Positions 1 through 64,000 of a stretch of 64,000 bases of DNA are shown here, piece after piece. Position numbers and translations under genes: made by a program. The DNA lies in contig JAODTK010005524.1 of NCBI GenBank assembly GCA_026419785.1, forward strand, positions 124,001-188,000, read 5' to 3'. The notes below the pieces were generated by a model. That model ran no database searches. It was not told the origin of the DNA and saw only the letters and a list, made by a program, of their open reading frames with translations. Every line of letters starts with the position of its first letter. Position 1 is the stretch's first letter. Origin of the DNA: Sclerodactyla briareus (taxonomy: Eukaryota; Echinodermata; Holothuroidea; Dendrochirotida; Sclerodactylidae).

Positions 1-655
1 ATTTTGCCTTTTAAACTGAAGGGAGACTTGAGAAATCCGGAAAATACATCACTTTGCATTTATTGGCTTTGAAGAACAACTGTCAACCGAAACTTCTAGG
101 TGCTTTGCATCTCGATACTGTTTAAAGGACATTCCAGTCCAAACTATTTAAATGTCATATGATTGTGCATTGGAATCATGCAATCAACATTTGTTTTCAG
201 TTCATATCATGTTCAGGTTATGAATTCCAAATTTTTTTAAGAATTATTAATTTATAATTATTGCCGTAAGTTTGCAATATTGCAAATTGGCAACATTTTG
301 TTGACGTCATATCTACCATTTTCGAGAAATGAGTAGATATGTACATTATAAAAGGTTTCATTTATGTTTTTTTTTTTGCCCAAATAGCAAATTATATGAA
401 ATTTGAGGAAGCCAAATTCCAACCGAGCATTATCTAGACCTGGAACAAAGTGATATTTGAATGATTTTTTCATTCTCTTTAACATTGTCCATACGAGGAA
501 GAGTATTAATTTGGGCAGAATTTTCCCCTTTAAAAATTGGAACATCATCATTCAGCAAGCAACATTCTGAACAACAATTATCGGGATCAATCATTTACGT
601 CCGGGATGGAGTACAATACCCATATTAGCGTTCTTCCTGCCGAGCGATGGACGCG
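1..655. other. AT-rich stretch, no gene seen
   Basis: The stretch is AT-rich with short T and A runs. Reading frames are short and show no recognisable protein motif on either strand. I see no repeat shared with the rest of the window. Confidence 0.5.
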
Positions 656-674
656 TCGTTCAGCATGCGTCGAT

Positions 675-757
675 CCTGGGGGGGGGGGACGGGTGAAACA
701 CGTCCCCCCCAACTTTTCGAAGTGGGGGGACATCTATCGAATGTCCCCCCCCCACTT
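675..757. repeat. Two adjacent G/C-run hairpins
   Basis: Two perfect or near-perfect hairpins lie about 12 bases apart. The first (678-710) pairs a G run ending in ACG with CGT plus a C run. The second (722-754) pairs GTGGGGGGAC with GTCCCCCCCC around a short AT-rich loop. A similarly built pair occurs at 61443-61517, with a matching AACT-A-rich linker, so this is probably a fragment of a dispersed repeat rather than chance. ORFs crossing it are homopolymer artefacts. Confidence 0.55.
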
Positions 758-769
758 TTTGATCCTCTG

Positions 770-3700
770 ATGAGACGAGTACATGTCCGTTTACACCATT
801 TAACAGCCTCACAAAGACCACAGTGGCATTATTCCCGAACCCGATTCTCAAAAATTTCCGCGTCGCTCGCGCGCAGACGACTGTGGATGTTTGCTCTATA
901 GGTCGTGAGCGATGCATTTTGAAGGCAATATATTTTGTGCTTATGAAGCTTTTATGCAAGTTTTCTCACACAGAAACAATTGAACAAGGTAACAATCTAA
1001 ACTAGGTAATTCACAATCAATGTTCCATTTATTTAATCACACGCGGCCGTTGGCATAGGAGGCGGGAGATTGAGTCATACGGCTCCAACACATTATGGAA
1101 GTAAAAGCAAGTTAGCAGATCGAGGAACAACTGCTGTGGGCAGAGAATAGGCACAATTCGGCAACAAACTGCCAAATTGGATAAACGGCCCACAATGTCA
1201 GCAGAGTGCCTATTTCTCTTGTCAAAGCCAATGATGAGGGCAGAAAATTGCAATACTTGTCAAGTTTGGACGTTGTGATTTTATCGCTGTCCAGAACATG
1301 CGAAAACTTCGTCCTTTTCGGTATCCTGATGTTGTTTCGCTGTAAGTACTGTAGACCGTGCACGATAGCTATGAGACTCGTGCAAAAATAATTCTGAGTG
1401 CAATTTTGTAATTCTGGGTACTATAGTTACAAATTGCTTACTAGACATCGCATTTCTAGCCACATGAAGGCACGACATACGATGCCACTCCATTTGAACA
1501 ATTATATCTTGCACGTTCTATTTCAACCAAAAACAGTCCGTGGCCATGATCCGAAACGAGACAGCCAACAAATTGTGGAGGGCGTCGAGTTATTCCCTAC
1601 TTGTAATCCTATATAGGAAGAATGTTATGGTTAACAAACCCGGTCAAGAAATGTATAATTCTGGCGAAGATGAGAACATTTCCCCCCCTTTTTTTTTTTT
1701 AATCATAGACTCTACCAGGGACCGTGCGAAATTAGCACTTTCGACTTTTGTGTGTTTTCCTTCATAATTGCACAAAATTCGAACAACTTTATCATATTCA
1801 TCCTATCACTTTAATCTGCTCTCTTGAATGGGCTAACCGGTCTGACTTCCAGGCCTTTTCCCAGACCCCAACTAAGGTGGGTTCCATGGAAGGTAGGATA
1901 CAGACCAATAACCAAAAGAACGAGAACTTAATGCCCTTGGTGGACAGCACATTTCGCACAAAAAAATAACATTTTAGGCATGATTTGCACCTAAAGCCAA
2001 AACGTTTCAAAGCCGGATCGGATAAACCTGACTGCCTGAGACCCCCTCCACAGTGCCCTAATAAATGTTATCCCTCGCCTAGTCATAAATGTCTTACTTC
2101 TCTGCCTGCCGACAGAGTGAAACATAAACTCTAGACCGCAGTGACGGACTCTCGTTGTCCCTTCTTTCTGCACCATGAAATCACATGGCACTTCCTATTT
2201 CGCAGGCTAAAATACCTTTCCCAATAAATCAATTTGAGCTTCGCCTGCAGTCTGGACAGAGTGACTAGGCTACATATTTGTTCACATTGTCATAATTGTA
2301 ACATCCACTGCTCGTGCTTCTGGCTCGGACTTTACCAATTGCGTAGCCCTTTGAATAGCGCAAAATTATTCGGGAGATGAAAAATTAGGGCAAAATTGAC
2401 AATATTTCGGGGAAAATCTGGACCAAAAGGCAAAAGTGAGGAAATGCCAAAATGTCTGCTGACTAGCCTGATTTTTCAAACGCCCGAAAAACAAGCAAAA
2501 TGTTTGCTCGCGCTTGGTTTGCTTTTCTGTCGTTTAGGCCAAACATGTCTGCTAAAAACAGAAGGGGCCCTTAAACTAGGCCAGCTTATCAGCACTTTTT
2601 TTTCCTTCCGAGTTTATTATTCGTAGTCGACTCGAAGGTCATGAGGACCCAATTGTCATTGATGTGCTCAAACAAGCTGGCACGGGCATCACACTGGGTT
2701 CGCGTATAGTCAAGGCGCAATTCTCCTGGCGGAAAGTTGAGGGTCCCAGGGTGGTCAAGAGTGAAAAAACACATATGTATACGGAGGACTTCCAAAAAAG
2801 TCCCCAACTTTTTCCGACCCCACAAAGACTGGGCGCTCTTGGATTTGAATAGTCCTAGCAGATACACCGTATATTGCTAATTGGGCAATACATTTTTTTC
2901 GATCATTTTACCCCAAGTAGGTGATATTGTAATTCTATGCCATATAGTAAGATGGTTACGTCTAATCACGGATGCGTACAGAACCAACTTAGGGCAAATC
3001 AGCCATGTTATCCGAGACTGGGTCGGGGCCGGGTTGCAGGATAATTTCGAGAGTGAAAACACGAACGCAAATCCCGTTCCGGAGAAATAATGGAAGAATT
3101 TGGGCAAAGTAAAAATGAAAAGTTGTTTTAAATATGGATTTGGTGGCCGAATTTTCGCCGCATCAGTACTGATATAGTTGTGCTTAAACTGCAGTGAAAT
3201 CGACTAACCTTTTTCTAGTCTGGGATAGTGTTCGCCCCAATTTTACTGGAACCTGTGAACGTGTAAACCGTGCCCTGGTCATTTTATATAGCCTGAGTGG
3301 GTGTGCGGTGGTTCACAGTAATAAATCATAATTTGCTGATCGTCTAAACTGATTCAGTTATTGTCTAACCGAACAATAATCGCGTTGGTAATTGTCTTAA
3401 GTCCACTAATTCCAGGTTCGGCCCCCAGATAAAAATCTGGACCCACTATGGCCGAGTTGAAGGTATACCTCATGTTTCATAGCTGAAGTGCTCGAATCTT
3501 GAACAATGGCTCAAAAAAAAAGAAAAATTGCATAATTTTCAGGCGTTTTTCCTACCCGCGTTGTGAAATATGCGTGTACATGCTCGAATCCTTTTGTTTC
3601 CTCTAAAATTTCAGAAGCCTTTGGGGCAGACTTCCCCCCCTCCCAATTTTTTTTTTTTTTTTGTCTGAGATGAAAACATTCGGGCGAAAATCCTTGGAAA

Positions 3701-6120
3701 ATTTGGAAATTAGAAAGGGGTGAAAGTGGCAAATTGGCCTGAATTTTTCAGCTGCCTTTTTCGATAAAATGCCCGGAAAACTGCAACAATTTCGCGCGCT
3801 TCGCGCGGCGCTGGTAGTCTTTCGACTGAAGACTGTAAAAAATTCGGCCAAATATTTACTGCTACCCAATTGGAATGGTCCCTTACACTATATCTTTTAT
3901 TAAATTAAAATGACTTTGATACGCCAATTTTTCAATTCATAAGTGTATCCACAAAATTTTACCCCCTCCCCCATTTGATAAGCCGTCCTTCATGACTATT
4001 TCATTATTTCATAAAATAAGTCACACGTAAGTTTACCCCATGACCCTTCCCTCATAGACAACGTTTCGTGTAATTCCGTTGTTTGGTACCTAGGCTGCGC
4101 CTAACAGATTCGGTCGTACGTGGTCTCTGTTTGAGCGCACTGGCGATGCGCTCGTTAGTGGCAAACTCGGGTGTAGTTTTTGGGCTCTATGGGACTACTT
4201 TCCATTCTTCTTGGTTTTGGTAGCCCCCTCCCCCTCCCTTCTCTTCCCGGATCCTCCCGGGTGAATTGGTTGGTGTCTCCTCAATCGTAGGAGTTCGCAT
4301 CGATTTAATCGCGATGTTTCAAGTTTCATATTCATAAGTAATACGAGAAATATTGTACTTGTGGAACATTCAGTTTGTTCATATGACCACTGAAGGTGTG
4401 ACCTCGAGGAGTAATACTATTGAAGGAGCATGATCGTCTCGCACACCCATAGAATAATGGACGAGTCCCAACATAAATTAATTTAATTGTCTTAAATTAA
4501 TTATCAATAACTTTCCCTGACGCCTCTGGGGGCTCGCTCCTACGGCCTCCGCAGCCGCATCTTCGGCACTCACAGATATGAGCCCTTACCAGTCCCTGAT
4601 CAAAGGCCGTTGCACTTTATGGTAACACTGAGTTAGTTCACTTGCCCCTTCGTTTTGCTGGCCGGTATGTTCTGTCTTCATGCTATTACGAATATTGTTT
4701 GCCTCATTATAAAACATCGACAACTTTTGGTGTCTTCATTTGTAATTTCAAATCGTTGTCTTCGCTGCGAGTGAGTGAATCAAGGAATGAACATTTTTTT
4801 CTGTATAAAGTATCCGGCACCACAGTGTACAATACATGTATGTGTCCCAAGTGCAATCTGTGGAAGAACAACAACTGACATAAGTTAACTGTGCGAAGAT
4901 TATCTGATTTAGTGAGATCTATATATGAATATTTTATATTTTTTTTTTTTTTATAAATATTTTTCCAAGTGTTCGAACATCATCGGCGGTTTTACATTTG
5001 AACCCGCCACCGCATCCCACTAACACATTTTGAAGTAAGTACACCCACCACTTTATATCATCAATTACACTGGTCAACCAGGTTACCGAACAAACAGCCA
5101 TTCTAAAAATCATCAAGATATACTGGTTAAAGTTTAATTCCAACCTCTTAGGAGCTATCTATCTCCCGTCTCTCCTTGCCCTATTCGCACTACTCCTGGG
5201 TATGCTGTAGGCTGCCGAATCCACGCAAGCAGTTGCCCTATTTTCATAGAAAGATTTGTCAGGAATAAAATTTAACAGTCATCGAGAGGCTTCGATATGT
5301 CCCCTAATGTCTTATCAAGATCCACGGGTAATTCTCTCTTTTGAATTGGCTTTGTAATTGGGATAATGTTTTTTTCAAAATGGTATTTAGATATTCACCA
5401 CGTTCCGTCACGGCTGTTCACAGACATAACGTGGTTTCGTTTGGAAGTGGCAGTTTGGTTGGAGCAAACAAATGGAATAATATTGTCATGTTTTAAGCCA
5501 AGTTGGAAAAGAAAAAAACAAACCAATACCATATATGGTGTCCAGCAGGATTACAAAGTTGTAACGCGAATTTGCATTTTTTTTTTTTTTTTGGAAATTG
5601 GAAATAAACTCAACTCTTCGAGATGTATGCTAATATTCAAATAAAATTCATACCAAAGTTCTTTTTGGCAAAGAGCTCGTTTTAACGGACGTAACGGTAG
5701 ACATTTTCTCAATGCATTATCATCAGGCCATTGTCTCAAAGTGAAATTATATACCAATCAAGAATTGGCTCAATACAATATCATATGATTAATTCCAACC
5801 TGGGTAGCGTTTTGTTTTGTCGGGGCGTAAAAAGTCGTAGTTAGGCAAACAGCAGCTTACCAATTGCGAGATGAGTCATCCGGACCGGCCTTTTATCTGT
5901 GACGTGATGGCAATACGGAGGGTACGTGGGACAGGAGTATACAATATACTTCTATTATGCATGATCCAACGGCTCCAACCGTCCAAAGAGGGTTGTGGAT
6001 TATAACTATAACCAAGAAGATTTCTTTACCACGTACCTTTTTTCCCCCCAGGACCACGAGAAGAGGTCGATAATCAGAGAAAATCTCTACGGTTTAGAAT
6101 AAGTAAACGCGTATTTGTGC
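770..6120. other. Gene-poor region with homopolymer runs
   Basis: No ORF on either strand shows a recognisable domain. The stretch contains scattered T, A and C runs (around 1681, 3640, 4940 and 5578). Segments near 2360-2560 and 3480-3830 have a common flavour of short G/C and AAAATT-rich words. The latter contains a GCGCGCTTCGCGCG palindrome resembling one in the MITE-like element at 57.7 kb, so it may hold degraded pieces of that repeat. This link is weak. Confidence 0.4.
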
Positions 6121-6127
6121 TACTCAA

Positions 6128-6750
6128 CTATCGAGTGCAAACCGCAACACGTGATTTCGTTACCGTCCTACCATACGAGGGCACCCCAACCCGGGCCCCA
6201 CTGCCACAACGGATATCGGTAGCATAGAAGAGGGCCCCATTGGCGTTGTGGTTGGCGCGCGGTACGCCCTCGGCGTTCCTGTCCATCATACGAACTCGGA
6301 ACGACCGGCGTGCTCGAAGTAAGACGCAACGAGGTACCCCGCGACATCCTCGCTCCAACTAGAGGGCCAGACATATCGGGCCGGGATCACAATGCGAGGT
6401 TCGCTTCGTTGGCCGGGCATCACTGCGCAGGCACATTGGGCGTCCGTGTAGGCGGCCGTAGTTAGGGATGTGTTCAATCTCATACTCGGCCCCGTAGAGA
6501 TGGTCCCTGTTTCCACCGGTCCCTGCCTGAGGTTCGTCGTAGATTGCCTCTTCAGGCATACACGGAGTAATTGAACCGCTTCCACGTGTTTTGGTAGTGT
6601 CCTCCAGCTCGATGCCGTTGTATATCACTCAGACGACGAGGGCCTCGTATCGACCCCATCGTACATACACACCACCACAGTGCGCCCATGGGAGGCTGAG
6701 GACCACCGCTACATCACCCCCACTGTCCTCCGCACCCCCCCCCCCCCCCC

Positions 6751-6797
<47 letters not shown>

Positions 6798-7174
6798 CCC
6801 CCCCTCACCACCGTCGCTGTTTCGCACGCCATCGCAGCAGCCTCCTCCCCCAATACGGCTCGTCCATACGGGCCGTCGCGTCCTGGGGTCCCCGTGGTCC
6901 CGGGGGAACAGCCCGGGAGGGCCTGGGGTACCAGCTGGGCAGAGGATACCTTTCTGTGTATTATGGCGTGGTTGGGATGGCCGGCTCTTGTTCTACCTTC
7001 CATCGGGTGCCATACTGAGCACGTAACTGATGCCAGACAAGAAGTTAAAGATACAGTAAAGCTCCCCATAATCGAGCGGTTCCGCTCACTCCAAGAAATG
7101 TGGACTTCACCAGGTATTATAGGTACAACGCAAGCACAAAGTCCAGCTTCCTCGAGTAGATTGAGTGTGGTCAA
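6128..7174 (-). pseudogene. Short-chain collagen C4-like gene, frame-broken
   Basis: The minus strand encodes the domain layout of short-chain collagen C4-like (spongin-type) secreted proteins. In order it shows a Gly-X-Y stretch (GTTGTPGRDGPYGR, about 6920-6860), a run of glycines from a C/G homopolymer (6735-6798), then VYVRWGR (about 6670-6650), YNGIELE (6625), CMPEEAIYDEP (about 6560), LYGAEYEI (about 6490), RIVIPARYVWPS (about 6380), GYLVASYFEHAGRSEF (about 6330), GVPRANHNANGALFYATDI (about 6270-6210) and AVCTR followed by a TAG stop at 6128. These blocks match the order known for the family's C-terminal domain. They lie in three reading frames, with shifts near 6630, 6440 and 6290. The expected cysteines around the middle block are partly lost at the shifts. 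The part above 6930 has no recognisable domain, so the true start, signal peptide and any introns are unknown. Family assignment is secure; intact versus pseudogene is not, because frame breaks are universal in this window. Confidence 0.85.
6735..6798. repeat. Poly-C/poly-G tract inside the collagen gene
   Basis: About 60 nearly uninterrupted C residues on the plus strand (one A, one G). On the coding minus strand they read as a glycine run between the Gly-X-Y collagen segment and the globular domain. The long ORFs on the opposite strand (proline-rich) are shadows of this tract. Confidence 0.9.
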
Positions 7175-7239
7175 TGACGCTCTAAGTGATTTAGTTCCGG
7201 TTGTGGTTCATCTTTCGCCACGTAGGTACCTCTAAGTTC

Positions 7240-7700
7240 TCGTCATAGGATCTGCTGGCCATAGGCTTCAGTGAAACACGATGAAGCGATATCGCTTAAA
7301 TTACACTGTTCTGAAGGTATTCAGGCTCTCTCACACCACAAACGAGGAACCCCGAACCTGACAAGGACCGGCCAAGTACTATAATATGTGAGTGATGCAT
7401 GCATGCCCACGAATAAATGTGGATATGTACGCGGGATGTGAATGCAGCCCCAGGAGAAAAAAAATCCAGTTTTAATGGATAGGTTCCGTTGGACATTTCA
7501 ATTGCGACCTTACTGCAAGTAAATGGGGCCAAACAGGAATTAAATGACTATATGAATACCCCATAGGATGCATCAGGAATTCCAAAGCGTCCATTTGGTG
7601 ATTCCCAAAATAAGCCAACAGAACATTGCTGGACCTAACTGCAGTTAACGAGACTACACAAGACCCGTCCAATAATAATAATAATAATAATATAATAATA

Positions 7701-7732
<32 letters not shown>

Positions 7733-9900
7733 TAGTATCTCTTTCGTTTCTAGCGCTTTTTTCTATGCTGAAGACTTGATCAAAGCGATACAGATAGTAC
7801 CCTTAATCATTATGACTTGTCAGCCCGTACCTATACACACGCACTCTTGCTTGTTCTCCCCGACGCACCATTCCGTACGTTTACTTCATCGTAAATCCCC
7901 AGGAGGAACTTCCCAATATCAAGCAACCACATACGGTGCTTAATATTCTTCACAAATCACCTCACAATGTACCCACTTCAACACGTGGATGACGTGGGAC
8001 ATTTCGGAGACATTTCCTGTCCAAACAGAACTGGCAAAAAAGTTATCGGGCTTCCAATGCGCTCCGAACTTGCAATCATGTTTTTGCAGTCTGGCGCTCT
8101 ACGGACTGAGCTAATCCGCCTCTCATTCATCCCCGTAAGGTCCCATTGGAAATTCAATGGGACCTTACTGGAATTACTGGGACCCGACTGGAGTAACAGC
8201 TATATAGGTCCCATAGGATGCATAGGATGCAACAGGAAATTTAAAATGGTCATTTGGCGATTCTCAACTTAAACAAACAGAAATCTCTCGACCTAACTGG
8301 ACATTGCAGCCAATGAGACTATATTGGAATTAATGGGACCCAACTGGAGTTCACAAGACTAGATGCGGTCCCATAGGATGCATAGGATGCAACAGAAATT
8401 CTAGAATATGGGTCCGGTTGGCAATTCCCAATACAAGTAGTACTGCTACTGCCAGACGATACGGATGGAGAAGCCGTTCCTGAAATAGAGGGGGCTATCG
8501 CTCTTCAGTATATACCGCGGTCTTGACAAATCCCCCAAAATTGGGATTTTGCTCATTACGATTCAGGTGACGTGATGTCAGTCATCAGTAGCGCATGGGC
8601 GTTGATATGGATGGGAGCAACCCTGGGTAGATTCCGCGACGAAAAATCGCCCTATATTTTTGGTCATGAATATTTACAGGAGACTTCAAAAACCTTTTAC
8701 ATCAAGAAAATGAGAATTATCGGAGATGATGCATTGAAGCCTAAAACTGGCCGAAGCCACTGTTTCGGCTATCCGCAGGCATATTGCGGCTTGCTTTGGT
8801 ATCGCCGCAGACGTTCCGAAAAAATATGAATCCGTCAAATGGGGTATTAAAAAATGAATATGCAATCTAACGTATGACCAAAACTAGGTGGAAGTTGTTT
8901 AACAATTCAAATCAGAGTCATAGAGTAATTTTCCAGCAGCATGGCCGTTCCCGTGATTAGCTAGTAAAAGAAGCGACTGTACGATTGCGGCATCAACGTT
9001 GACGTAGCACGCCCACTGTCAGCCATGATCAGATCGACAGTGGCAGAACGCAGTCGAACAGGCTTCGTTAGGCAAATCACCGATTGGGTAAAGGTCATCC
9101 GCACATATGAGTGAATGAGGCTGATACGAGAGGAAACAAAGTCAAACGCCTGTTTCAATAGGTTACAATACGGGACAGCAACGGAACTGAACAGTGCATG
9201 CAGTCAATTGGTTCAGTTGAACCCCACATAGAGTCCCAACAGAAATTCAAAATTGGGGACCAACTAGAATCACTGGAGGCTGGAGAGTATTATGTAGAGA
9301 CATTTATTGAGGAAAACATTTGTGGCCCTTGCTTGGGCCTTATGGGCAGCCGGCAGTGTTAATACATTGGATCAATTCAATTGGAAGGGTTATTAGAAAA
9401 AACCCATAAATAAAAATCGAGCAGTCGCATGAGTCATGGGCTATTATAGGAGGGTAGGAGGGCATATCGGCAGTTCCCATAAATAGCGCAGGACATTCCA
9501 ACAAATCCTCTCTTGATTGGTATGCCAGGCGTTACAGGTCCATTATTTGGATGATTTCTTAAAGTTTTAACCTGCTGTTGGACAGGCCTTTCTCTTATTA
9601 CAAGTTTTCGTATTACTGTTCAATGGAAGCTTCTGCTAAAACGTTACACTAAAATGTCCTGTTGAAAGGTCCCATTAGAATATTGTAAGAGGGTACTATG
9701 AAAAGTCCCATAAAGTGATCCTGTTGGAATGTCGCATTGGGTCCTGTGGGCCCCAGGTCCTGTCCAAAAAAATCTCGTTGAAGGTCACGTCCCATAAGGT
9801 CCAATTGAATAGTTCAAATAAGAAAAGTCCTGAAAAGTCCAGTCGAGGATGCCCATCCTGGTGGGTCTCATGATTAGTATTTGAAGATTACCTGCTAACC
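7240..9900. repeat. Degenerate short-repeat region (CCCATAGGATGCAT family)
   Basis: A ~165 bp block containing CCCATAGGATGCAT, CAACAGGAAATT, GGTCATTTGGCGATTC and GACCTAACTG recurs imperfectly near 7560-7670, 8211-8370 and 8375-8440. Sub-motifs such as GGTCCCATTGG and GGGACC-TGGA-TTAC give an inner period of about 20 bases. From about 9640 to 9850 the same words appear mainly as their complements (TCCTGTTGGAATGTC), so part of the array is inverted. No protein-coding signature was seen. The ORF at 8572-8829 in the middle has no recognisable domain. Confidence 0.5.
7668..7733. repeat. (AAT)n microsatellite
   Basis: About 66 bases of AAT/ATA repeats with a few dinucleotide slips. It sits inside the short-repeat region. 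Confidence 0.95.
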
Positions 9901-12715
9901 TCGGGGATTATTTATGAACACGCACTGAAAGACAAGGTTTTCATCGAAAACATTGTCAGTTTTAGTGGGAAATATCAAAACTGCACATGCGAACACAGAC
10001 TAGGTATGGAAAATTGTATATGTCATTCTCTATGCAACACGATATACTTCATGTTACATGTTACACACATACTAAAATCAAACCCATAAATCCTTCTTCG
10101 ACATATAGACTGTGGGGAAACTCGTAGGTGTATTTGCATCAATGCAACTTCAGTGTGCTATGCTTCACCACAAACGGTACCAGTTTCAATGGGTGGATAT
10201 CGTCAAGCTATCAGTTGCTTTCGGGATTTTGTTCGCCCTACTCAGATAGTGTAACAGATATAGTTTTAGCCAAGCTGTCCAATGTTAGCTCAGTCTCGTG
10301 AGCAGTCCGTTTTGAAGAAGGGACTATCATTCGCACAACTTAACAATCCGGTCGGTGGGATTAGCCTATGAACTTCGAAAAAAATCACCCGAAAAGTGAA
10401 ACAGAAAGAAATTTCAGACAAACACAACAGTCACGATGACAGCACCTCGATCGTCTCTTGGAACCTCGTTCAAGACACAAACTCAATAGGCAGTGCGATC
10501 CCTTCGTTCGATCGGTCGTGACACGACATTGATCCCATTCTACCAAATCAGCAGAGCCAATCCAAGTATAAAGGAGAACGTCAAGAAACCAAGCCAAAAT
10601 CAAAACATTATTCCTGGCAAGCGTCGGCTACTCCACCCCAACGTCAACGACATCTGTCAATGGATCAAATTAGGTGTGGACACACAACGATGTTGCCTTC
10701 AAACGCAAACATATTTATTTATATTATCAGTAAGGGAGCAGCATGGACTGAATGGCTGCCAATTCCTTCTTGCTGACAAGTAACTGGCTGGAACCCTTAG
10801 GGCGCAGTGGTGAGTATGCCATGTATGATGCCCCAGTCTAACATTTTGGAACAATTCGTGAACAAGGGTTTGTACAGATTTCCCACTATGGCCTCGTTGT
10901 ACACTCAGAGTTTGCTTATATTGGTTTGTATTTCAAGTGGACCCTCGCAGGCCCTCATGACGGTAAACGGAGTGGGTCTTAAACGGTGACATGGGTCTGG
11001 CGTTCAAAATCATGATGTGATCGATAGAAACTACTGAGGGTCAACCTCACATGAACATTGGCTTTGAAACGAATTCCTTCTCACTTGTGAAATATATTTT
11101 GAATCGATACCCCACAATGCCAAAGGTCGACACAACTTCGACTGACTTTATTAAACAGTCATCTATGTGCCCTATTCTTTCTCCATATCTCAATTTAACT
11201 AACGTATATAACAGTTCATTGCACCAGATTCGAGACGGATGCATGTTCAATTCTGCAGGTAGGCATTGCTAGATAGCAAAACTAGATATAGAGAACTTGA
11301 AATCTGTTTGGATTATGTGTCACGCTTAGCACCAATTTGGATCTTAATTGGCCCTCTTTGAAAACCAAAAGCGTCGTGCACGTATATTGGATATTGGTCG
11401 ATATTGGAATTATTGGTCGTAAATGTGTAGCGGCCCAAAACTCAAATTCGAATTTGGCAACACGAGATTTATTGAACACTGCAGGTTGGCAAGCATTGCG
11501 TCAAGCAGCAATTTACAAGCTTGCCGCCGCGGTGTCCGCCTCGTTAACAGCTCTCGCGTGTATCAAAAAATAGATGTGAAGACCTTTCTAAATAGGGTTG
11601 TCAGCTAAATGTCAAGGCTCCATCAATATTTAGCAATTACGCATTACATTCATTCTGGTGCATGTAAACTCGTGTTCTCTTGGACGAGTTACAGACACGG
11701 CGGTCGACCGTTTCCAATTCGTTAGGCCATTCATCTCTATTGATTAATTACAGTGCCACGATGCGCTTCAAAAAGCAGGCATGGAAGCAACATCGGCACA
11801 TTGCATCGTAATAGCTGCGACCATGAATTGCGGTTATAGGTAAGTCCAATTGTTCCAGTGCGTTGTTCTGTAATAAGCTATTGTGCTGTCTTCTCATCAG
11901 GTCCATTCAATACACCTCCCAGGCCAGCAGCTTATTTATAGGTATTACACCCGGCCTTAACGTTACTAATTGTAAGCTAGTTCGGTCATTTCATGCATTT
12001 CGATCGAGGCAGATCTTTACACAGACGCCACACGCTTACACGTTATCGACGTTATATGCAGGCCTAACCAGTCTTGCAGCGGTATTAACGGAGATTTATA
12101 TTTTTGTCACGGCGCTCAAAGATCTCGCAATCATTTTATCACTTCACGCATGCGACTTGTAACACACTCAACATTCAAAACTTGCCGTATGAATTTAGGC
12201 ACACCCTGTCACTAGCTTTGCGTTCCTTTGTATCTTTTCAAGGCCGCCGAAGGCAATGGACAATACAGAGAGGCGTCTGCATCATCAAGACACTGGGTAT
12301 AAATTTCAGTAAGATCGCGAGTGACTGATCAACACTCCCGTATCTACAAATGTTTATATGTCAGACTCTGATAGAGCCCCGATATCGCCTGCCGACCAGT
12401 AAGAAAGGTGTTCACGTAGACCCCCGCTCGTCGACGTCACTGCGTTTATAACGCTGTCAGTGGTGTACAGAACGTGTTCCCGTATTGCAGTCTTGCACAG
12501 ACGTAGGGATTCACCGCTTCATGGCGCACTCCTAGTGTTCATTATATAATTTGTATGCTACCTGTATGCTGTACAATAGGTACATTCCATAACCACTGAG
12601 GCTAGCTAATGCCACAATAATACACAAGCAACACGATGCTGCACAGTATGTAACCCGGCCTGCCGTTACGCTAGTTAGGTTGTACGATATCCATTATAGG
12701 CTGCCCGCCTCTTGA
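9900..12715. other. No gene recognised
   Basis: Reading frames reach about 100 codons at most (11863-12162 plus) and show no known motif or compositional bias typical of exons. No clear repeats shared with other parts of the window were found. Confidence 0.4.
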
Positions 12716-12716
12716 A

Positions 12717-12764
<48 letters not shown>

Positions 12765-12813
12765 TATATATATATAGATATATATATATATTATATATAT
12801 ATATATAATATAA
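12717..12813. repeat. (TA)n microsatellite
   Basis: Roughly 95 bases of TA dinucleotides with minor interruptions. It ends directly at the start of dispersed repeat R-B copy 1. Confidence 0.95.
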
Positions 12814-12817
12814 TATG

Positions 12818-13445
12818 TGTCACGGATTTGAAGGACAACTGCAGGCTTGGATACAACGGAGGTATATCGTGAAGAATAGAAAAAACTTTATCAATAGTTT
12901 CAAACCCCATTTCAATACGATGTTCCTATGTGGAGTTATTGGCCTTCAAAGTTGGGCCCATTATGCAGAAAAATTAAGGAGAATCCCAATTGCGCAATAA
13001 TAATCGCTGAGTCACACACTGGACAACACAGGGAAATTATGTTATGTATTTGATGTATCATTTGCTTGAAAAGTCACATACTTAGCCAGACCCATTTCCT
13101 GTTGTTTTCCTCACCAAAGTAACATCAGCACCTACCAAACCCACCTAAAGCAATCCTCACCCATGGACTAAATGCTTTTCAAATGTGAAATTGATGTTTG
13201 AATTTCAATAGGAAAAACAAAGAATGTCGCAGGTTGTGCAAGTACAAGTATGACATAATTCATCATTGCATGATGGGATGCATTTCGATCTTGCGCACTA
13301 CACAAGCTTCACAATACACACACTTCAAATGACTATACTCCGTAACGGAAAGTCCTATGAACTTCCGGTTTGGACTGATGCATTCATTTATTATCCATCC
13401 AGCTATAATTAAGCCCCTGTTCAAACCACCCTGCAGTTGCCCTTC
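12818..13445 (+). repeat. Dispersed repeat R-B, copy 1
   Basis: This segment is collinear with 54087-54670. Shared blocks include GGCTTGGATACAACGGAGGT versus GCCTTGGATACAACAGATGT, CCCCATTTCAATA, GAGAATC-CAAT-GCGCAATAAT, ATGGACTAAATGCT, AGGTTGTGCAAGT and GGAAAGTCCT. The tail from about 13329 (CTCCGTAACGGAAAGTCCTA) matches a third partial copy at 57166-57290. No coding motif is visible, so I treat it as a non-coding repeat or the UTR of an unidentified mobile element. Confidence 0.75.
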
Positions 13446-13449
13446 AATA

Positions 13450-16400
13450 CCGTTATAAGCTGTCCGACTCTCCGTACCTGTGCGTTACGCGTAGCTAGGC
13501 CTAATTAGTAAATTGGATATAGCTCTCGCTACACTGTACCGTACTTTTAACAGGCTTCTGGCATGCTGATATCTGGTCATATATTGTTACAAATGCATCA
13601 GTAATCAGTAGCAATCCAACTGTTGACAATTTATAGCGATCTGGCAACCCCCTGAATTATGGTCCTTTTTCCAGCCTGCAGCATCGTCCTAGCGACAGCA
13701 CCGAAAAGGATTGTAAGAATTCATACCTTCAAGATCGTCAACAATCCAAACGAAGTGCAGCCATTATTTCTTCATCATCCACTTCTTCTCTACCATCCTA
13801 ATTTCTAAGGTGGGTCACTGTTATTATCATTCGATTTAGCTGAATCAACTCGATATCATTTTCACCACCTAACGTATTGTTTACCTTACAACGGCTTACC
13901 ACCTTCATCGTTCGAACCAGTTGCGCTACGTTATAGGCTACTTCATCGATGTTTACGCGAGACATTACCGTTCCCACGAAGACAGTTAAGGTAATTACAT
14001 ATCAACACAAGGTCAATGCCATAGGTGACAAACCAAGTTATTGCCTGCAAGGCTAAGCCTAAGGTAAATTGACAATTGTCACAATGGTCACCTATTCCAT
14101 GTTCTACACAGGCGGACTCTTGTTGTCAGCGCACTGGCAAATATTTAGTCTCCGACAGTACATAATTTCACCTTGTTTTGGAGGTACCTAAACTCGACCT
14201 GTAGCGAAGGAAAAAAAAAACAGTACGCCCATTACCATGCACGGGTATTGACTCAACTTGGTTTGTCAGTCGGTAGACTAGTCTAGGCTCAGAATTCAAA
14301 CTAGATAATCGAGCTTCTCAATACATTCCAATAGTGAACACCACTACCGGCTGTTTAGCATACCCTACTAAGGACATGCCCCAATCTTGGGGGAACCAGG
14401 ATGGCCACAGGCTGATTTACTATGTTGCAGGAACCTCAGGCCTAGCAAAGCAAACTTCTGCTATCAAATATTGGAATGTTAGGAGGCAATTTGAGTAAAA
14501 AAATATCGCTGTCATCAGTGAGTTACAGATAGTTGTGTGGGAGGGAATTACTTTAGCCAACATTCTTTGGTGCACTATTGCATTGACGTCCGGGCTGTTA
14601 GTAGAGACCAAACATGAGTGGCTCCATCCATATAACGCGTTATCCCGGCTGTCGAGGTTATGGTCATGCCCCTACCACACCCCACCCCACCACTGCTCGC
14701 AACTAGGGCGCAACATTATATGTGATAATCTGCTAATGCCTGTGAAAGCCCGGGGCAACAACAAAAATCGTAAGTCCCGACCGCACTTCAAGCCTCCATA
14801 GAATCATATTGTTATATTTGGGCCACAACAAAAATGACAGATCACTTATAGACTTAATTGCAAATTTGTGACAGACAATGTAGTATTCGTGTTGATATTC
14901 GACAGTTGTTTACACAGTGCAACTACTTCATTGTCTACAATGGCACAGCTCACCTCACTAGAGAGGGTCAATGACGACGAACAGAAATCGTGTATGTAGA
15001 ACCAACGAATATGGCTAAGCCAACTAAGAACAGGGATTCTCAGATATGCATGGATTACGGTATCTTGCAATTGAGAAAACCAGAATCTGGCCCTATGTTC
15101 GGAAAATAAGGGGAACAGCATTTTCGACGCTCACTTTCGGTCTGAAAGGACTTGCTCATTGATTAGGAGTCCATTTGATACTCCGTCAACCTTGATGCAA
15201 TGGCTAGTCTTGCACACATGCAATAGTGACAAAGGTTTCTGTCGTGGGCCTTAATAGGATCAAACAAACTCCGTTGGCCCAATAGCTTTTAGCTGGTCAT
15301 GTTATTATACTCTATTGCGTTCGGAAGGACAAGGACGTTCAGGCCGTTGAGCTCATACATTGATCCCTGTGATTACTTAAGGGCAGCAAAACTGCAGTAT
15401 TGCAACGCAAGAGGTAAAAATGAGGAACCTTGACTCAACGGGAACCAAACAGCGGGATTATTCACATGTCAATATACGTCACCCAACATTTCCGAGGGAG
15501 TTGGGACAGAAATATCGCTATTCGACCCATAACGAAAATTTTGTTCGAAGACAGGAGAAATCTACACGCCATGAATCTAGCCATCACTGATGCCTGGTGG
15601 ACAGGTGCCATTCACCCAGAAACCCTACAGTTGGGTGACCAATGAATAAATGAATAAAAGGAATCAAGGGAAGAGTCTACATCATGTGGAGCACATGGCA
15701 ACTTATCTGTTACTTACAAGCAGAGGGAATTACACGTTCCGGGGCAATAATATGGTAGAATAGTAGGAGACATGTCTTTTTGATAACAAACGATTAAACA
15801 GAACTACTGTACATGTCGGAAGTTATTATGACATTGTCATGCTGGTTGGCTTATTATCACAAGCGTGCTTCTCGCGGCTAGGAGGCATTCTGCCAATATG
15901 AGTTAGGGTTAGGGTTTTTATCCAAAAATTACGCTGACATATATTCCTCACGGTACTTCTGCTATTCTTTCACATAGGTCCTACTCTGTCAGTTTGACAT
16001 GCTAACGCCTATCTACAAGCATAAACGCAGGCCACGTTTGCAAGATGTGGGAAAATAATTTCACCTTTCCAGAAATTCCCCATACAAGACTACTGATGGG
16101 AGGATATGAATGAAGTGTACGAAGGGAAAAAACAGTACGCAATGGTTAAGATATGTAGGAAAATTATTGAAATGTATTGTTTCATCACCTCCATTTCGGT
16201 ATGTGGACTCGCGATACTATGGGGGTCATGAACATGCATCCAGAAAATGTAGGGTATATGATACACAAGTCACGAGTCACCTGGTATGATCTATTTCCTA
16301 TGTCAGTTGAACAGTTTTTTTTTTTCTTTTTCTCGGGATGCAGTGAGTTGGACAATTTCGGAATTATGTCACCATTTATGGAGAATATGGGGGCAACCAT

Positions 16401-17440
16401 ACAAACTTAGTTCTTGCCTGATAGTTTGGTCCACTTTTCTTCCTGGTAGGCTGGTTGTTGTCGTGTAACCTACATTTCTCTGATTGTCGTGGTCCTGAGA
16501 ACGTTCGGTACAGGGTATGTCCGTTGTGTGTCTTATTCAACAAGAAACCAAACAACTGACACTTAAATTGGTAAGATTTGCCAATAATATGTTACGCACC
16601 CATGCTGGATCAATTCGGATGATATCGCTTACGTTCCAGCACAGCAGGAACAATTGGATTACATTATTATTATCCACGGTGATGTTCAATGGAATAACTT
16701 GCATTCATAGTATGACGTATCGTACTATTTACCACGAATGTATCTCAATTATTCAAAGTGATGTCATCACATTGATGAGTCCCAGCACTTGAATCTAACA
16801 GAAAGCTTTACTATAGTTGGGCATTTGTATGACACTGAGGTGCAACCATTGTGACTGGAAATGCCGGGGAAAAAATCGGTGTTCAATTGAATTAGCTAGT
16901 AGAGCGAACAGGTCATCCTTTCCCGCACATCAAACGGAAGGAGTACCTCAATCGGACCAGTGTAATGAATATGACATATTCACATATAACATAGTCAAAA
17001 GGGCCAGATCGACAAATAGCATGCTTCGAAGCGCAAGGTGAGGTGCATATCGGTTCAGTGTTAATATTCAATGTAGCGAAACCTGAATTTCGGACTTCCT
17101 TCCCATGGCAGAAACTCTGACTTCAATATGATGCACATGTATGAATTCCATGTCAAACAATAAATGGCCAATAGGCCTGTCAATGTGACTCTTAGGCGAG
17201 GTCAGCTCCAAAATGACCTCCCGAAGGTGAATGCCTCGAGATTAGTATTCACAATGAAAGTCAAAATGAAGCTACCGATACCATTGCATTATGACAGAGG
17301 TTGAGAGGTGCAAATCCTCTTAGCTGTGTTCTGACTGACAATTGACCCAAGACAGGGAATCTTAGTGCTTTTGGTATAATGACCGACCAAGTCTAACTCG
17401 TCGTCATTTCATTTCTACCACGCTTTGAACAGTGATTTGA
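13450..17440. other. No gene recognised
   Basis: Short reading frames only (up to about 90 codons at 14535, 16517 and 14846). None has a recognisable domain. Two adjacent TTAGGG units at 15903-15914 are too few to call telomeric. No RNA gene or shared repeat was seen. Confidence 0.4.
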
Positions 17441-17445
17441 AGTCT

Positions 17446-20400
17446 CATGACCGTAGCGTAGTGTATATGTCGAGGTTAAAATCGCCAATTGAACGATCCA
17501 TAGGACGAAGTTTAGGGATTACATGCCCTCCCAAAATTGGTCTCCCACCTTGAGGTTTCTTTGATGTTCAATTGCGCAAAAAACAAACAATGAAGCAATC
17601 CACTCAAACAATCTCATGTAATTTGGCGATTCCGGTGGTTTATGCAATTGCCGCACCAACAAAACTCTTAGATAGACTACCATACGAATGACGCATAGTG
17701 TAATCATGCATGCACTCCCGCATTTAACTATATTCTCTGAATACACATGCGTACATAGGGGCTATCACAGACAAGCGGGAAATTGTATACTCTCCGTGGA
17801 AAGTGAACAATGAAACTCGTGTAACAATTACAGCACTGGAACCTTCCCGCGTCTAACCCATTCATTGTTTATAGCTGAAACCGGAAAGTGACGTTGTAAG
17901 GTATACAGGTAGGCCTACAACGAAGTTCTGTAACTGTTCATTCACCCTTCACTTCAGTCATTGATGTTGAAGGGACCGAGAACTATTCTAATATGTGAGC
18001 CCGAGTTATCATTAGCCTACGTCCAGTGAGTGTAAAGATGTGTGTTACAGATGCTTGCATACCTGCTATAGCACTGTCACTAAATATTACGGTTTCTAGG
18101 TTAATATACAGATAACGACTGTCGCGAAATGAGAAGTCTCATGACAACTCATGAGTTGAAATATTCTCTTGATGTTATACTCGTTTCTATCAATGTTGCG
18201 TATTATATCAGGCTAGGTTACTGGTCTATTCATTTGTTTCACAAGCATATATGCAATGTGATTGAATCTCCCAAAAAGCTTATCATAGCTTAACAAAGCA
18301 CGAAACGCCCTGTAAGAAATAGAAAAGAAAGTGGAGAAATTGCAAATATTACACACTTAGTGTGACTATTAGATAAGTAACAGTACAACAAATTCATATC
18401 GTACCAATTACCAAAATAAATCAAAAGTTGTATCAAGAGTAATCGATGCTTTGCAATATGTTTCAGAATTTCACTTTCAACGTTTCTAAATAATCTGTTA
18501 GGTTAGTTTTTTTTTGTTTTGCCACTGTGAGTGAATTCCATACTTTGGCAGCACGACTTATAGGGCTTAACATTCTTACAGACGAATCAATTCATTAAGT
18601 CACGTGCATTGTCGGTTTGCCTAGGCATATCGTGGTAACCTCTGCATTCTGGTAAAGGTAATTATTAATGAACAGGTACAAGTCAGGGTGCTATGTCTTA
18701 TAAGCGACATTAAGTCGGATTATGTCTTCTAATTTAAGTAGTGAAGACTCTTTAAAGTGCCTAGTATGTTATCGTGTAATGAATTGACTATATATGTAGT
18801 ATAGGCCCTTTCTGAGCATATTTAAGGAGGAGGCATCATGTCAGGTACCCGACCATGATAGTACAGCAGTAAGTATAGTGCGGCCGAGTAGAGTTTGGTA
18901 AAAAAAAAAAAAAAAAAAAAACTTTGTACATGCCGCGGCAGGAAATGTTTGAATTTTGATACAATTCTAATTCTAGGGTGTTTTTGGCATTGTTCCTTCT
19001 GGGTAAGCTTACTATCGAAAACAACACCCAAAAATTCGTGTTTACTTGTTTCAAGACATTATCACCCATAGTAATCTTCATCCCTGCTTTGGTTTCACAG
19101 CGGGATGAAAGGCATTATATTTAGTCCTACCCGAATCCAGAGAACACTTATTACTTGCAAACCAATACATTATACTATCAGTTCAGTTTAGTTAGTGAGA
19201 AGGGTCAGGAAGGACAGAAGGACTTGAGCCCCGTACCCAAAGTAGAAGAACGACCCAGATGCTAAAAGAAGTCGCCCACAATTTTTGAAAAGTAAATAAC
19301 GAGGTCCAAATATTGATCCTGCAATCTCGACTTCCGCGAACATAGTGGTGTTGCCACGGCCCAATTACCTTGCTCCTTCCATGACCATAAACTCACTTGC
19401 ATCGTATTTAGAATGCACAACACACACTGCTAACCTTAAATCGATCCCCTAAAGGGGGGTGATATTAAAAATAAAACTTTGTTATGAATTTTAGGAATGC
19501 CGCTCCACTGCTTTCTGGAATCTAGGGGGTCTGGTAAACGAATTTTGTTCTTGTACGCTCTGCGCCCACCAACCTGTTGCTGGCGCTACGCTTAGATAGA
19601 ATTCATCTGTCCGCCCCCTACTCACCAACACAATTCACCGCCCTTGGAAGTGACGTCTAATCGAGCCAAGGATCCAATTACCTTCCCTCGCCGCTTCCGA
19701 GAACAAAGTTCAAATAAAATAAAAATGAACGAGATCCTTTGAATTTCGCTGATGAATATGTGCCCCAGTTAACTTGAAGGAAAGCGTTGCAATGTGAAAA
19801 CCAACAGCATAACTTTGCACTTATCGGGATTGAAAGATATTGCGCAACGAAAGATTATGTGGAGATTTAATTAAGATCTTTTTGGACAATTGCAAATTGT
19901 CGTTCAAAGCAACCTCCCTATACAACTAAGTATCGTAAGACAAACTTTTAAACCTGGATGATCCGAATCTAGAGATCGGTCAATATACGCAAGTATACGA
20001 ACGCCTATTGATGACGACGTGTCCCGATCGAGAAGGCCACTGAAGAATTCCACTAGAGGACATTCCCCTTAATGCACCACTTTTCAATTTGCTAAGTCAG
20101 AGGACGCTCATGAGGAACCTTGTCAAAAGCTTTTGCGGTAGTCCAGCAAATTATATCAAGAGCAATGCCGTTGTCAAACGGCAATAGTTAAATTTCCATC
20201 ACTTCTAACAGAATTAGTCGAGCACGACGATTTTGCCGTAGAACCATGCTGAGCACTCCGAATCGAATTAGACTATATTCATCGAAAAATTTCGACTATA
20301 TGATCTAGAATAGGGATTTAGAACACCTTTGCGAAAAAAATTCAACAAGAAGGGGAAACTCCGTCCGGACCATTAGCTTTACCACTTTTGAGATTCTGCA

Positions 20401-20700
20401 ATTTCTCATTTACACATCACATATGCTCAAAAAGTATCAATTTAGCTACTTGTTTTATTGCAACTCGGTCGCAAAACAACAATACATGAATTGGTCAACT
20501 TGGTAAAATAGAGAAAACCAAAATCGGCTTACACAGTAAACACGGAACAGATAGAAATACACGACAGCAGCAAGTACACTGAACTCACAACAGAAAAAAG
20601 AAACCAGAAAGGCAAAGGCTTTAGTGAGCTTAGTGATTCCTTGACTCTTTCTGATCAAAACGAGAGACCAGAAACCAAGGACAAATGGGAGATGTACCAG
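17446..20700 (-). mobile_element. Non-LTR retrotransposon, copy A (RT-bearing)
   Basis: The element runs 5' to 3' on the minus strand. Reverse-transcriptase signatures appear in the expected order: KANGPDGVSP (20380-20352), the motif A-like AKAFDKVPHERP (20136-20101), FNPDKCKVM (19834-19808), then the thumb region with MGDNVLKQVN (about 19069) and GVVFDSKLTQKE (about 19028). After this comes about 1.3 kb of 3' sequence. Its end, CTCATGACCGTAGCGTAGTG near 17446, is shared with a second copy at 30962. FNPDKCKVM and KAFDKVPHERL are typical of CR1/Rex/Jockey-type non-LTR RTs. No upstream endonuclease is visible, and the 5' side passes into the ~330 bp repeat array at about 20700. Frames are broken many times. 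Confidence 0.85.
18820..20380 (-). pseudogene. Non-LTR reverse transcriptase remnant
   Basis: This is the coding part of copy A. The RT fingers block (KANGPDGVSP), the catalytic-Asp block (KAFDKVPHE) and the FNPDKCKVM block are each readable, but in different frames, so at least four indels separate them. The (F/Y)xDD catalytic block between 20100 and 19835 cannot be read cleanly. A poly-A run at 18901-18920 (T run on the coding strand) interrupts the thumb region. The RT is not functional as written. Confidence 0.8.
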
Positions 20701-20739
20701 CTCATGATGGGCAAATAACGTCTGACAAATTCGATTTTT

Positions 20740-22460
20740 CCCAAACCAACCACTGACTCTCGAAAAAGGAAGCTACACACTTTCGAGGTTTTCAGACTAT
20801 GACCACTGGTGACCTCTGGTACTCAGATACCTCTGACCTGACCCCGAAAACAAAAAGTTCTGTACTCATCATGGGGACACACACATCCAAGGTATGAGCG
20901 TCATCCACCAAGGGGAAGTCGAGTTGGTATCGCGTTTTACAAGCCGGAAATTGCGCCAAAACCTTGAATTCTTCACAAAATTTGCGACAAAAATTAACCC
21001 ACGACCAGAACCAAAATGATCCGGATCGTGTATTCCAATAAGAAAGTTATACACGGAATTTAAACTCGAGGGACCAACCATTCTGGAACTCCGTATCGTG
21101 TTTACAAGGTTCTCAAACCTCTTACCTGACCCCGGAAAATAGGGTCATGTAACTCCATCAGGGAAACATGCAAACATACTAAGTATAAGTTTCATCCATA
21201 CAGGTGGGGTCAAGTTATCGTTCGTGTAGAGCCAAAATTCAGCCAAATATGGTTTTCACAAATTTTCATTTTTGACCAAAAAATTCACCCCGACCTGTAC
21301 ACAAAAAAACAATTAGGCGGTTCCTGTTCCCCCATAAGAAAGCCCTAAAACACCAAATTTCAACTTGATCGGACCAACCATTCTTTTCTTATCGTGTTTA
21401 CAAGGTCGCCAACCTCTTACCTGACCCCCCTAAACAATGGTTCCTGTACTCATCACGGGACCACATGCACCTACCAAGTATAAGTTTCCATCCATCCAGT
21501 GGGGTCAAGTTTTATCGTGTTGAACGAGCCAAAATTAGCCAAATATTGGTTTTTTCCAAATTTTCTATTTTTGTGACCAAACATCACCCGACCTATACCA
21601 AAAAACAATAGGTTCGTTTTCCTGTTCTCGCCCCATAAGAAAGACTAAACCCAAATTTTCACTTGAAATCGGACCACCATCTGGACTCATATTTCAAAGG
21701 TGTTTTCATACTTTGACCTCTGATGACCTCAATTACCTCTGACCTGACCTCCAAACAATGTGGGGGGGGTTTTCATGTACTCATCATGGGGTTAGACATA
21801 CCAAGTATGACCTTCTTCATTCAATCATCCAGGTGGGGTCGAGTTATCATTTTCACAAGACTGCACCTATTCCTCTATTCGTCAAGGAATCCAAAATCAA
21901 AAGCCCACCGAACAGACAACAGCAAGCGACAAACAGGACTTAGTCCTACACAAATACATAGTGTTGATTGTTACTGAAAATGAACCCCTCTCTAGTACGC
22001 ACCAACATCGGTTTCATGGTTCATGTCCCATATAACGCATAAGGTTTAGATTTCAGCTTGATCGAACCAACATTATGACTTATATCGGTCCACAGGTTTT
22101 ATGAATTTGAACTCCGCAGAACTCAGAGACACTTGACCTGACCTCAATAGAATCATGTACCCCATATACCCAAATATTGCTCGATTCATCGGAGGTGTGG
22201 GGTTATTGTGTCATAAGCTAAAATGTTAAAAATTATTAGTTTTTTCACTAAAAGTGTACCCCTACTCTCTTACACCAAAAACGAAGGGCCTGGTACTACT
22301 CACCATGAGACGCCATTACTTCGTCGGCAAAATCCCCTGAAATTTGAAACACCGTTAGGTTCTCAATTTATTTTCATGAAGTGGAAAGAGGCGCCGGACC
22401 CTCCCCATCTGGGTGTCTCTGACCCAACCTCCATTTGCTCCCCTGCTCACTAGGCAGTTG
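20740..22460 (+). repeat. ~330 bp tandem repeat array S1
   Basis: About five head-to-tail units, each marked by TCTGACCTGACCCC, then CATGTACTCATCATGGGG, ATACCAAGTATGA-CTTCATCC, CAGGTGGGGTC-AGTTATC and a block ending TTGATCGGACCAACCATTCTGGACT. The GACCTGACC(C/T)C anchors fall near 20836, 21125, 21421, 21741 and 22133, giving periods of about 290-390 bases. The same unit forms arrays S2-S5 elsewhere in the window. No coding signature was seen. Confidence 0.85.
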
Positions 22461-23097
22461 ATTCATAACGCATAGAATGTTTCTGTCAAAAACCCCAACC
22501 CTCTGTCCTGAAAGATTGCTGGATACGCAATAACCCCCAGAATCTTGTTTTCGCCGACAATGAATTAGTTGAAGTGATTTCATGATATTTACGGTGATCC
22601 TCGCAAATCCAATAGCGCACTCGCTTCAACACACACACATTCTGTTTGTGTAGAAAGTCCTCTGAAGCTCTAAAAGTTAGCAGTGGCGAAGATTCATCAC
22701 ATCCGTCTGCTAGGGTGAGCAGATGGAAAGGCACTCAGTGCGATAAACGGACAAAATTTTTCGGAAGGTCCTCTGGTTCGCTAAAAAAAAATATATATTT
22801 GCATATCCAGCTATTTTGCCTATATAATACTTCAATTTCAATATAATTAGGCCAATCATAATCAAGCGCATGCTACAATTTCCGGTTAATCTTTCGCTAT
22901 ATTATCACCACCAATTAGCTTTGTTCTTCGAAACAGTACAACTTTTATGGATATTAGCGTTTGACCAGTACAACTGCACGAAAATGTACAATTGCGACGG
23001 AATTCCGATTGAAACATAATGCTAAATTCCGGAAAGATGAAAGTTCCACTCCCCAATAATCGGTAGAATACGCCTAATAAAGTCTCCTGACCGTTTT

Positions 23098-23136
23098 TTT
23101 AGGCTAGCTCACCCGCCCCCCCCCCCCGCCCCCAAA
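23098..23136. repeat. C-rich homopolymer tract
   Basis: A C run broken by one G. Its mirror in the right arm is the longer G run at 46231-46271. The length difference between arms is typical of homopolymer slippage. Confidence 0.8.
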
Positions 23137-23744
23137 TAGAAATCCATAACTAGAAGGAATTCCGTGGAAACCTGTTATGGCATTTCTTCGCAGATTTCAG
23201 GCCTCTTCTGCGAAGTCACAGACGGCCATTTTATCAATGCGGTATTGTGCGCATGAATGAGGGCCCGCGCAAATTTTCTCTTCGCACGCATCTGCGTACT
23301 TCCGGGAATTGCCCATATCAAGTACATAACACGTTTTACCCTGTTTCTTCAGTGCACAAAATGACCTGGCATCCATTCCATGTAAATACTGAATACATAC
23401 CTATTAAAAAAAATAAATACTGTTACGACGACAGGCTCGTTAGGTAGTCGTAACGGTCCAAGATTCTCCCACTTGGGAATGGGCAGTTTTGCCTCACCTC
23501 CCCAATACCTCCTACTTTGCTCATAAACCTAACATACTTCGATGTGTACAGCCAATTCGATATATTCCGTCACCCGTGAGGGGCTGCGATGGTCCTTGGA
23601 CCCCGTCAAGAGGTTACAAGCTTTCTGAACGGGAGGTATTAGCAGTTTGTTTATAAAACTAACAGAGTAAGCAGGGTCCTCCTCTTAAAATTTTTTCGCG
23701 TCCCTTTGGCGTTTTTGAGGATCTAGACTTCCGACCGTTTCATA

Positions 23745-24115
23745 CCATTACCAATGCATGTGATTAACGGTATAGCATCTACCATAACAATGCATGTGAC
23801 ATATTAGTATGGTGAGTACCGAACAAAGCAGTGGTATTAACGTATAGGGAATACTGTTACAATGTACCAATTAACGATTTAGTGAGATAACGTAACAGCA
23901 TGTACTAACCGCAATGGGGAGATACTGTTACAATGCTTATCGATTGACGTTTTTATTTTTTGTATTTTTTTGTTCAGTGAGATAACCGTAACACTGCATG
24001 TTAATCAACTTAATGAGCGATACTGTAACAATGCATTCGATTAACGGTTTTAGTGATATACCGTAACAATGCATGTGAATTAACGGACATCGAAAGATGC
24101 ACGTGAATTAACATT
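23745..24115 (+). repeat. Dimeric ATGCATTGTTA minisatellite, left arm
   Basis: Imperfect tandem units of about 76 bases, each made of two ~38-base halves. Both halves carry TAACAATGCATGTGATTAACG-like words. One half continues as GGTTTAGTGA-ATACCG and the other as AATAGGGAGATACTG. There are about five dimers here against about nine in the mirrored array at 44876-45570. The repeats are degenerate and contiguous with no spacers, so this is not a CRISPR array. Confidence 0.85.
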
Positions 24116-24269
24116 ATACCGACATACTGTCCATGCGTAGCTGCGAGTTATTCTAATTATCAGTACATGTATTTGTGTAACCAAAACTGCAAATATACTG
24201 GTTCATCCTCCTTTTAGTTTAATATCTTATGAAAAAATAATTCTAGTCAACGGAAAAGAATAAAGTTCC

Positions 24270-25420
24270 GGCTTTAGAACGGCATGGAAGGCAAAGTACC
24301 TAACCATTTTATTGATATCAAACCTTATACTGATGAACATCCTCTTTCTGTGTTGATTGAGGAATCGACAGTCGAAGATTGGCCCTCGACAAGCAGAGAC
24401 GAACAGCCATAATTTTCATCACTCCAACGGAGAAGAGTGACGCCACCAATTGGGCCCACGGAAATCAACAAACTGGACGGGTGAGGGAACGCAACAGCTT
24501 CCTAATCTTACAGAGAAAATGATGGACTTGGATACATGTAGAGAATACAATAACATATCCATGGAGTAATATCAGACAACCGGTAAATCCTCATAACTAC
24601 AGACTTGTCCTAAACTGTCCAAGACTTCGTCTCATGAGGAGCGACGGGAATCAAGTGTTTTTGTTAGTCATTGATGGTGTCTCCCCCGGAACTTCGAAAC
24701 AGAGGCAAAATTCAACGGAACTCATGTTCAGTTGTAGCAAATCGAAAGTATCGGGAAGAATCGTTCGAACAATATTCCTTTTAGGAAGAGCTGCGCAGGC
24801 CGAAGGTGTGATGAGATCGAGTAGAATGATGAGCACAAAGACATTCAATTTGGAAGATTTCCATGTTCGTACAGAAACCAACTCTCAAAACTCTGTGGCA
24901 TGGAAATGGGCAAGTATTTATTTCAAGGCTACCTACGTGATGAAATGACGACGATGGGTTTCATTTCAATGGAAACATAGTCGCTCCCTTGCCACTGTCC
25001 CCCCCCCAGAGAGCGATACTTCAAAGGGGCGTCTACTCAATAATGCCCGTCCTTCTCGAAAAAAAAAGAGCGCATAGTCGTTATTAGCGAGAGTGATAGG
25101 TGGAGAGACTTTCCCACATTTTGTAGTGGCCGGGGTTACATAATGTCTGGTGACTTACCCAACCCCAGATATATACAGAGTCATATCATTAATCTTCTTC
25201 CGTTGAGGATGTATTCGTTGGTCTATGTCTGGCGGAGGGACTTTAGGTTAGCAGAGAGAAATAGTGTTGGATCCACTCTGGATGGCTTTCGGCTTCAAAT
25301 TTGTGAATGAATTCAAAGAGTTCTCACACAATTCACTGAAGAACCGCATAAAACTCTTAACGGATTGGAATTATCTACAGAAGAACCCTGGGAATAGAAC
25401 AGGTCGACCAAACGGCAAAC
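24270..25420 (+). other. Unidentified, possibly once-coding stretch, left arm
   Basis: This segment mirrors about 43610-44700 in the right arm. ORFs include 24634-24948. A readable shared peptide frame is GYIMSGDLPNPRYIQSH (about 25136 onward), matching GYIMYGDLHHPVYIQSH on the minus strand of the right arm. I do not recognise the family. Because both arms are recent copies, the shared frame does not by itself prove coding. It could be an exon, an unknown transposon ORF or chance. Confidence 0.3.
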
Positions 25421-26329
25421 CGCCCTGAGACTGAGTGAAGATCGTAGTCCAGAGTCTAAACAGAGGCGTTATTACAAAGCTGAGACAGCGATATATGTAG
25501 TTCCAAAAAATTAGGCCACGTGGTCGCATACACACTTTTGTCTAGCCAATTGCAGGAAACGGAGGCAGGTTGGCAACGTGATCCCGGACGTAACAAGTTA
25601 TCCGCAGATGCCACATGTGTGCGAATAACCTTGGAACATACAAAACGATAAACATACTATTGTGCTTTCACGAAAACCCGCAGAGGGTCGAATGGTTCGG
25701 AATATCAGAGAGCAGCTGTGACGGTGATGGCCGAGGTATACTGTAACGTGACACGTAGGACTAAAACATACATTGTTAAGTTAGGTTTCTCAACAGTACA
25801 TGTATGCTACTAATTAGTATAGTAGTTGGCCCTGGGGCCTAAGTGGGAAGTAGGCCTACGTACAGTTGTGTCATGGTTTACCGATTTGCTCCAGTTCAGT
25901 GTCTACAGTGTAAGTTCTTGCGTATCTTATTACAGGCTACTCCTAATTTCTGTCACCCATTCCATGAATACACCATGATAGGTGAGATTGATAATCGTAT
26001 TCCTAGTGATACATTACGTCCGTTACATTACCTATTATGGCAATTATCATGATCTTTTTGACATTTGTCCTGCACATTTCGACACATGTAGCATTTCTTT
26101 CATTCACCTTCCGTAAGCTTAGATTTCCAATCAATACATTGGGGCCTTGCGACATTGATGAATTGATAGGCCATGGTCCGGGCAATCAAGTTTGTAATAC
26201 TCGAGGCGAAAGAAAATACTTTGTGCCTCGGGAGGATTCTGTTTAGTATATAATATCCGGTCCTGGTTAAGAGTTGCAGTAAACAAACGTTGTGAATATC
26301 TTCTTCATTCAAGAATTTCATCACCTATG

Positions 26330-27665
26330 AAATAGAACAAAATGATTTGCTGACGAATACAGGTGTACCAAGAACCAAAAGACTTAGTGATTTTTGACTG
26401 CCTTCATACCTTTCACTTAACGTTATCAGTTCATCTGTAAATCTCAGATTACCGGGCTTCGACCTGGCCCGAACAATAGGGAACATGTACTCATTACGAC
26501 TACGTGGCGCCCACCTAAACACCAAGACGAAAAACGAATGCTTGTACCGCTGTACCCCCCCTCCCAATGAGAAAACTACACAATAATTTCACCTTGATTG
26601 GACTCAATCATTCTGGACTAACTCTCCCCCCCCCAAACACAAACACAAACCCCAATAGGGGATCATATGGGGAACCCACATACCAAGCATAAGCCCTCCC
26701 TCCAGGTTAAGTCGAGTTATGCTCTTCACAATCCGTTTGAACATCATACAAACATACATACACATACACACATACACAAAGTTTCATGAATCTGCATGAT
26801 TCCCTGATTACAAGCTCAGAAATAAAAAATTCAGACCAAGGATAGATCACATCCACAACTCTACTCACTCCCTTAACAATCAATTAGATACCTAAAATGA
26901 ACCTTGGTGACCGCGATTGAACTTTCTATTTATCAGACTAAAAATACGGATGTCCTTGAACCTCCAGGGACTTCAGATCCTTTGGGCCTGACCACAAAAC
27001 GACAGGAATCATGTACTCATGGGGAACGCAAATACCAAGTATGACTTCATCCCTCCAGATGGGGGTCAAGTTATAATCTTCACAAGCCAGGTTGCACTTA
27101 CCTACACACACAACAACACACGAAACACACACACAACACACACACACACCACACACACACAGACTGTCAGGAATAAAAATTCAGACCACATATAGACCGC
27201 ATCCACCCACGTCGTATAATAACAATCAAGCAAACTTTTGAATTCCGCCTAAATTATCCAAATAGATACACTAAAGACATCTGGTGACCCCGAATCAACT
27301 TTCAAAATATTTATCAGACTAGCAGTAGGATGTCTTTGACCTCAGATGGACTATGGGCTGACCCCAAAACAATGGGACATGTACCATAATGGGGGAAACG
27401 CACATACCAGTATGAGCTTCATTCATCCCAGGTGGGGTCGGGTATGCTCTTATAACAAATTTTCCCAATTCTCCATTTCCTCAAATGATCCTGAACGAAA
27501 GTAAAAAAAAACACTAGATGCTTGTATTCCACATAAAAAAAAGCTACAAACCGAATCCAGCTTGATTGGACCAAATCATCTGGACCTATCCTCTTCACAG
27601 GGATTTTCAACGCTGACCTCTAATCACCTAAGAGGACACATTGACCGGATCCCAAAAACAATAGG
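26330..27665 (+). repeat. ~330 bp tandem repeat array S2, left arm
   Basis: About four degenerate units with the anchors described for S1: CCTGGCCCGAACAATAGGG (26464), GACCACAAAACGACAGGAATCATGTACTC (26990), CTGACCCCAAAACAATGGG (27357) and ACCGGATCCCAAAAACAATAGGG (27645). ACACAC microsatellite runs at about 26751-26780 and 27100-27160 are embedded. The mirror array is S5 at 40800-42640. Confidence 0.8.
27100..27162. repeat. (CA)n microsatellite
   Basis: About 60 bases of ACACAC with single-base interruptions, within array S2. ORFs crossing it (26938-27156 minus) are low-complexity artefacts. Confidence 0.9.
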
Positions 27666-28639
27666 GAGAACTATCAATTAAAGAATAAAAAAATTAAAAT
27701 AAAATATGAAATATTATCCATATAGATCCATATCTCTTTCCTTCATGACAGAAAAATGAACACTTTAAATAAACTAAACTAATCTTTCATGCAGGGACAG
27801 ACTCCAAAAGTCATAATCATTTCGGTCCCTTCACCTCAATTCGCGTATAGAATGTGTATATTGTTATTGTATATATCGAATTGTATTGATTGTATTGTAC
27901 TTTATTTATATTAGTTCTTCAGTATATTCACTATCTAAAATTAGTTGTAAGAATGGCATAATTGTAAATGAAGGTGGAAATAACACTGAAACTTGGGAAT
28001 ACTTCTTCTTGCCCCAGGGTCATCACACTGAGTATGTCGTCATCACGTATTGTCGGCTACGATGATATATTGGCAGTCGAAACTGCCATCTCTGGTTCTA
28101 AGCGTCTAATCACCATACCACAGACAACGTTGGTTAGCTGGAATGAGGGACCACACAACAATTGCTTGCTCATCATCTCGTCACTAGGCAAATTGGGAAT
28201 TGATTGTGTGTTTTTTTTTTCTCGGAAGTGGGTGGTTTGCGTAATGGTCCGCAGCGCGGAATGAGCGCCCTCGCCTCAGTGTGTGGTGACTACGAAAACG
28301 TCGCGTATACAATCATCGGAGTGCTATTCTCAAATATTTTGTTTCGCAAGTACTGATGTTGATTTTGACTGCATTCGGAGATTTATGATAGTCCTGTATT
28401 GACGTACATAACAACATGCCTGACGTCACCACTCACATATAGTCCAGATGAGACAGTGGCCAATTGAATCGCTTTATTGTGCAGTGAAATGCGTCAACGA
28501 CAGTGCTTCACACAAAAGGGCCATAGTGGATCACTAAACACCCAATTTGATCGATAGGTTCTCCGTAGTGCTTCATGTTCCATGGATAGTATTAATAAAA
28601 TGAGTAATAGGCAGGCGAGGAGGCCAAAGAGGGTTTTCA

Positions 28640-29236
28640 TCACAGAACTTGCCCCTTGAACCTAGTGACATAGGGATGACCCTCCTGGACGACAGGTGCC
28701 ACATTATTGTGGTTTTTACTGCGGCCTGAGGAGTTATTTTATCAAATGACAATGATTGATTATTTCGCATTCTCTCATGTCATGTCGAATTCGGATCGCT
28801 GGCAAATTATAGACTGAAATAAACGTTTCAATGGTCAAAATCTGTTCAATTTCGACTTGAAAAACGACAGAATCAAAGTTTATATGAATCCGTTCAAAGT
28901 TTGAAAAGGGATCGTTGAAATTGTTGAAATATTTTCGTGTCGGCCGATGCTCGTATTTTACGTTTCCTGGGAAATTTTGTCTGAGAAAAATATGTATCCC
29001 ATACTATTTCCTACAGACATTTCAATGTGTAAGTATTAGCCTCTCCCCTCGTCCGCTGTTTAGAGTTACGCGTTCAAAAGTCCGTTCCCAGTACAATTGC
29101 AACCACTTCAAGGTCAAAATACCAACTGGTCCAAGGAGCTGCTCCCTTGGGGGGAAAAGAAGCGCTTGGATTGTTTATTGTCCGTGAAACCGGCCGATCG
29201 GCCCAGTTCACTTGTCACCCGGCAGGGGAGGATGGT
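28640..29236. other. ~595 bp segment present only in the left arm
   Basis: Left-arm sequence up to AGGAGGCCAAAGAGGG (28617-28632) pairs with right-arm 39957-39971, and left-arm GTTAGTGACGG (29237) pairs with 39941-39950. The intervening ~595 bases therefore have no partner in the right arm. I see no terminal repeats, poly-A tail or coding motif that would identify it as a known element. Confidence 0.7.
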
Positions 29237-29571
29237 GTTAGTGACGGAATGTATTGGCGGTATGTTATCATCCCGAGCAGTGGAATTAAACTTAGTGCTA
29301 TTATCTAGCATACATAGTTCGTTCAGTTTATCGGCATGTATAGGTATACACGAGCCTATAGCTGTAGCACTGAGGTCGGGCTGCGAGCCGTCGAATGTTT
29401 CCTAGGGGCAGATTATACCTTTGTCAGATTGTTGGGTAAGATGCATGATGTATACAGTTCTATACGAAAGTGCTTCTGATAAAAGGTTTTAAAAAGAGGG
29501 CGTTGTGTTTTGAGGGGTATGCATCAGAAACTTGGGGTACGGTCTTTTCGGGGTTTTAGCAAAAGATAGAA

Positions 29572-29572
<1 letters not shown>

Positions 29573-29602
<30 letters not shown>

Positions 29603-29650
29603 ATATATATTATATATATATATAATATATAGATATTATATATATATTAT

Positions 29651-29672
<22 letters not shown>
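29573..29672. repeat. (TA)n microsatellite
   Basis: About 100 bases of TA dinucleotides with small interruptions, just inside the spacer of the large inverted repeat. Confidence 0.95.
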
Positions 29673-29681
<9 letters not shown>

Positions 29682-29884
29682 AGGAGCCATGCTGTGTACA
29701 TGCAGTACGAACGCACGTTCGTCTGATCCTGGCGGGGTGATTATTAATCGCTGCGTTACTCTATTCTGATTTCGCCGGATTGGGGAAAGTGATCTGTTTT
29801 CTTATTGTCGCCAATAATTAGGGCTTTACAATTGGTGATGTTTCCATATGATCACCTCTACGAAGAGTAATATATGCGGTCATG

Positions 29885-30960
29885 ACAATATGCGTGTGTG
29901 TGGTGTGTGTGTGTGGTTGTGTGTGCATGTGTGTGACGCCAGCCTTGTGAAAACGATAACTCGTTCCCCCTTAGATAGAGTACATAAGCCATAATTGCTT
30001 TGAGGTCGGGTCGAAGGTCATCTTGGATCAAGAGGAGGTCAGTCTGAAGTCTTGTTAACACACGAATAAGTCCAGAATGCCTTGTTCGATCAGGTAGGAA
30101 TTTTGTATGCAGCTTTCTTATGGGGCGTACAGGAACCCTATTATTTTTGGTGTGAATTGAAAGTTAGATTTGGGGGGAGAAATGGGAAAATTGTAAAATT
30201 GATAATTAGGCAAACTTTAACTGGTTAACTCGAACACACCTCAAGCGAAGCTCTTCTTTGGTTGTATGGGTTCCCCTCATTGGTAAATCATCCCTATTGT
30301 GTCGGGGTCAGTCAAAGGTAATCTGCGTCAAGACGACGGTCAAAGGTCTGCCTGAAAATCTCGGAACCACGTTAAGTCCAGAAAAACCCTATTTTTGTGG
30401 TAGACTGGAGTCAGTTGAGGGAAAAAAACATGAGAAATTGTGATCAGTTGATATCTTGGCCAACTTTTAGCTTGTTAACACAAAACTCGATTTACCCCGA
30501 AAACATCGATGGATGAACTCATCTGATCTGTAAGTATGTGAGTTTCCATGCTGAGTACATGCATCCATTGTTTTTGCGGCACTGGGATAGATTATCCGAG
30601 GTCAGACAGGTAACGTCTGAATATCTAATGACATGACCTGGTAACACGATAAGTCCAGAATGGGTTGACAGGTCAAGCTGAATTTTGTAGGCAGCTTTCT
30701 CATGGGGGAGTACAGGCAACCCATGTTTTTTGTGTAGACCTGGGTCATTTTCGGGTAAAATTTGGAACTGTGGAACTTGATAGTTTGGCAAATTTTGTGT
30801 TCTTAACACGAAACTCAAACACCTAGTGGATGAAAACTTCCCTTTTGGTATGTGGTGTCCCATATTGAATACTGATCCCTATTGTTTTGGGGTCGGTCCA
30901 AGGTCATCCCCAGTCAAAAGGGTTAAAGCCTGGAAACTTCAAGTCTTTGATTTTTTTAAA
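29885..30960 (-). repeat. ~330 bp repeat array S3 (reverse orientation)
   Basis: About three units in the opposite orientation to S1: TGTTTTGGGGTCGGTCC-AAGGTCATC (30881), CATGGGGGAGTACAGG (30702), GATCAGGTAGGAATTTTG (30088) and TCCAGAATG. A GT microsatellite (29890-29935) opens the array. The array stops where non-LTR copy A' begins at about 30961. Confidence 0.75.
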
Positions 30961-30961
30961 G

Positions 30962-32826
30962 CCTCATGACCGTAGCGTAGTGTATATGGCAAGGTAGACT
31001 CGCTAAATTGAACGATTCCACAGGACGGAGTTTAGGGATCACCTGGTCTCCCACCCTGAGGTTCTTTATTTCTTGTTTTCATTTGTTTCTTCATTTGGCG
31101 TGGCATCCGCCTTTGAAACTAAGTCAATCCACTCAAGCATCTCATGTAATTTGCGATTCGTCCTTGTATTATGCATGGCCACCACAAACTCTTAGATTGG
31201 ACTACCCTGATGAATGACGCTCGTGGAATTATGGATGAAAAGAGCAAAAAACCTATATAGGAACTATTGAACGCATGCTATTCTTCGCCCTAGAATGTGC
31301 CCGTTTAGCCGTAACTATAGCTAGTACTGATATAATGTAGCTACACGCACTCCCGAATTTAACTATATTATCTGAATCACATGCGTATCAGACACGCGGG
31401 AATTTAATACTCTCCGTGGATACGTAACAACTGAACTCGTAGTCAACAATTACAGCACTGAAACCTTCCCGCGTCTAACCCATTCATTGTTTAAGTAGCT
31501 GAAACCGAAAGTGACAGTGTCAGGTATACAGGTAGGCCTACAACGAAGTTTGTGTACCTGTTCATTTACCTTCACTTAGTCCTTGACGTCGAAGTGACCT
31601 GAGAGCTATGCTAAATAGGTAGCCCGAGTTATCATTGTGTAAAATGTGAGTTACAGATGCTTTGCTATAACCAGTTGTCCACTAATATCCCGTTTCTAGG
31701 TTAAATACAGATAACGACTGTTCGTAAATGCGAAGTCTTCATGACAACTCATGAGTGTGAAATATTATCTCGAAGTTCTTCTCAGTTTCTCTCAAATATG
31801 GCAGTATTATATCCGCTAGGTATACTTGGTAATTCATTTGTTTTTACAAGCATATATACAATGGGAAGAAGTCTCCCAAAGCTGTACTAGCTGACAAAGC
31901 AGGAACTCCCTGTAAGTAGTGAAAAGAGAGTGGGAAAAGAATCATTACACACTTAGTGACATTAGATAGTCCCAGTACAACACATTCATATCGTAACATT
32001 ACCACAATGAATCAAAGTTGTATCAAGATAATCGATCTTTTGGCAACATGTTTCCAAGAATTTCACTTATCAGACTATTGCTAAATAATCTTTTGTTTAG
32101 TTTTAATTTTGTTTTGCCACGTGTGAGTGAACTCATACTTTGGCAGCACGACTTATAGGGCTTCACATTCTTACAGACGAATTAATTCATTAAGTCACGT
32201 GCATTGTCGGTTTGCCTAGTCATATCGTGGTACCTCTGCATTCTGGTAAAGTAATTATAAATGCATCAGGTAAAGTCCAGGTGGCTATGTCTTATAAGCG
32301 ACATTAAGTCGGATTATGTCTTCTAATTTAATAGTTTTTTAAGACTCTTAAAAGTTGCTAGTATGTTCTCGTGAACGACATGTGAGATATGTCGTATAGC
32401 CCCTTCTGTAGTACATATTAAGTGGCAGCCATCACAGGTACCGATAAGATAGACAGCAGTACGTTATCTGGGCGGCCGATTAGAGTTCTGGTAAAAAAAA
32501 AAACTTTGTCATCCGCGCGGAATGTTTGAATTGTTGATCATTCTAACTCTATGGTGTTTTTGTGCATGTTCCTTCTGGGTAAGCTTACTATCGAAAACAA
32601 CACCCAAAAATGCGTGTTTTACGTGTTTTTAGACATTATCACCCATAGTAATATCTTCATCCCTGCTTGGGTTTGTACAGCGATTGAAAGCATTATATTT
32701 GTCCTACCACAATATTGATAGACACTTATTCTCTTGCAACCAATCATTATAACGATCAGTTCAGTTTAGTTTTAGTGAAGGGTCAGGAAGGAACAGAAGA
32801 CTCTGAAGCCCAACATCCCAAAGTGG
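30962..32826 (-). mobile_element. Non-LTR retrotransposon, copy A' (5'-shortened)
   Basis: Collinear with 17446-19255. It shares the same terminal CTCATGACCGTAGCGTAGTG, then TTCATTGTTTA, GTGACA/GTGACG words, CTTATAAGCGACATTAAGTC, GTTCCTTCTGGGTAAGCTTA and finally GGGTCAGGAAGGA (about 32780). Only the RT thumb end is present (about 32560-32660). The RT core found in copy A (19255-20700) is missing. The shared 3' end and differing 5' extent are what target-primed insertion of a 5'-truncated copy would leave. Confidence 0.85.
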
Positions 32827-32879
32827 GATATTTGACCAGTCTTGATTATTTTTTCAAAATTGCTCCTTAAGTTGAACAT

Positions 32880-33480
32880 ACGTCTGACAGAACATAAAAT
32901 TTCATTTTCCCCCAAACCAACGCACTGTCTCTTGATAAGGAGCTCCACACTTTCAAGGTTTTCGACTATGACCTCTGGTGACCCTCTGGTGACCTAGATT
33001 ACCTCTGACCTGACCCCAAACAATAGGTTCATGTATCATCATGGGGACTACATGCATATACCAGTATAAGTTTCATCTCCAGTTGGAGTCCAAGTTATCG
33101 TGCTTACGACCAAATTGGCAAAAATTTTTCTATTTTTTCCTATTTTTTGGGTGGACAAAAATGCACCCCGACCTATTACCAAAAAACAATAGGGTCATGT
33201 CTTCCCCTTAAAAAAGTCATCACAAATTTTCAACTTGATCGACCACATTCCTGGACTATGGACATATTTACAAGGTGTTCATACTTTGATCTCTGGAGTG
33301 ACCTTCAATAACCCTGACCTGACCCAAAACAATAAGGTTCATACTCACATGGTGGTCACACTTACCAATTATGACCTTCATCCATCCATGGGTCGAGTTT
33401 ATCGTGTTTACAAGGTTGGCGTTACATACGTCACCACATACACACCTACATCCACCATCCATCCACACTGTCAGACTGCA
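32880..33480 (+). repeat. ~330 bp tandem repeat array S4
   Basis: About two units in the S1 orientation, with CTCTGACCTGACCCCAAACA (33003) and CCTGACCTGACCCAAAACAA (33311). The segment just before it (ACGTCTGACAGAACATAAAA) matches the sequence that opens S1 (ACGTCTGACAAATTCG at about 20719), so the junction with the array is also shared. The ORF at 33235-33606 lies across this array and is not a gene. Confidence 0.8.
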
Positions 33481-33499
33481 TTGATTCCCAACTTCGTCA

Positions 33500-34560
33500 G
33501 GAATGAAAATCAGAAGTGTGGCCAATGCTATCGAAAGAACGCAGAGGCTACCTGCACGCGGCCCACCGAACGAAAAAAAAGAGACAAAACAGACGATCGT
33601 CTATAACTAGACGGATTGTTTGTACGCATGCCTTACGATGTAATGGGTATGCAAGTTCATGCAGTCGAGCATGAAGGTGGGAGGGCGAGCTAGGAGGTGG
33701 GAAATTTTTCGGAACGTTCTATGTGCACATATCCCTTCCCGGGGTCTTACGATTGTCATTGACACATGTTTTAGCAGGGTGGTGGTTTCCCCCTTATCCT
33801 GTTCCTTCCTTATGTACCGCCATCCCAACAAACCCCCCCCCCCCCTGCCGGGGGAGCTCCCCCGTCCCCCCTAGGCCTGGTTTCAGCTGAAATTATTATT
33901 CAGGCCCAATGGTAAGCCTCAAATTTTACAACACCACTTGGAAATGACCAGTGTCATTACTACCCTCCCAACCCAGTAGTCGTGTAAAAAACATGAGTCA
34001 TTTTTTTTTTTTGGGATTTTTTTTTGTTTTTGGGGGGGGTTGGCAATTGTCTTTTTTTCGCCAGAGATGTTTTCCCCCACCCCTCATAAAAGGGAGGGAG
34101 GAGCTCCCTCCTTTTTCCCGTCAGATTATAACCCTTCAATTAGTATTATAGTTCCACAAGCTAACTGTGCGCATTACTGTAACTTACGCAGGTAAATCCA
34201 ACGGACTTCATGCATCACCTGAACTCCCAGGGTCATTGTTCACATTTCCGAGAGGAACTGTACGACAGGCGAGTTCCTGGCAACCTGCCCAGGCCATTGG
34301 AATGGCTGTCTGCCAATCTTTTAGTGGAGTGCCAGTATCCAGGTCAATGGAGTGTCTGGCAAGTGGATTATTGTGCAAGGCATTTGGTGCGATACGTTTT
34401 TCAGACAGTTAATTGCATATTGATATACTTATATATATATATAAGTATAGATATATATATATACTATATATATAGATATCAGATACTTGATCCTGCCATA
34501 ATTGGTTTGCCCTGGCAAGAGGCCCTAATGGCTTTGTGCCCTTTAAATTGAATATATATA
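33500..34560. other. No gene; G/C runs and a TA tract
   Basis: Holds a C run with an adjacent CCGGGGGAGCTCCCCCG palindrome (about 33834-33872), T and G runs near 33990-34040, a GGAGGGAGGAGCTCCCTCC palindrome (about 34091-34111), and an (AT)n tract at 34428-34483. No protein motif was recognised. The low-coordinate end of the Gypsy element is unclear here because no 3' LTR was found. Confidence 0.5.
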
Positions 34561-34599
34561 AAATCATTAGGTTAAAATGGATTTCTGCGAGTTTTTTGC

Positions 34600-35455
34600 C
34601 TCTCCTGTAGGCACCACTCCGTCCCTCTCATCCGACTTTTCTTGTAACCTATTGGCAAATTGGATTTTCATTTTGCGACATTCCACAATTCGCTGGAGAT
34701 GGGGATCTTACTATCTATTGGGGTTGAGCGCAAACACAACAAGGCTAGATCCAACTCTGTACCGGTTTCGTTTGCCTTGATGATTGATGTCTGACCACCT
34801 GGACTTGTCTCTCAATGAATCCATTCGATTGAGGATATCTATAACTTGACGTAAAGATCAAAGTTCCACTGTTCAGCAAACTCTCTGAACTTCTGACCAG
34901 CATATTGGGATCCATTATCCGATATAAACTTTTCTGGAACTCCATCCTCAGAAAATACCCCTTACAGAGGTCATAATAGTGTTACTTGTAGATTTACCCC
35001 TGGGTACCAACTTAACGATTGGAAAATTTGACTAATAATCTGCAATCAACCGGTAATCGTTCCGTTGGCATAAAAAAATCGGAGCGATAACTGCATGGCC
35101 TAGTTTTGGAAATTTCATCTGCCTAGAAGGTCTGCGGGGGAGAGCTAGCATGTTGCACTGACAGCTGTGACCTCTCCACCAGATCCTCTATTTCCATTGC
35201 CATAGCAAAAACACACGTTTTAGCACGCAATTGACACTTTGTTACTCCTTGATGATGATATCATTCTCAATGAAAGCTCATCTCTGATGACCAACCATTC
35301 TGGATAGCCTTTGGAACCTGGGGCGCGTTTCTGGCCACCAGTTAGGATTACATTGCCGTATTCACGCAAGTCAGGATCAGCGTCAGTTTCCTTTTCAACG
35401 AACAACCTTTCCGTTAAAATTGAAAACCTATTTTTGACTGGCTGGCCTGTCAACC
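34600..35455 (-). pseudogene. Gypsy integrase region
   Basis: Readable minus-strand blocks in order are EYGNVILTGGQKRAPGSKGY (about 35370-35310), WLVIRDELS (about 35300-35270, typical of the segment before the zinc-binding domain), DGVPEKFISDNGSQYAG (about 34945-34895) carrying the second catalytic Asp in DNGSQY, and YPQSNGFIERQVQ (about 34835-34800) carrying the catalytic Glu. A C-terminal tail follows, to about 34600. The first catalytic Asp region (35000-35100) is frame-broken. The HHCC zinc-finger region is not cleanly readable. Confidence 0.9.
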
Positions 35456-35456
35456 A

Positions 35457-35472
35457 AAAAAAAAAAAAAAAA

Positions 35473-35505
<33 letters not shown>

Positions 35506-35539
35506 AAAAAAAAAAAATAAAAAAAAAAAAAAAAAAAAA
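35457..35539. repeat. A-rich tract interrupting the Gypsy pol
   Basis: About 80 A residues with three interruptions, between the RNase H end (GRG at about 35545) and the integrase N-terminal segment. On the coding strand it reads as poly-T. Related elements have no such tract at this position, so it is an expansion, an insertion scar or an assembly artefact. Confidence 0.9.
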
Positions 35540-35544
35540 CCCAC

Positions 35545-36800
35545 GACCTTCGATCAAGGTATTCAACCTGGATAATGCATCTGCCAAAACCATTTCGTTC
35601 CCAGGTTTGTACTTGATTTGCAGTCGTACCTTCGAGAATTGCCTAGGAGAAATCCTTGTTATCTAGGTGGTGCTGCTCAAGATTCTTTAACTTGATCATT
35701 TCCAGTGTTTTCTGATCACTCCTTACATACATTCTTTACCAGACATGTGAAAGTTTTCACACGCGTACACCACAGCTAGCATTCCCCGCTCAATCTCGCA
35801 TAGCGCGCTCGTTTTCCGTCAGAGCTTTTGACGCCAAACATACAGGTTTGGAATCTTGGCAATATACGCCCCGATTCCATACAAGAAGCATCACCTCGAT
35901 TAACCACATCCTTTTAGAGTCAAAATAGGACAATGTAACTTGCTTACTTATTAGATCCTTGATCGGATTGAATGACCTATCATGAGTTGGTGACCATACA
36001 AACTCAGATTCCTTCTTTAGGAGTTTCCCGCAGCGGAGCAGTATGAACAGAGAGATTAGGAATAAATGGTCCATGGTAAGTGGCCCACACAAAAACTCCT
36101 GAAAGGCTCTTTTTGTCTGTTGGTGCCTTCAGATTCTCTATACTTTGGAGGACCTTCGGGGTCAGGCTGTACAGCCCTTCAAGTCGTACACAAGCCCGAA
36201 ACATTTCATTTGAGGTTCTCAATTTCACACTTGTCCTATTGAAGACGATCCCTTTTTGCTGAGGCTTCTTCATCAACCTATAAAGGATTCTCAATCATGC
36301 ATCCCGCACTGTTCCCATATACAGCGATGCCACTGAATCCCAACAGTACCAAGCATAACTCTAGGATTTTGGTCATTTCGATTGGAACACGTCCCTGACT
36401 CACCCAATCCACCGAAAGGTATCTTTGAATCTGTAGCGGCCAAATGTGCTATTTAAGGTAGTAAGAAAACTACTCCTCATCGAACAACAGACCAATACCC
36501 ATGCCTTGCATCTAATTTTGAGAATACGGTACTGCCAATGAGTTTTATGGTATCTCATCGACAGTTATGGTGATGATTACGTTTCATGGCTTTGTCAGGT
36601 CTTTGGGATCTAAACATACTCGCCAACTAACCATTAGGTCTTTTGTGCACACACTAAACGTGAGACCCAACTGTTGTTCTGTAACTTGTTTGATTACATC
36701 AGATTTACATTTCGGGTCAATTCCTTTTTAATGTCATCTTTGATTTGGATTGGGCACCTACGGTGGATTACACTGTTGGATATTAGGTATCAATAACGAT
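35545..36800 (-). pseudogene. Gypsy reverse transcriptase and RNase H
   Basis: Going down the minus strand, the RT start resembles PPRR-PIQIKDDIKKEL (about 36775-36715). TFGRYRFKR-like text lies at about 36450-36425, and TKILE (about 36370) and AVYG (about 36330) mark the region of the catalytic YVDD box, which is itself not intact. Next come the connector LKAPTDKKSLSG (about 36125) and FIPNLSVHTAPLRE (about 36060). RNase H blocks follow: FVWSPTHDRSFNPIKDLI (about 36000-35950), TLSYFDS (about 35925), SKPVCLASKALTENERAM (about 35845-35795) and KYKPGNEMVLADALSRL (about 35614-35565). Several frames are needed. Confidence 0.9.
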
Positions 36801-36999
36801 ATGCTATTCACCTCATTTGTTCAATTCCTTCAACCTATCAGGTACCGTGCTCTCATATCACGACAATCATTCACGCTGGTTTGGGCATAGCTAATACACC
36901 ATAATTCAGTGTCAAGGGGTGGGGGGGGGATTGACAACGGTAAATGAGGAATTTAGGCCTAGAATGGCTGGACCTTTCACATCAGCTACATAAACTCAC

Positions 37000-37210
37000 A
37001 TCAATTGCCACATCACGGAAATTGGCACTTGATATTTGCCAGATCCATAGTGCTGTGTAGGGGTGTCATTATATGCCATAACTACGACATCAGATGGTTG
37101 CATGAGTTTTCGATCAGTGTCACCTTCTTACCCCACGACTTTGTACTTTGACGAAAATTCTCAATCGAGACATTTCCCCTGCCCCTGTGTCAACTTTTAA
37201 CCCTTAGGGT
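37000..37210 (-). pseudogene. Gypsy aspartic protease fragment
   Basis: The minus strand reads LKVDTGAGEMSR (about 37201-37165), which contains the retropepsin active-site triad D-T-G-A followed by small residues. It lies between the zinc knuckle and the RT, where Gypsy elements carry protease. The remaining protease core is frame-broken. Confidence 0.75.
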
Positions 37211-37479
37211 TGCTGGCTTGTCTTAAAACAAAGCCCAATATTCCGAAGTTGGTACAGGCTTCATTATCCATCTTTTCCATTATTGTTGTAGAGTACACAG
37301 AATCAAATTCAACTCGCAATTGTCGACTAGTCCGATTTATCAGAAAACATTTCATTATTAAGCACTGTTGGCAGCTACTCTAGCACGAGTGGCATCTGCT
37401 CATGCTTTTTTGGGTTGACGATTTTTGGATTTGGAACCTACTCCTCTGATTGATGGTTATTAAGAGATCCCATCACGTT

Positions 37480-38230
37480 TACGCTGCCTACAAGCAACCT
37501 TCCAATGTCCTAATTTACCACAATAGTTTCACTCGTACCCTCGCAGGACATTGTTTCGTGTGGATAGCTTAGACCACCATTAAAAATACTTCTTGTTGAG
37601 TTCCCCTTTGCATGGCTACTAGACATTGCATTTGAATCCACGACATTGTAGGGTATTTAGGACATGCATGTGGCTTTAGTTGCCTCCGTAAGTACGAGCT
37701 ATATTCATGGCAGCATCTAGTTATGTATCATCTTTTGCCTAAGAGTCTTTTCTTGTACATGCTTTAGGTGTTTGCCACTCATGAGCTGCTTAATAGTCTC
37801 GAGGCGTTCTCATCTTGCTAATTTTACACTTTATCAGCCTGTATCCGACATCGAGTCATAAAATATCTACTGTTCCATTTGCAAATTGAGTATGTTTTTC
37901 GGACTTGAATCGCAACAAACGATCATTTGTTTTCGCTCAAAATGCTTCTCAAATAGCTCAAACATTTTGTTCAGGTCCTCCTCTGTTGGTTAGTTACTGA
38001 CCAGGTTTCTAGATATTTTATGGCTTGTTGCCCATCCACATAAAGACATACGTACCCTGTTTTCCTTTGGGACACTTAACAATGGGCCAGCAAACATTAA
38101 ATTGCAATACTCTTGAAGTTTTTGGAAGGTGTTGGAAGATCTGACGACTCCCATCAACTGATGGGGGTGTTACACCAGTAGACCTGTCATTCCTTTTAAC
38201 AATGATGTGATTTAGCGCTTATAGGGAATC
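37480..38230 (-). pseudogene. Gypsy gag region with CCHC knuckle
   Basis: A zinc knuckle is readable on the minus strand at about 37530-37482 as NYCGKLGHWKVACRQ. It gives C-x4-H-x4-C spacing, with the first cysteine lost to a TGA in place of a TGC/TGT codon. Upstream (37900-38160), fragments resembling gag capsid text of related elements can be read, such as AGPLLSVPKENRV. The start codon is not identifiable. Gag assignment beyond the knuckle rests mainly on position. Confidence 0.65.
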
Positions 38231-38239
38231 AAACTGCCT

Positions 38240-39289
38240 ATGCCGGACACCCATTACTAACATGTAACCACTAGGCTTAGCTTAACAATAATCGATATTG
38301 CACGTAATAGTGAACGATAGGATAGGGGTAACAATGGAAAATGTGGGTAATAATATTATAGGCAAATGTTTTGAACTCACCAGTAATTCAATCACTCACA
38401 TTGATGAAAAATGTTCACATGAATTAAATGATAAAAGGCTCCTCGAGTCCACCAGTCCATTCTGTGAAGCTTCCAGTTGAACCAGATCAGACCAGGCGCG
38501 TCTCGTCGCTAGCGGGCAATACTGAAGTTGGCGAACATCAACTTCGCAAAAAAACGTCACCAGTTAAACAGCACTTCAATCTTCCCAAATAACGGCGGTT
38601 TTGGACCGACGCCCTGCTGCGTGTACGTATGGCAATCGCCTTCGTCATCACTCGACCAGTCTCGACCACCATTCATGGGTTTTTTATACGGACTCACCCC
38701 GGAAAAAAAGTGTCAGCTCCACCGGCGTTGGTACTGACGGAATCCGGACCAGCTCGTCTGCTGTATCCTCAGCGCAAACATCGATGCGACCAGGTAATTG
38801 CTGCGTCACAGCCCGAGGTCCGCTTACATCAGTAGGAGAGAACACCATCCAGTCCCAGGATCGTTAGACCCTTGACGACGACACGACCAGACACCTGTAG
38901 TATCAATCAATCTTGCTCCAATCCCGGAGTAGATTAGGTCCTGGACGCAAATAGATTAGCGTCATTCCTCCGTAGTTATTACCAACGTATCACAGCAGAT
39001 CAGATGGATAATAGCATTGTGTCCCTGTTCTGTCTAAGGAATGGGGGTTGAACCTCGTGCTGATAGCTTTGTTAAAAATAACAGTACACAAGTATGACGT
39101 AAAGTATACAAAGTCAATCTCGGTGAAAATAACTGCCAACTTGGCTACATACGAAACTAAGATGCGACTGTTCTCGTCATTCTGTCTGCCCGTCCTCGGA
39201 ATATCGGAATAATTTCACAGCATGGTGAAATGCCACGTGTTAGTTCCATAGTTTCTCACCGTATAATATAGCAGAAAAATGTTCCTCTT
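38240..39289 (-). other. Gypsy 5' leader / unassigned
   Basis: This stretch lies between the putative primer binding site and the recognisable gag. It contains ORFs on both strands (38528-38867) with no recognised motif. Part may encode the gag N-terminus. At about 1 kb it is long for a leader. Confidence 0.4.
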
Positions 39290-39301
39290 CCGCTGCCACC
39301 A
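39290..39301 (-). other. Putative primer binding site (tRNA-Leu type)
   Basis: The minus strand reads TGGTGGCAGCGG, directly after ACA, a usual LTR end. The plus-strand text CCGCTGCCACCA equals the 3' acceptor end, including CCA, of metazoan tRNA-Leu (AAG-type), as I recall that sequence. Its position, upstream of gag in element orientation, is correct. Confidence 0.7.
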
Positions 39302-39606
39302 TGTATATGTTGTATGCGTCTGGGTCTGCATGGTGAGAGAATAATAAAGCACGTGGAGAACTAACTGGTATGAAGAACTTATTATTACTATAAAACGTTG
39401 GGAAATACATGGCTAACTACAGACACCGACTTTTACTGCGTCGGTTTTGGTCGCTGACAGAGACAGAGTGAGAGGAGCCCGATCGGAAGACGGTGACTTC
39501 TCTTATGTACTGATGCAAATTTTTACATTGCATCATTTATTGGTCATTTAACTATGAGATGCATTGGCTAAAATACACATGGTAATGAATTATCATATCA
39601 CATATA
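39302..39606 (-). repeat. Putative 5' LTR of the Gypsy element
   Basis: The inner edge is set by the primer binding site (…ATACA next to TGG). The outer edge is uncertain; TGTGATATGATAATTC near 39606 starts with TG and would give about 305 bases. An AATAAA on the minus strand (39536-39541) could be the poly-A signal. No partner LTR was found near 34.5 kb, so this call rests on one copy. Confidence 0.5.
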
Positions 39607-40020
39607 TAGCACTAAATTCCACTGCTCGGGATGAATACATACCGCCGATACACTCCGTCACTAGACAACCAAACCTCTGTGGCCTCCTCGCATGCTATTA
39701 ACTATTTTTATAAGTACTATCAGTGGAGCATGGAGCATGACAAATGAAAACAATCTGACACAAGGTATCTCCGCCCCTATTAAACATCGACGCTCGCAGC
39801 ACGAACTCAGTGCTCAAGCGTATAGGCTGCTGTGTATAGCCTATATATGCCGAATACTGACTGCTGAACTATATATGCATATATAGCCCTAAATTAATTA
39901 AATTCCACTGCACTGATGAATACATACCGCCAATACACCCCGTCACTGACATCCAAAACCTCCTTGGCCTCCTCGCCTGCCTATTAACTATTTTATTAAG
40001 TACTATCAGTGGAGCAGAAG
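39597..40020. repeat. ~287 bp direct tandem duplication
   Basis: 39597-39740 and 39882-40020 share CTAAATTCCACTG, GATGAATACATACCGCC, CACTCCGTCACT / CACCCCGTCACT, GGCCTCCTCGC and AAGTACTATCAGTGGAGCA in the same order. The duplication sits at the inner edge of the right arm and next to the Gypsy LTR. The left arm has only one copy. Confidence 0.85.
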
Positions 40021-40799
40021 GCACACTAAACGAGAACACAAATCGATCAAATTGTAGTGAAGCCCCGCTACTGTGCGAGCAGCTGTCGTTGACGGATTCA
40101 ACTGCAGCAATAAGGGCGATTCAATTGGCACTGTCTCATATGTGACCTATAGTGAGTGTGACGGTCAGAAATGTTGCTATGTACATCCATACCGGACTAT
40201 CACGAATCTCCGATTGCAGTCAAGTCAGCATCACAGCACTTGCGAAACAATATTTGAGAATAGCACTCCGATTCTTTGGATACGCTGACGTTTTCCGTAG
40301 TCACCACGCACTGAGGCGAGGGCTCTCATTCCTCGCTGCGGACCATTACGCAAACCCCCATTCCGAGAATAAAAAAAACACTATCATCAATTACCCAAGG
40401 TTGCCTAGTGACGAGATGTTTGCAAGTATTGTTGTCCTCATTCCAGCTGAACCAACGTTGCCTGTTGGTATGGTGATTAGACTGCTTAAACCAGAGAATG
40501 TCATTCGACATGCACAATAATATCAATCGGTCCAGACATACGTATGACGACATACTCCAGTGTTTATGAAGCCTGGTCCAAGAAGAGTATTCAAGTTTCC
40601 AAGTTTTTCTTCACCTCATGAAATACAAGTATGCCATTCTTACATAAATTTTACATAGTGGTCCCTGCATGGAAGATATGTTTTTAGTTTATTTAAAGTG
40701 TTCATTGTTCTTTTAGAAGGAAAGAGATTGGATATATATGGATATATATGATATTTTAATTTTAATTTTTTTTTTTTTTTTAATTTCTTGTATGATATT

Positions 40800-42640
40800 T
40801 TATCCCTATTGTTTGGGATCCGTCACTGTCATCGCGGGTGATTAGAGGTCAAAGTCCTAAAGATCCCTGTGAAGAGGATAGGTCCAGAATGATTGGTCCA
40901 AATCAAGCAGGCTTCGGTGTGTAGCTTTTTTCCATGGGGAGTACAAGCACTCTATTGTTTGTTTTTGTTTTTCACTTCACTTCGTTCATGGATCATTTTG
41001 GAGGAATGGAGAGATTGGAAAATTTTGTTTATAAGAGCTTCAACCCCGCCCCCACCTGGATTAATGACAGCCATCCTTGGTATTTGAGTTTCCCCATTAT
41101 GAGTAAATATCCCTATTGTTTGGGGGTCAGCCCCAAGGCCCCCCCCCCCCCATCTTAGGTCATTGGAGGTCAAAGACATCCTACCGCTAGTCCTTAATAA
41201 ATTTGGGGGGAAAGTTGACTCGGCGTCACCAGAGGTTTTAGTGTATCTATTTGGATAATTAAATCGAAATTTCTCAAGTTGCTTGATTGGTTATAGATGC
41301 GTGTGTGGATGCTGTCTATATAGGTTCTGAATTTTGTATTCCTGAACAGTATGTGTGTGTACGCGTGTGTACGCGTGTGTGGTGTGTGTGTGTGTGGTGT
41401 GTGTGTGTTTTGGTAGGTGTGTGTGTGTGTGTCTGTGTGCATGTGTGTATGTAAGTGCAACCTGCTGTGAAGAACATACCTCGACCCCATCTGGATGGAT
41501 GAGCCCATACTTTGTATGAGAGTATATTATGAGTACATGATTCCTGCATCGTTTTGTGGTCATGCCAAAGTCATCTGAAGTCCTGAGGTAAAGACTCCTA
41601 TTAATTTTTGATCCTGAATAATTTGAAAGTACTCGGGTCAACCAGAGTCATTTTAGTGTATCTATTTGGAAATTTTAAGCGGAAATTCTCAAGTTTGCTG
41701 ATTGTATAGGACGTGGTGTGGATGCGGTCTATAGATGGTGTCTGAATTTGTATTTTCCGGACAGTATGTGTGTGTACGCTGTGTGTACGCGGGGTGGGGT
41801 GGGTTGTGTGTGTGTGTGTGTGTGTGTGTGTAGGTGTGTGTGTGGATGTCCCTGTGTGCATGTGTGTATGTAAGTGCACACTGGCTTGTGAAGAACATAC
41901 TCGACCCCATCTGGATGGATGAAGCTCATACTTGTATGAAAAGTATAATATGAGTACATGCTTCCTGTCGTTTTTTGTGGTCAGGCCAAGGTCATCTGAA
42001 GTCCCTGGAGGTTACAACACTCCTATTTTGATCCTGATAAAATTTGAAATTGGCCTCGGTTCACCAGAGGTCCTTTTAGTGTAATCGAATTCATTTGTTA
42101 GGAGTTTGTGGATGTGATCTATCCTTGGTCTGACTTTTTCTATTTCTTGACTGTAATCCATGGAACTATGCATCATGAAACTATTGTGTATGTGTGTATG
42201 TTGGTATGTATGTTTGTACCCTGTTTCACAACCTGGCTTGTGAGGACATAACTCGATTCAACCTGGATGCTGGAGCTCATGCTTGGTATGTAGGTTCCCC
42301 AAACCGTATCCCTATTGTTTTTTTTGTTTTTTGGTGTTGTTTTTTTTTTTTTTTGGGGGGGGGGAAATTAGTCCAGATGATTGGTCCAATCAAGCGAAAT
42401 TTATTGGTGTATTTTCTTATTGGACGGTGTCAAGCATTTGTTTTTCGTTCTTGGTTTGTGGGTTCCACCTGCTGATACATGTTCTCATATTGTTGCTTCC
42501 AGGTTATCAGATTACTTGGAGTGAAAGGTCAATGACGCAGTCAAGAAAAATCACTAAGTCTTTTGGCTTTCGGTCACCTGATTCGTCATCAAATCATCTG
42601 TTTTTCTATTCGATAGGGACATTCTTGAATGAAGAGATAT
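40800..42640 (-). repeat. ~330 bp tandem repeat array S5, right arm
   Basis: About five units in reverse orientation, with words such as CCCTATTGTTTGGG, GGTCAAAG-CCTA, CTCGACCCCATCTGGATGGATGA (41483 and 41908) and AGTATAATATGAGTACATG. GT microsatellites lie at 41350-41450 and 41766-41860. The mirror of S2 but longer. ORFs on the minus strand rich in His/Thr (41194-41959) are translations of the GT/CA runs. Confidence 0.85.
41350..41450. repeat. (GT)n microsatellite
   Basis: TGTGTG runs with single-base interruptions over about 100 bases. A second, similar run (41766-41860) sits about 415 bases further on in the next array unit. Confidence 0.9.
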
Positions 42641-43640
42641 TCCACAACGTTTGTTTCGCAAACGCCAACTGAGCCGGAGGGTGTATATAACAGGATCCCC
42701 CCCCGGTGGGCACAACTATTTCTCTTTTATGCTCTTTCGCTCGAGTATTACAATTAATTGCAAGAACCATGGCCTATCTATTCATCGATGTCGCAAGGCA
42801 ATGTGTTGAATTGGGCAATCTCTCTTACCGTAAGGTGAATGAAGACATGTAAATGTGTCCGAATTAGAGGAAAATTCAAAAATATGATGATAATTTGCCA
42901 TAATAGGTAAATAGTGAACGACACGTAATGTATGCACTAGGAAAACGGTGTCAATCTCACTATCATTATTTATTCAATGGAATGGTGACGAATGGAAATA
43001 ACCTTGTATATAAATCTACGCCATAGAACTTCAACTGTAGACCCTGAACTGGAGCAAATCGTAACCATGACCCGAATGTACGTAGGCCCTACCTCCCACT
43101 TAGGCCCAGGCCTAACTTTACTATTACTAATTAATGCATACATTGTCTGTTGAGAAACCTAACCTTAACAATGTATGTTTTTAGTCTATACGTTTTCACT
43201 GTTACTGATTACATCTGCCATCAAAGCCTTCTCCTCGATAATTCCCGACCACTTCGAACCCTCTGTTTTGGTTTCTTGAAAGCACATTGTATGTTATCAG
43301 TTTTGTATGTTCCAAGGTTATTCGCACACATGTGCAATCTGCGTATACTGGTATACGTACGGGATCACTGTTGCCTTGCTCCGTTTCGCTTGCAAGTTGT
43401 AAACAAAAGTGTAGTATGCGACCAGTGGACTAATTTTGGGGAAGCTATGGCGCAACTTGAGCATATATCGCTATCTCAGCTTTGTAATTAGGCCTCTTTT
43501 TAACTCTGGGACTACGATCGCATCCTCATTGCGGTTTGCCGTTTGGTCTACATTTTATATTTTCAGTTTCTTCTGTAGATCATTCCAATTGTCAAGAGTT
43601 TTACCCGGTTACCTCTAGGGAAGTGTGTGAAACTCTTGAA

Positions 43641-44048
43641 TCACAAAATTTGACAATCCGTTTCCGTCCAGTTAGTGAAATCCACACTATTTCTTCTCGG
43701 TGAACCTTGTTTGCGCCAGACATAGACCAACGAATACACCAAAGCGGAGAAAAGGAATTGATAATGACTCTGTATATATACTGGGTGGTGTAAGTCACCA
43801 TACATTATGTATCCCCGTGCCACTCCCAAATGGTGGGAAAGGGCCTTCCCACCGTATTCACTCTTGCTAACAAACGACTTGCTCGTCTTACTCTGAGTAT
43901 GACGGGCATGTTTTATTAGACGCCCCGTAAAGTAATCGCTCTCTGGGGGAATTGCAAGGCAGCGACTATGTTTCCATTGAAATGAAAACATATCGTCGTC
44001 ATTTTCATCACGTAGGTACCTTGGGACAAATAATACTTGCCCTTTCAA
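43641..44048 (-). CDS. Unidentified ORF in right arm
   Basis: This 135-codon ORF is the longest outside low-complexity sequence. It includes SFQWKHSRCLAIPPESDYF and GYIMYGDLHHPVYIQSH. The mirrored left-arm sequence carries a related frame (GYIMSGDLPNPRYIQSH near 25136) but is broken elsewhere. I recognise no domain, and there are no signal peptide or membrane segments. The neighbouring ORF 44406-44765 minus (119 codons) could be an upstream part of the same unit. It may be an unknown transposon protein, a captured exon or chance. Confidence 0.3.
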   Translation of the reverse strand: MKGQVLFVPRYLRDENDDDMFSFQWKHSRCLAIPPESDYFTGRLIKHARHTQSKTSKSFVSKSEYGGKALSHHLGVARGYIMYGDLHHPVYIQSHYQFLFSALVYSLVYVWRKQGSPRRNSVDFTNWTETDCQIL

Positions 44049-44405
44049 TGGCCATCAAAGTTTTGAGAGTTAGGTTTCTGTAAGAATCATGGAAATCTCC
44101 CAATATGAATGTCTTGGCTCATCAATTCTACTCGATTTCATCGGCCACTTCGCCTGCTCAGCTCATCCTAAAGAATAGTGTTCGAACGATTTTCCAGATA
44201 CTTTTCGATCTGCTACCTTAAACCTCTGAGTTTCCGTTGAATTTGCCTCTGTTTGAATTTCCGGGGGAGAACCATCATGACTAACAATAAACACATCCCG
44301 TCGCTCATTCAGTACGACAAAGGCTTGGACCCTTTAGGACATCTGTAATTATGAGGATTTACCGGTGGTCGTGATATGACTCCATGGGATATGTTTTTTA
44401 CCCTA

Positions 44406-44765
44406 CTACATTGATCCAAGTCTCATCTTCGCTATAAGTTTAGAAGCTGTTGCGTTCCTCACCCTTCCATTTGTTGGCTTTCTCCTGGCCCCAATGGTGG
44501 CGTCCCACCTCCCGTTGGAGTGATGAAAATTATGACTGTCCTGTTTGCTTGTTCGATTGCAAATCCTCGACGTCGGTTCCTCGGCACACGAAAAGGAATG
44601 TTTCATCAGTAAAGGGTTGATATCATCCCCCAACATGGTATGAACTTTCCTTCCATGTCGTTCTAGGCCGGGAACTTCTTTTCTTCTTCGGTGTACTAGA
44701 GTGTCCTTTTCATAAGAGATAGAAAGAAAGGAGATGAACAGTATAAGTTTCAGTTTGTTACACAA
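44406..44765 (-). CDS. Unidentified basic ORF in right arm
   Basis: This 119-codon ORF begins with a hydrophobic stretch (LKLILFISFLSI) and then becomes Arg/Lys/His-rich (HRRRKEVPGLERHGRK, GARRKPTNGR). The left-arm mirror (24250-24500) is frame-broken and lacks an equivalent ORF. No family was recognised. It lies about 360 bases upstream, in the same direction, of ORF 43641-44048. Confidence 0.25.
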   Translation of the reverse strand: MCNKLKLILFISFLSISYEKDTLVHRRRKEVPGLERHGRKVHTMLGDDINPLLMKHSFSCAEEPTSRICNRTSKQDSHNFHHSNGRWDATIGARRKPTNGRVRNATASKLIAKMRLGSM

Positions 44766-44875
44766 ATAAATTTACTGAATATTTAGAATCACTCGCCACT
44801 AGCATGGACAGTATGTCGGCATACTATTAATTCACGTGCATCTTTCGCTGTCCCGATAACTCCATATATTGTTAT

Positions 44876-45570
44876 GGTATTTCACTAAACCGTTAATCGA
44901 CATGCACTTGTTACAGTATCTCTCTATCACGTTAATTCACATGCATTGTTATGGTATTAATTCCTAAACCGGTATCGATATGCATTGTTACAATATCTCT
45001 GCTGTTACGGGTTTGATTCCATGCATTGTTTACGGTCTCACTAACCGTAAAATCGACTGCATTGTTATAGTTCGTCTCTATTACGTTGATTCGACATGCA
45101 TTGTTATGGTATTTCACTAAACCGTTAATTGTCATGCATTGCTACATATCGCCCGATTTGACTAAATCACATGCATTGTTCGGTATTCACTACACGTTAA
45201 TCGAGTCATTGGTAAGTATCTCACTATTAACTCAATGCACATGCATTGTTACGGCATTTCCCTAAACTACGTTAGTCTTGCATTGCTACAGTATCTCCCT
45301 ATTACTTCAACGCACATGCATTGTTACGACGGTATTTTCTTTCACTAAATCGTTAATCGATATGCATTGTTACAGTATCTCCCTATTGCGTTAGTTCACA
45401 TGCATTGTTACGGTATCTCAATATAAACCGTTAATGGACTGCATTGTTTACAGTTCTGCCTATTCCGTTACTCCTACATGCATTGTTACGTTATCTCCCT
45501 ATGCTACTATTTCACATGCATTGTTATGGTAAGCTTGCTCTAGCAAATAGCCGTTAATCCACATGCATTG
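44876..45570 (-). repeat. Dimeric ATGCATTGTTA minisatellite, right arm
   Basis: About nine imperfect dimers of about 76 bases. Halves read CGTTAATTCACATGCATTGT followed by TACGGTATTTCACTAAAC, and CGTTAATCGATATGCATTGT followed by TACAGTATCTCCCTATTA. Reverse-complement counterpart of the shorter left-arm array. Confidence 0.9.
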
Positions 45571-46230
45571 GTCACCGTGTATGAAAGGGTAGAAAGTCTA
45601 GATCCTCACAACGCCACAGGTGAACATTTTCAAAAAGAAAGGGACCCTGCTTTCATGTTTATGTTTTAAAACACCTGCTCACACCTCCCGTTCGGAGAGG
45701 ATTGTCAACTCTTGACGGGGCCCACGGACCATCGAAGCCCTCACGGGTGACGAATCTATCGATTGGCTTTACACATCCGAAGTATGTTAGGTTTTCTGAT
45801 TCAAAGTAGGAGGGTGTATTGGGGAGGTTGGGCCAACTGGCTCTCCCCATGTTGGAGACTTCTTGTACCGCACGACTTACCTAACAAGCCTGTCGTCGTT
45901 ATAAACAGGGGGGGTTTATTTTTTATAAAAATTTTGTTTTTTTATTGAATCGGTATGTAGTGTTGAACCATGGAATGTCTGCCAGGTCATTTTGTGTCAC
46001 TTAGAACAGGTAACTCAGTGCCTCCACGTGAAGGGGCATTCCCGGAGCACGCGAATGCTTGCGAAGAAAATTTTGCGCGCATCAGTCATGCACAACAATC
46101 CTGTTTTGTGTAAATGGCCGTCTGTGCTTCGGCGAAGAGGCCTGTTAACAAGTGACTCAACTGTATGAAATAATCTGCCATTAACCCGGTAATCAACTGA
46201 ATTTTCCTCACTAGTTCTGTATTTCTCTCT

Positions 46231-46271
46231 GGGGGGGGGGGGGGGGGGGAAGGGGGGGGGAGGGGGGGGGG
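46231..46271. repeat. G-rich homopolymer tract
   Basis: About 40 bases of G with two A interruptions. It mirrors the shorter C tract at 23116-23136 in the left arm. Confidence 0.9.
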
Positions 46272-46829
46272 GCTGGAAAAATCTAGCCTAAAACGTATCA
46301 TGTAACTTTTTAGGTGTATGCGACCTATTATTGGGAGTGGCCGATTTTCTGCTTTCGCGGAATTTAGATAATGGTTTCAACATATTCTGTCTTCAATTGT
46401 CATTTTTCGTTACGGTTGTAATGTTTCAAACGATATTCCCACATAAGTTTACTTTCGCGGAAGAACAACGCTAATTTTGGTGGTGATAAATATAGCCGAA
46501 AATTTATATCGAAATTTCTCGCTTTGCGTTTGATTATTATTGGGCTTAATTAATCACGGAAATTGGTACATTTTATTAGGCGATTATCTAGATATTGCAA
46601 ATTAGATTTTTTTTCCTAGCGTAGCCAGGCGCTCCCGAATGTTTTTGTCCTGTATCGCACTGAGTGCCTTTCCAATTCTGCTCCCCCTAGCAGACGGATG
46701 GGCTTAATCACGCACTGCTAACATTCTCAAGCTTCAGAGACTTTCTACACAAACAGAAATGGGGTTTGAAGCGAGTGGGCTATTGGATTGGGAAGATCAA
46801 CTAATATCATGAAATCAATTTAACTAATT

Positions 46830-47600
46830 TAACTAATTTCAAATGGACTGGCAGGTGGGTCCCTGGTAGTATTGTAGGTATAAGGCCTGAGCCATTATAA
46901 CTATATATATAGTTCTAATGAACTGAAAACTCTGGCTCATGTAGAGTTTCCATGAAGTTGTTCTGTAGTGACCGTGTAGTGTGACCTATCATAATAGAAC
47001 GGTAGGCTATAGCCTAACTCCACTGTTGGTTCCCTCCATGTTCTTCTTGGGACTTGAGGGGACTGGAGCACTATGCAGAATTGCTAGGCTCGATAATACC
47101 CGTCCACTTTACTTGATTAATCATATCAGACTGTTTTTCTCATGGCATAATTTTGTCCGGGGTACAACACGGGGCTTACTTCCAGGAATAACAAGAATAT
47201 CATGATCAATATTTCTCCACATCCTGTACGTTCACATGACTGAGAATAAACATTTGTGCCTTCGAATATGCTGCCCCTGCTGCTTGTTTCGAGAATCTAG
47301 GCGGCATTGTAATGGGCCTACCATATCGTCATGAAGGATTGTAAGCCTAACTTGGGCACCCAAATACTGGGTTCGGAGACCTATGGACGATACAACGGGG
47401 CTCTTTGAAAAATTTGGCTGTAAATTTGGTGCTGGGTAATTTGGGATTACAGGTCGTGGAGTGTTGCGGTTTTTAGAAGAGGGAAATGACCCGTTTAGAT
47501 AGATGGATGCTTTCAGTGAAAGACAAAATTCGGTTCCGGCTAAAATTTTGTCCGCGTGTTCTGTTCGTTTCATGCTATGTATCACGCGCCGCTAACTCAT
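46830..47600. other. No gene recognised
   Basis: Sequence beyond the right-arm edge. ORFs at 46981-47205 (plus) and 47232-47585 (minus) carry no recognisable motif. The latter might hold the degraded 5' part of the following non-LTR element, but this was not supported. Confidence 0.4.
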
Positions 47601-47639
47601 TATATTTCTCCTTGGAGGCAGGGCGCAGACCTACACGGT

Positions 47640-49850
47640 AACTAAAGATAGACGGTGTGGACAAATTCGTTGTACTGGGCGATACTATCGTCGTTATGCT
47701 GATCTACGGGACAAGTTCATCCCTCCAGCGTCCGCGGTTTGCATTAATCGCGTCCGATTGATGGCAAAACCCGAATGATAATTCTAGACAATTTAGTGAC
47801 GGTATTTGGTGAACTGGTACTCTTGAATGGTTTAATTGTTGACAATGCTGAATTTACTGTGTATTTAACTATCGACAGGGACAGGAGTGGAAATCTGTTC
47901 GGACCATGTCATGTATCGCTTCATTGGTTGAGCTGTATGAGCGATACAACACACGTTTTCAATTATCTTTCCTCTCCATCACAAGACAACCACGCCCCTG
48001 TGTTTATTACCATCGCATGTCGTGAACTAGGGATCGACGAAGACGAGTTTACTGTTAGAATGTCCCAGTTGTCCTGTTATATCCCATTGAAAGACCCTCG
48101 GACAAATCCGCTTGGTCGGATTTGGATCTGTGAATGCTGACACAGTGTTTGGATTCAGCTTGACCACCTATCTCTCTGATCAAATATTAATAGACGTTTA
48201 AATTGGTGGTTTACACCTAGTCGAGAACAGGCTGAGCGCAAATGGGGAGGGGATGCGTGGAACTATTCTCATCTTGCGACTCCTTTTGGATTATGTAATC
48301 TGCCGTAAAACTGAACTGTTCTTGATATTCGTTGATTTTAGTAATGCATATGATAGAGTGCCACGAAAAGCTCTTTGTTTCTATTTGCGGGATTAGGTTG
48401 TTTTCAGCCACCATGATAATGGCTTTAGCTGTGCTCTATAATGACGCAAGATTAGTAATGGGGGCGGTAGTTATAATTACTTCTATGGATTACTCCATGG
48501 ATCACCCACAAGTTGTTGGCTGTTTACCTTCTATATTGGACCATTTTAAATTCAACAATTAAGCAACGGTGTTTGATTGATGGGTATTTTGGGTTGCTAT
48601 ATACACTCGTCCTTTATGAATGGATGATCCTGTATTTATAGCTACACTATGGAGGCCTAACTAGAAGTGGATATTTTTTTACTTTTTTTGTTGAGGATTC
48701 TGATGGTAGTTAACATGACAAGACAAAATGATGTCATTAAGGCAATGCCGTTGAATTGGGTTCCAATTGGTGACTGGGAGCATCGTTTGCAGAAATTGTG
48801 ACGCGTAATGTTTTTATCTGGGCTCTGCTTTTCACTCGGGAGGGGAAGGATTTTTCTTCTGTGGAGAGGCTAAATTGTCAACAAAAAAGGCATGTTTGGA
48901 TTTTGTTGCATTCCTGAAAACGTCATTGGACTTTCCATTCTGGGTGAAGAAAAAAAGTTTAGAGGCAGCCTTATTGTCCTTGTATCCCTATATATTTGTG
49001 AGACTGGCTAAATAATAGTGCTTCAATTCACTTGTGGAGGTTACTACCGGAAGTTGGTCAATCGATTCTGGGCTTGAGATCGTCAACCCCAATGACCTTT
49101 GCCTGTTAGAGTTTGCTGGCCGTCCTTTTGTCCAAAGTGATAGCAATTCAGGGAACGGTTTATAGCCGCATTCTTGAACAATCGTCCATGGCAGAGAGAT
49201 GGACCCGTTTTTTATTACAGTTTGGAGTGTGTGCCAACGCCAGAACTAACGCCTTCATTTATTTCGAGGGAATTCCGAGTGCTGGATTTTGAGATTGCGA
49301 CATGAACGAGAGGAAACGGAAGGTTTCGCTCCGTCCGATCGCTTGAAATCACGCCAGTATGTCGAGTTAAACCCAGAATTTACGATTTCCCTATTCATAC
49401 CAATTTCTTTCAGGCAAGGAAGTACCAGACGAATTTTTGCAACTAGGTATCGTTTGTCTCACATGATCTGGCAGTCGAGAGGAGGGCGCTGGTTCTCGTC
49501 GCCCGTAACAGGATGTCTCTGTTCTGTGGGGAGTCCAGCAGTACCAAACACGTGTTGTTTTTGCCACTCACGTTAGAAATATTTTCGTAGGCAATACCAT
49601 AATCCAATGACATACTATAGCTGGCCTGTTTCTGGCAGGGTGAGGCTTCCTTAGTGTGTGAAGCAGTTTATGCTGTTAATAGTTCACTGTTAGTAGGCCT
49701 GTTTCGGTGTCCGTAACATGGAATGAGTATGTTAGTATTATCAATCCACTCGCATTATTATGTGTACTTGGTTTTGTCCCATATGTACGATCATTTGAGA
49801 TGAATAAATGAAACTAGCTAACTAACTAAACTACTAATTCAGTTCGATAG
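47640..49850 (+). mobile_element. Non-LTR retrotransposon B (endonuclease, RT, Cys-rich end)
   Basis: Plus-strand signatures in order start with FTVYLTIDRDRSGNL (about 47845-47890) and DNHAPVFITIACRELG (about 47985-48030), which correspond to the C-terminal half of an APE-type endonuclease with its S-D-H box (here D-N-H). RT signatures follow: FVDFSNAYDRVPRKAL (48328-48375, motif A with catalytic Asp), a QGSPTSC-like remnant (about 48510) and a DD-containing MDD-like remnant (about 48620). Next are FVAFLKTSLDFPFWVKK (48902-48952), EAALLS (about 48962) and NPNDLCLLEFAG (49085). The C-terminal block WQSRGGRWFSSPV with CLCS (about 49470-49530) follows. An AATAAA lies near the 3' end (49803). It differs from copy A in its motif A text, so it belongs to another family. 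The 5' end is truncated or unrecognisable. Confidence 0.85.
47780..49580 (+). pseudogene. Endonuclease/reverse transcriptase ORF remnant
   Basis: Coding part of element B. Longest uninterrupted pieces are 47775-48140 (121 codons, endonuclease end), 48332-48562 (out of the RT frame) and 49289-49576 (95 codons, C-terminal region). The RT motif A piece is readable in a frame different from both neighbours. Not functional as written. Confidence 0.8.
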
Positions 49851-50169
49851 TTACGACATCAGACTCAACCAGGGGATGAATCAGATCAGGAGGAAAATGC
49901 CAGGCAATCGTGGATACAAGTCCTGTTTCTCACAATGAGGCAATGATGTATAATGTTGATGATCATATCATCGTGGTTAGATGTTTGAAAGGGCTGCTTT
50001 TGAAACAGCAAGACTTGTTGCATTTTGGTTCGATGCATGTTCATGTTGATCGTTAGGATTCGTCTTGTTTGTGAGTCCACAAATGAATTGGACTCAGGCC
50101 ATAACATCACATATAAATTGTAGAAATTCACTGTAGGGGGACTGTGAATTATAAAGAATAGGCTGAAAA

Positions 50170-50470
50170 GTTAAGTTAACAATCGGAAAACATTGGATGT
50201 TGCAGCTTGACAAAAATTTGAATCGATCAAATCGTACACCATGTTCAATTTTTGAATTAGGTCACGTCCAAGAATGACTGGAGTGGGCATTTCCAAAATT
50301 ACTGAAGTCTCGTATTGGAAATCTTGAGTAGAAATAGTGCCTGTCAGCGTAACTTTTCCTACCACCTTCAGGGAAAGATCCAGCAATAAATTTCAGATTG
50401 GTGGAGAATTTGGAAGTTTTGGCACATTCAATCCTACAAACACGTCAGCAGTACAAATTATCGAGCATGC
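50170..50470 (-). pseudogene. Retroelement aspartic protease fragment
   Basis: The ORF 50171-50386 (minus) reads LSLKVVGKVTLTGTI, ILEMPTPVILGRDLIQKLN and VYDLIDSNF. The ILGRD-hydrophobic pattern followed by a beta-hairpin ending in ID is the C-terminal half of retropepsins. Just upstream (about 50440-50425), ADVFVGLNVPKLPNSPP in another frame is where the D-T-G-A active site should be; here the triad reads C-T-A. A Gypsy-type origin is likely. No RT follows downstream (49860-50165). The ORF 49886-50131 minus could be the linker to a lost RT. Confidence 0.7.
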
Positions 50471-50830
50471 TACGGAATGCCAAAGCGTTATAATTTCGAA
50501 AAAAAAAAATATAAGGTTCAGAACTCAATATCAGAAGTGTCAGGATTTAATATCAGACTACCACAGTACCAGGAAAAATCAACAGGTATCAGAAATAAAT
50601 ATCAGGGTTTATCAGAAATAAATAGCAGGGTATCAGAATTCAATTTATCAAGGTATTAGAATTTAATATTGATGGCAGAAACAGGTCCTGTTCTGACACT
50701 TGATAATAAATCCTGACTCCCTGATATATCCTGACCCTGATATAGTCCTGGCTACTTGATGATTTTTCTTAATAATTTGAACCCATTTGGCATTCCGTTC
50801 TATGCGCCAAACGTTATAAAATACCGATAT
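50465..50830. repeat. Foldback element of TATCAG-type repeats
   Basis: ACGGAATGCCAAA (50471) is matched in reverse by TTTGGCATTCCGT (50787). Between them, repeats of TATCAGAATT / TATCAGGGTT (50525-50660) are followed by the complement TCCTGATATATCCTGACCCTG (50700-50760), with a short centre near 50680. The result is a long imperfect hairpin. A related half is present at 59910-60015. Confidence 0.75.
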
Positions 50831-53430
50831 CAAACTGTGTTCGGTATTTGTTGTCGGTTATTTCAAAAAAAAATTGGTGTGCAAAAACCACTTGTGCTTG
50901 ACCAATTCATTATTTTGTGTTGTGCCTAGGTCAAGTTATTTGTGAATTTCATGCCATCTCTTACCCTATTTTTATATAACGCTGATAAGGCATTTAGCAA
51001 TATTTTAGTTAGATATTCTATACGAAGTTAGTCGTTATTAATCCCGATTTTATAGTCTTTGATGTGTCCTTGCAGATCAGTTTTTTCCAATGCGCAACGT
51101 TTTATGCAGTAATACTGTATGATAACGCCTCCTCAGCGTCGTAGGTATTTGTAACACCGCCGTGGGTAAGGTAAATGTCGGTTAATTAAATCATATTTTG
51201 TGGCGCGCTGATGATTATCAAATACGAACATCAATAGGAAAATTCATTGCATAGGGATATGCACTTATCGCACGCCTGAGTTGCAAAAATGAGTTAAAAA
51301 AAATCTTTTTTGTGGGTAAATTTGACAGGCTCCCTAACAAAGGAGGCCCTAACTTGTTGCCCAACAATAGTGTTGTATTGCCACTGGTGGTGTTGTACAG
51401 CGGAGCGTAACATTAGGCCACTGTATAACTGAGTGGTTCGTTGAAGCATTGATGTAATTAGCCTATGTTATTGGTAATTGAGTGAAAAAGTTAGCAGGTT
51501 AGGGCATGGAAGTCTGAGTAAATTCCCGCTGACGAATATGCTGCTAATAGGATATAACCCATCCAAACTTTCACGAGAGATGAGGCTCGAAGATGAAAAC
51601 GGGAACATTTGTGGGGCATTCACAGGATTTTCCTGTTGCCGGGACAGGACATGTTTGCACAATTTGAAAACATTAATCTACTTGAATCAGATGAATCGCA
51701 TGGCTGGGAGAATCTAAGTATTCAGAATCAGCTATCATGACTATTGATACCAATAAACTATTTCACTCTCACTCAGTAAGAGCATTGAAGGTGATAGGCC
51801 CTATACAGTGGTGTAAATTATACCTCGATTGTTGTGAGGTTAGCAGACGGACGAAAATTGGACATAGCCTAGGCCTAGGACATTTTAGGGTTAAAGTAAA
51901 GCTGGAAATGCTCTTCTGAATGTAGATAGAGTTGAAATTGAGATTGTATGGTGAGGTGAGTGTGTGCGTAGCCTGTCTATTATCGAAATGAAATGCAATC
52001 AAAGCAGTTACTTTTAGAAGTTGCAATTAATGTTCGAGACAAGAAAAAAAAAGTTGCGGACGGGACATTACCCAACGGTGGTGTGTGTTAATTAATTATA
52101 ACCCACATTAAAAGCTTTTTTTCTGTATCTGAGGAAACATGATTATTTCTACACTTGAATAATTTAGCACTCACAGGTGGAAATTTTTGGATAATGGTTT
52201 TTGTAATTTTTCCATTTTAATTGTCCAATTTAATGTGGAATGCCCTTTTGTCTCACCTTTCTTAGAGAAAATGCCCTATGGTGATTGCAAACAACTGAAC
52301 TAATCAATCGAGTATGTTAAAGCATCGGAGAGACTGTCATAGGTTATGTGTAATAAAACGGCTCGAGTAACAAAGCCTACAATTTAGAATCTCACAACAT
52401 TGTGATATTGATGTTGTAGTAGACTAGTGTTTTTTAATATGTTTGTGATGCGGATCAACGTTCAGACCCCTAACCGCCCACAGGCGGAGGCGAGGTTACT
52501 GGTAATCAGGGATCAAAATAAGGGATATAGTGCGGGGGGGTTACTTTTCAAAAGAAGAAGCTTGGTTCGTGGAATCTGACATGGGACCAGGGGTTATTTT
52601 GGTTGTACCAGGGGCCTGATCACTTTCTCCAACTCTGATCGAGGAGGAGGGGTTCAAATGAGGAAATAACCTCAGTGGCTTAAAAGACCTAGTTACATGC
52701 AATTATAATACGTACACTGAAGTGTCTGTCTGCTAACAACATTGAAAAAATTGCTTGCTGCGGTAATGAGTACATTAGGCCTACCTAAATGTGACAAAGT
52801 GAAGACCCCAGGGGGCTATTTGCCCTAAAAAAATAGCCCCTGTTCATACAATTTCCTTAGGACATGGGGTATTGATGTATTTTTAGGGGGCCAAAGAGCC
52901 AGGGGCCACCCGCGTCTTATCGTGAACCCTGCCCCGGTAAATGTTGAGTAGGCCTAGGCTATGTATAACAACTAACATAAAATTATCTAGCTTAGTGAAA
53001 ATAGGAACTGAAGCTCGGTAAATGAATGCTCATTATGATTGCAAATGTGGGCCTAGGCTATACATTTTATATCTGGATACTCTGTCGGCCTACATGGGCT
53101 AGCCGAGTGGGGATTATGGTCGGGTGGGGTGTTACCGAAAGACAGTACAGGTTAGGTGTTGTTGTTCAATGAGATTTTTGGGATTATAGACATTGGAAGA
53201 TGGATCTTAACCTGGCCGAACCCCACCCTAGGTTCTAATCTCCAAACAACTAGGTTCAGAGTACATTCAAGGTTGACACATGGTGACATGGGTATAGGCA
53301 ACGTGCGAAATTTTTCATAGGGCACTTTGTGTGTAGCAGGTCAAAGGAGCAAGCCAGGGAAATCATGTTATCTCACTCATGTGGGTGTTTCGCCACCACA
53401 TCTTGATATGTTGTTCTTGTTACCTTCTTC
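50830..53430. other. No gene recognised
   Basis: AT-rich with short ORFs. 51478-51717 (plus, 79 codons) includes DENGNICGAFTGFSCC but no family was recognised. A small G run lies near 52533 and an A run near 51297. No shared repeats were identified. Confidence 0.4.
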
Positions 53431-53436
53431 AATAAA

Positions 53437-53687
53437 ATGGCAGATGCAGAAAGAATTCTGATGAGATCCGGTTATTCTAACTCCAGGAACTTGATCACTG
53501 TGCTGATAAACGGCCAGTGGCCTCCGTCTCAAATCGCCACCGACCTACAGAAGATTATCTCTCATAAATGGCAGGCCAGCCACACTCAGGAACCGCTGAC
53601 CCTTTGGGTTTGACTCAACCACAGCCTGGCAATCAGAAGTTCGATGCCATAGATGACAAAGCTGCTGATTTATCCGTAACTAAAATG
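53437..53687 (+). CDS. Candidate first coding exon, product unknown
   Basis: An ATG in a good context (AAAATGG) opens a 58-codon frame starting MADAERILMRSGYSNSRNLI and containing INGQWPPSQIATDLQK. It stops at 53611. One base earlier in phase, the frame continues as GLTQPQPGNQKFDAIDD and then KAADLSVTKM, ending exactly at 53687 before GTAATT, a plausible phase-0 splice donor. The composition is soluble and exon-like, unlike nearby repeat ORFs. A single-base indel would account for the break, in keeping with the rest of the window. I do not recognise the family, and the next exon was not found. Confidence 0.45.
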
Positions 53688-54086
53688 GTAATTTAAGGTT
53701 AAATTTTTTGGGGGGGGATTAAATCAGAGGTTTCATGGGATTTGGAGGAACACATGGTGGTCCGTAAGACTAGCTCCTGTAGTGAACCCACTTTAACCGT
53801 TAGGACTACACAAACAATTTTGCAAGATGATCCCAACATGATACAAATGTGGTTGCCAGTTTTTGATAGACAGTCTTCACAAAGATGTTCCACTGCGCGT
53901 ATGGAAGTTGACCTTTTTTTTAACTCGCCTGAATGAAATTCAGGAAGGGACTTAGTGGTCCACTATGGCGGATGTGTGGTGTGTTACACTTTCTTGTTAG
54001 CGGGATTTCTCACAAACCGTGAGGCCGATTATGACGAAAAGTTGTGTGTAGCACCAGGTTGGGTGTGTACATGATCTGATGAGATT

Positions 54087-54670
54087 GGGCAGCGAAGTCA
54101 TTGAAGGACACGGCCGGCCTTGGATACAACAGATGTTTATATGGTGGAGAATTGAAAAACTGTATGACAGTATAGGTTCCAACCCCATTTCAATATGATG
54201 TCCGATCTGAAGTAAAGAGTGGCTTTGAAAGTTTTAGGCCATTGACAGAGAAATTGGGGAGAATCACAATGCGCAATAATGCCCCCATGGTCACACATGG
54301 ACAACACAGAAAAAATTATGTAATGGATTGATTGTTCATTTTGTTGAATAAGTCAACCATTTAGCAGAAGTTAGTAGTCTTTCCCTCACGAAAGTAACCA
54401 TCAACACTTAACAACCCACTACAGCAACCCTTCTCATGGACTAAATGCTCTTCTAAATGAAAATAATGTGTGAATTTGTCAATAGAAAACAAGATTGTTT
54501 GCCAGGGTTGTGCAAGTGTGCATCAGTATATGGCATGATGGGATACATTCGCTCTTGGGCATACAAATGCTTACAATACACAAACTTTGGAACTGATTTA
54601 AACTCCGTGTAAAGGAAAGTCCTCCTATTGAATTCTGGTTTGGACTGACGCCATTCAGTTTTCCCATCCA
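54087..54670 (+). repeat. Dispersed repeat R-B, copy 2
   Basis: Collinear with 12818-13410 (anchors given there). It begins near GAAGTCATTGAAGGACA and runs to GGACTGACGCCATTCAGTTT. Indels are frequent between the copies. The ORFs 53997-54188 and 54453-54676 (minus) fall in it and are not genes. Confidence 0.75.
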
Positions 54671-54759
54671 CTGCATACTGTGATTAGATTTTCAATAAAA
54701 TATGCTAATTAAGTGGTCTAATTTGACAATAATTTATGCGAAAAAAAAAAATTTCCAAG

Positions 54760-54960
54760 ATTGTCGGATTTGTATTTTCACGTATTGAGTACTTGGTGGA
54801 TGTGGTCTACATTTGATCCCAAGAAACTTCTTAAAAGTGAAGTCAGGGTCACTGGTGGTCATCCATGTGTCGGAAGTGCATATTTTATGCAATTTGAAAG
54901 TTCGTTTGGAGTTCCACAAAATTTTGTAGATGTGATCCACCTTCGATCTTGATGGCATGT
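54760..54960 (+). repeat. Internal duplication GTGGATGTGGTCTAC
   Basis: GTGGATGTGGTCTACATTTG (54796) and GTAGATGTGATCCACCTTCG (54926) lie about 130 bases apart. Similar text, GTGGATGTGATCTATCCTTG, occurs in array S5 (42108), so this is likely a distant fragment of the ~330 bp repeat. Another fragment (AAGGTCATCCCAGGG, CCAGAGGTCCATTTGAGGTC) lies near 56635. Confidence 0.5.
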
Positions 54961-55059
54961 ATTTTCGCCAACATCGGATGTAGCCAGAAGCTTGCCCCGA
55001 AATGCCTGATCAAGCTGAAACCTTTCTTACTGAGTGGACAGGATCCTGTGAGTAGAATG

Positions 55060-55955
55060 ATGGGCAATTATTAGAGGAAATTATGAACAAGTTATATGTT
55101 GTCATTTTTGGTGTTGTATATATAAACGATTAACACAATCCCACCAAATGCCATTTTACGTTTGTCTCTCAATCCCCATGGTAAGTTAAATTGATTGTGG
55201 CACATTTAACCATAAAAATAAAAAATTCCATTGTTTTTTAGCGCCCCTGCCCGCCTCCATTCTTGGAGAATTAAGAAAATTTCTGTTTTTTTTTTTCATC
55301 AGGCCAACCTTTTCTGAAAGAATATTTTGAAAGTCAATCCATGGATCAGTTTGCTCTTGACGACGAAGGAACCATTTGAAGCATGTTTAGGTTAGAAGAC
55401 CCTGTAGAAAGGTGTGACGTGACAAAACCCTGCTTCGACAGCTTCTTTTCCGGTTGTTTTCGCCGCACAGCATTCAAAGCGCTGCGCTCTAACGTGGGGG
55501 GGAATCACTACAATATAGCCGCGAAATCAATGGCCCGAACAGCGCCACTCGTTCGTAACTGTACGAATGTGGCACAGAATGTTAGGAACACTATAGATAT
55601 AGGGTTCAGTCAAGTGAACAACGTCACACCTCACTGAACCCATTATACGTAGTGTAGCCTAACACTGCCATCGTCAGGGCTCGCAACTAATTAGTAGTTG
55701 GCCGTGCATAGATACGCGATCGCAGTTTGAGGAGCTAAAAAATACTAAGCAATACAACCCATCCGCATCGGGTGCTTCTTCTGACTGTGCGACAGATGCG
55801 CACCTAATGGGCCTTTGTGTTCAACTTAACTCAACGGCTCGGCCCGGCAAAAGAAAAAAAATCCACAATTATTTTTTTTAATCTTCGTTCGAGTTTTTTC
55901 TGGGGGGGGGGTGGATCCGCGCCTGGCAATGCCGGGATGGGATCACCACCATTGG

Positions 55956-55989
<34 letters not shown>

Positions 55990-57150
55990 TATATGAATAT
56001 ATGTATTATTTATTGAAGGAATTTAGTTTATTATGTTGTTTGTGAATGTTAATAAATATAATATGACAACACAATATCACAAATTGCAAGCATTCAGTGC
56101 ACAAAATGCCATCTGGGAGAAGAGGAGAGAAGGGGGCCGAGATGGGGATGGAATGGCCCAGGGCAATACAGCAGGAATTTGAGTTCATGAGAACATACCA
56201 GGCTTTTACGGGGTGCCGGTGCTCATTCAGGTCAGATCTTGAATTGGCTGCTATTCGATTTGGACAGGTACGGCACTGTATCGTCAGGTAACCCTGGCCA
56301 TGTTGCGATCATGGATGGACAACAGCGGCAACTTACCTTTTTACGATTCTTAAGGCTAATTTCGTCATGTGTGTGGTTGTGTCGTGAGGCATATCGACTC
56401 TTGGGACATCTCTCTTGAAAAACACTGTCCAAACAGGGACGTCTGACAGAAAGGAGACGTCTCCATTTGTTTTCAATGCTGATTTGGCTGTTCATAGGCC
56501 CTCAATAACCACTGTGTTCAGGAGGAGGGGGGGGGGGGGGGAAGGTTTTAGAGGTCCCCAGTTATTGACTTCATACGTGTGTGACGTCTTTTTGTGTATA
56601 ATTGTGTTGTGTCTGATAATATAATAAAACATGAAGGTCATCCCAGGGTAACCAGAGGTCCATTTGAGGTCAAAATTGCTAGCAATAATCATCTCGTTGC
56701 CTAGTCCATACACCTGGACATGTAAGTGAACTAATATTAATGTTCATTTCTGATGACTAGCCTAGGTGTTCGGTACAGTACCAGTGGTTGTAGCGGCCGC
56801 GATAGGCTGCATTGCAATATATGACTTGTGAGGCATCGTGGCCAAAGCCAGTATTGGAAATGGCCTCCCTCCTATACTCATTTTCAGCGGCGAGGGCGTG
56901 TTAGTCTTCTGATGATACCATCCAGCACCAAGAATGACATCATCATCGGTCTACAATCACTCTCGCGGACCTCAAGGGACCGAGGGCCCGCAACCCTGGG
57001 GGACGAGGGGGTCGCTTCCCACCCCCTTTCCCCCAAAACGGTTTTCACGACCCCCCACTGTTGGGAAACCAAAGGTTTTTTTCGGTCACAAAAAGCTATA
57101 GCCTCCCAACAAGAAGATTGATTTGGCTGGAGAATGTAATAACCAAACTT
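55060..57150. other. No firm gene; microsatellite and G runs
   Basis: Contains an (AT)n run at 55960-55987, G runs near 55900 and 56523-56541, and C-rich text near 57000-57060. The ORF 55383-55637 (plus, 84 codons) has no recognised domain. Confidence 0.4.
56106..56275 (+). CDS. Possible exon pair, product unknown
   Basis: An ATG at 56106 opens MPSGRRGEKGAEMGMEWPRA and runs through EFEFMRTYQAFTG. A TTCAG at about 56231 could be an acceptor, and GACAGGTACGG near 56265 a donor. Composition is soluble and exon-like. No family was recognised and no repeat copy seen. The case is weaker than for 53437-53687. Confidence 0.2.
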
Positions 57151-57165
57151 CAAAGGACTATAAGT

Positions 57166-57290
57166 ATAACTCCGTCACGGAAAGTCCTAATGAACTTGGA
57201 CTGACGCATTCAGCTTTATCCAAGCTTTATATTAGCACCCTTCATAAATCATCCTGCAGTTGTCCTTTAAGAGATCTGAATCAATTCGAT
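57166..57290 (+). repeat. Dispersed repeat R-B, partial copy 3
   Basis: AACTCCGTCACGGAAAGTCC followed by TAATGAACTTGGACTGACGC and ATCCTGCAGTTGTCCTTTAA match 13337-13447 of copy 1. Only the 3' part of R-B is present. Confidence 0.7.
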
Positions 57291-57409
57291 GTTTGTGGCA
57301 ACCAAATCATTATCAGCTGGACGTTCACGACATGTCCACCCTTCTGAGCCTACTCACATACACATCACGTTCGGGCCGAAAGTTCCGAAGTGACACCGTG
57401 GATCCCAAC

Positions 57410-58452
57410 CAGTGGCGCCTCATAGGGGGGGGAGGGCGTGGGCCCCCCAATCAGATTTTGCCCGAAAAATATTTTTTGTTTGAATGATGAAAATGCATTT
57501 GAGCATTGTTTTTTGAGGGGGTGGGTTGGACGGTAGTTCCAACGGTCGTTCCCGTCGGCAAAAAATTCTTCTGCTGCTCAGTGATTCGAAACAGTTTGAA
57601 TTATAATTGGCAAAACACAACAAAAAAAAAATATCTCAAGAAAGACGGTGGTGGCCAAAATTCGCATTCGAATGCGATAAAAGGTGAAAAATTTTCGCGC
57701 TTCGCGCGTGTACTATAGTGGTGGCTTTTGTCCCGTCGCTTTCACATCTCCGCACACTAGGAACTTTCTACCTCATTGTCCCCCTAACTAATTTAAATAT
57801 CTGTGTGGTAAATTGTGAAAATATACCCAACAACATTTATTGACCTTGAAAACTACAGTCAACCTCTTTTGAATACTAAACCTGTAGCCTCCGGCCCAGT
57901 TTTCCTTCTCACCCACGCGCGATTTGGAACTGCAGTTGCTCCGGCTATCAAATTGCGTCGATTGTTCAACGCCTGTTTTCTTCCAGGTAACTGCTACTGA
58001 CGTCAGATATGGTTGGGGACAGTAGAGCTGAAACTGGCTAAATGTCCCAAAGTTTCTGGTGAGATCCTGTTTTGCCAGATGTGTGAAGGGGGAAACAAAA
58101 CCCAAGAGAAAAATGCGCGCACTGGTGAGATTAGTTGTTGGAGCACAAATTATTGAATATTCTGGCCAAAGAAAGTCTGCAGCGATATAGATCGGAGGGC
58201 TGACGAAATGTTAAATTTTCCACCGATTACAGAAATTGTGATTTCCCAAAATGACCAGATTAACGTTGGTATATGCAGGCCCTGAAACGCCTGGAAGAGG
58301 TCATTTCCGGCATCTAGGGCTTAAGCAACCAACAATTTCGTATACGGCTCCGCGCCAACCAATGGGGGCGCTCCGCTCAGTTAGTATTATTGTGCCCCCA
58401 GAAATCTGTGCCCCCCTTGTCCCCCCAGTCTGAAAAGTCTGGTGACGCCATG
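57410..58452 (+). mobile_element. MITE-like DNA element, copy 1
   Basis: Starts CAGTGGCGCCTCATAGGGGG and ends GGTGACGCCATG, so its ends are imperfect inverted repeats (CAGTGGCG / CGCCA-TG). A reverse-oriented copy lies at 60259-61199. Matching internal blocks include GCATTCGAATGCGATAAAA, ACTGCAGTTGC-CC, TGACGTCA, GGTGAGATCCTGTTTT and GGGGGCGCTCCGC. CAGTGGCG termini with G/C-run edges resemble hAT-type non-autonomous elements. No 8-bp target duplication was found, and there is no transposase inside. Confidence 0.75.
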
Positions 58453-58934
58453 ATAAGGAGGGGGGAGATAGATTTTAAACGGATGTTAGTGGCGCTATAT
58501 CACCTCAAATCATAGGTCATTCCCAAGCCTTAAAGTGAAATACCCACTTCAGTATGACGTAATTTGAAGTTATGTGAAGGCAATTCCATGTCGCAACAGT
58601 TCAGTCAGGTGATGTCACGTGTAGCCAACTCGGAAAGAGGGCCCGAATAAATTAACGGCTTCAATAGCCTATATGCGGATTTGAGTGAATTGTTCACATA
58701 TTAATGCCCAATTCAAAGCCTCAAAATGAAACAAAGAGTATAGTATATCAAAATTGTAGGTAACTTGCAAACTCGGTTACTTCCTTCCTTTTTTTGGGTA
58801 GGTAACGGAAGCCATAAGTGACTCTCATGTCGCCAAATAAATAGCACCATATTGATCTAAGCGACGCTTAAACATCAAGAAATTTCCAAAAGGGAGGGGG
58901 ACATCCCCCCAGATTCGTCTCCAAAGCAGATTTG

Positions 58935-59207
58935 TCAATAAACGAAAAGCCCACCCCCCCCTCTTCCAATCATCGGGGACCCTGGCGCCGCTCCTGATCC
59001 CAACAAGCTACCGTTTACACAACTGACGACTTGTGGGAAACCGAAGAAGTCTCGCTGGGCCTGGGTGACTTCGGCGGGGTTGTAGGAAACTTGGCTAACC
59101 TCGTTGGCGAAGGTTCCCAAGTGCAAAGCGTTACGCGACATTAGGAAGATTCTGTCACTTCGGACGAGATCGATACGTCTCCGGAGCAAAACTAATTGCA
59201 AGGCCAT
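58935..59207 (-). pseudogene. PIF/Harbinger-type transposase fragment
   Basis: The minus strand reads NPAEVTQAQRDFFGFPQVVS followed by CVNGSLL and then APGSP. This matches the Harbinger nuclease segment around the first catalytic residue, normally F-x-(I)-(A)-GFP-x-V-(V/I)-GC-(V/I)-DGT. The catalytic Asp reads Asn here, and the expected Gly before Cys reads Ser. A degraded F-V-N-R-K-like end follows, near 58945. It sits in the gap between the two inverted MITE-like copies. Both residue changes and the short length mean it is inactive. Confidence 0.55.
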
Positions 59208-59339
59208 TACTTCTCAGCCGTTCCTAATTAGAATTCTCTGGAAAATTCTGACTAAACAGACAAACATGCAACCAATGTCAGGCCCGTTACACAGGAGGAG
59301 TGGCCTCCTTTCTCGGAATTCGAACCCTCCCTGGAAAAA

Positions 59340-60258
59340 AAAAAAAATGGAACCCTCGCGGAACGCGTGTGAAGGGTTAGTCGACATGGGAGAGGAATCC
59401 ACACCAAACAGCTAGTGTTGTCGATGGGACTCTTTCCTTCATATCATAAACAATCACTGACAACCGGCAAGATGTACAGAGGGCATACAAAAATATTCTA
59501 ATTTCATCATTGACTCATTCACGGGTTGATCGTGTTGTATCTGACCCGTATGCGCGTACGGTCCATGCTTGCCGGTAATGTTGCTGGTCCATTATCCGAG
59601 CATGTCCTGACAGTACGAATGTACGTACCGCGCGCGAAAGTAAACGTTATGCCGCTGGTTGCGTGTTGAGCAAAATATGAACTGGGTGCAAATAAAAACC
59701 GTATCCGATGTTGCGATATTTTGCATGCACCGCTTGGTGTCAAATGATGTTCAAAATCAGTCTGAGATATCACGATTCGTTATAATTCTTGGCGTTTGCC
59801 TCCTAATTCACCATATTTTTGATAGGCTGTCATGTATTTCCGCAACCACTACGATATTTTCTTTGTTATGCTGATGTTACTTTTTTACATGTTGATTTTC
59901 GGTTTCTGATGTGACGGTCTGATATTAAATCCTGATTATTGATATGTGAGTTATGATAAACGTGATATTGTTTTCGATATTTTTTTGAGCCATTTGGCAT
60001 TCCGTAGCATGCGGCACCCGAATCTAACAAGCAAAATACAGGTTATCATCAATGAAAATATGTACATATTTCATTGAGTCAGTGTTATTGTCTCGTAATA
60101 CTATACCTCGCAGGGTGCTATGCCAGTACCATAGCCACCTCTTGAGCTCTGTTGTGGTACTTCTTGGTTCACTGACCCTTGGGTGTTGTTCTGGTTCCTG
60201 GAGGAGGAAACTATTGGATGCTCCAATGTACATGAAGGTGGTGGATTTCGTGTCAATC
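59340..60258. other. Spacer between MITE copies; half foldback
   Basis: Includes an A run (59335-59346) and a segment at 59910-60015 with CTGATATTAAATCCTGAT and then GAGCCATTTGGCATTCCGTA, which matches the outer half of the foldback element at 50787. ORFs at 59519-59773 (minus) and 59659-59874 (plus) have no recognised domain. Confidence 0.5.
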
Positions 60259-61199
60259 CAGTGGCGTCACCATATTTTTCATAAAGTGGGGGGCGGCACA
60301 AGGGGGGCACAGACATTTTGTGGGTGGGCACAAGAATACTAATATCTAAGCGGAGCGCCACCATAGGTTGGCGCGGATCGTAGAAGAAATTTTGAGTTGT
60401 GCACTCCCCCCATATGGCCGAAATGACCCTCTCCTACGTTTCAGGCTGCATGTACCAAGCTTCAAATCTGGCATTTTGTGATCACAAATTCTGGTTATCG
60501 GTGGAAAATTTTAACATTCTGTCCAGAACTCGGTCTTATTTGCCTGATTTTCAATATTTGTGCTCCACAGTACTGCGATTTTTCTGGGTTTTCCCGGGAC
60601 ATCTGGAAAAACAGGATCTCACCAGAAAATTTGGGACATTCATCTATCCCTTAACTCAACTGTCCCAACCATGATATGACGTCATAGCAGTTACCTGGAT
60701 AAAATATGCGTTGAAAATTGAAGCAGTCTGATAGTATAAGCTACTGCAGTTCCAAATCGCGTGTGTCGAGGGAGGAGGAAACGCACGGATGAATGAAGGG
60801 TCTAGTAATCAGAAAGAGGTTGACTGTAGTTTTCATGGTCATGAGAATGCTGTTGTATAATTTTAGTATTTAACCTCACGGATATGTATGAGTTTTCGGG
60901 GGCCAATAGGTAAATGCATAGAGTGTGCGGAGGTTACGGGAACAAAATCCACCATTAGTGAACGCCCAAGCGCCGAAATTTTCACTTTTCATCGCATTCG
61001 AAGCACAATACCTGCCTTTCTTGTGATATTTTTTGTTGTGCTTTAACCAGATCTATTTCAAACTGGTAGTCGATACTGACTACAGAATTTTTTTCTCCGA
61101 AAATCAACAAACTCCTGTGGGGGGGGCACATGGGGGGCACATGGTTTTCGAGGGGGCCAGTTCCCCCTGCCCCCCCCCCCCCCCTGGCGACGCCACTGT
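60259..61199 (-). mobile_element. MITE-like DNA element, copy 2 (inverted)
   Basis: Starts CAGTGGCGTCACCATA and ends CGACGCCACTG, so its ends are inverted repeats of each other over about 10 bases. Reverse-complement counterpart of 57410-58452, for example AAACAGGATCTCACCAGAAA (about 60612), TTGACTGTAGTTTTCATGGTC (about 60820) and ATCGCATTCGAAG (about 60991). The C run at 61171-61188 is a homopolymer edge. The ORF 60982-61323 (minus) is a shadow of the G/C runs. Confidence 0.8.
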
Positions 61200-61434
61200 T
61201 TCCCATCCATCTTCCTGCGTTGGGCAAAGCGATATGCACACTCAGGTTCTGGGGTTGGTACAGTTTGAGCTGTTGATAAGGTAGCTGGCTTGAAAATATC
61301 TGGGACATCTCGTATAAGTTCAATGTAGTCCTGCTTTATCGTTACAACTCAAATGGTCAATTTATTTACCAGCAACACAGTTCCTATCCAAGATTCTGGA
61401 ATATAATGTTAATAATTTAATATAACGCCAAGGG

Positions 61435-61520
61435 CGTCGAACGGGGGCTGGGGGCGCCAGCCCCCCCCCCCCCCCACTCAAAATCGTGGAGGGGCGGAAA
61501 TATCATTCCGCCCCCACTTC
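61435..61520. repeat. Two adjacent G/C hairpins
   Basis: GGGGGCTGGGGGCGCCAGCCCCC-type hairpin (61443-61477), then GGGGCGGAAATATCATTCCGCCCC (61492-61515). The spacing and linker (CACTCAAAATCGTGGA) resemble the pair at 678-754 (CAACTTTTCGAAGTGG), suggesting one repeat family. Confidence 0.6.
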
Positions 61521-61559
61521 CCAAGGCAGAAAACCCCTTTTTTATTTCACAAATTATTA

Positions 61560-62735
61560 AAAATTATTGTAGGCTATAATGCATCATTATTTTATGTTAT
61601 CCTCCACACTTCACTTTCCACGGGGCACGTCGCTAAGACCTCCAGAATTATATCGCAATATGTTGATCGTTCAGGCCTACTTGTTGTGTGCCGAGTGCCG
61701 GTTATATAGTCTACGTGTATGTACTGTATGCCACAAAGCCCAGTACCCTGAGTATTGTGTATGTAGCAGTCGTTCCTGCATGCACAGCACGCACTGGCCA
61801 GCTGGCGAATGAGTCCGTGCCAAAATAGGAACTGGTATTGCCAAATAAAATATATATTTAATGAAATATTTATTGACTTGTAAGTTGACACAGATTAGCA
61901 AAGTGAGTTTAACAACATAAACGAACTTGGATCCAGGTCTTGAAGAACACATCTGAGCATTACCCATCGATTTGGGCTTCAGACACAGCTAGCAGGTAGC
62001 AGCTACACAAGATTAAAGATTCCAATTGTATTAAAGATTCCAACTAGCATGAGAGTATATTGGGAATATCTTCCAACATAAGAAATATAACTCTGGGCAT
62101 GTGTATTCCTTATCTTCCTTAGCCCTAACCGACAGTTGCCTCTGCCTATGGACGTGGGTTTATCCCCTGCACACTTTCTTCTGGTTTAGTATACTGCATA
62201 CTAGTTGCCTTCCAGTGTCCCGTAAGCGGTAAAAATTGTGTTTTAAGAGAGCTGTCTGTGTTAAATGTAGCAGTTTGAAAAGAATGTTAAGTATTGTTCT
62301 TCCTCGTGCATTGGCCATAGACAGATTGACCTCTTGAAAATCATTCAAAATTCAAAATACTGTACATATGTTCATGGAAGATTAGGTGTCTATAGATTAT
62401 GAATGAACCTAGTGATTTTTGTGGGGGGGGGGGGGGGTGGTGAATGGGGTTCACTTTCATTGTGAATTCTATTATAATAAGTGTTCAGAAATGATGGTCT
62501 TTTTTTCATGTACTGACGACTCGCAAAGCTCCACAGGGATTCTACACTCTCGCTATTTTATTTTTTTTATACTGATTTTTCGTGGTATACATTTTCTTCT
62601 GCAGAGATGTTAACAGAAAATTGTCAGTAATATATTGAAACTGGGATCAGTACAGTTAGCAGTATATAAATATATACCCAAAGTTTTTTCTCTTAGAACT
62701 AATTACAACTATGTCGAAGATGTTTCTTCAATTCT
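61560..62735. other. No gene recognised
   Basis: ORFs at 61579-61812 (plus) and 61592-61967 (minus) have no recognisable domain. A G run lies at 62422-62437. No shared repeats were seen. Confidence 0.4.
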
Positions 62736-62740
62736 TAATT

Positions 62741-63000
62741 GGATCGGTGATCGGATTAGCTCAGTCAGTAGAGCTCCAGACTGCCAGTTTGCGAGACATG
62801 AGTTTGAATCCAGCAAACCGATCCATCTTCTCCGTCGTGCCCTTAGGCAGGGGCTTCACCTCCATTGCTCCTCTATTCCCAGGTCCAGTTGTTAACTGGG
62901 CCTGCGAGGGAGTTGAGAGTACAAATCGGCATTTTATTAACTGGCTGCCGAGTTACTCTTTCCTGTTGATTATCAGATCTTTGCCTCCATTTCACAACAT
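62741..63000 (+). mobile_element. tRNA-derived SINE
   Basis: GGATTAGCTCAGTCAGTAGA (62753) is a tRNA D-arm/A-box sequence, and AGTTTGAATCC (62801-62811) is a B-box/T-loop, 48 bases apart as in a tRNA head. GGATCGGT (62741-62748) is complementary to ACCGATCC (62817-62824), like an acceptor stem. The following body, CCCTTAGGCAGGGGCTTCAC then CTCCATTGCTCCT, resembles the body of common marine-invertebrate tRNA SINEs (CCCTTGGGCAAGGC...). The ORFs 62635-62895 and 62711-63022 are read through this SINE and are not genes. Confidence 0.75.
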
Positions 63001-63009
63001 GAAACTTAA

Positions 63010-64000
63010 TCAAAGGCTTTAAATCAAGCGATTTAGATAATCACCACAAACACCTACAAGTATAGTGAGTCCTAGAAATTTATAGGTGGGTTGACTCTCT
63101 TGACAACGTCCTATCATAGCACTATCAACATGGAACATCTGTTAAACAGATTTAGCTATTAGCACATAAATTGTGATTAGAAACAACCTCAAGGCCCTTG
63201 GTAACATTTTAGTAACAGAAAAAATGTGGATCCATCAAGTCGTAATAGTCAAATCGTGGAAAATGTGATTTTTTCTCCGAATGAATGGGTGTCTGTGTGC
63301 TATATTGCAACCAATTGCATCTAGACTCATCTAAATGCAAACAAATCCAGAGGGGAGGGGACCACCCCCTCCCTATCCCCCTCTAATCCCCCTCTCCTCA
63401 CCCATTGTCCGTCTCACAAACTTACAAACTTCATTAGCCCCCACTAAATTCGTCTACGGCCACTGAATATATAAACCTATAACTAAGCACAGTAGAGATA
63501 GGTGTTGAGAGACGAGGACGGGACAGAGTGAATAATATTTTAATTTACACACTTCTCTCAGACATTGTGAATGGATTCACATTTGCATAAAAGAACAGTT
63601 TTTATGGATTTGTAAAGACTGGATACTATTGAGAGTCCCAGGAGAGACTAGGGTTAGTATCGACTGGACAATAGTTTTCTACTGACTAGAATACAAACCT
63701 GCCAGTACAAGGTAAGTGATTCAGAGGCCTGGAGCCAAGAGGGGTTCCCCTACTGAGTGCTATTGAATCTGAGATATAGAAAGAACAGCTATCCTGTCTG
63801 CTCAATGCTTTGGAACTCAAACATTGTTGGCGGGTTCCGAGGGTGGCATGTTCATTTCTTCTCTAGGCGAAAAAAAACTGAATCGCCACGTAGCCCGAGC
63901 TGAGCAATCGGGCAAGTTTGTTTGAGGTCGAAAACTCTCAACTACTGATCATCGTCCAGTTAATTCTGGCTGATGATGCGTCCAGGTCCACTCAGCTGTG
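63010..64000. other. No gene recognised
   Basis: AT-rich with a C/G-rich patch (63350-63400). No reading frame of note, no RNA gene and no repeat shared with other parts of the window. Confidence 0.4.

Follow-up and report, generated by a model that had tools for sequence, protein, structure and literature searches.

A probable old inverted segmental duplication carrying relics of a galactosyltransferase gene in the sea cucumber Sclerodactyla briareus

Two long stretches of a contig from Sclerodactyla briareus (JAODTK010005524.1, assembly GCA_026419785.1) read as reverse complements of each other, which raises the questions of whether the palindrome that they form is real and by what route it came about. 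The DNA analysed (the window) is 64,000 bases long, corresponds to bases 124001-188000 of a contig of 214177 bases, and is free of any N. Self-BLAST of the window identified 22561-29433 and 46831-39749 as reverse-complement copies lying in mirror order, in five pieces with 72-81% identity (Table 1). This chain of pieces bears out a preliminary description of the locus as an imperfect palindrome of ~24 kb with ~7 kb arms, and the interval between the strong matches agrees with the spacer of ~10.3 kb given there; the statement that the palindrome "dominates the window" is fair with respect to length, but not with respect to significance. A comparison more sensitive than self-BLAST placed the outer arm edge at 22561/46831 and followed a weak inner arm tail (65%) as far as 29669/39513. 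Near the inner end of the right arm lies a 118-base direct repeat (39613-39730 and 39899-40016, 286 bases apart, 88% by self-BLAST), and the two halves of the spacer gave no match to each other in a sensitive comparison.

The matches follow the mirror order that had been proposed from anchors along both arms, with 398 of 486 complex 13-mer mirror hits falling on a single increasing chain. The 19-base pair singled out earlier (28238-28256 and 40334-40352) is exact, and the longest exact mirror match extends over 35 bases (25612-25646 and 43300-43334). The top mirror piece scored 1966 bits in self-BLAST, compared with at most 32.8 bits for dinucleotide shuffles of the left arm (n = 50) and at most 63.5 bits, among the four matches listed, for the right arm reversed without complementing. 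Mirror-strand pieces total 5602.6 bits and same-strand pieces 236.2 bits, as obtained with the low-complexity filter off, such that simple repeats are counted on both sides. Two mirror-order copies on one contig, the arrangement that defines an inverted segmental duplication, are present here beyond chance. With 20 kb of contig added per side, the arms were not lengthened by any of the 45 best matches in the self-comparison. The added DNA does form a few short inverted pairs (~0.15-0.48 kb, 69-82%) with the flanks or the spacer, off the mirror positions. Self-BLAST also identified a second, smaller inverted pair (57592-58450 and 61065-60262, 71.7%). A C run of ~70 bases (6735-6804, 94% matches), long for a G/C homopolymer, may mark a spot where the assembly is weak.

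Table 1. Coordinates of the palindrome and of the features within it (window positions; paired entries give left-arm / right-arm positions)
Feature	Position	Strand	Identity between arms	Basis or remark
Mirror piece 1	22563-24081 / 46829-45234		72.4%	self-BLAST
Mirror piece 2	23985-27451 / 44955-41470		75.7%	self-BLAST
Mirror piece 3	26881-27798 / 41668-40661		75.3%	self-BLAST
Mirror piece 4	27929-28636 / 40660-39955		80.6%	self-BLAST
Mirror piece 5	29236-29433 / 39951-39749		79.0%	self-BLAST
Left arm, main part	22561-28640	+		mirror chain with 46831-39946
Left-arm core, 3.8 kb	22561-26350	+		genome search; elsewhere in the genome only in the right arm
Minisatellite, few units, left arm	23741-24100	+		pairs with 44845-45531
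Putative beta-1,3-galactosyltransferase relic, left arm, frameshifted	~24850-25310	+		alignment with right-arm relic
Decayed array of dispersed tandem repeat, ~300-base units, left arm	26350-27670	+		matches on other contigs; unit structure
Dispersed 580-base repeat, left arm only	28637-29216	+		copies elsewhere; empty site in right arm
Left arm inner end, past nested repeat	29236-29433	+	79.0%	match to 39951-39749; 65% tail to 29669
Spacer, ~10.3 kb, repeats in part	29434-39748	.		between strong arm matches
Putative Ty3/gypsy-like retroelement fragments, spacer	34851-36128	-		RNase H-like and integrase-like pieces
Right arm	39749-46831	-		mirror chain with left arm
~300-base-unit array, right arm	40661-42600	-		one extra unit of ~420 bases relative to left arm
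Beta-1,3-galactosyltransferase relic, right arm	43641-44112	-		in-frame stops and frame change; PDB and PF01762
Minisatellite, expanded, right arm	44845-45531	-		self-matches; many more 38/77-base units

Alignment of the left arm (22561-28640) with the right arm gave 73.5% identity over 5745 aligned columns. We use this figure in preference to that from a global alignment (71.6% overall, K2P 0.358), which takes in the inner end (28640-29700), misplaced owing to the nested repeat. Six segments of the arms are 70.8, 71.0, 73.9, 73.4, 76.5 and 74.2% identical (K2P 0.283-0.371), i.e. the arms have diverged by ~27%; so small a spread points to a single event without subsequent arm-wide homogenisation, and uniformity of this kind (70.8-76.5%) is as expected from one event followed by neutral drift. 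Mismatches are overdispersed (variance 2.8 times binomial in 50-column windows), a clustering that could stem from alignment errors, from constraint on particular blocks or from short tracts of conversion. Four 60-column windows reach 57/60 identities, but such single high-identity windows are near chance, because the best 60-column window in 200 column permutations averages 54 and reaches a maximum of 58. The arms appear to have drifted without arm-wide gene conversion, of which the alignment gives no sign. Codon-like mismatch periodicity was not observed, the largest chi-square (7.4, overlapping 240-column windows) being located in the repeat array. Comparison of the translated arms gave matches in several frames of either strand, and the mismatches show weak periodicity, so that nothing besides one relic of a galactosyltransferase gene points to conservation of the arms at the protein level.

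The clearer form of this relic is in the right arm. With stops read as X, it matched beta-1,3-galactosyltransferase 5 (B3GALT5, PDB 8zwp_A) with an E value of 6.7e-11 and, more weakly, four distinct sequences of beta-1,3-N-acetylglucosaminyltransferase 2 (E 0.0093-0.011); five of the seven rows from this PDB search are galactosyl- or N-acetylglucosaminyltransferases, the other two being unrelated (E 0.68 and 1). The curated Pfam cut-off for PF01762 (23 bits) is passed in one of the two lengths scanned: a 400-residue stretch, picked after the first match, scored 25.2 bits (E 1.7e-5, profile positions 50-186 of 195), and the first-scanned stretch of 1478 residues scored 22.1 bits, just below. 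The single open frame scored 18.2 bits, below the cut-off; several stops break the frame, and a second frame bears part of the domain. Open frame 43641-44054 alone returned no galactosyltransferase from the PDB (one match, to an SbcCD subunit, E 0.24), and the stretch upstream in the right arm returned nothing up to E 10. An MT-RNR1 match in the scan of the relics (E 0.085), far below the cut-off, was ascribed to chance. The left-arm stretch is more broken: against PF01762 it scored 18.2 bits (E 0.0023; 16.2 bits in a longer stretch), under the cut-off of 23, and its single frame matched nothing in the PDB up to E 10. Its assignment as the galactosyltransferase counterpart, which is the weaker of the two, follows from alignment with the right arm. 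An intact galactosyltransferase reading frame is absent from both arms, each with stops and frame changes, and the two relics face each other across the spacer.

The window contains 43 open reading frames of at least 100 residues, 17 of which were scanned against Pfam. Of seven frames scanned first, two matched at E 0.01 or lower, namely to Galactosyl_T and RT_RNaseH_2 with scores under the cut-offs; of a further ten, one matched within a limit of E 0.1, at E 0.078. Twelve of the scanned frames (two of the first seven and all ten of the second set) lie clear of the arms and of the retroelement fragments, and the match at E 0.078 is the only one among them. A Pfam scan of the arm core, covering the sense frames plus short left-arm pieces, identified no transposon domains in the frames scanned; matches to COX7B (E 0.063), CR_prot_dom_plant (E 0.021) and Mito_fiss_reg (E 0.38) were far below cut-off and were considered chance. 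ARAGORN identified no tRNA in the window.

The copy number of the arms was assessed by searching the genome assembly (319,486,128 bases, 3171 contigs). The left-arm core gave six matches in the 319 Mb genome, all on the same contig, one being the query itself and five the right arm; in this search (22560-26350) the first look yielded two candidates, both scored, and very common words were skipped, such that a missing match is no proof of absence. The copied segment is otherwise low-copy in its core, as is not the case for a mobile element, and the further arm copies that a foldback or long-terminal-inverted-repeat transposon should have left elsewhere were not seen for the left-arm core in the genome search. 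At the sensitivity of this search, the left-arm core has no counterpart beyond the palindrome itself, so that the arms are very unlikely to be copies of a transposon. When the whole left arm was used as the query there were at least 119 matches, those on other contigs covering window positions 26367-27995 only (40 of 2482 first-look candidates scored, making the counts lower bounds). Besides the array of ~300-base units, these positions include a second dispersed repeat (~27726-27995). The unit structure of the array was derived from 15 of 37 fetched loci. The ~300-base-unit repeat forms short tandem arrays on many contigs, and resembles either a dispersed satellite or a transposon that carries an array within it.

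Two further repeats distinguish the arms. Tandem Repeats Finder identified the 38- and 77-base units of the right-arm minisatellite at 44868-45502. The 580-base repeat nested in the left arm gave 47 matches, 41 of them on other contigs, at 75-85% identity (a lower bound, with 40 of 1586 candidates scored); its alignment mixed both orientations, and the same-strand rows and flanks alone were used. The right arm is uninterrupted at the corresponding position, with an empty site near 39951-39955. As the left arm is filled and the right arm shows an empty site, the insertion is placed after the duplication.

All six frames of the spacer half 29650-34600 were without a Pfam match at E 0.05 or lower, and the other half gave matches in two of six frames, with retroelement pieces in one and SR-25 and NPR3 in the other; the latter two, located at an A run (35456-35539), were rejected as low-complexity. 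The retroelement pieces match PF17919 (RT_RNaseH_2, E 0.00027, 35790-36128) and PF00665 (E 0.00082), both below the Pfam cut-offs, and these sub-threshold domains suggest a Ty3/gypsy-like element. Stretches of the spacer match other parts of the contig. One of 2.5 kb (30955-33414) is directly repeated at 17436-21859, to the left of the left arm, with up to 81% identity over ~1.5 kb, and is perhaps a dispersed element. Self-BLAST also identified a direct pair flanking the palindrome (12828-13401 and 54101-54670, 74%), perhaps a dispersed repeat.

Inverted duplication was the first of three origins proposed in the preliminary description, and it is well supported by the mirror copies, the low-copy left-arm core, the even divergence, the broken galactosyltransferase relic shared by both arms, the one-sided nested insertion and the lack of codon-like periodicity in the mismatches. 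We consider it highly probable (approximately 0.87) that the palindrome arose long ago as a local inverted segmental duplication and has since decayed. Another of the proposed origins, a head-to-head joining of two haplotypes or of a chimeric read during assembly, would correspond to a known type of assembly error, the inverted join. Here, however, the arms are ~27% apart (K2P 0.28-0.37), whereas allelic divergence even in very variable animals is well below this; judged against that general background, the arms differ by more than allelic divergence alone. A dispersed repeat has inserted on one side with an empty site in the other arm, the left-arm core showed no third copy in the genome search, and the window is without N, all of which make a misjoin very unlikely. 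We regard it as equally improbable that the arms are two copies of a large transposon or the ends of a single element whose terminal inverted repeats are very long. The arms do include genome-dispersed repeats, and retroelement pieces lie inside the spacer, but the 3.8 kb core was found nowhere else in the search with the left arm, the matches on other contigs (40 of 2482 candidates scored) are confined to part of that arm, the arm contains a host-type galactosyltransferase relic, and the arm-core frames scanned lack a transposon domain.

The possibility that the structure is kept for a purpose, e.g. as a source of hairpin RNA or as a gene-conversion palindrome, might draw on the four near-identical 60-column windows and the overdispersed mismatches. 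Those windows are near chance by permutation, the divergence is far too high for arm-wide gene conversion, and the whole window has no Rfam match at gathering score, so that we give this explanation scarcely any weight. The same applies to any role that the arms might have kept after death of the gene, e.g. as a source of dsRNA or small RNA acting on such galactosyltransferase genes as survive, or as a hot spot of recombination that continually reshapes the locus; a present function is probably absent, none being indicated. An ancient direct tandem duplication, one copy of which was later flipped by a local inversion, is also unlikely, but distinctly less so than the other alternatives. It would yield the same final product, with breakpoints now too decayed to distinguish the two histories, and the direct pair 17436-21859 / 30955-33414 is present at this locus; on the other hand, it requires two events rather than one and has no positive pointer. 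Since both it and the preferred explanation are old local duplications ending in inverted orientation, the two overlap and their odds are not exclusive.

In the inverted segmental duplication that we favour, a segment of ~6-7 kb would have been copied in reverse orientation beside itself, probably in a single event. Along with the minisatellite and the repeat array, this segment would have carried a beta-1,3-galactosyltransferase gene, either intact or already disrupted. Both copies would then have drifted like neutral sequence, with the minisatellites changing length separately, and the 580-base dispersed repeat would later have entered one arm. Part of the 10.3 kb spacer was probably added after the duplication via transposon insertion, and the arms may at first have lain much closer together. 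A short original spacer would be compatible with an origin by fold-back or template switching, without demonstrating it; because the breakpoints have decayed, fold-back template switching is indistinguishable from other routes.

The palindrome is real, and is an ordinary instance of a well-known kind. Inverse orientation is common among local duplicates: young intrachromosomal duplicates in humans show it in 77 of 143 cases, about half, and most of the newest local duplicates of C. elegans are inverse (PMC4546093; for C. elegans also PMC2728529). These animal duplicates likewise comprise a gene-bearing segment copied in reverse within one chromosome (PMC4546093, PMC2728529), but the pair described here is much older and both its gene copies are broken. 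In the springtail Folsomia candida, 11 of 15 within-scaffold blocks are reported to be palindromic and to have arisen via inverted duplication (PMC5490193). The springtail palindromes are likewise inverted blocks inside one scaffold; they are, however, made up of genes in collinear order, and the synonymous rate given for one block is 0.2, whereas each arm here contains a single relic gene (PMC5490193). Mammalian sex-chromosome palindromes also have a spacer flanked by a pair of long inverted arms, and their arms are described as >99% identical through gene conversion (PMC8981503); in contrast, the arms here are ~73% identical (73.5%, 5745 columns), nowhere near 99%. Origin-dependent inverted-repeat amplification (ODIRA) is one proposed route to inverted copies (PMC10766186), but neither a triplication nor a fresh junction is recognisable here at this age.

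The locus is chiefly of use as a caution: before such a palindrome is taken from raw sequence as an assembly error or as a large mobile element, its divergence should be estimated and its copies counted. It also shows an inverted duplication long after it formed, in which the arms are ~73% identical and keep their mirror order, the gene has died in both copies, and a nested insertion places the events in order.
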